From contig JAJFLA010000018.1 of assembly GCA_021772935.1 (NCBI GenBank), forward strand, positions 1-43,272: a stretch of 43,272 nucleotides of DNA, in the 5' to 3' direction. Source of the stretch: Gammaproteobacteria bacterium. Lineage in GTDB: Bacteria > Pseudomonadota > Gammaproteobacteria > Xanthomonadales > SZUA-36. This document shows positions 1 through 43,272 of this stretch, in pieces. A program made the position numbers and the translations under genes. The first letter of the stretch is position 1. Every line of letters starts with the position of its first letter. The notes under the pieces are model-generated. The model was not told the origin of the DNA. It saw nothing but the letters and a program-made list of their open reading frames with translations, and did no database searches.

Positions 1-62
1 TCGAGAAGCTTGGCCACAAACCTGAGGCGTTCATCCATAGCGTTACACTCTTTCCAGGGCAT
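1..62 (-). CDS. IS481-family transposase, N-terminal end (partial)
   Basis: The minus strand reads MPWKECNAMDERLRFVAKLL and then runs off the left edge. This resembles the conserved start of IS481-family DDE transposases, whose N-terminal helix-turn-helix follows this segment. A strong purine-rich Shine-Dalgarno (GGAGGAGG, about 66-77) precedes the ATG at 62, and an IS-end-like sequence begins at 91 just outside the gene, as expected for an intact left end of such an element. Only about 20 codons are visible, so integrity of the rest cannot be judged. The family call rests on recall of the N-terminal signature. Confidence 0.7.
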   Translation of the reverse strand, partial: MPWKECNAMDERLRFVAKLL

Positions 63-90
63 TCGGAGTCCTCCTCCAAATACCTCAATT

Positions 91-187
91 GTGTAACCTA
101 TGTGCCCGGAATAAAATGGAACCTATGTGTCGGGAAGCTCAGTCGCGGAGGCCATGGATGCCGGGAGCGACCACCTCTGGCCACCAA
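91..187. repeat. IS-end-like direct repeat, copy 1
   Basis: This stretch begins with GTGTAACCTATGTGCCCGG, an IS481-like terminal sequence, and continues into a segment around GGCCATGGATGCCGGGAG. A diverged second copy in the same orientation lies at 2548-2646. The first ~50 bp fit the left end of the transposase gene at 1-62. The last ~45 bp are the best conserved part between copies and could be either subterminal IS sequence or a preferred target repeat. Confidence 0.6.
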
Positions 188-204
188 TATTTTCAACGAC
201 TTAC

Positions 205-322
205 AACCAACCTCAACCTTCCAGCACTTACTGATTGTGTCAATTTTGTGTACTCGATCCGCCTGGATGCACTGAATGGTAAAACGCCTTATGAACGTCT
301 GCGCGAGAAACTGGTAGCATAG
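205..322 (+). pseudogene. Transposase C-terminal remnant (rve/IS481-IS3 type)
   Basis: The plus-strand frame ends in ALNGKTPYERLREKLVA followed by TAG. This is the typical C-terminal tail of IS481/IS3-type integrase-core transposases, where the N-G-x-T-P-x-E motif follows the last catalytic glutamate. No catalytic core precedes it: upstream is the IS-end repeat. It is therefore a fragment, pointing the opposite way to the transposase start at 1-62, so two separate element remnants abut here. Confidence 0.6.
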
Positions 323-448
323 CTGTTTGCCGTCCTGTGAGGTTGTTACCAACACAGTGCCACTGTCAGAATTAGAATACAGATTGCAAATAATGATTTT
401 GATTTACACATTTGGAACAGCCTTATAACGTCACCAATAACCAGCCGT

Positions 449-1006
449 TCAAAGCGCTGTTTGTTTTGCGTTAATTGGCCTTGTATGTGTTCTTTTCTTA
501 ATTCGACTCAATCCAACGGGCGTAATCCCTAAATAGCGAGCTAAATCATTCTGGGTTACTTTTTCCAAAAGAGATGGGGAAGTTTTTACTAGCATACAAA
601 ATCGTTCTTCAGCACTCAAACATAGAAATTCATATTCTCGTTTTTCTTTCTTAATTGCCAGATGAAGTATCAGGTCAATCATATTGTTCGCCAACTCCAA
701 ATCCCCCTTGGTGTACTCATAAAGCCTCCTAAAAGGCATTTTGACCAGAGTAGTAGGCTCCAGACAAAGAAGGCTGAATGAACTACATTCTTCTAAATAA
801 CTTGAAGACAGGCTTCCAATTATATCGTTAGGCAAAAGAAATGATTTTATATATTCCTTGCCATCCTCTGTTGTGTAGTATGCCTTCAGCAAACCTGATT
901 GAACGAAGTAGAGTGATTTGTCTGAATCAGACTGCATAAAAACATGCTCCCCCTTGTCCTTTTCTACCGAGACTCCTTCAAGTCGCAGAAGCTTATGAAA
1001 TTTCAT
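449..1006 (-). CDS. Crp/Fnr-family transcriptional regulator
   Basis: This 185-residue cytoplasmic regulator has an N-terminal cyclic-nucleotide-binding-type beta-roll (about residues 15-110, with LYFVQSGLLKAYYTTEDGKE matching the family's conserved turn). A long dimerisation helix follows at about 110-140. The C-terminal winged helix carries TQNDLARYLGITPVGLSRIKKR as recognition helix region (about 150-172). No N-terminal cysteine cluster is visible, so it is not an oxygen-sensing FNR. It is divergent from the SDR gene at 1096, with an 89-bp intergenic region holding two palindromes, so it probably controls itself and the SDR/VTT pair. The ligand is unknown. Confidence 0.8.
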   Translation of the reverse strand: MKFHKLLRLEGVSVEKDKGEHVFMQSDSDKSLYFVQSGLLKAYYTTEDGKEYIKSFLLPNDIIGSLSSSYLEECSSFSLLCLEPTTLVKMPFRRLYEYTKGDLELANNMIDLILHLAIKKEKREYEFLCLSAEERFCMLVKTSPSLLEKVTQNDLARYLGITPVGLSRIKKRTHTRPINAKQTAL

Positions 1007-1011
1007 AGATT

Positions 1012-1042
1012 TTAACCACGGTTAATGATTCCTCTAAATCAT
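1012..1042. promoter_or_regulatory. Two inverted repeats in the divergent regulator/SDR promoter
   Basis: TTAACC-AC-GGTTAA (1012-1025) and ATGATT-n6-AATCAT (1025-1042) sit back to back between the Crp/Fnr-type gene and the SDR gene. Either could be the operator of the divergent regulator. No match to the classical CRP or FNR consensus was seen. Confidence 0.4.
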
Positions 1043-1095
1043 GGGCCTAACATACCGGACAGTAACCTGAAAAAAGTAAGCAAACAACATCACCC

Positions 1096-1827
1096 ATGAA
1101 ACTCGATAAAAAATGCATTGTAATTACTGGTGGCACATCCGGTATCGGCTACGAGCTGGCGAAATATCTTAATCTGGATAATGAGGTGATCGTAATTTCC
1201 AGAAGCACAAGCAAGCTCAATAAACTTGCTCATGAGCTTGAGGGATTGGTTACCTTTCAGGCCGATCTGTCCAAACTTGAAGATATAGAAGACGTAACAG
1301 ATGCCATAGTCAAGCGCTTCGAATCAATTGATGTGCTTGTTAATAATGCGGCTGTTCAATACACACCGACATTCCTGGATGATGAGTTTCGATATGAAAA
1401 TATAGCTCATGAAATAACTTTAAACTTCACCAGCGTATGCAATTTGACCTACCTGCTATTACCCGCCTTATTACATAATCACAAAGCAGCAATTTTGAAC
1501 ATTAATTCCGGGCTTGCTTTAGCACCGAAAACATCATCATCGGTTTATTGTGCAACAAAAGGGGCTTTAAATATTTTCTCCCAATCACTCCGCCATCAGC
1601 TTGAAAAAACAAATATCAGCGTACAACAAGTATTTTTGGAACTGGTTGATACATCAATGACGACAGGTAGAGGAAAAAACAAGATGTCTCCCGAGACTGC
1701 GGCAAAACATATTATTCATGGAATTGAACACGATATCCCAGACCATGATATTGGTAAGGTCAAATTGCTCAGGCTGTTGCTCCGTTTGGCACCATCGATC
1801 GCGCAAAACATTATGAAGAAATTTTGA
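1096..1827 (+). CDS. Short-chain dehydrogenase/reductase (DltE-like SDR)
   Basis: A 243-residue NAD(P)-dependent oxidoreductase of the classical SDR family. The Rossmann glycine motif TGGTSGIG lies at about residues 11-18, the NNAA motif at about 84-87, and the catalytic YCATK (Tyr-x3-Lys) near residue 154, preceded by the SGLALAP serine region. The C-terminal ~40 residues are basic and hydrophobic and may contact membrane. The substrate cannot be read from the sequence. The downstream VTT membrane protein starts 10 bp after its stop, so the two are probably co-transcribed. No strong Shine-Dalgarno is seen before the ATG. Confidence 0.85.
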   Translation: MKLDKKCIVITGGTSGIGYELAKYLNLDNEVIVISRSTSKLNKLAHELEGLVTFQADLSKLEDIEDVTDAIVKRFESIDVLVNNAAVQYTPTFLDDEFRYENIAHEITLNFTSVCNLTYLLLPALLHNHKAAILNINSGLALAPKTSSSVYCATKGALNIFSQSLRHQLEKTNISVQQVFLELVDTSMTTGRGKNKMSPETAAKHIIHGIEHDIPDHDIGKVKLLRLLLRLAPSIAQNIMKKF

Positions 1828-1836
1828 ATTGTAACA

Positions 1837-2493
1837 ATGAAATCGTTAATAAAAGTTTTTCTAATTATCGCCACATTTTTTGCTACAACTTTCTTGATAA
1901 TTAAGTTCACTGGGGTATTGACGGTAGAGCAAATTGAAAGTTGGCTTATGCAGGCTAAAGAGTTATCACCAATCTATGTTGGGACGCTTGTTGCATTGCT
2001 TCTGTTTGCAGATCTATTTATTGCCATACCAACATTGACAGTCACAATTCTCTCGGGCTATTTCCTGGGTCATACTTACGGCGCTCTTGCAGCATTATTG
2101 GGCGTTTTATTAGCAGGAATTTGTGGGTACGCATTAAGCCGTTACTTTGGTGAGACAATTTTTGATTATTTAGTGAAGGATGAAGGCAAGCGAAATGATG
2201 CAATTTACACATTTAAAAAACATGGGATTATGATGATACTTTTGTCGAGAGCCATGCCTATTCTGCCAGAAATTACAGCCTGCCTTTCTGGAATGACACG
2301 CATGAATTTTAGTAAATTTTTGCTTGCATGGCTGATTAGCTCAGTACCATACGTGCTAATTGCCTCTTACGCAGGCTCTATCAGTTCCGTTGATAACCCT
2401 AAACCAGCAATATTCACCGCCATTGGTATTTCGACGTTGCTCTGGATTTCCTGGTTTATTTACCATCGGGTACATATCAAATCTAGGCCATAG
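1837..2493 (+). CDS. TVP38/TMEM64 (VTT-domain) membrane protein
   Basis: A 218-residue inner-membrane protein with an N-terminal transmembrane helix (about residues 4-25), a hydrophobic core with the VTT-type segment SGYFLGHTYGALAALLG (about 74-90), the re-entrant region LLSRAMPILPEITACLSG (about 134-151), and two C-terminal helices. VTT/DedA proteins are linked to lipid scrambling or membrane homeostasis; the role here is inferred only from family. It probably forms an operon with the SDR gene, and the pair lies between the two IS-end-like direct repeats. Confidence 0.8.
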   Translation: MKSLIKVFLIIATFFATTFLIIKFTGVLTVEQIESWLMQAKELSPIYVGTLVALLLFADLFIAIPTLTVTILSGYFLGHTYGALAALLGVLLAGICGYALSRYFGETIFDYLVKDEGKRNDAIYTFKKHGIMMILLSRAMPILPEITACLSGMTRMNFSKFLLAWLISSVPYVLIASYAGSISSVDNPKPAIFTAIGISTLLWISWFIYHRVHIKSRP

Positions 2494-2547
2494 TCTTTTC
2501 TACTAACTTCGAATCGTATGTCTGAAAGGTTAGTTTGTCAGGTTAAT

Positions 2548-2646
2548 GTGTAAACAATGTCTCCGGAATAATCTGTAAGCTATGTCTCGCTAAGCACATG
2601 TCGCAGAGGCCATGGATGGCCGGGAGCGACCACCTCTGGCCACCAT
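2548..2646. repeat. IS-end-like direct repeat, copy 2
   Basis: A diverged copy of 91-187 in the same orientation: GTGTAAACAATGTCTCCGG, then GGCCATGGATGGCCGGGAG, then ACCACCTCTGGCCACCAT, which is nearly identical in both. Together the copies bracket the Crp/Fnr-SDR-VTT module. No transposase gene accompanies this copy. Confidence 0.6.
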
Positions 2647-2977
2647 TTTTATCTAGGATCCCGCCCCACTATTTACCCAACAGTTCGCTGATACCTGTTA
2701 ATTTACTCTGGCACTTGACTCTTACCCCATCCTTTGCGGTTTCTCGATCCCTAAGGGTTTGTGTTCGAACATATAATATCGTATTGTTTTGTCCTAGATG
2801 GGAATACTACTCTAACAATACGAAAGTTACTTAGGGCAGATTATTGAATTAATTGAACTACGACTGACTGACGTGCGCCAGAACGGCGCGCTGATCTGAG
2901 GCCTGTTCGTGGATTCTCAAGAGCGCAGCAGGCGCACCCAAGAGGTGTGTACGGGTTTGCATTAGTGGAGAAGAACT
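2647..2977. other. Intergenic, no gene recognised
   Basis: This 331-bp gap holds no ORF with family signatures. It contains a short perfect palindrome TGTTCGAACA near 2762 and a GTGCGC/GCGCGC-type weak hairpin near 2875. The next gene's Shine-Dalgarno GGAGAAG lies at about 2967. Confidence 0.4.
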
Positions 2978-3370
2978 ATGTTTAGATCAATTCTAGTAGC
3001 ATTATTCTTGGTAATTTCAGCAGGACTTAGTGGCGATGCCTTAGCGGCCTGTGAGATCGACGTCTCAACATTATCCGCAAATTCAACCACGGTCTATTGG
3101 GACGCCGATAACTGCAAAGGCAAGAAGAGCACAACGGCCAGAGTCAAAATTTGTATAAAGCGGGAGAATAGTGGCGGTGGAACCGATGTGTGTGCGGGCG
3201 ATTATCAGTTGCTTTATTTTGGCACTTATGTCGGTTCTCATCATTTTGTGGGCTTAGATTCAAATGAGGATTATCATGTAAAAGCCTGGTATAGGCGAAA
3301 TATAGGTGTCAACAAATGGAAGCCATTTGACTCCAAACAGGTTATCAAAACCATTTCTGGTTTGAATTGA
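2978..3370 (+). CDS. Small exported protein, possibly fibronectin-III-like
   Basis: A 130-residue protein with a clear Sec signal peptide (MFRSILVALFLVISAGLSG, cleavage likely after ALA-A near residue 24). The mature part is about 105 residues with alternating hydrophobic residues and four Cys that could form two disulphides. The strand pattern (VYWD, ARVKICIK, YQLLYFGTYVG, YHVKAWYRR) suggests an Ig or FN3-type beta-sandwich. A Shine-Dalgarno (GGAGAAG) supports the ATG. No family was recognised. It stands alone between repeat-rich gaps. Confidence 0.65.
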   Translation: MFRSILVALFLVISAGLSGDALAACEIDVSTLSANSTTVYWDADNCKGKKSTTARVKICIKRENSGGGTDVCAGDYQLLYFGTYVGSHHFVGLDSNEDYHVKAWYRRNIGVNKWKPFDSKQVIKTISGLN

Positions 3371-3642
3371 TCATTTGAATCCTTTTATTCACCTCCAACT
3401 GATCCAAAAGACTTCTCAGCCGAATTAGCGAAGGGGTGGGGAGCTACTGGGGCCAGATTATTTCTGGGTAAGGGGCCGGATACATTTTGCTAGAGAAGGA
3501 CTCAAAGGACAGGTTATGGCCGTCATTAGCTTGGCGACAGCTGCGGGGTCCAGATTGGGTCCCTTCCCTTGCTCATGTTATGCCTGTGAACCGTCATATG
3601 AATCACCCACGCCTCCCACCGAAGACTCTAGTCCAACTTCGG
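3371..3642. other. Intergenic with dispersed repeat
   Basis: No gene was recognised. The region holds the uninterrupted copy of the GGGCCGGATAC repeat at 3473-3501 and lies between two convergent transcription units. Confidence 0.4.
3473..3501 (+). repeat. GGGCCGGATAC dispersed repeat, uninterrupted copy
   Basis: GGGCCGGATACATTTTGC continues into TAGAGAAGGAC. The identical sequence occurs at 17190-17218, where a MITE has inserted just before it. A shorter match (GGGCCGGATACATTT) occurs at 16077-16091. This copy therefore represents the empty site of the MITE insertion. Confidence 0.75.
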
Positions 3643-4161
3643 CTACTTCTTTGGAGGCTTCTTCTGTAACAGTATTTTGAGGCTGTACCACCCTTCTGCT
3701 GTCATGCTTTTCAGTTGCTTGACTCCCTCGACGAACATGTCATGGTCCGCGTCAGGGACTCTGCTGAATATTGCGCGCGCACCTATAAGTTGGTCACTCA
3801 ATGGATCGTACTGCAGCATGTGCTCAAATGATGCTCGCGGCTCGCCCTGGCAAAGATAAGTAACGGTGCCGGTAATCGTATTACACTGAACCTTATAACT
3901 CTTGGCAAATCCGACAAGAACAGCCCCGTCAACCTGACCACAGGCACTCGGGGCATTTGAATCGACGACCACATAGTCTTTTTCAGTGAAGGCCAACCAA
4001 GCCTCACTATTATCAATTGAGTCAATGCCAAACCACACGCCAACCGGTGCTGCCAAAGCTGATCCATCAGTGATATTTTCAGCTATCCCAACAGAGCTCC
4101 ACAGGAAAAGCACAAGAACACTGTAAGAAATTATCGTCCTGATCTTCATATTGTCGTGCAT
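3643..4161 (-). CDS. Exported protein of unknown function
   Basis: A 172-residue protein with an N-terminal Sec signal (MKIRTIISYSVLVLFLWSS, preceded by MHDN if the first ATG is used). The mature part has two conserved-looking cysteines (SACGQVDG and KVQCNTITG) plus YLCQGEP, and a basic C-terminus (KKPPKK). Its ATG shares a base with the stop of the SUMF1 gene (TGATG), so translation is probably coupled. No family was recognised. It is the last gene of the FNR-box operon, so it is probably a periplasmic partner of the upstream SUMF1-fold protein. Confidence 0.65.
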   Translation of the reverse strand: MHDNMKIRTIISYSVLVLFLWSSVGIAENITDGSALAAPVGVWFGIDSIDNSEAWLAFTEKDYVVVDSNAPSACGQVDGAVLVGFAKSYKVQCNTITGTVTYLCQGEPRASFEHMLQYDPLSDQLIGARAIFSRVPDADHDMFVEGVKQLKSMTAEGWYSLKILLQKKPPKK

Positions 4162-5246
4162 CAGTCAGTCCGGTTTGCCGAGCGGGCTATACGAAAACCG
4201 GTGTTATTACATCGATCATTGCGTGGGTACGAATCACGATGCGATGCACGCGCTTCAAAAGCGTCACCGCCCCAACGCCCTCCCCGAGCAGCATGTTTGC
4301 GTCCGGATACAACATATGGATCTGTCTGAGCCTCACTGCTGTAGCTGCTGTAATTGTCACTCGCCCATTCCCAGGCGTTGCCACTCATGTCATAAAGCCC
4401 CAGTTTATTTGGAGAGAAACTCCCAACGGGCGTTGTCCTGGCGGTATAGGCACTTGGCTCCAGATACTCGTAGTCACCATCGTCGCCCCGGAAATTAATT
4501 TCGGACGACCGGGCGATGAGCTGCCCGTTGCCAAATCGCACTTTATGTCCACCCTCTCGAGCCGCGTATTCCCACTCTGCCTCAGTTGGCAATCGGTAGC
4601 CAACAACAGTAGTTATATTGGTCGTCGAGCGACCATGCCCGTCGAGGATGCCGCCAGTTTCAAGGTCGTAGGCCACCGGCAGGCCATTCTGCACACTCAA
4701 CCAGTTGCAGTACCGCATCGCGTCAATGGGCGAGATACCAAGCACGGGATCGGTGTCCCCTTGTTCGATGCCCGGACTTCTCCAACTGGTACTCGAATTG
4801 TAGCCTGACCACTTCCGGTTTTTTGCGTCCCAGAAACCCGCTCCTCCATAGTAGAGAAACTCCTCGTGTATGCTAAGCCGTTCTTGGGCTGTGAGATCAG
4901 GTGATTGGAAACGCTTCAAGAGTTGTTTCCGAGCCTGGTCGTTTATCGGACCTTCGGCAGAGGTCTTGTAGCCAGTTGCCTCCACGAAGGCACGAAACTC
5001 GGCAACCGTGATTTCATATCTGTTTAGATAGAAATTGCTTAGTGTAACTTTGTGGAGTGGCCGCTCATCTTCGGCGCCTTCACCGAAGGTATCGCCCATC
5101 TGGAACGTACCACCTTGAATCAAGACCATATTGCCAAGGCCTTGATTAGACATAACTGGGTCTCTTACCGAACCTGCGAAGCAAGGGTAGACAAACAGCA
5201 AACAAATACCCAGAAATCCTGAAACCTGCATTCTTGAAAATCGCAT
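4161..5246 (-). CDS. SUMF1/FGE-fold exported protein (NirV-like)
   Basis: A 361-residue exported protein of the formylglycine-generating-enzyme sulfatase-modifying fold (SUMF1). After a signal peptide (to about residue 25), the family marks appear: GGTFQMGDTFGEGAEDERP, NRYEITVAEFRAF, RLPTEAEWEYAAREGG, LYDMSGNAWEWASDNY and the C-terminal TGFRIARS. The catalytic cysteine pair of true FGEs, in the segment before the final GFR motif, is not visible here (GGRWGGDAFEARASHRD), so it is probably not a genuine FGE. NirV, a protein linked to nitrite reductase clusters, belongs to the same family. The start at 5246 is chosen because AGGAGG lies 8 nt upstream. It is the middle gene of a three-gene operon behind an FNR-type box. 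Confidence 0.8.
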   Translation of the reverse strand: MRFSRMQVSGFLGICLLFVYPCFAGSVRDPVMSNQGLGNMVLIQGGTFQMGDTFGEGAEDERPLHKVTLSNFYLNRYEITVAEFRAFVEATGYKTSAEGPINDQARKQLLKRFQSPDLTAQERLSIHEEFLYYGGAGFWDAKNRKWSGYNSSTSWRSPGIEQGDTDPVLGISPIDAMRYCNWLSVQNGLPVAYDLETGGILDGHGRSTTNITTVVGYRLPTEAEWEYAAREGGHKVRFGNGQLIARSSEINFRGDDGDYEYLEPSAYTARTTPVGSFSPNKLGLYDMSGNAWEWASDNYSSYSSEAQTDPYVVSGRKHAARGGRWGGDAFEARASHRDSYPRNDRCNNTGFRIARSANRTD

Positions 5247-5291
5247 TGTCTCTTCCTCCTGAATCAAACATATAGGAATTCACAAAATCGA

Positions 5292-5531
5292 TCAGTCGCT
5301 TTCCAACAGCATTTTATGTGCTGCAGTGGTACTGGCGGTCAGGTTATGGAAATAGGTCTCTCCAGATACCGCGGATGTAGTGTCAGCGCCATCGAGATGG
5401 AAATCGGCCGCAATAACGGCTCCCGATCCAAGCACAAGCAAGGTAACAGCTAAGATAAATTCATGAAGGATGCTGCAAAGGTTTCTTTGCGTGCGCGGGT
5501 TGGTGCTTCCAGAAAGATGATCTGCTTTCAT
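5292..5531 (-). CDS. Small exported protein, operon leader
   Basis: A 79-residue protein starting MKADHLSGSTNP, with the start chosen because GGGGAGGG precedes this ATG. It has one hydrophobic segment (FILAVTLLVLGSGAVIAA, about residues 28-45) with an A-x-A-like cleavage site, leaving a mature peptide of about 33 residues. No family was recognised. It is the first gene of the operon that continues into the SUMF1-fold gene 45 bp downstream, and it lies 84 bp from a perfect FNR-type box. Confidence 0.55.
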   Translation of the reverse strand: MKADHLSGSTNPRTQRNLCSILHEFILAVTLLVLGSGAVIAADFHLDGADTTSAVSGETYFHNLTASTTAAHKMLLESD

Positions 5532-5614
5532 CTGCCCTCCCCGTGAAAAGATTGACGTACACATTCCAGACGGAATACCAACAATCGGATACTACCCCCT
5601 CCAGAGGAAAGCAG

Positions 5615-5630
5615 CTTGATCTATATCAAG
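5615..5630. promoter_or_regulatory. FNR/ANR/DNR-type box
   Basis: CTTGATctatATCAAG is a perfect match to the FNR-family consensus TTGAT-n4-ATCAA with one extra pairing base at each end. It lies 84 bp upstream of the start at 5531, placing it near -40 if the leader is about 45 nt, a typical activating position. It suggests induction under low oxygen or nitrosative stress. Confidence 0.65.
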
Positions 5631-5722
5631 TATTGCAGTGGATTGTCATGCTTCTTGTTTTGGGGTCCGCTTTTGGACGGTTTCGGTTATAGGCATTGCC
5701 GTAAATTACATCTGGTGTGTAG

Positions 5723-5780
5723 CCGCTTACTGACTAAAAAGCGGACACTTAGAAAATCACGGCCATGAATCGCATTGTGT
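5723..5780 (+). repeat. Dispersed repeat R1, left half, copy A
   Basis: It starts with the hairpin CCGCTT-actgactaaa-AAGCGG and continues with GACACTTAGAAAATCACG. It matches 17272-17330 with few differences. In this copy the repeat is interrupted after about 5780. Confidence 0.7.
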
Positions 5781-5888
5781 ACTTGTGTGTACTACCACCT
5801 GTTGTTTACTGGCGTTTACCGGCACTTTGTTAATGGACAAACACCACAGGTAGCTGTTTTATATAACATTAAAAATTGGTAATTGGTT

Positions 5889-5933
5889 CTGAAAATCCGC
5901 GTGTAGGTGGTTCGATTCCAATACCGCGCACTA
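5889..5933 (+). pseudogene. tRNA-Phe 3' half (attachment-site remnant)
   Basis: The sequence from CTGAAAATCCGCGTGT through GGTGGTTCGATTCC to CCGCGCACTA reads as anticodon loop CTGAAAA (anticodon GAA), the 3' anticodon stem, a 5-nt variable loop, the T arm with TTCGATT, and a degenerate acceptor/CCA end. The 5' half of a tRNA is missing and the upstream bases do not pair. The break at the anticodon loop is where tyrosine integrases commonly recombine. It is not a functional tRNA. Confidence 0.6.
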
Positions 5934-5980
5934 TTAAATCAATGAATTACGACTAACCCCGAATCACCTTTATGGCTGAG

Positions 5981-6063
5981 TGTGCCAAATTTGTGTACCA
6001 CTTGAATGGCAGCTTTCAGGGCGGAACTGGTTAGTCACCTTGATACAGTGGCCTATAGCAGCC
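5981..6063 (+). repeat. Dispersed repeat R1, right half, copy A
   Basis: TTGTGTACCACTTGAATGGC continues to GGTTAGTCACCTTGATACAG and GTGGCCTATAGCAG. It aligns to 17325-17404 and its last ~43 bp align to 11588-11630. Confidence 0.7.
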
Positions 6064-6249
6064 AACGGCTAATAACAGACATTTGGATAATCAGACCCAA
6101 CGTCCTAAGATAGTTTTTACTCTGACCCCAATTCTTATTACGAAACCTGCGGTTAGTAGGCTAAACTGGAACAAGTGTGGGCAGTAGCGTTTGTCTTGCA
6201 GGTTGGCTCGATTGGGCCATGTGCCCGAACAACAGTCAACCACCATTGA

Positions 6250-7239
6250 ATGTCATGGCGTTTGGGAGAATTTGTGCTGCAAACCCAACAACTGCCCCGC
6301 AACGGCCACCCGGCACCCAAGCGTGCTCCCGATAGCTGGATCCGGATGCAAGACATCATGGCCTGGATTTACCTGTATCCAGTGCGTGGTCTATGCTACC
6401 TGATACCTGTCAATATTTTGACCTGGTTGACGCAACGTCTGGCACCATTTTACGCTCGCTTGCGTCGTGACATTTCGGTACCGGTCAGCCAACATATGGC
6501 AAAGTCCTTTAAGGGTCACGACCTGTCGACTTCGCCCGAGGTCATGGCACGATCCTTTCTGGCCAAGAATTTGCGCAAGTCTATTGATGATCTGGTGATA
6601 CGTCGATTGAGCACCGAAACGCTCGGCAACTGTGCAACAGTGCGCGGCATTGAATTCCTCGACGAAGCCCTGGCAGATGAAAAAGGCGTGATCGTGATAA
6701 GCGGTCACTTTAACGCTAACCGGTTGGCCAAGTACTATCTCAGGCGCATTGGCTACACGTTCATGAGCGTTCGTATCCCCGTGCCCATAAGCACGGCAAT
6801 GGGGCGTTTTGGCAATCGATACGTAGCACCAGCCTATGGACGCTTCCTCACTACCATTATTGAAGACGAGATTCATACTCAGGATGCCGGGCTTGGCGCT
6901 GGGTTGCTGCGGCGCCTGCGCGATAACGGCATGATAAATGTAAACATTGATGCCAGCGTCGCCAGGGAAAAGTTCCGGGTGAAGTGTCTGAACGAAAAAC
7001 GACAGTTTGCTGGCGGTTTTCTCAGGCTTGCCGAACTCACAGGTGCACCACTCGTACCCATGCAGTGTTTGGGTAATAGCAGTGGTTTTGAGGTCGTTTT
7101 CGGAAAACCTATCCGTTTCATTGAGGGATCCTCAACGGAGGAGTTTATGGGCCGCATTGAGCTAATGGCCGGGCTGCTTGAATCGTGGGTGCTGGCTCAT
7201 CCCACCGAATGGGTCATGTGGAGCGGGAAACACAGGTGA
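6250..7239 (+). CDS. LpxL/LABLAT-type acyltransferase with altered active-site motif
   Basis: A 329-residue membrane-associated acyltransferase of the lysophospholipid/lipid A acyltransferase superfamily. Hydrophobic N-terminal segments (DIMAWIYLYPVRGLCYLIPV, about residues 35-54) precede the core, where GVIVISGHFNANRL (about 145-158) occupies the place of the HX4(D/E) motif. AGGFLRLAELTGAPLVPM (about 255-272) and EWVMWSGKHR at the end fit the family. The acidic residue of HX4(D/E) is Arg here, so catalysis may be altered or lost. The start at 6250 lacks a clear Shine-Dalgarno; ATGs at 6346 or 6358 are possible. First gene of an operon with ACP, AMP ligase and HemB. Confidence 0.75.
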   Translation: MSWRLGEFVLQTQQLPRNGHPAPKRAPDSWIRMQDIMAWIYLYPVRGLCYLIPVNILTWLTQRLAPFYARLRRDISVPVSQHMAKSFKGHDLSTSPEVMARSFLAKNLRKSIDDLVIRRLSTETLGNCATVRGIEFLDEALADEKGVIVISGHFNANRLAKYYLRRIGYTFMSVRIPVPISTAMGRFGNRYVAPAYGRFLTTIIEDEIHTQDAGLGAGLLRRLRDNGMINVNIDASVAREKFRVKCLNEKRQFAGGFLRLAELTGAPLVPMQCLGNSSGFEVVFGKPIRFIEGSSTEEFMGRIELMAGLLESWVLAHPTEWVMWSGKHR

Positions 7240-7247
7240 CGGATAAA

Positions 7248-7514
7248 ATGACGGTATTGGACGATATTCACGAGGTGATTCTCGGCATCATTGCCAAGCG
7301 CCTCTCGCTGGAGAAGGAACCCCTTGAACAGTTGAGAGTCGGAGGTCGCCTGGATAGGGTTACAGCGGTGGATTCCCTTCTGATGGTCGAATTGGTGCTG
7401 CTGCTGGAAGAGCATTTCGAAATCCGTTTCGACCCTGAGCACATTGACGCAGAAATGATCAGCGATCTGGATAGATTGGCTGAGTTCATTGCGGATGCGC
7501 GGTCAGTTTCCTGA
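7248..7514 (+). CDS. Acyl carrier protein
   Basis: An 88-residue acidic four-helix carrier protein. The phosphopantetheine attachment motif DSL is at Ser ~45 in AVDSLLMVELVLLLEEHF, and the family's final acidic helix follows (SDLDRLAEFIADA). The start at 7248 is chosen because AGGTGA lies 8 nt upstream; that site overlaps the acyltransferase stop, so translation is probably coupled. A GTG at 7236 that overlaps the stop codon (GTGA) is the alternative. By context it should carry an acyl or aminoacyl group loaded by the AMP ligase encoded immediately downstream and possibly passed to the acyltransferase. Confidence 0.85.
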   Translation: MTVLDDIHEVILGIIAKRLSLEKEPLEQLRVGGRLDRVTAVDSLLMVELVLLLEEHFEIRFDPEHIDAEMISDLDRLAEFIADARSVS

Positions 7515-7527
7515 CTGGAGTTTCTTG

Positions 7528-8973
7528 ATGTTGGATCCTGTGCTGCAATCCATTTTCAATCAAGACGACCGGCTGGCTGTCATTGACCGTGATCAGAGCT
7601 TCAGTTTTTTCAGCCTTCAAAGGTCCTCGCGAATGCTGGCCAAAAGGCTCAAACACCTGAAACTCCGGCATGGGGAGCGGATTGCCGTATTGCTTCCCAA
7701 TTCAATGCATGCTGTCGTCGCTTTTTTAGCGGTGGCCCATACAGGCTACAGCTACCTGCCCCTGAGTATTGATCTGAAGTTTGCAGAGCTGCAAAGCATT
7801 TTTCGCAAATGCGGGGTTCGGGCGGTTATTTGTTGTGCTTCAACAAGTGCACTCGTACCTGAAACCGTCCAGGTAGTGGAATTGGACAAAGTCCTCGACG
7901 ATGCAAAGGGCGATCTGCCGGAGTGCTTGCAGAAACCGGATCCGGAACGGGAGTTCGTTTGTCTGAGCACGTCCGGTAGCAGTGGGGATCCACGTATAGT
8001 TGCGCGAACCGCAGCTGCCATTTATGCCAACCTGAGACAGGTTACCGCGGGCTTGCAGGTCACTGCCGAAGACCGTTTTCTCAGTGTGGTGCCATTCTGG
8101 CATGCCAACGGATTCTCCAACTGCTTACTACTACCGCTGTTTTGCGGGGCCAGCATCGTAACCATGGACAGGTTCCTACCCCACCCAATGTTAGATTTGA
8201 TACTGGACAAAAAGCCAACGATGGTGATTGGTTCACCTTTCGTGTTCCGTGCGCTGGCACAAGTGGTCGAGCCACATTATCGTTTGGACCATGTGCGTAC
8301 GTGGATTTCTTCCGGGGCAGCGCTACCCGTGGAACTGGATAAAAAGCTGCGTAGTCTGAATATCCGGGTGCGGCAACTTTATGGTTCCTCGGAAACCGGC
8401 ACCATCAGCATCTCTTTCGGTGATCAACTGCAGGCCGGAAGTGTGGGCAAACCGCTTCAAGGCGTGCGGGTACGACTAGTGGACGGTAATAATAAGGAGG
8501 TAGCACAAGGGCACGCGGGAAAGATACAGGTGTCCAGTCCGGCCCTGTTTAGTGGTTATGTTGGTGAATTAGGTAACGAGATTCCCATGACCGAAGACGG
8601 TTTTTACTGCATGGAAGATCTGGGCACGCAGGATATAGAAGGCAACCTCGCTCTCACGGGCCGTAACGATGCAATGATCAATGTCTCCGGTGTTAAGGTG
8701 GACCCGGTGGAGATTCAGCAGGTGCTCATGTCGATGCCTGGCATCGCACAGGCCTTGGCGTTCGGGACCAAGGATGCGAACGGGCTGGAAATGATCAAAG
8801 TGCTGCTGGTGGCAGAAAGCAAGATTAGTACAGAAGATGTACTGCATTATTGCCGCAATCGGCTGGCCGAATATAAACTACCGCGCAGCATAGAGATGGT
8901 GAAGGATATCCCCCAGGAATTAATGGGCAAGAGTCCGCGTAAACTATTGGAGAACGAATATGGCATTTCCTAA
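7528..8973 (+). CDS. AMP-forming acyl ligase / adenylation enzyme
   Basis: A 481-residue class I adenylate-forming enzyme. Core motifs in order are LSTSGSSGDPRIVART (P-loop A3, about residue 145), YGSSETGTIS (A5, about 286), the EDLG...GRNDAMINVSGVKVD hinge region (A7/A8, about 370-400) and GKSPRKLL with the A10 lysine near the C-terminus. The start at 7528 is chosen because GGAG lies 6-7 nt upstream; a longer TTG-started frame overlaps the ACP. It likely activates a carboxylic acid and loads it on the adjacent ACP. The trio of LABLAT acyltransferase, ACP and ligase resembles parts of aryl polyene-type clusters, but no ketosynthase is present here. The substrate is unknown. Confidence 0.8.
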   Translation: MLDPVLQSIFNQDDRLAVIDRDQSFSFFSLQRSSRMLAKRLKHLKLRHGERIAVLLPNSMHAVVAFLAVAHTGYSYLPLSIDLKFAELQSIFRKCGVRAVICCASTSALVPETVQVVELDKVLDDAKGDLPECLQKPDPEREFVCLSTSGSSGDPRIVARTAAAIYANLRQVTAGLQVTAEDRFLSVVPFWHANGFSNCLLLPLFCGASIVTMDRFLPHPMLDLILDKKPTMVIGSPFVFRALAQVVEPHYRLDHVRTWISSGAALPVELDKKLRSLNIRVRQLYGSSETGTISISFGDQLQAGSVGKPLQGVRVRLVDGNNKEVAQGHAGKIQVSSPALFSGYVGELGNEIPMTEDGFYCMEDLGTQDIEGNLALTGRNDAMINVSGVKVDPVEIQQVLMSMPGIAQALAFGTKDANGLEMIKVLLVAESKISTEDVLHYCRNRLAEYKLPRSIEMVKDIPQELMGKSPRKLLENEYGIS

Positions 8974-9937
8974 CCAGCGACTGCGCCGACTGCGTACCAC
9001 TGCGCAGATGCGCAGCCTGGTTCGCGAAACCTCTCTCTCACCGAGTGATTTTATCCTGCCATTGTTTGTTAGCTCAGAAACAGATACGGATCGTCCCATC
9101 GGTGCTTTGCCCGGCTGTAATTTGCTGTCTGGCAAGCCCTTGACGAAATTCGCAAAGACTATCCGGGACTTCGGCGTGCCAGCGGTGCTTCTATTCGCAA
9201 TCACGACGCCGGAAGAAAAGGACCAGACAGCCTCTGTCGCCAGCGGCGTCGACGGCCCGATCCAGAAAGCGCTTGCCCAGCTTAAGGACGAGGTGCCGGA
9301 CCTGGTTCTGATTGCAGACCTGTGTCTATGTGGGTACAAATCAGATGGGCATTGCGGAATTCTCAATGATGATGGCGTGATCGACAATGACACTACGCTG
9401 GAGCGCATCGGTGAAATTGCCACGGCCTTTGCACAATCCGGAGCCGACGTGATTGCACCTTCGGGAATGATGGACGGAACGGTCCAGTCGATTCGCAGTT
9501 CGCTGGATTCCAGCGGCTTTATAAATACCGCTAACATGCCATATTCGGCGAAGTATTCCACAGTCCTTTATGGCCCCTTCAAAACGGGTACCGATTCGAG
9601 TCCGGAAAAGAGCCTGCACGATACCCATCAAATGGACATCGCCAATGGCCGCGAAGCCATGCGGGAAATCGCACTGGATATGGAAGAAGGCGCAGACATG
9701 ATCATCATTAAGCCGGCCATGCCTTGCCTGGATATAATCCATGCTGCGCGCGAGAATTTCTCGGTCCCCATCGCTGCCTATCAAGTGTCTGGTGAAACTG
9801 CGTTGATCCGCGCAGCTGGGGAACAAGGTTATTTGGACGCGGAGAAATTAATGATGGAGAGCCTGATATGTATAAAGCGTGCCGGCGCCAACATGATCAT
9901 TACCTACTCAGCGCTGGACGCTATCGCCCGGCTGTAA
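8960..9937 (+). CDS. hemB: Delta-aminolevulinic acid dehydratase (porphobilinogen synthase), zinc type
   Basis: A 325-residue protein matching HemB along its full length. It shows the N-terminal arm (RRLRTTAQMRSLVRETSLSP), the zinc-binding cysteine pattern DLCLCGYKSDGHCG (three Cys, about residues 116-129), APSGMMDGTV, the first active-site lysine in YSAKYS (near 198) and the Schiff-base lysine in DMIIIKPAMPCLDI (near 252). HemB joins two aminolevulinates to porphobilinogen in tetrapyrrole synthesis. Its ATG overlaps the ligase gene by 14 bp and has GGAG upstream, so it is translated with the lipid/ACP genes. That context is unusual for a housekeeping hemB; it may be a specialised paralogue. 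Confidence 0.9.
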   Translation: MAFPNQRLRRLRTTAQMRSLVRETSLSPSDFILPLFVSSETDTDRPIGALPGCNLLSGKPLTKFAKTIRDFGVPAVLLFAITTPEEKDQTASVASGVDGPIQKALAQLKDEVPDLVLIADLCLCGYKSDGHCGILNDDGVIDNDTTLERIGEIATAFAQSGADVIAPSGMMDGTVQSIRSSLDSSGFINTANMPYSAKYSTVLYGPFKTGTDSSPEKSLHDTHQMDIANGREAMREIALDMEEGADMIIIKPAMPCLDIIHAARENFSVPIAAYQVSGETALIRAAGEQGYLDAEKLMMESLICIKRAGANMIITYSALDAIARL

Positions 9938-10251
9938 AAGTCAGTCCACGTTAGCCCGGACATTTCACCAAGTATCCGGGAATTGCTCTGTAGCTGGCGA
10001 AACAGTTTGGTTTATCGTTCGAAGAAGCATAGCGCCTTGGGCGTAGTTTGACGTGTGTCAACGAGCCTGGCTTGGTAATGTGCATAATTATCGGACTGCG
10101 CTGGGGTAACAGATCGGCATGGATCGCTTTTGTCTCCAGATGAGTGAGAATCTTTCTGATCACCAGTAGGTCTTCGGTTGTCGATTCCAAGATCGGATAG
10201 GTTTTGAGGAGGGACAGGTAACTCTCAGACCTTCGCCTCTCAAAGAACCAA
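9938..10251. other. Hairpin and possible transposase tail remnant
   Basis: A CCCGGA-n14-TCCGGG hairpin (9955-9980) lies 17 bp after the hemB stop with no T-run. On the minus strand, about 10140-10200, the frame reads STTEDLLVIRKILTHLETKA, which resembles the tail of IS91-type transposases (V-I-x-x-I-L-x-H-L). This is weak and no other part of a transposase was found. Confidence 0.3.
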
Positions 10252-10890
10252 TCATTGCCCGCCACGAACTGGCCAGACGCCGTAGGTGGTGACGGTCTTG
10301 TCGTCCGCGGTGACAACGCCAAAGCTGAGGTTCATCCCCGCGGCCTTCGTGGTGTCAATCGGGTAGGTAGTAGACGACCAGTAGTGTGCGTCCTCCACGC
10401 TGGAAAAGCTGCTTCCAAGTCCCTCTGCCCAACATGAGTCGCCACTGTCATCCGTGATTGACGGTGCGTTCACGTCTTTGCAGTCCGGATCGCCATCGAT
10501 CCCCAATGCATCTGCAACCATCACCTCAAACTCATCGACCTTTGGCAGCCGCCATTCGCCGGGGGACGAGCCGTCGCTCAGACCACAGTCGGAATCCGTG
10601 ACAACCGAATAAGGAGATATGTCCCCGAGGCCGGCCACAAACTCCATAGCCACATGCCAATCCACTCCCACTCCCACTCCACCAACGCAGTTCGCATTCT
10701 TCAGCCACACCAGTGAGGTTCGGTTGTCCGTCACCGTACCGTTCCCACAGTCCACGTATATGTCGCTGCTGTCGTCGCCACAAGACGAATCAGCCGTTTG
10801 AAGCGCTACGAAACCTTCTCCTCCCGTTTCACTCACGACGGGATACAGAACAAACAGACCCCCCAGTGCCAGTATTCTCATCCACTTCAT
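10252..10890 (-). CDS. DUF1566 (Lcl C-terminal domain) exported protein
   Basis: A 212-residue protein with a signal peptide (MKWMRILALGGLFVLYPVVS). The start at 10890 is chosen because GGGAGATCGAG directly precedes this ATG; the in-frame upstream extension is unlikely. The mature part shows DUF1566 hallmarks: GTVTDNRTSLVWLKNANC (about residues 52-69), EWRLPKVDEFEVM and YWSSTTYPID, ending in WPVRGGQ. Such domains are found in secreted or surface-associated proteins of unknown function. Six or more cysteines suggest disulphides. It is a single gene with no evident operon partner. Confidence 0.75.
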   Translation of the reverse strand: MKWMRILALGGLFVLYPVVSETGGEGFVALQTADSSCGDDSSDIYVDCGNGTVTDNRTSLVWLKNANCVGGVGVGVDWHVAMEFVAGLGDISPYSVVTDSDCGLSDGSSPGEWRLPKVDEFEVMVADALGIDGDPDCKDVNAPSITDDSGDSCWAEGLGSSFSSVEDAHYWSSTTYPIDTTKAAGMNLSFGVVTADDKTVTTYGVWPVRGGQ

Positions 10891-11174
10891 CTCGATCTCC
10901 CAAGTAAGTGAGTATAGGTAGCATAAAGACCATATTATCAGAAATTGGCGGGCATTCGGGTATTGGTAAGCTAGTAAACTCATGCTCTCTCCCCGCAGAA
11001 TCTTGAAATCGAGCAATGCATAAATTTTATTGGGCGGGAAAGTTGGAATGATGCACAGCCGGAGTTTCGACGACAGAATAAACGCCAACCCCTGAGCTGA
11101 ACATCAACTACATAAAACACCAGATAATTTGAATTAGCAATCCGGTGTACTCGATGTCAGGTCAAAACCCGCCC

Positions 11175-11528
11175 CTAGATCACCTCGGCCCCGGCATCTT
11201 GGAAGATGCTGATAGCTGTTTCTGCATCGTTGGTGCTATCGAAACCGATATAGGCGACGAATCGCGTCCCGATCACGGCCACAGAAAGGCCCCGGATGTT
11301 GATTCCCGCATCGGCAATCAGTCCCGTCAGTTTAGCAGTAGCGCCGGGTTTGTTGTCTGCCTCGAAGCACACGGCATCCACGCTTCTTGTGAGGCTGAAG
11401 CCTAAGGTATTGGCCGCTTTGACCTCCCTGTCCCCTCGTATCGGTGTGACAAAAACAACTCCCGAGCCGGGATTCTCAGGTGTACGCCTTGCGATGATGA
11501 AATTGAAGTCAGCACTAGCCTCGTCCAT
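11175..11528 (-). CDS. ACT-domain protein
   Basis: A 117-residue protein with a single ACT-like fold. KPGATAKLTGLIADAGINIRG (split here as KPGATAKLT and GLIADAGINIRG, about residues 63-83) is the classic ACT ligand-binding turn, followed by VAYIGFD and a final helix and strand. Stand-alone ACT proteins usually bind amino acids or regulate a partner enzyme. No partner gene is adjacent: downstream is the hemB/DUF1566 region and upstream is a dispersed repeat. The ligand is unknown. Confidence 0.7.
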   Translation of the reverse strand: MDEASADFNFIIARRTPENPGSGVVFVTPIRGDREVKAANTLGFSLTRSVDAVCFEADNKPGATAKLTGLIADAGINIRGLSVAVIGTRFVAYIGFDSTNDAETAISIFQDAGAEVI

Positions 11529-11587
11529 AGTTCATATCGTTGAAATTGGCAACTAATGAACATCCGCTTTGTCGGTGCGACCTCAAC

Positions 11588-11630
11588 CGGTTAGTCGCCT
11601 TATGCAGTGGCCTATAGCAGCCAGCCAACG
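11588..11630 (+). repeat. Dispersed repeat R1, right-end fragment, copy C
   Basis: CCGGTTAGTCGCCTTATGCA continues to GTGGCCTATAGCAG and matches the last ~43 bp of copies A (to 6063) and B (to 17404). Only the right end is present. Confidence 0.6.
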
Positions 11631-11636
11631 AGAGAG

Positions 11637-12632
11637 CTATTGTTGGAGATTCTGAGGCTCGCGGCGTGATAACGCATTCGCGACCTCATCCTCATCTATT
11701 CTAATGTCTTTCACTAGGCTAACCAAAAGCGTTTGTTCCATAGGATAAAGTTGTTCTTCCTCTTCACTTCGTTGAGTGTGAATGACTAAAACAGGAAAGA
11801 TTTGATAGTCTGACTGATACCAGGCCAATTGGACTTCTGCAATTTTGTAATCCTCCATTTCATCAACAAAAAATGAATCGACCTGAGCGATGACTTCCTC
11901 AATTGGCAAATAAGGAAAATACTTTCCAGAGGATTCATCAATAGGCGTCCACATAATGCTCTTGTAGGATATGATTTCCAGGGAAGCGGGATGAAAATCA
12001 ACTATTTGTTTAGAATTGATGACCTCTAGATCATGAAACCTCCTGAAGTATTTTGCTCTGTGCAATATCGTATAGGTGTCGCCCGCTCTGGGTTCCTCCC
12101 TAATAATTCTGGATTTCCATGAAAGGACGAAAAAATCAAAAATATCGTCATTATTGGTTACTGCAACAAATCGATTTCGTTGTATGAACTTCTTTCCGAG
12201 ATCAGCGATAAAATTTTTGTCTTGCGTCTTCTGAGTAGGAACCCAAAGGGCCTTATGAAAAGACCGGCTTCTAGGCTGCTTGTCAAAATAAATATTAAAA
12301 GGGCTTGGTGATACCACTCCATCTACATCAGCGTCAGCGTATGGAATTGAGATGTTCTCTCTTACTTCCAGCTTGCATTGCACGCTCTCCCTGTGGTCGA
12401 GTGATCTACAAGATGCTTTTTGCAAATCGATATGTCTCTTAACCCATTTTTCTATGTTTTCAAAAACCAGTTTATTTTCGACCAGATCCAGGTCATAGAC
12501 TTTCACCGGATCATTGACGATTTTATCGATATCCGATCTAAAGGAAGCATCCAGCGCAAGGGCTTCGCAAAATGAAGAAAAGTACATTAATGGTAAAAAA
12601 ATAGAACCAAGTATGATTGAGCGAACTCTCAT
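11637..12632 (-). CDS. Exported protein of unknown function, partner of the His/Cys lipoprotein
   Basis: A 331-residue protein with a Sec signal (MRVRSIILGSIFLPLMYFSS, cleavage likely near residue 27). The rest is soluble with alternating strands. The C-terminal part (VAQVDSFF... AEVQLAWYQSD... FPVLVIHTQ) loosely recalls PepSY-like beta-alpha-beta repeats, which often act as inhibitors or chaperones of exported peptidases; this is only an impression. It begins 24 bp after the stop of the upstream lipoprotein gene and is surely co-transcribed with it, so a peptidase/inhibitor pairing is possible. No family was firmly recognised. Confidence 0.6.
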   Translation of the reverse strand: MRVRSIILGSIFLPLMYFSSFCEALALDASFRSDIDKIVNDPVKVYDLDLVENKLVFENIEKWVKRHIDLQKASCRSLDHRESVQCKLEVRENISIPYADADVDGVVSPSPFNIYFDKQPRSRSFHKALWVPTQKTQDKNFIADLGKKFIQRNRFVAVTNNDDIFDFFVLSWKSRIIREEPRAGDTYTILHRAKYFRRFHDLEVINSKQIVDFHPASLEIISYKSIMWTPIDESSGKYFPYLPIEEVIAQVDSFFVDEMEDYKIAEVQLAWYQSDYQIFPVLVIHTQRSEEEEQLYPMEQTLLVSLVKDIRIDEDEVANALSRREPQNLQQ

Positions 12633-12656
12633 TCGATTTATCTCCGCAAATAGTAC

Positions 12657-13730
12657 CTATTCAAGGAAAGAGACTATCTTGAGTACATAGTTGCTATTCG
12701 CATGAATGTAGTCATCCTTTTCAGAGAAAACGGTATCATTCTCATACACCTGCGGGTAGAAAACCGTTGCCATGTTTTTCCCATTCCGTTGCTTCAGCTC
12801 GTCCGAAGCAGCATCAAGCCAAGCGTCAACAACGCCCCATCCGCCATCCAGTTTATTTGCGAACTGCTTGACAAACTTCTTACCGTTTATGGTCCGCCAA
12901 TACCCCCAGTGAACAGAATTAACCGCAAAATTGGTTCTGAAACCTAAAACCATGTGGAGTCCGGTAAAAGGCCTGTTGTCTAGTTGACTATCAGGGTAAT
13001 TAAACCAATATTCCCAGTATGTCATTGGCGTCGACTCATCCTCCAGTGACAATGTATTACAATTCATAAACACCAAATACTCAGCATCTCCTGATGACCC
13101 ACAGGGTGCAAAATTCCCATACTCTGTGTCCGGCAAATAGACATCCCCTCCATAACGAGGCCCGTATGAATACTTGCTACCATGCCCAAAAGAGACCACT
13201 AGGTCGGCGCCGTTGGCGAACGTCATTGACTGAGTGTTGTAGAATCGGTTCTCTGACCAATAGTATTGGGAGTTCGCGTAGGCGTCGTAGGAGTCGATAA
13301 ACTTGTTCGCCATATCAATTTGAACCGATCTTTCCTTTTTATTACCTCCTCCAACGTAAACGGCAAAATCCAGATCATTGTCTTCGCGCCCATTGTCTCC
13401 TGACGTTAAGTCATATTGTTGTGAATATGTTTTGATCTCGCCATCACCATATATCGCTTCACCATCTAACTGGAGATCAATGTTATATATGCCCCTACCT
13501 TTGCAGCTATCGTAGGCCACATCATAAGTAACATTGACTCCAGAGCCATTCACTTCGTTGATCGAGTAATTCAGTTGCGATAATTCGTCTTTTTTTGTGG
13601 CTCCGACTCTTACTTGAATGACATCTCCCTGTTTCGGGTTCGGGGGAATCGGAGTCATCACCATGGCGCGGTGGCAAGCAGAAATTGTCACGAGCAAGAT
13701 GACGACAGCAATTAACTTTGTTGCGCTCAT
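12657..13730 (-). CDS. Lipoprotein with clan-CD-like His/Cys dyad (DUF6345-like)
   Basis: A 357-residue lipoprotein. The signal ends in a lipobox (VTISAC, Cys near residue 19). About 150 N-terminal residues form a beta-rich domain. The C-terminal domain starts with DLDFAVYVGG and contains ADLVVSFGHGSKYS, then EYLVFMNCNTL: a His-Gly after one hydrophobic strand and a Cys after the next, the layout of caspase/gingipain-type (clan CD) cysteine peptidases. Similar proteins are annotated as DUF6345 as far as I recall. The ATG at 13730 is preferred over an upstream TTG. It forms a two-gene operon with 11637-12632. Peptidase activity is inferred, not shown. Confidence 0.6.
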   Translation of the reverse strand: MSATKLIAVVILLVTISACHRAMVMTPIPPNPKQGDVIQVRVGATKKDELSQLNYSINEVNGSGVNVTYDVAYDSCKGRGIYNIDLQLDGEAIYGDGEIKTYSQQYDLTSGDNGREDNDLDFAVYVGGGNKKERSVQIDMANKFIDSYDAYANSQYYWSENRFYNTQSMTFANGADLVVSFGHGSKYSYGPRYGGDVYLPDTEYGNFAPCGSSGDAEYLVFMNCNTLSLEDESTPMTYWEYWFNYPDSQLDNRPFTGLHMVLGFRTNFAVNSVHWGYWRTINGKKFVKQFANKLDGGWGVVDAWLDAASDELKQRNGKNMATVFYPQVYENDTVFSEKDDYIHANSNYVLKIVSFLE

Positions 13731-13889
13731 AAAGTTCAAGTCAGAGACCAATAGCTCTCATAGAAGGAATCTCAACGGCCTTCACCATTAAGAACCTATG
13801 TTACGCCACAGTATTTGGCCTGTCATTCAGGCATTGTGCAGCTTGAGTAGAACATTATTTCCTAACCCAACGTTGTCGTAACTGAAATG

Positions 13890-15089
13890 CTAAGGTTTGT
13901 CAGCTGAGAGGACTATTTCTGTGGTTTCAGGATAACTGGCAATCCGATCCAATGCGCCCTCAAGGGTGGCACCATTAGACGAAAATACACTTCCCCAACC
14001 AGAAATCTTCTTGTTTAACTGAGTTCGATTAAGCTCCAGGTTATAGTCGGAAAACGAATCTGGCCCGACCTCCCCGGGTGTATGAATATCCAGCATTAGG
14101 GTCGGAGTGTCCGCGTCAAAATTAAAGTCCGAAAAGTTCAGGGTCTTTAAGCGGGGAGAATCTTTGGTCCGAAACCGTATTGTTTTATTGGTCAGGTCAC
14201 ACACATAGGACCACTGGGTACCTTCCCAAGCCATTTCGTCGAGAATCTTCATTCCATAATCGAGTGGAAGCAAAGGTGAATCTGGACCCCTGCTGATTAG
14301 TGTGGCGGCGTTTACGAACCGATCGTCTTCTGCGGGCTCCTCAGGATCACGTTGACGTTCATCCCCTTTAAGTAATACGAGCCTGTCACCACCGAAACCT
14401 TCATATTTAAGCAGTCGATCCATTTCGGTTGCATATGTTTCATTGGCGAGAACTGTGTATGGCATGGCCTTTCCGTAGGTCAGAACCGGCTTGCCATCTA
14501 TGAACTCTATGGCTGCGGTATTGCCATCCGCGTCAGCTGAAAAAAAGTGCCAGTTCCAACCGTCGATGATCACTTCGTTCGCACTTTTAACCACCTGGTC
14601 TACAGACTCGAAATTATCAAGCACATACTGCATCCATAACATCATGAAGAAGCGAGGTTTTGCAGAATCTTCGGGGTACTTGTTTTCCACAAGCGACATT
14701 TCCTGTATGAACAGGCCAACCTCATTCATTCCCCCATCAACGAAATCCCGACCGAATGTGTTGAAGGCAATGGATCCATACTTTGAAATCCAGGTAATGT
14801 GTGGATTGGCAACTTTCTGGCCATAAGCCAGTTCGTTCCAAGATCGACTTTCCTTGCGGATACCGCGTTTGTTAATGACGACAGCACCAGATGTAAACTT
14901 TTGACTATCCAGATTTCGCCCTGCAATAAATGCCCCATCTTTTTCTACCAAAAAACTGGCGCAGGCTAGAGCCTCCTGGATTGCCACTGGCGTCAGGCAA
15001 AGCCCAACCAACAACATCAGACCATAAACTCGGACCTTTAAGATCGTGGGCAGGATGAAATCTTGATGGTGCATTCTTTGAAACCCCAT
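13890..15089 (-). CDS. Choloylglycine hydrolase/penicillin V acylase-family amidase
   Basis: A 399-residue exported N-terminal-nucleophile hydrolase. After the signal peptide (GLMLLVGLCLTPVAIQEALA) the mature chain would begin with CASF, placing the nucleophilic Cys at the new N-terminus (residue ~43), as in bile salt hydrolases and penicillin V acylases. AGRNLD shortly after carries the conserved Arg and Asp, and FNTFGRDFVDGGMNEVGLF (about 110-128) and a later Asn/Arg region fit the Ntn fold. Family members cleave linear amides such as conjugated bile salts, penicillin V or N-acyl homoserine lactones; the substrate here is unknown. An alternative ATG at 15074 exists. Confidence 0.8.
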   Translation of the reverse strand: MGFQRMHHQDFILPTILKVRVYGLMLLVGLCLTPVAIQEALACASFLVEKDGAFIAGRNLDSQKFTSGAVVINKRGIRKESRSWNELAYGQKVANPHITWISKYGSIAFNTFGRDFVDGGMNEVGLFIQEMSLVENKYPEDSAKPRFFMMLWMQYVLDNFESVDQVVKSANEVIIDGWNWHFFSADADGNTAAIEFIDGKPVLTYGKAMPYTVLANETYATEMDRLLKYEGFGGDRLVLLKGDERQRDPEEPAEDDRFVNAATLISRGPDSPLLPLDYGMKILDEMAWEGTQWSYVCDLTNKTIRFRTKDSPRLKTLNFSDFNFDADTPTLMLDIHTPGEVGPDSFSDYNLELNRTQLNKKISGWGSVFSSNGATLEGALDRIASYPETTEIVLSADKP

Positions 15090-15276
15090 GTGAATAGATT
15101 ATGCCAGTTGATTCGCGTGCGAATCACTTTGGTTAAGACGCCTCTGGTTAGAGATTGGTTTAAACTTATGTCATTCCGCTTGGCATGTTCACGCCAAAGG
15201 GCGACACGTTTGTTTCAGACGATATGATAAGTTACGATTAGATCAATAATATTAAAAAAAATAATAGGAAACCATT

Positions 15277-16005
15277 ATGCCATCACTACTAAAGTTACTC
15301 TCATTTGCATTATTTACGGTAACAATTACCAGCCAAGCAACAGAGCTTACCTTAACGACAGAGCAAGGTTTTGAACTTAAAACTAACTATTATCAACCTG
15401 AAAACGCTGAAGAAAGAGCAGTGCTTTTATTACATCAATGCAACTATAACCGCACTATGTATGACGATATAGGCAGAGATTTCAGTCTACGCGGTATACA
15501 TGCACTAAGCTTAGATTTTCGTGGGTTTGGTGAAAGTATTGACGAAGAGACTGATATGAAGAAATTCGGAAGAAATGCTTCGTTAGCTTATATGAAACAT
15601 TGGCCAAAAGATGTGCAATTGGCTTATGACTTTTTACGCGAGAAAGTAGGCACCAATGGCATCATTGGTGTGACAGGATCAAGTTGTGGTGGCCGTCAAG
15701 CAAAAATCTTGGCCGAAAATAATCCTATCAATGCGATTAGTTTTTTTTCATCAAACATTGTACATAATGACGATGACGATACGATTGCTAGTTACAAAGC
15801 AATAGCTAATAAACCAACTTTATTCATTTCGGCAGAAGAAGACGGCACCTTTGCCGGCACTCAGAGGGGTTTTACCTTAAATGAAAACATAAATTCTAAA
15901 TTTCTTTCTTATAAAGGTAAAGGTCATGGTTACCCCCTGTTGGAACAAGATAAACACCTAGCTAAAACGCTGGTTGATTGGTTTGATAGCAACTTAATTA
16001 AATAA
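15277..16005 (+). CDS. Exported alpha/beta hydrolase, dienelactone-hydrolase-like
   Basis: A 242-residue hydrolase with a signal peptide (MPSLLKLLSFALFTVTITSQ). The catalytic triad can be read: Cys in GVTGSSCGGRQ (near residue 133), Asp/Glu in FISAEEDGTF (near 188) and His in GKGHGYPLL (near 215). A Cys nucleophile is typical of dienelactone hydrolases rather than of ordinary serine esterases. AGGAAACC precedes the ATG. The coding sequence is much richer in A+T than its neighbours and is bounded by a hairpin and mobile-repeat sequence on its right, so horizontal acquisition is likely. The substrate is unknown. Confidence 0.75.
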   Translation: MPSLLKLLSFALFTVTITSQATELTLTTEQGFELKTNYYQPENAEERAVLLLHQCNYNRTMYDDIGRDFSLRGIHALSLDFRGFGESIDEETDMKKFGRNASLAYMKHWPKDVQLAYDFLREKVGTNGIIGVTGSSCGGRQAKILAENNPINAISFFSSNIVHNDDDDTIASYKAIANKPTLFISAEEDGTFAGTQRGFTLNENINSKFLSYKGKGHGYPLLEQDKHLAKTLVDWFDSNLIK

Positions 16006-16041
16006 TCACTCGATTAGTAACCATTGGTCACCATTCAAAAT

Positions 16042-16062
16042 AGCAGGCGTTTAGCGCCTGCT
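16042..16062. terminator. Strong hairpin downstream of the hydrolase gene
   Basis: AGCAGGCG-tttag-CGCCTGCT is a perfect 8-bp stem with a 5-nt loop, 36 bp after the stop at 16005. There is no T-run on the plus strand; on the minus strand it is followed by ATTTTG, so termination strength is uncertain. Confidence 0.5.
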
Positions 16063-16076
16063 TAAGGGTGGGAAAG

Positions 16077-16091
16077 GGGCCGGATACATTT
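16077..16091 (+). repeat. GGGCCGGATAC dispersed repeat, short copy
   Basis: GGGCCGGATACATTT matches the first 15 bp of the repeat at 3473 and 17190, then diverges. Confidence 0.55.
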
Positions 16092-16267
16092 GAACTAATT
16101 TTGAAGGGCAGTCATTCACTGGCAGCCCTTTGTTTACACTTGTGAACGGCAGGTTATATAAAGCCCAGTTATTTTAGTTTCTCTTCTAACGATATGCTAA
16201 GCTTCCAAACCAAGCTTATTGGTATCGATAGCACCGGTCTACAAATCATTCAATAAGAGATAAACAA

Positions 16268-16984
16268 ATGCAATATATGATGAAAAAGCTAGCTAATATC
16301 ATATTTTTCCTCGCCATCTGTATCATGACATCTTCTGCATCAGCGGCGTTTACCTACCAGCTAGACGATGGAAGTGGTGAATCCAGTTTGGGATGTGGCA
16401 ATTGTGGCACTATTTGGCTTAACGCGTTTCAGACTGTTCCTTCTGGCACTTTGATAACTGATATTGATATTGCCTTTGGTCACAACGGGAATTCTGATGG
16501 CCCACCCGATGGCACGCCCATTTCTGTTTTTTTGTGGGAGGACCCCACGAATGACGGTGACCCAACTGATGCGATTGTTGTGGCTACCGTGAGCGGTACG
16601 GTGCAATCAAGTCATACAGACACGTTCATAAATTTTGTTTTACCGACTGCAATTTCCTTGACAGAAAACGAATGGTTTTTCGTCGGTTTCCAATCCACTG
16701 ATTTTGCTGTTTCGCGCGACACCACATCAAACGCTGGACAAAGTTGGATTGCGGCTTGGAACGCCGGAGAGGTTCCTGATCCCGATAATCTTCTAAGCGC
16801 TAGCGCTGCCTTAGGTGAGGCCGGTTCTTTAGGATTTTCAGGGAATTTTCTTATTCGTGCAAATGCTACGACTGCCCTTGTTCTAGCGCCGGTTCCTGCT
16901 CTTTCGGAATGGAGCCTATTATTGTTGGTACTATTATTGGGGTTTATTGGGGTACGACGCAACGGGATTAGGATTAAGGATTAA
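16268..16984 (+). CDS. IPTL-CTERM exported protein
   Basis: A 238-residue protein with a signal peptide (MMKKLANIIFFLAICIMTSS) and a C-terminal sorting-type tail: VPALSEWSLLLLVLLLGFIG followed by VRRNGIRIKD. That is the tripartite pattern (P-x-L-S-E-W motif, transmembrane helix, basic end) of IPTL-CTERM proteins. The intervening ~180 residues are beta-rich and acidic (DGDPTDAIVVATVSGT, NEWFFVGFQST), suggesting an adhesin-like or surface domain. No sorting enzyme gene is visible in the window. The next 200 bp is a MITE. Confidence 0.75.
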   Translation: MQYMMKKLANIIFFLAICIMTSSASAAFTYQLDDGSGESSLGCGNCGTIWLNAFQTVPSGTLITDIDIAFGHNGNSDGPPDGTPISVFLWEDPTNDGDPTDAIVVATVSGTVQSSHTDTFINFVLPTAISLTENEWFFVGFQSTDFAVSRDTTSNAGQSWIAAWNAGEVPDPDNLLSASAALGEAGSLGFSGNFLIRANATTALVLAPVPALSEWSLLLLVLLLGFIGVRRNGIRIKD

Positions 16985-16996
16985 GGGGCCGGATAC

Positions 16997-17189
16997 GAAT
17001 GGCACTTACTTAGCAACGGGAAGTGTTCAATTTCAACGACTTAGAAAACTATCGGTTCATGTAGTAATTATTACTTACTAGTGGGTAGTCAACAAGTTGA
17101 ATTCAATAAAATCAAAAAGTTGGAATTGTTTGGCGTTTTGCTAAGCGATTGATTCATCAATTATATTGCGCCTTAAGTAAGTGCCATTC
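16997..17189. mobile_element. 193-bp MITE with 16-bp terminal inverted repeats and 11-bp target duplication
   Basis: The ends are GAATGGCACTTACTTA (16997-17012) and TAAGTAAGTGCCATTC (17174-17189), perfect inverted repeats. GGGCCGGATAC is present directly on both sides (16986-16996 and 17190-17200). The uninterrupted site occurs at 3473-3501 with the same downstream sequence, which establishes the insertion. The interior is A+T-rich and non-coding. No transposase with these ends is in the window, so it must be mobilised in trans. A target duplication of 11 bp would suit an IS4-like or IS1-like partner. Confidence 0.8.
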
Positions 17190-17218
17190 GGGCCGGATAC
17201 ATTTTGCTAGAGAAGGAC
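17190..17218 (+). repeat. GGGCCGGATAC dispersed repeat, interrupted copy
   Basis: GGGCCGGATACATTTTGC plus TAGAGAAGGAC is identical to 3473-3501. The 11-bp start is duplicated on the other side of the MITE. Confidence 0.75.
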
Positions 17219-17667
17219 GTTATGGCCGAACGCTGCTGTTGATAACACCGATATTTGACCTCCACGAGTATCCGCTTACTGACTAAAAAGCGGACACTCA
17301 GAAAATCACGATCATGAATAGTACTGTGTCAAAATTGTGTACCACTTAAATGACAACTTTCGGGGCAAAACCGGTTAGTCACCTGATGCAGTGGCCTACA
17401 GCAGTTAAAATCCAGAAGCCACCCATCAGCCAACTGCCAAAACACGAGGCTCAATTGTTTTGTTCCAGACACCCATGAATTTTTGCAGGGAAATTAATGC
17501 TCAGGTATCCATGTTCATCTGGATTTACAACCATAAAGCGATAAATGTGGCGAATGTCTTGAAGATTAGAAGTGTTTTAAGATCGCTACTCCAAAACCGA
17601 CGGAATTTGGCCACTCTCAGGTGTGCCAGTTGCACTGGAAAAACACTGACCCACTAAAGCTGAACTA
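17201..17667. other. Intergenic repeat region
   Basis: No supported gene was found in this stretch. It holds the remainder of the GGGCCGGATAC repeat and the contiguous R1 repeat (17272-17404). Nothing was recognised in 17405-17667; a 65-codon open frame there has no Shine-Dalgarno or family signature. Confidence 0.5.
17272..17404 (+). repeat. Dispersed repeat R1, contiguous copy B (~133 bp)
   Basis: This copy runs without break from the CCGCTT/AAGCGG hairpin, through GAAAATCACG and TTGTGTACCACTT, to GGTTAGTCACCTGATGCAGT and GGCCTACAGCAG. It shows that the two halves at 5723-5780 and 5981-6063 belong to a single repeat split by an insertion. Confidence 0.75.
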
Positions 17668-18723
17668 CTACATGATTGCAGTCAATTGAAATACATATCC
17701 CGCCAGCATTGAACCAAACAGGCCGAAGAGGATGTACAGTGCAAAGACTGGTTTTCGAACCAGTGCATAAACAGCAAGGGCGGCTGGAATAGACGACACT
17801 GCTCCTGAGGTGATGAAGGACATGGCCGCTCCCGGAGTCATCCCCATATCCATGAGACCTGCAATAAGGGGAATGGCCGCATAACCATTCATATATGCCG
17901 GTATGCCCACAACAGAGGCCAGCGGAATTGCAAAATTACTCTGGCTTCCGACCATATTTACAATCCATTCCGCCGGTATGTAAGTGACCATGATGCTCTC
18001 CAGGAAGAAAGCAAAAACCATCCATTTACCTAGAAAAAAGCCATTGTTATAGATTTCTAACTGAAATATGTTCCGACGTTCCGGGTTTTCCCAAAAACGC
18101 CAGAACACCCTGATTTCTGCATTTGCGTCAAATGATTGCTGGCAACCGCCACTGCCCTGACTTCCCTTTAAGGGTTGGTGCAGGAGGCCGATTTTTTGCA
18201 ACCCAAATACCGAAAACCCTGCCGCCAGTCCCATTCCGATAGCAGCAACCGTCTTGGCCATTGCGAAATCCAAACTGATACCGGATGCGGTAATAATAAA
18301 CATCTCCGGGTCCATAATCGGCGAGGATATACAAAAGGCCATTACGGGTGCTAGGGGGACCCCGGAAGCCAGCATAGCGGCGATCAGCGGGATAACACCA
18401 CATGAACAAAAAGGCGAAAGCGCCCCTGCAAGTGAGGCCGCCACGATGGTTAACCAGGATTTTCCTGAAAATACCCGTGCTATGTGAGCATCGAACCCGG
18501 TTGCCTTCGCAAGGCCGGCAAATGAGATGGCAAGAAAGAAAAACGGTGCGATTCCTGCCATGGCCCGCAGTGTAAAAAGCAGGCTCTGGGGCGCCTGTGC
18601 CCGATCAAGAATGGCCAGCCCCGAGAATGCCAGGACCAGCGTGATAAACACACGGTCAGTGATAAGGCCGTGGAAACGCCGGGCGGGCTTTGAGAGCTGA
18701 ATGGACTTGGCAAATAGTTCCAA
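17668..18723 (-). CDS. DUF318/SO_0444-type metal(loid) efflux permease
   Basis: A 351-residue inner-membrane permease with about eight to ten hydrophobic helices. The signature LAGALSPFCSCGVIPLIAAM (about residues 92-111) contains the CSCG motif of the DUF318 permease family, which includes the organoarsenical exporter ArsP and SO_0444-type Cu/Zn efflux proteins; a second half-repeat (SVVGIPAYMNGYAAIPLIAG) follows at about 270. The gene follows an ArsR-family repressor with an 80-bp gap that contains an operator-like palindrome, so induction by a metal or arsenical is likely. Which ion it exports is not decided by sequence. Confidence 0.8.
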   Translation of the reverse strand: MELFAKSIQLSKPARRFHGLITDRVFITLVLAFSGLAILDRAQAPQSLLFTLRAMAGIAPFFFLAISFAGLAKATGFDAHIARVFSGKSWLTIVAASLAGALSPFCSCGVIPLIAAMLASGVPLAPVMAFCISSPIMDPEMFIITASGISLDFAMAKTVAAIGMGLAAGFSVFGLQKIGLLHQPLKGSQGSGGCQQSFDANAEIRVFWRFWENPERRNIFQLEIYNNGFFLGKWMVFAFFLESIMVTYIPAEWIVNMVGSQSNFAIPLASVVGIPAYMNGYAAIPLIAGLMDMGMTPGAAMSFITSGAVSSIPAALAVYALVRKPVFALYILFGLFGSMLAGYVFQLTAIM

Positions 18724-18734
18724 GATAATTCTCC

Positions 18735-18776
18735 TGTTCTATATTTTTGTATTACCAGTTACATAGAAATATAGTT
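18735..18776. promoter_or_regulatory. Operator-like inverted repeat between arsR and permease
   Basis: GTTCTATATTT and GAAATATAGTT form an imperfect inverted repeat around a ~19-bp centre, in the arsR-permease gap. The arm GAAATATAGTT recurs in inverse orientation at 19140-19150, next to the arsR promoter. Two sites sharing this arm suggest the ArsR protein binds both before its own gene and before the permease. Confidence 0.45.
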
Positions 18777-18803
18777 CTAAAAAAACGCTCGCTTTAGCTG
18801 AAT

Positions 18804-19106
18804 TCAAAATTGGGGCTCTGCGGCACAGCAATGTTCTGTTAAAAAAGAAACGATCCCCGCAATATGATCGTAATTGACAAAACAGCGTAGCACGGTCCCT
18901 TCCCGCTCCTGGCGAACCAGTCCAACGCCTCTCAGATGACTCAAGTGGTGCGAAAGTGTTGAATTCGGGATATCGAGAATTTTGCGGATTTCGCCGACTG
19001 GCATACCGCCCTCACCCACCTGAACAAGCTCACGCACAATTCTGAGTCGTGTCGTGTTTCCAAGTTGGCTCAACAGTGAGGCAGTGGTAGCGTAATCAAG
19101 CTTCAT
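18804..19106 (-). CDS. ArsR-family metal(loid)-responsive repressor
   Basis: A 100-residue winged-helix repressor. The region LGNTTRLRIVRELVQVGEGG opens the domain, and the recognition helix is in IPNSTLSHHLSHLRGVGLV (about residues 46-64). The classic ELCVC-type metal site in the recognition region is absent; instead a Cys pair lies near the C-terminus (TEHCCAAE, residues ~92-99), as in ArsR variants that bind As(III) or related ions there. It represses its own promoter and probably the downstream permease. Confidence 0.85.
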   Translation of the reverse strand: MKLDYATTASLLSQLGNTTRLRIVRELVQVGEGGMPVGEIRKILDIPNSTLSHHLSHLRGVGLVRQEREGTVLRCFVNYDHIAGIVSFLTEHCCAAEPQF

Positions 19107-19112
19107 GGCAAC

Positions 19113-19141
19113 ACTTTAAAGAAGAATAATAGTAATGTCAA
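19113..19141 (-). promoter_or_regulatory. Sigma70-type promoter of arsR, probably leaderless
   Basis: On the minus strand, TTGACA (19136-19141), a 17-bp spacer and TAAAGT (19113-19118) form a good promoter. Its -10 ends only 7 nt before the ATG at 19106 and no Shine-Dalgarno lies between, so the mRNA would begin at or very near the start codon. The operator-like arm overlaps the -35. Confidence 0.55.
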
Positions 19142-19150
19142 CTATATTTC

Positions 19151-19173
19151 CGGTAATACGGTAATACGGTAAT
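19151..19173. repeat. Tandem 8-bp repeat CGGTAATA, nearly three units
   Basis: CGGTAATA-CGGTAATA-CGGTAAT lies immediately upstream of the arsR -35. It could be a regulator site or a slippage-prone tract that alters promoter activity. Confidence 0.6.
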
Positions 19174-19307
19174 TTACTTAAAATCGAAGACGGTATCTGT
19201 GCTCCAAAATCCGGTATAACCAAAGTTTATAAGCTAGTTATAAATCCCTCTTCCGGGAAATCCTCAACTATTGGGGCCGTTAGGACAATTGTGTTGCAGT
19301 CGGGCTA

Positions 19308-20429
19308 TCAACTCGAATTGCCCAGGCGGTTGTAGCTTGCCATGACACGTTTCAATGCATCATGGTCAATGGCTTCAAGCAGGTATCCGGGTGGTTTAAT
19401 GGTCGGTAGCGACCTGGCTGCGATCATCGCGTTGATGACAGCCTCTTCCACGGCATCTACCACCGCCGCATTAAGGCGGTCGCAATGAGCATCATTTATC
19501 CAGTCCATGGTGAATGTGCCGGGCTGTGGCTCCCCTATCGCCGGCATATAGATCGGGTTCGCCGTCGAAAACGCGAGCATCAGGTCACCAGAGTAATGGC
19601 CACCGGAAGTGCCGCTACGGCCAATCCCTAATGCCCCGCGTTTCGCGAGTCGCTGCAACTGGATCGGCAGCAGCGGTGCATCGGTGCCTATGATCACTAT
19701 GATCGACCCTTGTTCGCCCGAACCGAGCTCGGTCAGTATCGCATTTTTGTTCAGGTGGTGGCCGACCGGTACACCGAGGATATTGAGTTCGTGCCTTGTA
19801 CCGAAGTTTGACTGCACCAGTACACCAACTGTATAGGGCTTTTCGTCGATCTCAAGCAACCTCGAACTGGTTCCGGTGCCCCCTTTAAACTCGTAGGTCT
19901 GCATCCCTGCGCCACCACCCACATTGCCCTCCGCGACTGGGCCGGGGCCCGCTGACTCAATCGCCTTGAGGACATGTTCTTCACCTACATGACGCCCACA
20001 GATATCGTTAACCAGCCCGTCATAAGTTTCGGCAATTACCGGCATCGCCCATGCATGGTTGTTTTGAAAGTATTGCTGGTAGTGTTCTATCATCCAACCT
20101 GTTGTTGCGTGGTGGACGACACCTACCGAGTGTGTGTTGGTGAGGCAGATTGGCCCGAAAAAATACCCTGCATCCCTGATCCAATGGCTGCCGGTCATCT
20201 CGCCATTACCGTTGAGATCGAATTGCCCTGCCCAAACGGGATGAGCTTTTGCCTCCTTACCCCTGGGCAGTATCGCGGAAACCCCTGTATGAATACCTTT
20301 TTCGTCATCATGCAGGGTGCAGAAACCAACCTCGACACCCGTTACGTCAGTGATCGCGTTATTCGCTCCCGGGCTGCCGTGAAACGGCAGACCCAGGTCC
20401 CTGGCTCGGGGTTTGGTTTTCTCATGCAT
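19308..20429 (-). CDS. P1 (DmpA/BapA-type) self-processing aminopeptidase
   Basis: A 373-residue enzyme of peptidase family S58 (DmpA/BapA). AITDVTGVEVG and HTGVSAILPRG mark the N-terminal half, and GGGAGMQTYEFKGGTGTSSR (about residues 171-190) matches the family's central loop. Autoproteolysis should occur between Gly241 and Ser242 in GEQGSIIVIIGTDAPLLP, freeing the serine nucleophile. Known members remove N-terminal L-, D- or beta-amino acids from amides and short peptides. No signal peptide is seen from this ATG, so it should be cytoplasmic. Its start overlaps the MFS stop by 8 bp (ATGCATGA), so the two genes are coupled. Last gene of the receptor-led series. Confidence 0.85.
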   Translation of the reverse strand: MHEKTKPRARDLGLPFHGSPGANNAITDVTGVEVGFCTLHDDEKGIHTGVSAILPRGKEAKAHPVWAGQFDLNGNGEMTGSHWIRDAGYFFGPICLTNTHSVGVVHHATTGWMIEHYQQYFQNNHAWAMPVIAETYDGLVNDICGRHVGEEHVLKAIESAGPGPVAEGNVGGGAGMQTYEFKGGTGTSSRLLEIDEKPYTVGVLVQSNFGTRHELNILGVPVGHHLNKNAILTELGSGEQGSIIVIIGTDAPLLPIQLQRLAKRGALGIGRSGTSGGHYSGDLMLAFSTANPIYMPAIGEPQPGTFTMDWINDAHCDRLNAAVVDAVEEAVINAMIAARSLPTIKPPGYLLEAIDHDALKRVMASYNRLGNSS

Positions 20430-21555
20430 GTTGGGTGTACCTGCTCTGCGAGTTGAAGATATAGGCCAGTACAAACAAGACCAGGCTAACAAGCACACTG
20501 CCTGCAACCAGGTAGTTGACGGCAATGAAACTTTCACTGGTCACCATGTAAGCGGCGACAGCCGGACCCGCGGCGCCCCCTGCGCTGTGAAATGCCGGCG
20601 CGGCGGCCACACCACGGCCACTGCGATCAATTTCATTGACAGCCGCATACTGAAACGCCAATGAGTAGTTCCAGACAAAATTATACAGGGCTGAAGAAAC
20701 AAACAATGTCGTAGCAGTGAGACCGCTGCCGAGAAAAGCCACAGCGACGACCGTAACAACGGCGGCAACACCCAGTGGGCGAAGTCGCCCGAAACGATCT
20801 CCACACCAGGAAGCGAACAACGCGCCTGCGATGCCGAATGAGACACCGCCGGCGAGGCTCAAACCAATCTGTTGCTTGTCGATACCCGCCGTTTCGCCGA
20901 TCAGTTCGATATACGTCCAATAGCAGCCGACATTGAAGAAAAAGAAAAAGCAACCGCCGAGTGCGAACAATGGCGCGGGCCTCAACAAGCTGGCACGATC
21001 ACGATAGTTTGCCGCAGCCTTGCTGTTAGCAGGGAACCAGCGCAACAGGGATAGTGCTACCAGATCAAGGATTACCAAGGACACCAGCAAGGCATCAATG
21101 CCGCCGAGCGCTGCGAGATACGGCCCCGCGACCAGCCCGATCACCTGGAACAATACCTGGGCCGCGATAGAAAAGCCGAAATTTCTATCGGGTTTATCAC
21201 CATCGGACAGTGCGGTCAGCGCCAGCGAGTAAGCTGCGCCGCCACAAAAACCCACCATAAGCTGCGCTATCAGGAACGGTAAGAACTGGTCAACAAAGAT
21301 AGAAATGGTGTTGCCGGCTATCAGCCCGGTCAGCGTCAGTAAAAGTGCCTTATGCCAATCGATACGCCGTACCCAGATTGCCGCCAGTGCGGCACTTAAT
21401 GTCGAGCCCAGCATTACTACCGACGCGAACAGACCAACCTGCTTTTCACTAAACCCGAGGCTGTGGACCACCTCGCCGACCAGCAGTGGCAGAATCAGAA
21501 ATGAAGCAACCGCGATGAAACTGACACCGATCGCTGCTGCCAGCTTAGCCCGCAT
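20422..21555 (-). CDS. MFS transporter
   Basis: A 377-residue major-facilitator protein with about 12 transmembrane helices. The helix 2-3 loop AAIWVRRIDWHKALLLTL has the basic character of the family's conserved motif, and the central loop near residue 185 is charged (NSKAAANYRDRASLL). GAAGGTG precedes the ATG. It sits between the YtcJ-type amidohydrolase gene and the P1 peptidase gene, with overlap to the latter, so it probably carries a substrate or product of these hydrolases across the inner membrane. The cargo cannot be deduced. Confidence 0.8.
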   Translation of the reverse strand: MRAKLAAAIGVSFIAVASFLILPLLVGEVVHSLGFSEKQVGLFASVVMLGSTLSAALAAIWVRRIDWHKALLLTLTGLIAGNTISIFVDQFLPFLIAQLMVGFCGGAAYSLALTALSDGDKPDRNFGFSIAAQVLFQVIGLVAGPYLAALGGIDALLVSLVILDLVALSLLRWFPANSKAAANYRDRASLLRPAPLFALGGCFFFFFNVGCYWTYIELIGETAGIDKQQIGLSLAGGVSFGIAGALFASWCGDRFGRLRPLGVAAVVTVVAVAFLGSGLTATTLFVSSALYNFVWNYSLAFQYAAVNEIDRSGRGVAAAPAFHSAGGAAGPAVAAYMVTSESFIAVNYLVAGSVLVSLVLFVLAYIFNSQSRYTQHA

Positions 21556-21603
21556 ATTGCACCTTCATCCAGAAATCCGGGGCAATATGCGGGCTGATGG
21601 GTC

Positions 21604-23361
21604 TCATTGGGCCGCGGGCACTTCACCCTCGCGGGATTCTAAGAGACGGCCTTCGAAAAAGGTCATTGTGACCTCCGTTTCCCCAACATCATCGATTGGT
21701 ACTTCGAACAGGTTTCTGTCCAGCACAATGAAATCGGCTGATTTACCCACTTCGACCGAACCTGTCACCTCGCCCAGCCTGAGTGCCAGGGCCCCATTAA
21801 GCGTGTAGATACGGAGTGCTTCTTCCAACGTCACCGCCTGTTCCGCCCATAACTGACCTTCCGTCACACCGGTTGGGTCACGACGGGACACCAGGGCCTC
21901 GATACCGCCCCAGGGGTTCGCGCTCGGCGTGACGGCCGGCCAGTCGGTACCGGCCACGACCAGGGCGTTGGAATCCAGCAAATCCCGTACCGGAAAATAC
22001 AGTTCACCACGACGCCCTAACGCAGAAACGATCGCCCCAATAATCGGCGACGGGTGCCAGAGTATCGGTGAAATATCAGCGACTGCATCAAGCGCCGCGA
22101 ATCTCGGCACATCATCGGGGTGAATGTAACCTGCGTGTGCCAATTCATGCCGCAAGCCACTGAACCCGTTCGCTTCACGCGCGGCTTCTATCGCATCGAG
22201 TCCGACGCGCACGGACCTGTCGCCCGCTGCGTGCATCTTGACGGTGAACCCATTTGCATCGAGCGCGATCAGGTCCTTTGCCAGCGTTTCCAGCGGGACA
22301 TGCAGGTTGCCGGTGAACTGGTCCCCATGAACATCATCATGTAGATAGGGATCCAGCATCGCGGCGGTCCTGGCAGGCGTCGGCACGCCATCGAGGAAAA
22401 TTTTTACGAAATTGGTAGCCAAATGGTTTGATGCGTAACGATCGCGAATACGCTCTAATTCGCTCACGTCCAATGGTTCGGTCCTGTGTCCATACTGTGT
22501 TCTGATGCTGGCTGCTAAATGCACGCTCAACCCACCATGATTATTATCGACATCATGATAGGCGACCATCGCCGCCGACTCGTAGGCGCCCGCATCCTTG
22601 ATCCCGGTAATGCCAAAAGCGGCAGCCATCCGCAGAACTTCTTTAACTGCCGCGACATATTGCTCCGCTGACCAGTCCGGGACTGCCTTTCCGCCCATGC
22701 GCGATGCAGTTTCAAACAGCAGGCCATTCGGTACACCATCGGCATCACGACCGATAGATCCACCTTCTGGGTCAAGTGTGGAGTGTGAGATGCCCGCGAG
22801 TTCCAGCGCCTTCGAGTTAAACCAGGTGTTGTGATAGGAATCATCGTTCAGCACTACAGCGATGTCACCGGTGATCGCATCCAGCCACGCGCGTGGGGAT
22901 TCAATCTCGTATTGTTCGAAAAATGCACTCCCCCACTGACCGCCGATAATCCATTGGCTGTCTGGGTTTTTCTCAACGCATCCACGCAGCGCATGCGCAA
23001 CTTCATCCGGGTTTGACTGAATCGGGAACTGGCAATGGTAAAGAGAGCGGACCGCGCCCATGACGGGGTGAACATGGGCATCGTTGATGCCCGGCATGGC
23101 CATTTTGCCCTGCAGATCGACTATCTGAGTACCTTCACCAACATAAGTAGCTGCGCCGACACTATCGCCCACATAACTGTATTTTCCATCCTTGATCGCG
23201 ACCGCCTCGGTCCAGGGCTGTTGTGGATTTACGGTATAGATTTTTCCATTGGTCAACAGAGTATCTGCAACCTCCACTTGCTTTGTGGTTTCCTGAGAGT
23301 CGGGGCCACAAGCGGCCAGGAATACAGGGATCAACACCAGTAAAATTATTTTCCTCATCAT
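21604..23361 (-). CDS. YtcJ-type amidohydrolase lipoprotein
   Basis: A ~585-residue metal-dependent amidohydrolase. The signal ends with the lipobox VFLAAC, so it should be membrane-anchored in the periplasm. Zinc-ligand motifs are readable: GINDAHVHPVMG (HxH, near residue 95), KMHAAGDRSVRVG (His, near 376), ELAHAGYIHPDDVPRF (His, near 404) and VVAGTDWPAVTPSANPWGGI (Asp, near 474). The YtcJ/deformylase-like group cleaves formamides, imides and related cyclic or linear amides. The start is GTG 23364 or ATG 23361/23358; GAGG at 23367-23370 best fits the ATGs. It lies between the CehA-type gene and the MFS gene on one strand. Confidence 0.8.
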   Translation of the reverse strand: MMRKIILLVLIPVFLAACGPDSQETTKQVEVADTLLTNGKIYTVNPQQPWTEAVAIKDGKYSYVGDSVGAATYVGEGTQIVDLQGKMAMPGINDAHVHPVMGAVRSLYHCQFPIQSNPDEVAHALRGCVEKNPDSQWIIGGQWGSAFFEQYEIESPRAWLDAITGDIAVVLNDDSYHNTWFNSKALELAGISHSTLDPEGGSIGRDADGVPNGLLFETASRMGGKAVPDWSAEQYVAAVKEVLRMAAAFGITGIKDAGAYESAAMVAYHDVDNNHGGLSVHLAASIRTQYGHRTEPLDVSELERIRDRYASNHLATNFVKIFLDGVPTPARTAAMLDPYLHDDVHGDQFTGNLHVPLETLAKDLIALDANGFTVKMHAAGDRSVRVGLDAIEAAREANGFSGLRHELAHAGYIHPDDVPRFAALDAVADISPILWHPSPIIGAIVSALGRRGELYFPVRDLLDSNALVVAGTDWPAVTPSANPWGGIEALVSRRDPTGVTEGQLWAEQAVTLEEALRIYTLNGALALRLGEVTGSVEVGKSADFIVLDRNLFEVPIDDVGETEVTMTFFEGRLLESREGEVPAAQ

Positions 23362-23402
23362 CACTACCTCAATTTTCGCGTTTGATTTGTGGGATTTATG
23401 CT

Positions 23403-25544
23403 CTACTCAATGGTCGCTGGTTGTTTCTCACTCAATGCAGCTTGTTGTATCAGCCTTTCATATACAGAAATTGCCTGTCCAATGCGTCGATCCAACTCCT
23501 TTTTACTGGCGTTCCAACTAGAGATCAGGACATCTTCGGTGTCGAATCTCTCCCAGTCTTCATCCATGTCCGGTGTGGAAGTTCTAAAAGCACCCAACAC
23601 ACCGATATATTTTGAGGCAATGTCTTGAACGAGCTCTGGATTCCAAAAACGTTGATTACCATCGACATACAGATAGACCGGAGCTGTATGTGCTACGCGG
23701 TTTTCTTTTCCATAAGCACGTACGGCCAACCACAGAGAATCCTTAGCTTGAAAGTCATAGTTAAGCTCCAATGATTCCGACCCAGGTTTAGACTTCACCG
23801 TTTTGACAACTTTCCCATGAACCACAAGTTCAAGCTTTGATAAATTATCGATGTCGGGATTAACAGACGCTGTTGCTGAAATATTTACCAAGTCTCCCCG
23901 CTCCAGATCGAACTCGACCTGGTCAGAATCACCATTAACCTTGAACTCGATAACAGGTCCGTCGGAGACAAATGAACGCTTGCTGCTCCAGGCATCAAAC
24001 CAGGCTTGCGGAGTGAACGATTCGCCCACTTTGACATAGATACGTTCACTGCCTGCAATATGTATGTAAGGATAGTCGGACCCCGCTGCTGGAAGCACTT
24101 TGAAACCAAGGTTGAGGAAATCATAAAAGTAGCCGGTATTCAGAACACCCATTTGCAATATTTCGAAAAAGTCCACAGCCTCTAACGGAACATCCAACGC
24201 AAGGCCAAATTTGACATTAAACGCATCAATCGCCACATGGGCATAACCCCATAGTCCGCCGTCCTGGTGAATAAGTTTTGCAATATTATCGTAGAGGAAA
24301 TAATCTTTTTCTGTCCAAACGAGCCTGGTGGTATTCAGGCCTATGGTGTGACCACGATGTGACGTGCGCGGCGACTCCTGTCCTGACACTAAAGCATGAT
24401 CTGTGTCGACAAAGTGTCCAGCGCGACCAAAGGCATATTGAGGGTAGCTTTCATTTGATCCAATATTGGTTACCTGCAGTAAATTGGCAACATGAATATC
24501 TTCGGCCTCGGTGTATGCAAGAATACGCTTGTTCCTGGAGGGGTCCGGCCGGGCAATATGGATATGATCGTCCCCCGAATACCAACCCTTCGCTGGCATA
24601 TTTATCCAGCGCTTCAATTTGATATTGATGCGGCTGACTTCACCGGCCTTGATCTTGATTTTCTGGTGGACGATGCGGTATTCCGGACCCTTGTAAACCA
24701 GCAGGTCGTAACTTCCCTCAGGCGCCCTGGCCAAATAGTTACCGTCCACATAGAACACGTAGCGGCCTTCGCTCGACCAGGCCTTTGCTGTAGTGAGCAA
24801 GGGCCACTGCCTGAACTGCTCTCCAAAAGGCTCCAACACAACGGCATCATTACCCGGCAGTGGGCTACGACCCTGATTATCATACAAACCCACGCGCACG
24901 GAATCCGAAAAATTGTCTTCGTTGTGAATGCTTAGCTCGAGAAACCCCTGTTGAGCAGCTTCGGGCTGCTGTCGTTGTTCACGGGTGATTTTTATGTCAC
25001 AAAGTGCCAACTCCCCATTGACCTCTTTATTCTGTGGGTGTTTTGCGCCCAGAGCACCGATGGCAAAGTCAGTCTTTTCATATTTTCTGTTAGCGAAGCG
25101 CGCGCGCTCCAACTGCACCGTGACCCGTTCCCATCGTTCCTTATAGTCGGGGTTGAAACGAAGCTGTTTTGCCCTGGGGTTGATCGCATAGTCGTAGGAA
25201 ATATTAAAGCCATCCGTTTTGCTGCGGTCGAACAGCAATTCAAGCGAAACAGTTTCATCGATATCAAAGGCAAATTGGTCATCAACATCAAAGAAAAAAT
25301 ATGGTCCTACCAGGCATTGATGACCATCACGTTCCTCAACCCGTCCGGCTCGCCGCCAGGTCACAAAGCTGTCTCCGCCATGAAAATCAATATTCATCGT
25401 CAGGGTGCGCGAGATATTGACATCTGATTGCCAGTCGAGCTGTTGTTTTCCAAGCGGATGTTTGCTGTGTGCGAGACTGGTTTCTACTGGAATACACATA
25501 TATATAAGTAGCACTATTAAGCACTTAAAACAGACGGCTTTCAT
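23403..25544 (-). CDS. CehA/McbA-family metallohydrolase, exported
   Basis: A 713-residue exported protein. The signal peptide (FKCLIVLLIYMCIPVETSLA) is followed by about 290 residues of beta-rich domains. A PHP-type metallohydrolase core then starts with KGWYSGDDHIHIARPD (about residues 320-334) and includes EAEDIHVANLLQVTN, WGYAHVAIDAF, FFEILQMG and AAGSDYPYIH as metal-binding segments. CehA and McbA from carbaryl degraders, which hydrolyse N-methylcarbamates, belong to this family. A carbamate, ester or amide substrate is therefore plausible. The protein should act in the periplasm. It is co-oriented with the neighbouring amidase genes with a 20-bp gap. Confidence 0.8.
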   Translation of the reverse strand: MKAVCFKCLIVLLIYMCIPVETSLAHSKHPLGKQQLDWQSDVNISRTLTMNIDFHGGDSFVTWRRAGRVEERDGHQCLVGPYFFFDVDDQFAFDIDETVSLELLFDRSKTDGFNISYDYAINPRAKQLRFNPDYKERWERVTVQLERARFANRKYEKTDFAIGALGAKHPQNKEVNGELALCDIKITREQRQQPEAAQQGFLELSIHNEDNFSDSVRVGLYDNQGRSPLPGNDAVVLEPFGEQFRQWPLLTTAKAWSSEGRYVFYVDGNYLARAPEGSYDLLVYKGPEYRIVHQKIKIKAGEVSRINIKLKRWINMPAKGWYSGDDHIHIARPDPSRNKRILAYTEAEDIHVANLLQVTNIGSNESYPQYAFGRAGHFVDTDHALVSGQESPRTSHRGHTIGLNTTRLVWTEKDYFLYDNIAKLIHQDGGLWGYAHVAIDAFNVKFGLALDVPLEAVDFFEILQMGVLNTGYFYDFLNLGFKVLPAAGSDYPYIHIAGSERIYVKVGESFTPQAWFDAWSSKRSFVSDGPVIEFKVNGDSDQVEFDLERGDLVNISATASVNPDIDNLSKLELVVHGKVVKTVKSKPGSESLELNYDFQAKDSLWLAVRAYGKENRVAHTAPVYLYVDGNQRFWNPELVQDIASKYIGVLGAFRTSTPDMDEDWERFDTEDVLISSWNASKKELDRRIGQAISVYERLIQQAALSEKQPATIE

Positions 25545-25564
25545 AAATCTCTCTCTTTCCAGAG

Positions 25565-27097
25565 TTATATTGATAGTGACGGCCTGTGGTCAAACCACGG
25601 CGCCGCCCGTTCCAGTTGGGCGCAAACACTCAATAACAATGCATCTTCACCATTGCGTGCACTGAGCATCGCGGCCAGTGGCAGGCCACCGGTCGAGAGC
25701 CCCATTGGCACTGAAGCTGAGGGCTGGCCGGTCAGGTTGAACAGATGGGTATAGGCCGAATATTTCTTGAATCGTGTAACAAAGCTGTCAACCGTGTCAT
25801 CAGGCTGTGCATTGATGACGCCGAGCCTGGGCGGGGGCGTCGTCGTAACCGCCTGCAGCACAATGTCATACCTCTCTTGAAATCGTGCCATGCGTGCAGC
25901 CGCTGCATAGGCCACGTGACAGGCCGATATATACGCCTGCGCGCTTTGCTCCAGCCCGACACGGGTGAATGCCTGCGACAACGACTCCAGGCCTATTGAA
26001 CCAATCGGCTTGCCGATGGCTCTGGCCAGATTGTCCATGCCCTGGGAAAACTCTGAGAGCATCAGAATATTCTGCGTATGGTTGAGTTCATCGTGATTGA
26101 TTCCGGGTGTCGCTTCCTCAACTGAGTGGCCCAAATCTTCGAGTAAGTGCGCCGTGGCCAACACAGCTTTGCTAATCTCCGAATCCATTTTGACATCCGG
26201 TTCAGTCAGGTTGAGAGCAATCCGCAATTTCCGCGGCTCGGTCTGTGTCGCCTCGAAGTATCCCTTCCCGATGCCCGGTGCTGCGGCCGGTGCACCGGGC
26301 TCGTAACACGCGGTTAGATCCAGCAGGAACGCGCTATCTCTTACTGTTCTGGATAGTGCATGTCCGACACTCATCACAGAAGGACCCAATTCGGTACCTG
26401 GCCCGCGTGGCGTCAACATCCTTGTCGGCTTGAAGCCGAAAACGCCGCAGGCCGAAGCCGGTACCCTTATTGAGCCACCGCCGTCGGTGCCGTGAGCGAT
26501 CGGAACGATCCCGGCGGCAACCGCTGCGGCCGAGCCACCGCTCGAGCCACCGGTCGAATAATCAAGGTTCCATGGATTGTGACAGGCACCATATGCGGTG
26601 GACTCCGTCGTCAGTGCCATGCCGAATTCAGGAGTGTTGGTTTTTCCAAAAATCACCAGACCGGCGCGTTTGTGCTTTTCTACCAGTGTCGAATCACGCT
26701 TTGAATCGAAGCCGAACAGGGAGCGTGAACCTCCGGTCGTCGGCGTCCCGGCCAGTTGTACACCAAGATCCTTGAGCAGAAACGGCACACCTGCCAGCGG
26801 ACCACGCGGCAAGCCCTTGGCGATCGTAGCGTACGCCAGTTCATAGTGTTTGAGGGTTACCGCATTGAGCTTTGGGTTCAATGCCTCAACACGGCGTATG
26901 GCTTCGTCCAGCAACTCCTTTGGTGTTACTTTACCCCTTCGAACCAATGTCGCCAGGTCAATCGCATCGGATTGATCATAAAGGTTGGATATGTTGTTTT
27001 GAGCTATACTTTCACCCCTGCTCAGCGCCAACGCAGGTGCTGCAACTGCTAAACCCGCAACCGAGGTCGTGAATTGCCTGCGGCTAAGTTTGGACAC
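25565..27097 (-). CDS. Tat-exported amidase (amidase signature family)
   Basis: A 510-residue Ser-cisSer-Lys amidase. The N-terminus MSKLSRRQFTTSVAGLAVAA carries the twin-arginine motif SRRQFTT, so it is exported folded. Catalytic Lys is in FLLKDLG (near residue 107), the cis-Ser region in STGGSSGGSAAAVAAG (near 181-196), with the nucleophile in GTDGGGSIRVPASACG (near 203-218). The start is GTG with GAGGAG upstream. Family members cleave carboxamides, amino acid amides, carbamates or N-acyl compounds; specificity is not visible. It follows the other amidase by 26 bp. Confidence 0.88.
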   Translation of the reverse strand: MSKLSRRQFTTSVAGLAVAAPALALSRGESIAQNNISNLYDQSDAIDLATLVRRGKVTPKELLDEAIRRVEALNPKLNAVTLKHYELAYATIAKGLPRGPLAGVPFLLKDLGVQLAGTPTTGGSRSLFGFDSKRDSTLVEKHKRAGLVIFGKTNTPEFGMALTTESTAYGACHNPWNLDYSTGGSSGGSAAAVAAGIVPIAHGTDGGGSIRVPASACGVFGFKPTRMLTPRGPGTELGPSVMSVGHALSRTVRDSAFLLDLTACYEPGAPAAAPGIGKGYFEATQTEPRKLRIALNLTEPDVKMDSEISKAVLATAHLLEDLGHSVEEATPGINHDELNHTQNILMLSEFSQGMDNLARAIGKPIGSIGLESLSQAFTRVGLEQSAQAYISACHVAYAAAARMARFQERYDIVLQAVTTTPPPRLGVINAQPDDTVDSFVTRFKKYSAYTHLFNLTGQPSASVPMGLSTGGLPLAAMLSARNGEDALLLSVCAQLERAAPWFDHRPSLSI

Positions 27098-27123
27098 TGA
27101 TTCTTCTCCTCAATATTTTATAA

Positions 27124-28548
27124 TCAGAGACCACAAACGGGTGGTCGCTGTTTCCAGAACTGAGTGGCTTTCTCGAATGCATGGGCGAGCTGCAGCACAC
27201 CAAAATCATCGTGATAACGTCCGACAATCTGAACCCCAACCGGCAAACCTTCATCGGTGAATCCGCACGGCACCGATATCGACGGGTGGCCCGTGACAGT
27301 AACGAAGCAACAGGACCTCATCCAGTCGAGATAGGTGTTCATTTTTTCACCCTCGATCTCCTTTACATACGCGTGGTTGATATCGAATGGCGGAACCTGC
27401 GAGACCGGCAGAACCAAAAAATCATAAACTTGCATGAACTCGCGCATACGATGGTATAAGGCCGTGCGCTTACTCTCGGCATCAGACAAATCCGACCCGG
27501 AGACAGTGAGCCCGCGCTCTATATTCCAAACCAGGTTTTCATTCATCACCTCGCGGTGCTGCTCAAGCAGGCCGCCACACAAGTGCGCATACATCCAGGC
27601 CCGCCAAACCCTGAAAACATGGTCGGCATCAGTAAAATCAGGCAATGTTTCGTCAATATGGCACCCAAGTGCTTCAAAAACACCACGCTGCGCATCAATG
27701 GTCGCCGTTACTCTCGGGTCCAAAGGTAAGATGCCACCAAAATCACTGGCCCATGCGATACGGACACCACTGAAGTCACAGTCAAGCGGCCGTCGAAACC
27801 GGCTGCCTGGTACATCCAGGGAAATCGGAGACCTGGGGTCAGGCCCGGCCATCGCGCTCAACAACAGGGCGGCATCCTCAACAGTTCGTGCCATCGGCCC
27901 TTCCACAGGCAGAGTCATCCAGCCAAGGTCATTCGGCCAGGAGGGCACCCGACCCGCCGAAGGTCTGAAACCAACGACATTGCAAAAACTGGCTGGGTTA
28001 CGCAAAGACCCTCCTAGATCACTGCCGTCGGCGATTGGCACCATGCCGCTCGCCAACGCAGCCGCCGCGCCACCACTGCTGCCGCCGCAGGTCTTGGAGT
28101 GGTCATAAGGGTTGTGGGTGGCACCGAATACCTTGTTGAAGGTCTGCGAACCGGCTCCGAATTCCGGTGTATTGGTCTTGCCGATCATGATCGCACCGGC
28201 CTCTCGGATTCGTTCAACAAACAAGGTGTCACGGTCCGGAATGAAATCCTTGTGCACCAGTGATCCAAAGGTCGTTCGCACGCCTTTGGTCAGTGCCAAA
28301 TCTTTGTGTGCTACCGGCAAACCATGCAATGGCCCGGTGGGTTTCCCCGAAGCAAGCTCGTTATCAGCGCGCCGCGCGGCTTCCATCGCCTGTTCCGGCA
28401 ACAGGGTCACAATCGCATTGATGCGTGGATTGAGTCTTTCAACCTGGTCTAGATGTGCCTGCATGACCGTTTCGCAGGTAAGCTCACGCGACCGAATCTT
28501 CCTGGCCAGTTCCGTGGCAGTCTCAAAACAAAGCGGTTCGAAAGACAA
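27124..28548 (-). CDS. Cytoplasmic amidase (amidase signature family)
   Basis: A 474-residue amidase signature enzyme, a paralogue of the next gene but without an export signal. Catalytic Lys is in PVAHKDLALTKG (near residue 81), cis-Ser in TCGGSSGGAAAALASG (near 155) and the nucleophile in GSDLGGSLRNPASFCNVVG (near 175). The start is taken as TTG 28548 because AGGAT lies 7 nt upstream and the N-terminus then reads LSFEPLCFETATELARKIRS, usual for the family; a TTG at 28608 would add 20 basic residues of no evident use. It is the first hydrolase after the TonB receptor gene, separated by 230 bp with one inverted repeat. Confidence 0.88.
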   Translation of the reverse strand: MSFEPLCFETATELARKIRSRELTCETVMQAHLDQVERLNPRINAIVTLLPEQAMEAARRADNELASGKPTGPLHGLPVAHKDLALTKGVRTTFGSLVHKDFIPDRDTLFVERIREAGAIMIGKTNTPEFGAGSQTFNKVFGATHNPYDHSKTCGGSSGGAAAALASGMVPIADGSDLGGSLRNPASFCNVVGFRPSAGRVPSWPNDLGWMTLPVEGPMARTVEDAALLLSAMAGPDPRSPISLDVPGSRFRRPLDCDFSGVRIAWASDFGGILPLDPRVTATIDAQRGVFEALGCHIDETLPDFTDADHVFRVWRAWMYAHLCGGLLEQHREVMNENLVWNIERGLTVSGSDLSDAESKRTALYHRMREFMQVYDFLVLPVSQVPPFDINHAYVKEIEGEKMNTYLDWMRSCCFVTVTGHPSISVPCGFTDEGLPVGVQIVGRYHDDFGVLQLAHAFEKATQFWKQRPPVCGL

Positions 28549-28733
28549 GGCTTTTATCCTATTAAACCCTCCCGGGCGCTTTAATTTACGCCCCGGTGGG
28601 GAAGTCAATATTGAGCCAGGGCGCCTCTTATCTATTCATGAACTCGTATTTTACATCCAAAATGCCCAGCTTCTGCGGTGTAAATCTTGCCAATAGCGAA
28701 CTATTACCTGCGATTCACATCTTGAATCCGGAC

Positions 28734-28764
28734 ATTCTGAGTTGTAATCTCCTTCGCTCAGAAT
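28734..28764. promoter_or_regulatory. Inverted repeat between receptor and amidase genes
   Basis: ATTCTGAG-n15-CTCAGAAT is a perfect 8-bp stem 15 bp after the receptor stop (minus strand). With no T-run it is more likely an mRNA-processing or partial-termination hairpin that adjusts receptor versus enzyme expression. Confidence 0.45.
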
Positions 28765-28778
28765 AAACCAGAGGCTCT

Positions 28779-31277
28779 CTAGAAGTTATAAAATAGTGTG
28801 GCACCATATGTCAGTGGCATACCCACACTTCGAACATACGGACCGTTGCCACCGACGTACGCGGATGGGAAGTAATATTCGTCTGTGAGGTTTCTGCTCC
28901 AGAGTAACACGCGCCATTTGTTATCGTCCGACCCAATAGAAACACGTGCATTGAAAACCGCATACGAATCGGTTGCATCGCTTTGTTGTGCACCGCCAGT
29001 GGTGTCATCCTGGAAACTAAAATCTCCTGCAATCTGCATTACCAGGTTATTACCTACCGACCAGTCATACGACACAAGACCTTGTGTTTGCAATTTGGGT
29101 GCCTGCGCTAACTCAATGCCCGACGCATCGCGCGTGACAGTGTTCGGCCAACTACTGAGATCTGGATCCACTGCGTTCCATTCCTTAACCTCAGTATCGA
29201 GATACGCGAGCCCAAAATGAACATTCCAGCCATCAGCCGGTACCCAGTTCATATCCAACTCGGCACCCATGATTTCAGACTTGGGAACGTTGGTCAGACC
29301 GGAAATGTTGCCTACAAACGTAACCGAGACATCCTGTTCCTGTTTGTCTTTGTAGTCATAAAAGAATGCCGCAGCATTAAACTGCATCCGACCGTCAAGC
29401 AACGTTGCCTTGATACCTGCTTCGAATGATGTGAGTACTTCTTCCTTATAGGGTTTCAGCTGCTGAGTGGTATTGGAATTGGCGCCGTTAAACCCACCGG
29501 ATTTGAACCCCCTGGAAAGAGTTGAATACATTAGTACATCTTCTGATACTTTGTAGTCCAACCCCACCTTTCCCATCCACCGGTTTGTCGTAATAGTGTC
29601 CTCGACAACATGGAAGGCATCATTAATGTTCGGCCCACCTATCAACGCAAAAATGAACGTGGGCGACGTGGGGTCATCATCAATGGTGCCACAATCACCC
29701 GGTACGAGCGTCGAGCCAAACTGCGCATTCAGGAATCCACCAAGACTGCCATCGGCCGCGTTAAAAGTACATCCCGACCAGTCTCTGTCTTCTTCCGTAT
29801 AACGCGCACCCACTGTTAACCGCCAGTCATCCGCAAAGTCCCATTCCACGTGCCCAAAGACGGCTTTCGATTCTGTCTTTTGCTGATACTTGGTGTCCAG
29901 TTCCAGGATTGGTGTCGGTGCGAACAGACCAACCCCCCATGGAATAGAACCGAGTCCAAATACAGAGTCGGACATAAAGTAGTGGTAATACTCGTCCATG
30001 TCATCGTGGGAATAATAAAGACCGGCAATCCAAAGCAGGTCGTCAGATTGAGCGGAAAAGCGCAGTTCCTGTGAAAATGCCTCGATGTCAGTTGTGTTGA
30101 TATTGCTTGAATCGTTAAAGAAACCCCCATCCCAGTCGTTGGCTTCCTCACGGTTAAATTCGTCGTAGCCGGTGATAGAAGTCAGGTTTACCTCACCCAT
30201 TTCCCATTCCAGATTTACCGAAATGCCCTTGAGTTCATTATCCCGGCGAGGTCTTAGATTGAAGGTACTGCCAGTGATAGGGCTGGTATAACTGTTGGTC
30301 CAGTCAGCGAGACGATTATCACCGGTGGAATACCAGGGCGGTGTTTCACCAAAGTGAGCACCTGATGGCAAAAAGTATTCATCCAACGGCGTGTAGGGAT
30401 TGCTGAATGGTGGTAGTCCGACATCTCTGCCATCGTACGGTGTATTGGCCCGGTTATCGGACTGATCTTTTACATAATGGAAGTTAACCAAAACGGCACC
30501 ACTGTCACCAAGGTCAAAGTTGAACAGCGCCCTGACCGCATTGGAATCCAGTTCGCCGAGCTTGTCATCACGTGTAGTACTTTTCTGCCACCCCTTGTTG
30601 GATTGGGTTGTTCTGAAGGCCAAGCGAGCCTGCACACCGTCACTAAGTCCACCACTCACAAAACCCTCAAGGTCAAAAACACCAAACCGTCCATAACTGG
30701 CACTAAATCCTGCCTCGTGTTCTTCAGTTGGCTTATTGCTGACGAAATTGATCTGTCCGGCAGTGGTGTTCCGACCGTAAAGATCGCCTTGCGGACCCTT
30801 CAATACCTCGACCCGCTGGACATCGAACATCACACCCCGACTCATCACCGTGTACGGAATTGCAACCTCGTCAAAATAGAGGCCGACCGTAGACGATGCA
30901 CCAGTTGAGTAATCCTGAAAACCAACACCTCTGATTGTGTACAGCGGGACACCCGTAGCCGACGTATCATTGACCGTCAAACCGGGTGTGAACTGGGCAA
31001 TCTGTTCGGCAGTAAAAATGCCCAGATCCTTAAGTTGTTCGCCGGTGAAGGCATTGACCGTTATACCGATATCATTGACGCCCTGTTCGCGTTTTTGTGC
31101 GGTGACGATGATCTCCTCGATCCCGATCGAGGCTTCAGCTTCTTCGTCGGCCAGCGCCTGTCCTGCAGTAGCGAGGCCCACGATAACAAGGGTCAGCCCC
31201 GACACAAAACTAATTGGTCTGCTCAAAATCGAATCTGTAGAATTTTGGATTTTCTGACCTGAAAAAAAATGTCTCAT
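28779..31277 (-). CDS. TonB-dependent outer-membrane receptor
   Basis: An 832-residue receptor starting MRHFFSG, chosen because GAGGG lies upstream of this ATG; the longer frame has no support. After the signal peptide (LTLVIVGLATAGQALA), the TonB box-like EEIIVTAQKREQ (about residues 53-64) opens the plug domain (to about 180, with PLYTIRGVGF and RVEVLKGPQGDLYGRNTTAG). The rest is a 22-strand-type barrel ending in the aromatic YGATLFYNF. The sequence is of the broad substrate TonB group used for carbohydrates, aromatics and other small organics rather than a recognised siderophore type. First gene of the seven-gene series; three TGTATACA sites lie upstream. Confidence 0.92.
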   Translation of the reverse strand: MRHFFSGQKIQNSTDSILSRPISFVSGLTLVIVGLATAGQALADEEAEASIGIEEIIVTAQKREQGVNDIGITVNAFTGEQLKDLGIFTAEQIAQFTPGLTVNDTSATGVPLYTIRGVGFQDYSTGASSTVGLYFDEVAIPYTVMSRGVMFDVQRVEVLKGPQGDLYGRNTTAGQINFVSNKPTEEHEAGFSASYGRFGVFDLEGFVSGGLSDGVQARLAFRTTQSNKGWQKSTTRDDKLGELDSNAVRALFNFDLGDSGAVLVNFHYVKDQSDNRANTPYDGRDVGLPPFSNPYTPLDEYFLPSGAHFGETPPWYSTGDNRLADWTNSYTSPITGSTFNLRPRRDNELKGISVNLEWEMGEVNLTSITGYDEFNREEANDWDGGFFNDSSNINTTDIEAFSQELRFSAQSDDLLWIAGLYYSHDDMDEYYHYFMSDSVFGLGSIPWGVGLFAPTPILELDTKYQQKTESKAVFGHVEWDFADDWRLTVGARYTEEDRDWSGCTFNAADGSLGGFLNAQFGSTLVPGDCGTIDDDPTSPTFIFALIGGPNINDAFHVVEDTITTNRWMGKVGLDYKVSEDVLMYSTLSRGFKSGGFNGANSNTTQQLKPYKEEVLTSFEAGIKATLLDGRMQFNAAAFFYDYKDKQEQDVSVTFVGNISGLTNVPKSEIMGAELDMNWVPADGWNVHFGLAYLDTEVKEWNAVDPDLSSWPNTVTRDASGIELAQAPKLQTQGLVSYDWSVGNNLVMQIAGDFSFQDDTTGGAQQSDATDSYAVFNARVSIGSDDNKWRVLLWSRNLTDEYYFPSAYVGGNGPYVRSVGMPLTYGATLFYNF

Positions 31278-31372
31278 ATAATTTGCCCTCGGCAGTTCAT
31301 GCTGCTCATTTAATTCGCTGGATGTCCCAAATGTATCCCAGTAACACGTATGCATTCCTTAAGCAGTGCTTA

Positions 31373-31422
31373 TGTATACATACTTATTGTTTATGTATAC
31401 ATATTTGTTGTTTATGTATACA
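31373..31422. promoter_or_regulatory. Triple TGTATACA operator, 21-bp phased
   Basis: TGTATACA occurs at 31373-31380, 31394-31401 and 31415-31422, exactly 21 bp apart, each within TTATGTATACA. Two helical turns separate neighbouring sites, so bound dimers face the same side. The same core lies at 39002-39009 and, with one mismatch, at 35570-35577 before the GntR gene. MatR, the GntR-type malonate regulator of Rhizobium, is recalled to bind TTGTATACAA-like palindromes. These are the likely operators of the receptor operon. Confidence 0.75.
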
Positions 31423-31508
31423 CATTATTTCTACCAACTGCAAGAAATTACTTGTGCTGCTTGTCTCCTGATCCGGTAAACCTAACTGTTCGAATCCGCG
31501 CCCATGTT

Positions 31509-32606
31509 TTATAAATTTGCCAACAGACTTTCAGCTCTCTGGATTGCTTCGTCCTGGTGTGGCTGGAGCTCCTGCCCACCCAAACCGGCCATCAAATCGA
31601 GAAATGGATCGTCAACGCCGCTTAGCTCACCGGCTAATTCTTCCATTACGGCAAGCGCGAAAAACGGAACTGTCGGTGCGTTGTACCCGCCTTCGTGGCA
31701 CATAACGATGTGCCCCTTACACAGCTCTTCGGCCGCTACCATCAGTTTTTGGGTTAAGGACCGATACCCTCCACTGTGCATCTGCATTCGCCCGAGCGGA
31801 TCGTGCGCACCGGCATCAAACCCTGACGGCACCATGATTAATTGCGGCCGGTAAGCCTTTAACGCTGGAACTACGACACGATCAAACACCGCGTCATAAG
31901 CGCCTGTACCCGAGCCGGGTGGTAGCGGGATATTGATATTGAAACCCTCGCCCGGCCCGGCGCCATTGTCTTCAATCGGCCCTGAATCAGGTGGAAAGCA
32001 GTTTTCCTGGTGCACAGAAATAGTCAGCGCGCGCGGATCTTCCCAGAATGCAGCCTGCGTACCATTGCCATGATGTACATCCCAGTCCACGAAAGCGATG
32101 CGCTCAAGACCACGGGCTTCCAGCGCGTGCAAGCCTGCTACAGCACCATTACAGAACAGGCAAAAGCCCATCCCCATATCGGCAAGCGCATGGTGGCCGG
32201 GGGGACGCACCAGTGCATATGCGTTATTCACTTTGGCGTCCAGAACAGCATCCACTGCGGCGATAACGCCGCCCGCTGATAACCTCGCGATCTCATAGCT
32301 GTCCTTACCAAACGGGGTGAACGCACCTGCATCACCGCCCGTCTCGTCACTCATAGTGCAAAGCCGTTGCAGGTATTCCCTGGTGTGCACACGAAGTAAT
32401 TGTTCCTCTGTCGCCTTGGACGCTACAACAGGGACCAGCTTATCCAGCAAACCACTGACCTCCAGCAGGTTCCTGATACGTCGCTTGGTATCGGGGTTCT
32501 CGGCGTGCTCATAGGGCTGAACCGGCCCGCCCGGCGGCATGATGCCCGCATGGGTGCCGGTGTCGTGCCACATATAGATCTCATGCCAGACAAAACCAGT
32601 GCTCAC
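31509..32606 (-). CDS. Histone-deacetylase-fold amidohydrolase
   Basis: A 365-residue zinc amidohydrolase of the histone deacetylase/acetylpolyamine amidohydrolase superfamily, class II-like. The start is GTG 32606 (STGFVWHEIYMWHDTG), chosen because GAGGTAA precedes it and this is the usual family N-terminus. Active-site segments are RPPGHHALADMGMGFC (His pair, near residue 140), FVDWDVHHGNGT (Asp and His ligands, near 176), PSGFDAGAHDP (Asp ligand, near 267) and HEGGYN (Tyr, near 310). Such enzymes remove acyl groups from amines. Two LuxR-type boxes lie upstream. In this locus it probably deacylates an amide intermediate rather than a protein. Confidence 0.87.
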   Translation of the reverse strand: MSTGFVWHEIYMWHDTGTHAGIMPPGGPVQPYEHAENPDTKRRIRNLLEVSGLLDKLVPVVASKATEEQLLRVHTREYLQRLCTMSDETGGDAGAFTPFGKDSYEIARLSAGGVIAAVDAVLDAKVNNAYALVRPPGHHALADMGMGFCLFCNGAVAGLHALEARGLERIAFVDWDVHHGNGTQAAFWEDPRALTISVHQENCFPPDSGPIEDNGAGPGEGFNINIPLPPGSGTGAYDAVFDRVVVPALKAYRPQLIMVPSGFDAGAHDPLGRMQMHSGGYRSLTQKLMVAAEELCKGHIVMCHEGGYNAPTVPFFALAVMEELAGELSGVDDPFLDLMAGLGGQELQPHQDEAIQRAESLLANL

Positions 32607-32676
32607 AACTATTACCTCGCACACAAAGTGTTTTTTGAGATATATAGGCTAACAAGTGTGTGATTGGCTGTCCCGA

Positions 32677-32722
32677 CCCGGAAGTAGGGTTCTGTAAAGA
32701 GGCCGCCCCCCCTAAAGTAGGG
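32677..32722. promoter_or_regulatory. Paired CCCTAaagTAGGG boxes before the HDAC-fold gene
   Basis: CCCTAaagTAGGG (32710-32722) is a perfect palindrome with a 3-bp spacer; CCCGGaagTAGGG (32677-32689) is a second copy with two mismatches, 33 bp away (three helical turns). They lie 31-36 bp or more upstream of a TATATA -10 candidate (minus strand, 32641-32646). The adjacent MalT-like LuxR protein is the natural candidate to bind them and activate the gene at 32606. Confidence 0.55.
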
Positions 32723-35461
32723 CTAATTGATAAGCCGAAGTTGCTGCGCGACCAACGCAGCAGACGTACGGTTTTTAACGTTAAGTTTCCCGAAGATATT
32801 TTTAACGTGCCACTTGACCGTGCTCTCAGCGATCGCCAGTTGCTCACCGATCTGCCCATTCGAGCGACCTGACACGATGAGCTTGAGCACGTCTATTTCA
32901 CGCACGCTAAGCTCTTCAGCCAGCCCGTGCCCGACTTTGACCCGATCATCCCGTTGCCCGGTTGTACGACTGGACTTATCGATAGCTACCCGGATTGACT
33001 GGTATGAATGGTGGGCCGATGCTGACAGCTCTTTATACGCACAGCCCTGAACTTGTTTGAGCATCAACCCAAGCTTCTTACCTTCATCCAGGAATATCCG
33101 TAGAAAGCCAGACAATGGCGACAGGCTCAAGGCTGCAACAATATGCTTCGCCATCGAGTCCTTCGCGCCGCAATCGAACTCCGCAACAGCCATCAGGATC
33201 AGTATCTCAATCGACTGCTGGATACGCCCTGCCTTGATCGCCAGGTGGCGCAAGCGCCGAAGGTCATGCAATGCATCGTCTGATTGCCCGCGTGCGAGCA
33301 GTAAACGTGCCCGGATCAAGCCTCTCATGCAAGCAGCCGGTTCCCAACGGTTGGTGAGATCGGCACATTTCCCACTCATGCCAATATCGAGCCTGCTTGC
33401 GATGCGCTCCGCAGCAGCTACTTCATGCTGGTTGATCAACATGCGAATAAAATCGTTTTCGACCAACAGTAACAGGCGACGGAGATTTCTACGCTCGCAG
33501 ATCAGGCGTATTTTCGTGTAACAGTGTTGCGCATCATTCCGGCGATGTTGCGCAAGCCTGATCCGGGCAAGCGTGATATATCCGAGCACCAGCGCTTCTG
33601 CGATCGTGCACTCCTCGACCAGGCCGATATTCGCCGCTATCAGGCGTTCTGCCTCCTCCAGCCGGTTCCACTCATAGAGCACAACACCCTGCATCAGCCG
33701 CGCCACTGCCGCGCCCGAGGATCGTTCACCGCAATCCAGAATCGAGACATCTTCGGATTGCCGAAATTCTGCGGCCGCACTGTGCATCTTTCCCTGGATG
33801 AGATTCAGCATACCTGAGAAGATACTGCTATAGGCGACGCCGAATGAGGAGCCCGCCTGTTCGTGGTAGCGGCGAGACTTGGCAAGTGCTTCGCGTGCGA
33901 GCTCGAACTCACCTTTCACGAGGCGCGAGTATCCGAGCATGTTGTACATCACCCCCAGGTGAAAAGGCAGGGCAAGCCTTTCCCGCAGCGGTTCGCTTGC
34001 AAGTTGTTCCAGCATCTCGACGTCGTCTTGCACGCAAGCAACGCCTGCACGCAGAACCTTCATCTCTTCCTGCAATGCCGCCAATACTTCGCCTCCTTCC
34101 TTTTTCAACTTTTCTTTCCGGCGTTCGATGATGTGCCCGGCCTGATGCAAAGCCTGTGCAGCCTCTTCCGGCCGATTCATGTGAAACAGCGCCCAGCACC
34201 GCAACATGGGTAACTGTGGCCGTCGCTCGGTTACAGCATCCGGGAGTTTGCTGAGCCAGTTGTGCAGGCGTGGCATCTGGCCTCTTTGTAAAAGGCGTGT
34301 TGCATGTTGTTCGACGAGCAATGCCGCTCGGTCAAAGTCACCGGACTCCAACGCATAATTGACCGCTTCGTTATCAAAATGTTGCTCTGCAAACCACAAG
34401 CTCGCTCGCTTGTACAAGTCTTCAACGACTGTGGAGTAGCGTCTCTCGAGTTGGCTCAAAAGGAACTCGCGAAATAGGTGATGGTAACGGTACCAGGTAC
34501 GTCCCTCGTCCAAAGGCAACAGAAAAGTGTTACCTTCGAGCTTGTCGAGCACGTCCTGGCAGTCGTCGCGTCCCACAAGGCACTGGCAGGATTCCGAACT
34601 CATGCGTTCCAGTATAGATGTGTAGAGCAGGAATTCCTGGATATCCTGCGGTAAACCGTTCAGTACATCCAACGCAAGATACTCTGCGACATCCTTTGCC
34701 TTACCTGAGAACGCATGGATAAATTCATCACGGCGCCCACTCTGGCGCAATGAAAGGGAAGCGAGTTGCAATCCGGCCACCCAGCCTTCTGTCCGTTCCA
34801 ACAGGGTATTGACCTGGTCATCGCTCAGGTCAAGTCCGCGGGTATCACGCAGAAACTGTGCTGCTTCTGTGCCATTAAAACGTAAATCCGCCGTGGAAAT
34901 GTCCACTACCTCCGCATGCGCACGCAGGCTCGCAACGGGCAAACCGGGTAATGAACGACTTGCCAACAGGAAATACAGATTCGACGGCCCGTGGGCAATA
35001 AATGTCCCGATGATCTCCGTAACAGCATCTGACTCGACGTTATGAAAATCATCGAGAAAAATGACGATTTCCTGGCCGGTCGCCGCAATCTCGTTAATCA
35101 GGCTAATAACAATCTCACCAGGATCGACCTGCGACCGGCTTTCCAGCGTACGCAGACTCTCCTCACCCAGGTCTGCAATCTCGTTCTGCAGCGCACTGAT
35201 GAGATAACGTAGAAACTCTGCCAGTTCAGAGTCACTCCGGGCAACAGAAAACCAGGCACACTGGTAATCCTCGCCACGTAAAAGATCAAAGCACTGTGCC
35301 AGCAAGGTAGTTTTGCCATAACCCGCCGGTGCGGTCACAAGGACCAACTTTGGCAAATTGCCAGGGCTCAGCAGTCCGCCGAGGCGTCCCCGTGGAATCA
35401 AGCCGGATCGCGCCACCGGCGGATACAATTTGGTGACTATGATGTCATGTTGTAGTTGCAT
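32723..35461 (-). CDS. MalT-like LuxR-family ATP-dependent activator
   Basis: A 912-residue STAND-type activator. Walker A APAGYGKTTLLAQ (near residue 45) and Walker B IVIFLDDFHN (near 130) form the NTPase module, followed by a long helical TPR-like sensor region (about 300-830). The C-terminal LuxR helix-turn-helix contains LSVREIDVLKLIVSG and NGQIGEQLAIAESTVKWHVK. The start at 35461 (MQLQHDIIVTKLYPP) fits the MalT-like N-terminus better than the ATG at 35500. It is co-oriented with the HDAC-fold gene and divergent from gntR. It probably binds an inducer, multimerises with ATP and activates promoters with CCCTA-TAGGG boxes. Confidence 0.87.
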   Translation of the reverse strand: MQLQHDIIVTKLYPPVARSGLIPRGRLGGLLSPGNLPKLVLVTAPAGYGKTTLLAQCFDLLRGEDYQCAWFSVARSDSELAEFLRYLISALQNEIADLGEESLRTLESRSQVDPGEIVISLINEIAATGQEIVIFLDDFHNVESDAVTEIIGTFIAHGPSNLYFLLASRSLPGLPVASLRAHAEVVDISTADLRFNGTEAAQFLRDTRGLDLSDDQVNTLLERTEGWVAGLQLASLSLRQSGRRDEFIHAFSGKAKDVAEYLALDVLNGLPQDIQEFLLYTSILERMSSESCQCLVGRDDCQDVLDKLEGNTFLLPLDEGRTWYRYHHLFREFLLSQLERRYSTVVEDLYKRASLWFAEQHFDNEAVNYALESGDFDRAALLVEQHATRLLQRGQMPRLHNWLSKLPDAVTERRPQLPMLRCWALFHMNRPEEAAQALHQAGHIIERRKEKLKKEGGEVLAALQEEMKVLRAGVACVQDDVEMLEQLASEPLRERLALPFHLGVMYNMLGYSRLVKGEFELAREALAKSRRYHEQAGSSFGVAYSSIFSGMLNLIQGKMHSAAAEFRQSEDVSILDCGERSSGAAVARLMQGVVLYEWNRLEEAERLIAANIGLVEECTIAEALVLGYITLARIRLAQHRRNDAQHCYTKIRLICERRNLRRLLLLVENDFIRMLINQHEVAAAERIASRLDIGMSGKCADLTNRWEPAACMRGLIRARLLLARGQSDDALHDLRRLRHLAIKAGRIQQSIEILILMAVAEFDCGAKDSMAKHIVAALSLSPLSGFLRIFLDEGKKLGLMLKQVQGCAYKELSASAHHSYQSIRVAIDKSSRTTGQRDDRVKVGHGLAEELSVREIDVLKLIVSGRSNGQIGEQLAIAESTVKWHVKNIFGKLNVKNRTSAALVAQQLRLIN

Positions 35462-35569
35462 GTCGCACCCACGCGGAAACAGATAGGTTAAATTTACCAT
35501 GTATTGATGAAGTTCGGGGTTCAGACATGGCTGCTCTGTCCTTATCTGATATACAATGTGACCCGTTTA

Positions 35570-35577
35570 TGTATGCA
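35570..35577. promoter_or_regulatory. MatR-like operator before gntR, one mismatch
   Basis: TTATGTATGCACA differs by one base from the third receptor-operon site (TTATGTATACACA). It lies 12 bp before the gntR start and suggests autoregulation. A TGATATACAATG sequence at about 35547 may be a degenerate second half. Confidence 0.5.
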
Positions 35578-35589
35578 CAGGTCTGAATT

Positions 35590-36231
35590 ATGCGTCAATC
35601 TGCAAATCTGAAAGAAATGCTGGAAAGAGAAATCGTGACTGGAAAAATCCGTGCCGGTGAACGACTTGAAGAACTTGAAATTGCAAATCGCTTCGGCGTA
35701 TCGAGGACGCCCGTGCGCGAAGCGCTGATGATGCTGGAGGCCATTAATCTGGTCGAGCGTCGCCCGCGAAAAGGCGCTATCGTCAAGGGGGTGACCCTCA
35801 AGCGCCTGTTGCAGATGCTGGAGGCACTGGCTGAGCTGGAAGCGGTGGCAGGGAAACTCGCGGCCCGCCGTGGCAGGACACCGGAACTCGCCGAGATCCG
35901 TGCTGCACTCGAGGCATTGGACGAGGCCGAGATTGATAGCGAGCCGGATACCTACTACACCGCCAACATCCGATTCCACAGGGCGATCTATACCGCTTCA
36001 GGCAATGACGAGCTAATGCGTATAACCGAAGAATTCGCGGAGCGGATGGAACCTTTCCTGAGAACACAGCACCATTCCTCCGGGTGGATCGAAAAGAGTC
36101 GAAGGGAGCACAGAGAAATCCTGGAGGCGATCGAGTCACACGACTCAGAGACAGCCTACAACCTGCTTCTTGAGCACGTACACGTTGATACCAAATTGTT
36201 TGCTGAATTTGCGGCTGGCCTGAACGAATGA
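35590..36231 (+). CDS. GntR-family (FadR subfamily, FCD) regulator, MatR-like
   Basis: A 213-residue repressor. The N-terminal winged helix has GERLEELEIANRFGVSRTPV and REALMMLEAINLVERRPRKG (about residues 22-62). The C-terminal FCD domain carries the metal-ligand pattern NIRFHRAIY, REHREILEAI and LLEHVHV. The MatR regulator of rhizobial malonate (mat) operons belongs to this subfamily, and here the gene lies directly before a carboxylate transporter and the malonyl-CoA genes. It therefore probably senses malonate or a related diacid and represses through the TGTATACA sites. Confidence 0.85.
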   Translation: MRQSANLKEMLEREIVTGKIRAGERLEELEIANRFGVSRTPVREALMMLEAINLVERRPRKGAIVKGVTLKRLLQMLEALAELEAVAGKLAARRGRTPELAEIRAALEALDEAEIDSEPDTYYTANIRFHRAIYTASGNDELMRITEEFAERMEPFLRTQHHSSGWIEKSRREHREILEAIESHDSETAYNLLLEHVHVDTKLFAEFAAGLNE

Positions 36232-36307
36232 ACCCACCAACCCGCATACTACACCAGTCGGTCCCAGCCTTGGCTTGTCCAGCGGCAACACCCAGGATAT
36301 TGGTGCA

Positions 36308-37675
36308 ATGTACGGGTTAACGCGAGTGAGTCATGTCATCGTACGGGTCGTTGATCGCTATTTACCCGAACCCTTCGTTTTCGCGATCGTGATGACAGCA
36401 GCCACCATCGTGCTTGTGCTACTGGTGACGCCAGCGGGCCCAACCGAAGTCTTTGCTGCCTGGGGTGGCGGGCTCTCGATGCTGCTCGCATTTACCACCC
36501 AGATGTGCCTGATGGTACTTTTCGCCTACACAGTGGCCCACATCGGGCCGGTGCCACGGTTGCTGGCGCGGCTCGCAAGTATTCCCGGTTCCGCGAAGAG
36601 TGCATATATTTTTGCAGCCGTATTTGCCGGGCTGGTCGCGCTGGTCGCGTGGCCGCTGGGGGTCATACTTGGTGGGCTGATGGCACGTGCTATCGGCAAC
36701 AGTCTGCGAGAACGTGGCGTCCGGGTTCACTACCCCCTGCTGGGCGGTGCCGCTTTTGGCGGTTTCGTCATCTGGCACATGGGTTATTCAGGATCAGCGC
36801 CGCTATTAACAGCCACACCGGGGAACCCGCTGGAAGCACAGTTAGGAGGGCTCATCCCGGTAACCGAAACAATATTCACAAGCTGGAATCTTTCCATAGC
36901 TGTTCTAACCCTTGCCACAGTTGCAGTCGTCGCGGCACTGATGCACCCAGCAGATGAGAGTGAAATCATGGAGTGCCCTGCAGACAACCCGGCAAGCGCC
37001 GGTACGGTCACGGAGCGTTCCGCAGGTGACAGACCTGCAGGCCCCGCCCGGACCATCGAGAACAGCCGCTTACCAACCCTGCTCCTAGGGCTGGCATTGA
37101 GCGGTTATGTCGTTTACTGGTTACTTACCCGTGGCCTGCTATTGGACCTGAACATTGTAAACTGGACTTTTCTTGCTGCCGGCTTGTTATTGACCCGCTC
37201 CAGCTCAGAATACGGCTCAGTCATGCTCGAGGGCGGACGGGCGGTTGTGCCGATTCTGCTTCAATACCCGATGTATGCGGGCATCATGGGCATCATGCTC
37301 AAGACCGGCTTCGTTTCTGTGCTGGCGGAAGGGTTTGTGACGATCGCTTCGGCCGACACCCTTCCGTTTTTGGCTTTCTTATCTGGTGGGTTTATCAATT
37401 TCTTCATTCCTTCTGGCGGGGCGCAATGGGCTGTACAGGGGCCGGCATTCATAGAAGCTGCAAAGGTGCTGGGTACCGACCTGCCATTGGTCGTGATGGG
37501 TGTTGCCTATGGTGACCAGTGGACCAATATCATTCACCCCTTCGTGGTGATACCGCTGCTCATCATGACCGGCCTCAAGGCCCGCCAGGTACTCGCATAT
37601 TCATTCATTTTGTTTCTTGCAGCCGGTGTGACACTCGGCGGCGGTTTGCTACTGCTCGGCGGCACCTTGCCGTAG
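36308..37675 (+). CDS. AtoE-type short-chain carboxylate transporter
   Basis: A 455-residue membrane protein of the short-chain fatty acid transporter family (AtoE-like), with about 12 hydrophobic helices. Family-typical segments are VVDRYLPEPFVFAIVMT (about residues 11-27), FGGFVIWHMGYSGSAPLLTA (about 156-175) and GGFINFFIPSGGAQWAVQGP (about 358-377), plus YGDQWTNIIHPF. The start at 36308 is preferred over a TTG at 36275 because AGGAT lies 9 nt upstream. By context it should import malonate or a related carboxylate in place of MatC. Its 3' end overlaps the convergent decarboxylase gene by 27 bp. Confidence 0.83.
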   Translation: MYGLTRVSHVIVRVVDRYLPEPFVFAIVMTAATIVLVLLVTPAGPTEVFAAWGGGLSMLLAFTTQMCLMVLFAYTVAHIGPVPRLLARLASIPGSAKSAYIFAAVFAGLVALVAWPLGVILGGLMARAIGNSLRERGVRVHYPLLGGAAFGGFVIWHMGYSGSAPLLTATPGNPLEAQLGGLIPVTETIFTSWNLSIAVLTLATVAVVAALMHPADESEIMECPADNPASAGTVTERSAGDRPAGPARTIENSRLPTLLLGLALSGYVVYWLLTRGLLLDLNIVNWTFLAAGLLLTRSSSEYGSVMLEGGRAVVPILLQYPMYAGIMGIMLKTGFVSVLAEGFVTIASADTLPFLAFLSGGFINFFIPSGGAQWAVQGPAFIEAAKVLGTDLPLVVMGVAYGDQWTNIIHPFVVIPLLIMTGLKARQVLAYSFILFLAAGVTLGGGLLLLGGTLP

Positions 37676-38962
37676 CAAGACTCTCACCACGCGCGCGGCG
37701 GCCACTCGGTTCTCTTTCACATAGGCTTCGTGATTACTTTCAATGTGTCTGAGGTCATAGAGGTAGTTGACCGTGATGCCGGCCGATTGCGCGAACCCCT
37801 TGTTTGAGCGGTCTCCGAGCCAGTTGACCCGCTCCAGCCGTGCGCCATTACCAAGATGGAAGCGCGCAACAGGATCCAGAGGTTTGCCCTCGCTATTCTT
37901 TATCTCAAGAAGATATTCAGCCATTAGCGGTAAAAGCACCTGGCGCGCGTGTTCAGACTTTGCTGAGTCAGTCCAACTCGTATCAGCGAGCAGTTTGGCG
38001 GCACCCTCTCCTGCGTTATCACACTGGGTGATCCAGCGCGCAAACCCCGGAACCGGAGACAAGGTCACAAAGGTCTTGAGACTACTTAGATCACGCTTCA
38101 GGTCTTCCACCACCTGCTTGATGAGGAAATTGCCGAACGAAATACCACGCAACCCGTCCTGGCAGTTGGAGATAGAATAGAAGACTGCCGTGGTCGCCCG
38201 ACTGGCATCAACAATCTCGCGGTGTTCATCGAGCAGGGACTGGATAGAGCCCGGCATTTCCCCAGTCAGGGCAAGCTGGACAAAGATCAAGGGCTCATCA
38301 GCCAGTGAGGGATGAAAGAAGGCTGCGCAGCACCGATCCGGTGGCTCCAGCCGCCTGCGTAACTCATCCCAACCGTGGATTTCATGCACGGCCTCATAGT
38401 CGATGATCTTCTCCAGGATGTGGGCCGGTGTCGTCCAGTCGATCGGACGCAGTACCAGGAACCCCCGGTTGAACCAGGATGAGAGCAGGTGCACGAAGTC
38501 GGCATCAACCACTGACAAGGCAGGCTCCGCGCCGAGATGGCCGATAAGTTGCCGACGCATTTCAACAAGAGATGAAGTTCCCCCCGGTGCGAGATTGAGC
38601 CGGCGGAGTAATTCATGGCGGGGGGGTTCGGTTTCGCTGGCCAGCTGTGCCTGGGTTTGCGGCGACTGATCGATCGCAAAGGCTTTGGCGGCTGCAAGCA
38701 CCCGCCCAGGATCAGGCCCGAAGTCCCTTGCCAGCAGGCGGAAAAATTCAAGCTTCTCGTTCTCGCTGGCAATCGCAAAGGCGCTATGCATCTCGTGTGC
38801 GATGGCAACACCCGATGCCTCACCACGGCTCGACAGAAGCTGCCGGCAAAGTTCTTCCATGTTGCCAACGTTCTTAGCCAGACCCCTTCCGGGAGTCAGA
38901 AAGCTGCGCCCCCGATCGCCGATCGATGTGAGAAGATCATGGAAGAATGTTGTTCGATTCAT
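37649..38962 (-). CDS. matA: Malonyl-CoA decarboxylase
   Basis: A 437-residue cytoplasmic enzyme converting malonyl-CoA to acetyl-CoA and CO2. It has the all-helical N-terminal domain (about 1-130) and the acyltransferase-like catalytic domain with TTAVFYSISNCQDGLRGIS, GNFLIKQVVEDLKRDL and SPVPGFARWI. The C-terminus has HLGNGARLERVNWLGDRSNK and ITVNYLYDLRHIESNHEAY, all typical. The ATG at 38962 is used; a GTG at 38980 is the alternative. It is divergent from the malonyl-CoA synthetase with the TGTATACA operator between them. In Rhizobium the equivalent gene is matA. Confidence 0.9.
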   Translation of the reverse strand: MNRTTFFHDLLTSIGDRGRSFLTPGRGLAKNVGNMEELCRQLLSSRGEASGVAIAHEMHSAFAIASENEKLEFFRLLARDFGPDPGRVLAAAKAFAIDQSPQTQAQLASETEPPRHELLRRLNLAPGGTSSLVEMRRQLIGHLGAEPALSVVDADFVHLLSSWFNRGFLVLRPIDWTTPAHILEKIIDYEAVHEIHGWDELRRRLEPPDRCCAAFFHPSLADEPLIFVQLALTGEMPGSIQSLLDEHREIVDASRATTAVFYSISNCQDGLRGISFGNFLIKQVVEDLKRDLSSLKTFVTLSPVPGFARWITQCDNAGEGAAKLLADTSWTDSAKSEHARQVLLPLMAEYLLEIKNSEGKPLDPVARFHLGNGARLERVNWLGDRSNKGFAQSAGITVNYLYDLRHIESNHEAYVKENRVAAARVVRVLLRQGAAEQ

Positions 38963-39000
38963 GGTACGGGACTCATTCACGTATCCAAAAACACTGTATC

Positions 39001-39031
39001 ATGTATACATTAAATACGAGTATTGTATAAT
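39001..39031 (+). promoter_or_regulatory. MatR-like operator overlapping the malonyl-CoA synthetase promoter
   Basis: ATGTATACAT (39001-39010) is a perfect palindrome with the same core as the three receptor-operon sites. A perfect TATAAT (39026-39031) stands 17 bp downstream of where the -35 would be, placing the operator on the -35. Binding should block transcription of the synthetase gene and perhaps of the divergent decarboxylase gene. Confidence 0.65.
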
Positions 39032-39054
39032 ATAGTCAATGACAAGAACAGACG

Positions 39055-40563
39055 GTGATTAACCGGGTGAACCTTTACAAAATCTTCCGTGACCAATTCG
39101 ACGCCCACTTCAACCAGCCGTTTCTGATATCAACCGGAGGTTCACACTGCAGTTACGGTGATATCGACCGCCTATCTGCATGTTTTGCTGCCACACTGAA
39201 AAAGCTTGATGTTGACGCCGGAGACCGTGTGGTCGTGCAGGTGAACAAGTCACCCGATGCGGTGGCTTTGTATCTCGCCTGCCTGCGAATTGGCGCTGTG
39301 TACGTACCTCTCAACACCGCCTACACCGCTGCTGAGATGTTCTATTTTCTCGGCGACGCAGCACCGGCACTGTTTGTCTGTGGTCCCGACTCCGTTGTCC
39401 AGCTTTCCGGGGTTGCCATGCAAGCGGGAGTTCCCGTGACTCTCACGCTCGGTCATTCTCAGGATGGAAGTTTTGCCGACAAGGCTCAAAAACTCCTGCC
39501 ACTTGACGAGTTGACAGACCGTGACCCCAACGATGTCGCTGCCATGCTCTATACCTCGGGTACAACCGGGCGCTCCAAGGGCGCGATGCTGACACTGAAT
39601 AATCTTGCCTCGAATGCGGTGACGCTGCACCAATACTGGGGTTTCAGACCCGGGGACGTATTGCTGCACGCGCTACCCATATTCCACGTGCACGGCCTGT
39701 TCGTCGCCCTGCACTGCGCGATGCTGAATGCATCCAGCATAATATTTCTACCGAAGTTCGATGCTGTCGAGGTAAGAAAACTGTTACCCGACGCGACAGT
39801 GATGATGGGCGTACCGACCTTTTACACACGCCTGCTGGATTGTGAGGATTTCGGACGCGAGCAGTGCAAGCACGTACGTTTGTTTGTATCCGGCTCTGCG
39901 CCGCTGACAGAGCAGACTTTCGCAGAGTTCGAACAACGCACAGGTCAAAAGATCCTTGAGCGTTATGGTATGACCGAGACCAACATGATCACGTCAAACC
40001 CGCTGGAAGGGGAACGGGTCGCTGGCACAGTGGGTTACGCCCTGCCGGGTATCCAAGTTCGTGTCGCCGACGAAACCGGTAAACCACTCCCCCCCAACAC
40101 GGTCGGATCAGTTGAGCTCAAAGGACCAAACGTGTTCACAGGCTATTGGCAAATGCCGGAAAAAACCAAACAGGAATTCCATGGCGACGGCTTTTTCATG
40201 ACCGGTGACCTCGGAACGCTCGCCGAAGACGGACGGCTGTCCCTGGTTGGTCGTTCCAAGGACCTGATTATCTCGGGTGGTTACAATATTTACCCAAAGG
40301 AGATCGAAGCTATTATCGACGAGGTGTCCGGTGTTGTAGAGTCTGCGGTCATCGGCATCCCTCACAGCGATTTTGGCGAAAGCGTGATTGCGATTGTAGT
40401 CCCAGGCAAGGACAATCCAGCCAGCGTAGCTTCGATTGTCAAAGCAACAGAGTCACAACTTGCCCGATTCAAACAACCTCGCAGAGTGGTTATGGTCGAT
40501 GAACTACCCCGCAACACCATGGGTAAGGTACAGAAGAACATCCTGCGTGATCAATACACCTGA
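39055..40563 (+). CDS. matB: Malonyl-CoA synthetase
   Basis: A 502-residue AMP-forming ligase that joins malonate and CoA. Motifs are LYTSGTTGRSKGAMLTLNNL (P-loop, about residue 164), PIFHVHGLFVALHCAML, ERYGMTETNMITSNPLEGER (characteristic of MatB rather than general acyl-CoA ligases), TGDLGTLAEDGRLSLVGRSK and the catalytic lysine in PRNTMGKVQKN. GTG at 39055 is the annotated start; GTG 39067 is also possible. With the decarboxylase and the transporter it forms a complete malonate-to-acetyl-CoA route. Confidence 0.9.
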   Translation: MINRVNLYKIFRDQFDAHFNQPFLISTGGSHCSYGDIDRLSACFAATLKKLDVDAGDRVVVQVNKSPDAVALYLACLRIGAVYVPLNTAYTAAEMFYFLGDAAPALFVCGPDSVVQLSGVAMQAGVPVTLTLGHSQDGSFADKAQKLLPLDELTDRDPNDVAAMLYTSGTTGRSKGAMLTLNNLASNAVTLHQYWGFRPGDVLLHALPIFHVHGLFVALHCAMLNASSIIFLPKFDAVEVRKLLPDATVMMGVPTFYTRLLDCEDFGREQCKHVRLFVSGSAPLTEQTFAEFEQRTGQKILERYGMTETNMITSNPLEGERVAGTVGYALPGIQVRVADETGKPLPPNTVGSVELKGPNVFTGYWQMPEKTKQEFHGDGFFMTGDLGTLAEDGRLSLVGRSKDLIISGGYNIYPKEIEAIIDEVSGVVESAVIGIPHSDFGESVIAIVVPGKDNPASVASIVKATESQLARFKQPRRVVMVDELPRNTMGKVQKNILRDQYT

Positions 40564-40652
40564 TGGGGTGGGCATTTATGACCGTCAATAAAAACCGTAA
40601 TTACCAAGGGGGTATCGACAAGTTAACTGGTCGAAATTGATAGAATCAGTAG

Positions 40653-40971
40653 ATGAATACTTATAAACGCCACGATTCCCGCCAGATATCATTTCCTATG
40701 CTGTCTGGCTCTACTACAGATTCAACCTGAGCCAACGCGATATAGAGAATCTCTTGACTGAACGGGGTATCACTGTCAGTTACGACCCCATCCGCCTCTG
40801 GTGCATCAAGTTCGGAGCCATGTATGCCAGGCGATTCAAATCGATGGGGCAGGCGCAGAGGTTCCCACTGTGCACAATTTCTTCAATCTGGGTAGACATC
40901 TGGTCAGGGCTCAGCGTTACCGGAACCTTAGGGCAGCAGCATTTAACGAGTGGAGCAAAGTAGTTGTCTAA
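40653..40971 (+). pseudogene. IS6-family transposase, frameshifted and internally deleted
   Basis: The reading SYAVWLYYRFNLSQRDIENL, then TERGITVSYDPIRLWCIKFG, is the N-terminal region of IS6/IS26-type transposases. The stretch NFFNLGRHLVRAQRYRNLRA, ending EWSKVVV and TAA, is the C-terminus. The whole DDE catalytic core between them is missing, joined near 40860. A further one-base frameshift lies near 40677, since the N-terminal YKRH is in another frame. It cannot encode an active transposase. Confidence 0.75.
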
Positions 40972-40998
40972 CCCGGGCTCTCTGATTTTCCGGGTTTT
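40970..40998 (+). terminator. Hairpin after the IS6 remnant
   Basis: AACCCGG-n13-CCGGGTT followed by TT lies directly at the stop codon of the transposase remnant. It may be a terminator or the subterminal part of the IS end. Confidence 0.4.
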
Positions 40999-41073
40999 GA
41001 GAAGTTAATTTGTCAGTACTACTATTACTGCTTTCAGCAGGAAACGGCCAGGCGCGGTCCTTAAGCGTTAGCT

Positions 41074-41104
41074 AAAGAAAAGGGCCGCCAGTGTGTGACG
41101 GCCC
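41074..41104 (-). terminator. Rho-independent terminator of the EEP-family gene
   Basis: On the minus strand, GGGCCG-n11-CGGCCC is followed by TTTTCTTT. It begins 18 bp after the stop of the gene at 41122-42087. Confidence 0.7.
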
Positions 41105-41121
41105 ACTTCCAGCTTCTTCAA

Positions 41122-42087
41122 TTAGAAATCTAACTCTACCCAGGCAGGGTCATGATCACTGCCGTCGCCGGTCTTGTTCTTCCGTCGAGCAATAAATCCT
41201 CCTTTGTAAGCTGGTACAAGAGCCTGGCTTAACCATATTTGGTCATAAAGATGATGTTCAGGTGGAGCACCCTTGCGGTAACGATGCGTCCAGGCAGTAG
41301 ATGTTGGTTCTTCACCTGGCTTCTCAGTGCTCATCTCTCCTATTTCGGTTGGATTTTGCAGTCCGTCAAACAGAGAATTCCCATCAATCGTGAGCATGGC
41401 ACTCAAAGAAACAGCATCAGGAGTGTCGTTCATATCCCCAGTAATAATAAAACGGGAATCTGACCGCATCTCAGTGGTGACAATGTTCTGGATACCCTCA
41501 GTTTGCTTGATTCGCCTGGCGATATTTTTTGCCTGTCCATTACCATCATCATTCCATGGAACATAGTTGCTCTTGAGATGATTATTAAACAGTGTGAACA
41601 GTCGCACCGTGCGGGATTGATTCCACACGTCGATCTGGAGTAAATCACGGCCAAAGAGCAAGCTGTTAGGCGATGTGGGGTGTGTGGCTCGCTGATGAGA
41701 TGTAACCGCGCCTAAGGGTAGTTTGGACATGACTGCTACATCTATCAGACGCTTATCATTACCCTCGATCAGAATGATATGGGGATAAAGGCCTGACAGG
41801 TCTTCCCTGTTGAACTCCTTGAGAATATCTATATTTTCGACCTCCTGGACTGCCAGTACATCCAGATCCATATCCAGTACACGTGCGGCTACTTTTGCCC
41901 GGTCCTTGGCATCTTTCCCTTTAACCAGTTTGCCCTTGTATTTCCTGATGCGAAATTGTGTTTCATCCGTGAACTCATACCGAACTGTGAGCGCCGCATC
42001 ATGATCCTTCATCTTGGCAATATTGGCTGCGAAATTAAAGCGTGAGAAAAGGTTGTTGAGATTAAACGTACCTACTTTGATCTTCAT
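41122..42087 (-). CDS. Endonuclease/exonuclease/phosphatase-family protein
   Basis: A 321-residue protein of the EEP (DNase I-like) fold, without a signal peptide. Motifs are KVGTFNLNNLFSRFNF (residues 4-19), the metal-binding Glu in VLAVQEVEN (near 80), FNNHLKSNY (near 165), RFIITGDMNDTP (near 212, Asp and Asn) and the C-terminal GDGSDHDPAWV (catalytic Asp-His). Members are nucleases or phosphodiesterases. The basic N-terminal half suggests a nucleic-acid or phospho-substrate. Single gene with its own terminator; no operon partner. Confidence 0.82.
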   Translation of the reverse strand: MKIKVGTFNLNNLFSRFNFAANIAKMKDHDAALTVRYEFTDETQFRIRKYKGKLVKGKDAKDRAKVAARVLDMDLDVLAVQEVENIDILKEFNREDLSGLYPHIILIEGNDKRLIDVAVMSKLPLGAVTSHQRATHPTSPNSLLFGRDLLQIDVWNQSRTVRLFTLFNNHLKSNYVPWNDDGNGQAKNIARRIKQTEGIQNIVTTEMRSDSRFIITGDMNDTPDAVSLSAMLTIDGNSLFDGLQNPTEIGEMSTEKPGEEPTSTAWTHRYRKGAPPEHHLYDQIWLSQALVPAYKGGFIARRKNKTGDGSDHDPAWVELDF

Positions 42088-42383
42088 GGTATTTCCCCAT
42101 CAAATTGCAATTAACTTGACCTTGCGATGCAAGTCACTATGGGATCGGGAGACTATTGGATTTTTTTTGCAGACTTATTATGAATAATCTGACGATGAAA
42201 CAGCGCCTAGCGACGCCGTGTATGAGTATAACAATTCCCGTTGAAATTTCCAGATGGTATCTAGCCCGTCAGAGAAAGACCTTTTGTGATGTCTGCTAAA
42301 TGTGTTCACACAGCAGTTTGAACCTAAAACCACCCATCAGCCGGATTTCAGGTCTGAACAACGTTGCTGGAATTCACAGTTCG
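42088..42383. other. Intergenic, no gene recognised
   Basis: This ~300-bp gap between two minus-strand genes shows no ORF of note. It would contain the promoter of the EEP gene, but no convincing sigma70 match was found. Confidence 0.4.
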
Positions 42384-43058
42384 TTAGCGGTCACCACGCT
42401 GGCAGTGCCACTCCCTCGGATCAATACGGTAGTAGCTCATGAGCACTTCGAATAACTCCGAATGGTGGTTGGCCATCTGTGCTGGTTTTTCAAAAAAAGT
42501 CTCGGTGGACACGGCAAAAAACTCGGCTGGGTTGGTAGCACCATAATGATCGATCAAGGATCGTTTTCCCTTCCAGGCATCCTTCTGAAGTTCGTCAAAC
42601 TCCTCAGAAAGCGTAGCAGCCCAGGTGCGTAAACTGTTCCTGCCCGCCAGGATTGGTGCGCCATTAACGCTACCGGATTCACTATCCAGTTGATGGGCAA
42701 ATTCGTGTAAGACCACGTTTTGACCGTCGAAGAAATTGCTCGATCCGTGCAGAACGCTATCCCAGGCCAGGATCACCTTGCCGTTGCTCCATGACTCGCC
42801 CAGCAAGCCCTTGCGCTCTTCACTGACAACGCCATCTACCCCACCCTGTGGACGGTCAACCACGAATGCGGCGGGGTACACGATAATATAACGCAACGAG
42901 GGATAGACATTGGTTTTACGATTCACCAGCAACAAACAGGCCTCTGCTGCGATGGTTACCCGTATTTCATCGGTGATTTCCAGGCCGCCGGCACCCGTGA
43001 AATGCTTCTGATGCAGGAACTGCTTGATCAGCTTGCGCAATTGCAGACGCAATGGCAT
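42384..43058 (-). CDS. mtfA: MtfA-like zinc peptidase, 5'-truncated by insertion
   Basis: A M90-family (MtfA-like) zinc metallopeptidase; in E. coli MtfA titrates the Mlc repressor. The zinc motif HEFAHQLD and the downstream Glu in NPAEFFAVSTETFF are clear, with IIVYPAAFVVD before them. The first ATG (43058) gives 224 residues, shorter than usual. The frame stays open for 39 more codons to a TAG at 43176-43178, and part of this (AAPFPEEWVSIVEHNIAIYP) looks like the genuine family N-terminus. No start codon lies in that stretch, so the true 5' end seems to have been cut off by the IS element at the right edge. Function may be lost or reduced. Confidence 0.8.
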   Translation of the reverse strand: MPLRLQLRKLIKQFLHQKHFTGAGGLEITDEIRVTIAAEACLLLVNRKTNVYPSLRYIIVYPAAFVVDRPQGGVDGVVSEERKGLLGESWSNGKVILAWDSVLHGSSNFFDGQNVVLHEFAHQLDSESGSVNGAPILAGRNSLRTWAATLSEEFDELQKDAWKGKRSLIDHYGATNPAEFFAVSTETFFEKPAQMANHHSELFEVLMSYYRIDPREWHCQRGDR

Positions 43059-43161
43059 CGGCAGTTTCGGGTAAATAGCAATGTTGTGCTCAACAATGGA
43101 TACCCACTCTTCCGGAAAAGGCGCCGCAATAGCACTGCTGTCCCACAGTTGGGATAAATAA

Positions 43162-43231
43162 GAAAGCCCGAATCTCTATTGTTACAATAGGTCTGCGAAG
43201 AAACTATTGAGCAACAAGGGATTCAGGCTTT
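43162..43231. repeat. Inverted repeat at the left end of the right-edge IS
   Basis: GAAAGCCCGAATC (43162-43174) pairs with GATTCAGGCTTT (43220-43231), with one mismatch in 12. The hairpin lies just upstream of and into the transposase start and could limit read-through translation, as known for some IS leaders. Confidence 0.5.
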
Positions 43232-43272
43232 GTCACATAATAACACCGCATTTCATCAGTTACTAAAACCTC
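43230..43272 (+). CDS. IS4-type transposase, N-terminal end (partial)
   Basis: From TTG at 43230 the frame reads LSHNNTAFHQLLKP to the window edge. This resembles the start of IS4-family transposases (MSHxNTxFxQLLK). Only 14 codons are visible, so the family call is tentative. AAGGG lies about 10 nt upstream. Confidence 0.5.
   Translation, partial: MSHNNTAFHQLLKP

Follow-up and report, generated by a model that had tools for sequence, protein, structure and literature searches.

In the 43,272-nucleotide stretch of DNA from an uncultured bacterium analysed here (the window), a TonB importer and a series of amide-cutting enzymes, identified by profile scans, adjoin a malonate-use operon, and the promoter of the import and hydrolysis operon carries a control site of the malonate-operon type, so that the imported compound may well yield malonate. 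At the level of sequence, the wiring of a malonate-type GntR regulator to this operon is well supported. We regard it as somewhat probable that the island, which consists of known parts in a new combination, serves an amide-type compound under the control of this regulator and that the acid part of the compound is, or becomes, malonate, malonate being the product that we infer. A search of open-licence PMC papers found no description of such a locus.

The gene contents first described for the locus are borne out by the profile scans (Table 1), and its reading as an uptake and hydrolysis system for an amide-type compound is supported. Six C-N hydrolase genes are indeed present, but they represent five families rather than the six originally counted, because both amidases belong to PF01425, and they do not stand strictly in a row, since the receptor and MFS genes are interspersed. 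The first gene list had also left out the MalT-like LuxR (LAL) regulator in the interval between the HDAC-type gene and gntR. The S58 open reading frame is overlong when read from its GTG start; an ATG at 20429 lies just 5' of the DmpA-like part and overlaps the 3' end of the MFS gene. The TonB receptor probably starts at 31277, a position that provides a promoter region of 231 bases up to the HDAC-type gene. An artefact of frame or assembly was rejected, as the gene order is conserved in three other genomes.

Table 1. Genes and candidate control sites of the locus (window coordinates).
Feature	Position	Strand	Profile match or remark
S58 (DmpA-type) aminopeptidase	19308..20429	-	Pfam PF03576, 8.7e-108
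MFS transporter	20422..21555	-	PF07690, 2.3e-24
Amidohydro_3 (YtcJ-like) amidohydrolase with lipobox, core gene	21604..23364	-	PF07969, 8.9e-87
CehA/McbA-type metallohydrolase, accessory	23403..25544	-	NF038032, 2.2e-47
Amidase with twin-arginine-like signal, accessory	25565..27097	-	PF01425, 1.3e-95
Cytoplasmic amidase, PF01425, PRK07486 subfamily	27124..28608	-	NF005686
TonB-dependent receptor, core gene	28779..31277	-	PF00593 and PF07715
Three GntR-type palindromes, 5' of TonB operon	31371-31382, 31392-31403, 31413-31424		21-bp spacing
HDAC-fold amidohydrolase (HdaH/DmhA/PrpH type), core gene	31509..32624	-	PF00850, 8.2e-85
MalT-like LuxR (LAL) regulator, core gene	32723..35461	-	PF17874, PF00196
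Degenerate GntR-type box, gap between MalT-like gene and gntR	35568..35579		2 mismatches
GntR/FCD regulator, malonate (MatR) type	35590..36231	+	PF07729, PF00392
SCFA_trans/AtoE-like short-chain fatty acid transporter	36275..37675	+	PF02667, 2.5e-102
Malonyl-CoA decarboxylase	37649..38980	-	PF05292, 9e-99, and PF17408
GntR-type box, gap between decarboxylase gene and matB	39000..39011		CATGTATACATT, exact TGTATACA core
Malonyl-CoA synthetase MatB (PRK07514)	39055..40563	+	NF005702, 769 bits (cut-off 558)

Regulatory sites provide new evidence for the malonate link. The pattern TATGTATACATA, allowing up to two mismatches, occurs five times in 43 kb against 1.11 expected, a number reached in 0 of 100 shuffles, and all five sites fall within the promoter regions of the TonB operon, gntR and the decarboxylase/matB pair, although the motif was first spotted by eye in this same window and the three palindromes preceding the TonB-hydrolase operon form a 21-bp tandem repeat and are hence not independent. 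The exact core TGTATACA is found four times in the window (0.37 expected), while a single chance match in either of the AT-rich promoters would be no great surprise (0.021 and 0.031). Across the whole genome, four sites have at most one mismatch, three of them being window boxes, and the reversed-pattern control gives equally many (4). The fourth genomic site (C7:81135, L164) precedes a gene that reads as a membrane-fusion-like efflux component and has no visible link to the locus. A sigma-70 promoter scan returned counts equal to those of shuffled sequence. In the second species of the genus (G025), the degenerate box preceding gntR has an identical core, TATGTATGCACA, and the TonB promoter contains two diverged boxes with the same 21-bp spacing as in the window (L053, 10197 and 10218), which retain GTATAC and not TGTATACA; no site with at most one mismatch was found at that locus. 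In a further genome with the locus (G026), GTATAC cores lie a few bases 5' of the TonB and HDAC start codons; the eight occurrences in 37 kb are about as many as expected by chance, and none corresponds to TGTATACA.

Boxes of this type recur in unrelated malonate operons. Within 36 decarboxylase neighbourhoods (568 kb) from 34 genomes of the class, TGTATACA occurs five times, four of these at the start of a decarboxylase or gntR gene (L108, L112 with two, and L115) and one within an unrelated gene (L117). When malonate promoter regions were inspected singly, the exact core was present in five of eight, a one-mismatch core in L109 and L130, and no core in G660; the malonate promoter of G486 has two sites with the same 21-bp spacing. 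The window boxes also share the two-base separation of GT and AC described for the sites of MdcY and of certain other regulators of the FadR type (PMC4494728). The GntR protein of the window shares 32-44% identity with eight GntR proteins adjoining malonate genes, versus 22% with a GntR of another pathway (and 91% with its G025 counterpart). By sequence, MatB belongs with the true malonyl-CoA synthetases (4.4e-166 to RpMatB, 4fuq) and is 74% identical to the protein of G026, the gene for which there adjoins the MalT-like gene. The AtoE-like protein (87% identity in G025) is probably the malonate carrier. The MalT-like protein, with 70-79% identity in G026, G012 and G025, scores 420 bits with the MalT model, under its cut-off of 537. 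Compared with the MatR-type operon of rhizobia and roseobacters, which is arranged as gntR, TRAP/MatC carrier, decarboxylase and matB, the window shares the GntR/FCD regulator, the two enzymes decarboxylase and MatB, and a TGTATACA box among its regulatory sequences, but its decarboxylase and matB genes are adjacent and divergent rather than in tandem, its carrier is of the AtoE-like PF02667 type, and its boxes also precede the TonB-hydrolase operon.

The S58 protein (75% identity in G025) has the DmpA-type S58 domain and aligns with DmpA (1b65, 1.2e-112) such that a Gly-Ser pair occupies the place of self-cleavage, Ser250 being the DmpA nucleophile. The HDAC-type protein (83-91% identity in G026, G012 and G025) has HdaH, DmhA and PrpH as its best PDB matches and intact zinc-site stretches GHH, DWDVHHGNG and EGGYN. 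Its matches include the HDAC-fold enzymes DmhA (dimethoate, 7.9e-106) and PrpH (propanil, 1.5e-105), yet its substrate cannot be read from sequence, because the HdaH lysine deacetylases score slightly better (1.3e-109); DmhA and PrpH are both assigned to sub-cluster 1b of the HDAC-fold amidohydrolases (PMC11532494), to which HdaH belongs as well. The CehA-type protein (69-71% identity in G026 and SI037_bin171) shares with the carbaryl hydrolases CehA/McbA the NF038032 metallohydrolase domain (162 bits, cut-off 80); no relative of solved structure was found for it, and the carbamate substrate considered in the sequence-only reading receives no support. The nearest solved relative of the twin-arginine-like amidase (84% identity in G025) is NylA (3a2p, 1.6e-82; next kind 9.4e-49), a NylA-like amidase being the one part of the nylon-oligomer pathway (NylA plus NylB and NylC) seen in the PDB comparisons, and the cytoplasmic amidase (84% identity in G025, 80% in G026) scores 568 bits with NF005686 (cut-off 465). 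The remaining proteins are similarly conserved, namely the TonB receptor (76-78%) and the Amidohydro_3 protein (74-79%) in G025, G026 and G012, and the MFS transporter (81%) in G025.

Malonamidase E2 of Bradyrhizobium is an amidase signature enzyme that yields malonate. Its family, and the adjoining of an amidase to malonate genes, are shared with the window, but a classic malonamidase was rejected as a candidate, since malonamidase E2 is distant from the two window amidases (9.5e-27 and 2.9e-27 versus 2.5e-65 and 1.6e-82 for the best PDB matches) and is far outscored by many other amidases. Relatives of the cytoplasmic amidase (39-41% identity) occur in two of the 36 decarboxylase neighbourhoods, those of G660 and G486, and in the latter the amidase ATG overlaps the matB stop codon; the number expected by chance is 0.65, with a probability of 0.14 for at least two. 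In a tree of 24 rows, from which six more fetched amidases were excluded by a motif filter, the amidases of G660, G486 and the window lie on separate branches of one broad clade, which also includes plasmid amidases without annotated malonate genes nearby. For the cytoplasmic amidase as a marker of malonate operons, these data are suggestive at most. Among the five annotated plasmid malonate records examined, of 238 matches, no operon has an annotated amidase, in a gene table that is itself incomplete; a sixth record, H28, has no annotation. A further parallel is provided by the acesulfame amidase clusters of Bosea, where an amidase signature enzyme likewise stands within a catabolic cluster and liberates a short beta-keto acid, acetoacetate, from an amide; these clusters differ in containing a Mn-dependent sulfatase, and malonate genes are not mentioned in the part of the source available to us (PMC10413263).

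The locus is rare in the order, the HDAC-type gene being present in 4 of 299 sampled genomes including that of the window. The four loci (window, G025, G026 and G012) form a graded series with a constant core, composed of the MalT-like regulator, HDAC-type amidohydrolase, TonB receptor and amidohydrolase lipoprotein, and a changing set of amidases, CehA-type protein, MFS transporter and S58 peptidase. The malonate genes likewise vary among the four loci. The order in G025 is conserved at 74-91% identity, without the CehA-type gene between the same neighbours, and such conservation in another species of the genus indicates that the gene order is more than chance.

The malonate connection could nevertheless be one of chance neighbours, an amide or xenobiotic hydrolase island lying beside a separate malonate operon, with TonB boxes that are coincidental or belong to another regulator. 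We consider this unlikely, though far from negligible. At the four loci matB and gntR-atoE are each present in two, the decarboxylase is seen in one, and one (G012) has the core genes and no malonate gene beside them; the proposed tie is thus not universal. At its locus G026 has matB but lacks gntR, atoE and the decarboxylase, nor was a decarboxylase found elsewhere in its genome; the G025 contig stops 196 bases past atoE, and the G025 genome yielded no match to the decarboxylase or to MatB (E<=1e-100). Of 39 family genomes, 2 contain the decarboxylase. In the window, an IS6-type transposase remnant follows matB, so that the malonate part may have been acquired recently. Against this stands the recurrence of adjacency, the lack of which in homologous loci the sequence-only reading had named as contrary evidence: gntR-atoE in G025 and matB in G026 adjoin the locus on the same flank. 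MatB (E<=1e-100) occurs in 4 of the 39 family genomes, two of these belonging to the four that carry the locus (Fisher 0.045, one of the four loci being cut by a contig end), and the boxes of the window and G025 share the 21-bp phase.

Scavenging of oligoamides or peptides (peptides, beta-peptides or nylon-like oligoamides) would make MatB and the decarboxylase secondary and let GntR sense another acid carried by AtoE, such as acetoacetate. The affinities to NylA and DmpA fit such a role, as do the plasmid relatives of the cytoplasmic amidase, which lie near peptide transporters and aminotransferases and without annotated malonate genes nearby (3 of 224 records examined); moreover AtoE would be an unusual malonate carrier, its homologues being found in 0 of 36 other decarboxylase neighbourhoods. 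We nonetheless judge scavenging improbable, given that MatB is a close malonyl-CoA synthetase, that GntR and its boxes are of the malonate type and that the PDB matches of the S58 protein contain no NylC chain. Oxidative pyrimidine breakdown, in which the amidase would act as ureidomalonase, deserves mention since the barbiturate route is a known path from amide hydrolysis to malonate. It is very improbable here, as TonB uptake and three exported hydrolases are ill-suited to a pyrimidine; the barbiturase family PF09663 matched none of six genomes including that of the window, a weak point as no control genome matched either.

The preferred reading, an amide-type compound yielding malonate under GntR control, can be set out as a route, in which the compartments are predicted from an SRRQFT twin-arginine-like motif on one amidase (25565-27097), a LAAC lipobox on the Amidohydro_3 protein and a signal-peptide-like start on the CehA-type protein. 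The TonB receptor would bring the compound into the periplasm, where the Tat-exported NylA-like amidase, the exported CehA/McbA-type metallohydrolase and the amidohydrolase lipoprotein would cut it. Fragments would be moved by the MFS carrier to the cytosol, and the remaining amide bonds cleaved there by the HDAC-fold amidohydrolase, the second amidase and the DmpA-type aminopeptidase, one acid fragment being malonate or a precursor of it. Malonate, which may also enter through the AtoE-like carrier, would be activated by MatB and then decarboxylated to acetyl-CoA. GntR is envisaged to repress the TonB-hydrolase operon via the three palindromes in phase and, via single boxes, both its own promoter and the decarboxylase/matB promoters, with malonate or malonyl-CoA relieving repression; the MalT-like regulator may contribute substrate sensing.

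A bolder version, which we put forward tentatively and think rather doubtful, is that a malonate-sensing GntR regulon has been extended to an outer-membrane receptor and to periplasmic and cytosolic C-N hydrolases, such that, in a pathway not described before, a malonyl-amide natural product or conjugate is imported and dismantled one bond after another and the malonate burned, the hydrolases having been added singly to a four-gene core. The graded series of four loci illustrates the growth of a catabolic island round a constant core. Malonate is usually regarded as a free acid of plants and soil that is taken up as such; if the proposal is true, malonyl amides would be indicated as a natural carbon source, and the GntR protein, the receptor and the HDAC-type enzyme could be used as baits to find the compound.

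Read in the direction of transcription, the minus strand of the locus encodes a MalT-like LuxR regulator and an HDAC-fold amidohydrolase; next come a TonB receptor and two amidases, then a CehA/McbA-type metallohydrolase and an Amidohydro_3 lipoprotein, and lastly an MFS carrier and an S58 peptidase. Past the regulator lie gntR (+), an AtoE-like carrier (+), malonyl-CoA decarboxylase (-) and the malonyl-CoA synthetase gene matB (+). The sequence-only reading, which had described an amide or carbamate hydrolase locus wired to malonate degradation, holds as an observation and all the families that it named are present; its six C-N hydrolase genes, however, represent five families, and it had overlooked the MalT-like regulator. 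In a PDB search, the closest solved relative of the Tat-type amidase is NylA (1.6e-82, with the next kind at 9.4e-49), those of the second, cytoplasmic amidase are GatA (2.5e-65) and aryl acylamidase (5.8e-59), and those of the HDAC-type enzyme are HdaH, DmhA and PrpH; the S58 enzyme is closest to DmpA and the synthetase to the Rhodopseudomonas-type MatB 4fuq. For the CehA-type protein the search had no hit at a cut-off of 0.01. DmhA and PrpH fall in an HDAC sub-cluster able to turn to small amides (PMC11532494), and kinship with them shows only that capacity of the sub-cluster. A choloylglycine-hydrolase/C45-like gene, a further candidate C-N hydrolase, is found close by, outside the conserved order.

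The HDAC-type gene is present in 4 of the 299 sampled genomes of the order (E<=1e-100), namely that of the window, two of the same genus (G025 and G026) and one of another genus (G012). When these loci are compared by tblastn with the window's proteins, the window's order, S58-MFS-AH3-CehA-AmdTat-Amd2-TonB-HDAC-MalT / gntR-atoE-MCD-matB (AH3, lipoprotein; AmdTat and Amd2, amidases; MCD, decarboxylase), recurs in G025 without CehA as far as atoE, 196 b beyond which the contig stops; G026 has AH3-CehA-Amd2-TonB-HDAC-MalT / matB, and G012 has AH3-TonB-HDAC-MalT with unrelated neighbours on either side. Because of these gene sets, AH3, TonB, HDAC and MalT constitute a four-gene core and the remainder is variable. 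CehA-type relatives of any length occur in 18 of the 299 genomes (E<=0.001), full-length ones (~70%) only in G026 and in the Saanich-type MAG contig SI037_bin171, where a MalT-like gene (38%) adjoins the CehA-type gene. The decarboxylase was not found in the G025, G026 or G012 genomes and is present in 2 of the 39 genomes of the family and 2 of the 299 of the order. MatB is encoded in four of the 39 family genomes (E<=1e-100): the window's, G026, G011 (contig end 131 b before matB) and G034, where matB has a different neighbourhood.

The 231 b preceding the probable TonB start contain three GntR-type palindromes (boxes) spaced by exactly 21 bp. Sites with up to two mismatches number 5 in the window against 1.11 expected, all 5 in the TonB, gntR and decarboxylase/matB regions, and there are 4 exact copies of the core TGTATACA where 0.37 are expected, in counts for a motif first noticed in the window itself; the three TonB boxes form a tandem repeat and are therefore one event in counting. 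Across the window's whole genome there are 4 sites with at most one mismatch, 3 of them at the locus, and because a reversed-pattern control likewise gives 4, it is the clustering of the boxes rather than their number that stands out. The chance of a single box match in an AT-rich promoter is 0.021 or 0.031 for the two cases (order-1 model). Before TonB in G025 there are two GTATAC-core boxes, again 21 bp apart, with one base of the TGTATACA core lost, and none of the sites with at most one mismatch in that genome falls at the locus. In G026, GTATAC is found near the TonB and HDAC starts, TGTATACA being absent, and in G012 GTATAC is absent from 20 kb; gntR is at the locus in two genomes and missing in two, a comparison of two versus two.

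Coordinates of boxes and further features in the window and in compared stretches (L-numbers)
Feature	Stretch	Position (strand)	Placement
TATGTATACATA	window	31371, 31392	HDAC gene to TonB start
TATGTATACACA	window	31413	HDAC gene to TonB start
TATGTATGCACA	window	35568	before gntR
CATGTATACATT	window	39000	between decarboxylase and matB
TGTATACA	L108		between decarboxylase and gntR homology
TGTATACA, twice	L112 (G486)		decarboxylase start, 21 bp spacing
TGTATACA	L115		42 b before gntR
TGTATACA	L117		within an unrelated gene
Sulfatase-modifying-factor-like protein	window	4161-5267 (-)	left part
Choloylglycine-hydrolase/C45-like gene	window	13890-15089 (-)	
IPTL-CTERM sorted protein	window	16268-16984 (+)	left part
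IS6-family transposase remnant	window	40667-40960 (+)	~100 b past matB stop
Partial matB copy	L010 (G026)	13079-13180	~7.5 kb past matB gene
TonB-matB pairing	L039 (G034)	3482-10880	
Amidase	L112 (G486)	10754-12157	start codon overlaps matB stop
Malonate operon and neighbours	L127 (R. leguminosarum pRL1)	733-10900	

Of 36 stretches around decarboxylase genes, which together cover 568 kb from 34 genomes of the class, most are without TGTATACA, and 4 of its 5 occurrences are at malonate regulatory places. Eight malonate promoter regions were inspected singly: the core is exact in five (G486, Pseudosulfitobacter, R. leguminosarum, Ruegeria and S. meliloti), has one mismatch in two (G510 and Pseudoroseomonas) and is absent from one, G660. 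The MatR site of R. leguminosarum is reported to be TCTTGTA/TACACGA, and the same sequence is seen here in the malonate promoter of that species. The window's GntR shares 32-44% identity with each of eight GntR proteins adjoining malonate genes, versus 22% with one from another pathway. FadR-type GntR sites carry TKGT/ACMA boxes, and MdcY is among the few groups with GT and AC 2 bases apart (PMC4494728); the window boxes show the same distance of 2 bases. The regulatory sequence lends independent support to the malonate tie, the central guess of the sequence-only reading, and the details of the compound are a guess.

Further associations were observed around malonate genes. An association between the subfamily of the cytoplasmic amidase and malonate operons, considered at first, does not reach significance (P 0.14, with relatives in 2 of the 36 stretches). 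In G486, one operon joins an amidase to decarboxylase and matB, which makes this amidase a promising candidate for a malonyl-amide hydrolase to be tested, and the pRL1 malonate operon adjoins creatininase-family and cytosine-deaminase genes and an ABC transporter, perhaps a further C-N hydrolase-to-malonate link. In G034, a TonB receptor (33%) is directly followed by matB (49%) and an enoyl-CoA-hydratase-like gene, a second TonB-matB pairing within the family; the stretch also contains a cupin and a fumarylacetoacetate-hydrolase-like gene (labels from sequence reading). The last 34 codons of matB are duplicated in G026 (73.5% to the window), a sign of earlier duplication or rearrangement, and the IS6 remnant in the window (N-terminal part, 58 bits, under the model cut-off) is a possible trace of the malonate part's arrival.

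MatR and MdcY are repressors released by malonate or malonyl-CoA. By analogy, the window's GntR would be a repressor freed by either molecule, holding its own operon silent together with the TonB-hydrolase operon and decarboxylase/matB; basal expression would admit some compound, and malonate released from it would open all three promoters in a product-induced loop. The MalT-like protein, which belongs to the core also where the malonate genes are missing, would sense the compound as such, and in G026, which has matB without the decarboxylase, malonyl-CoA could go directly into fatty-acid synthesis.
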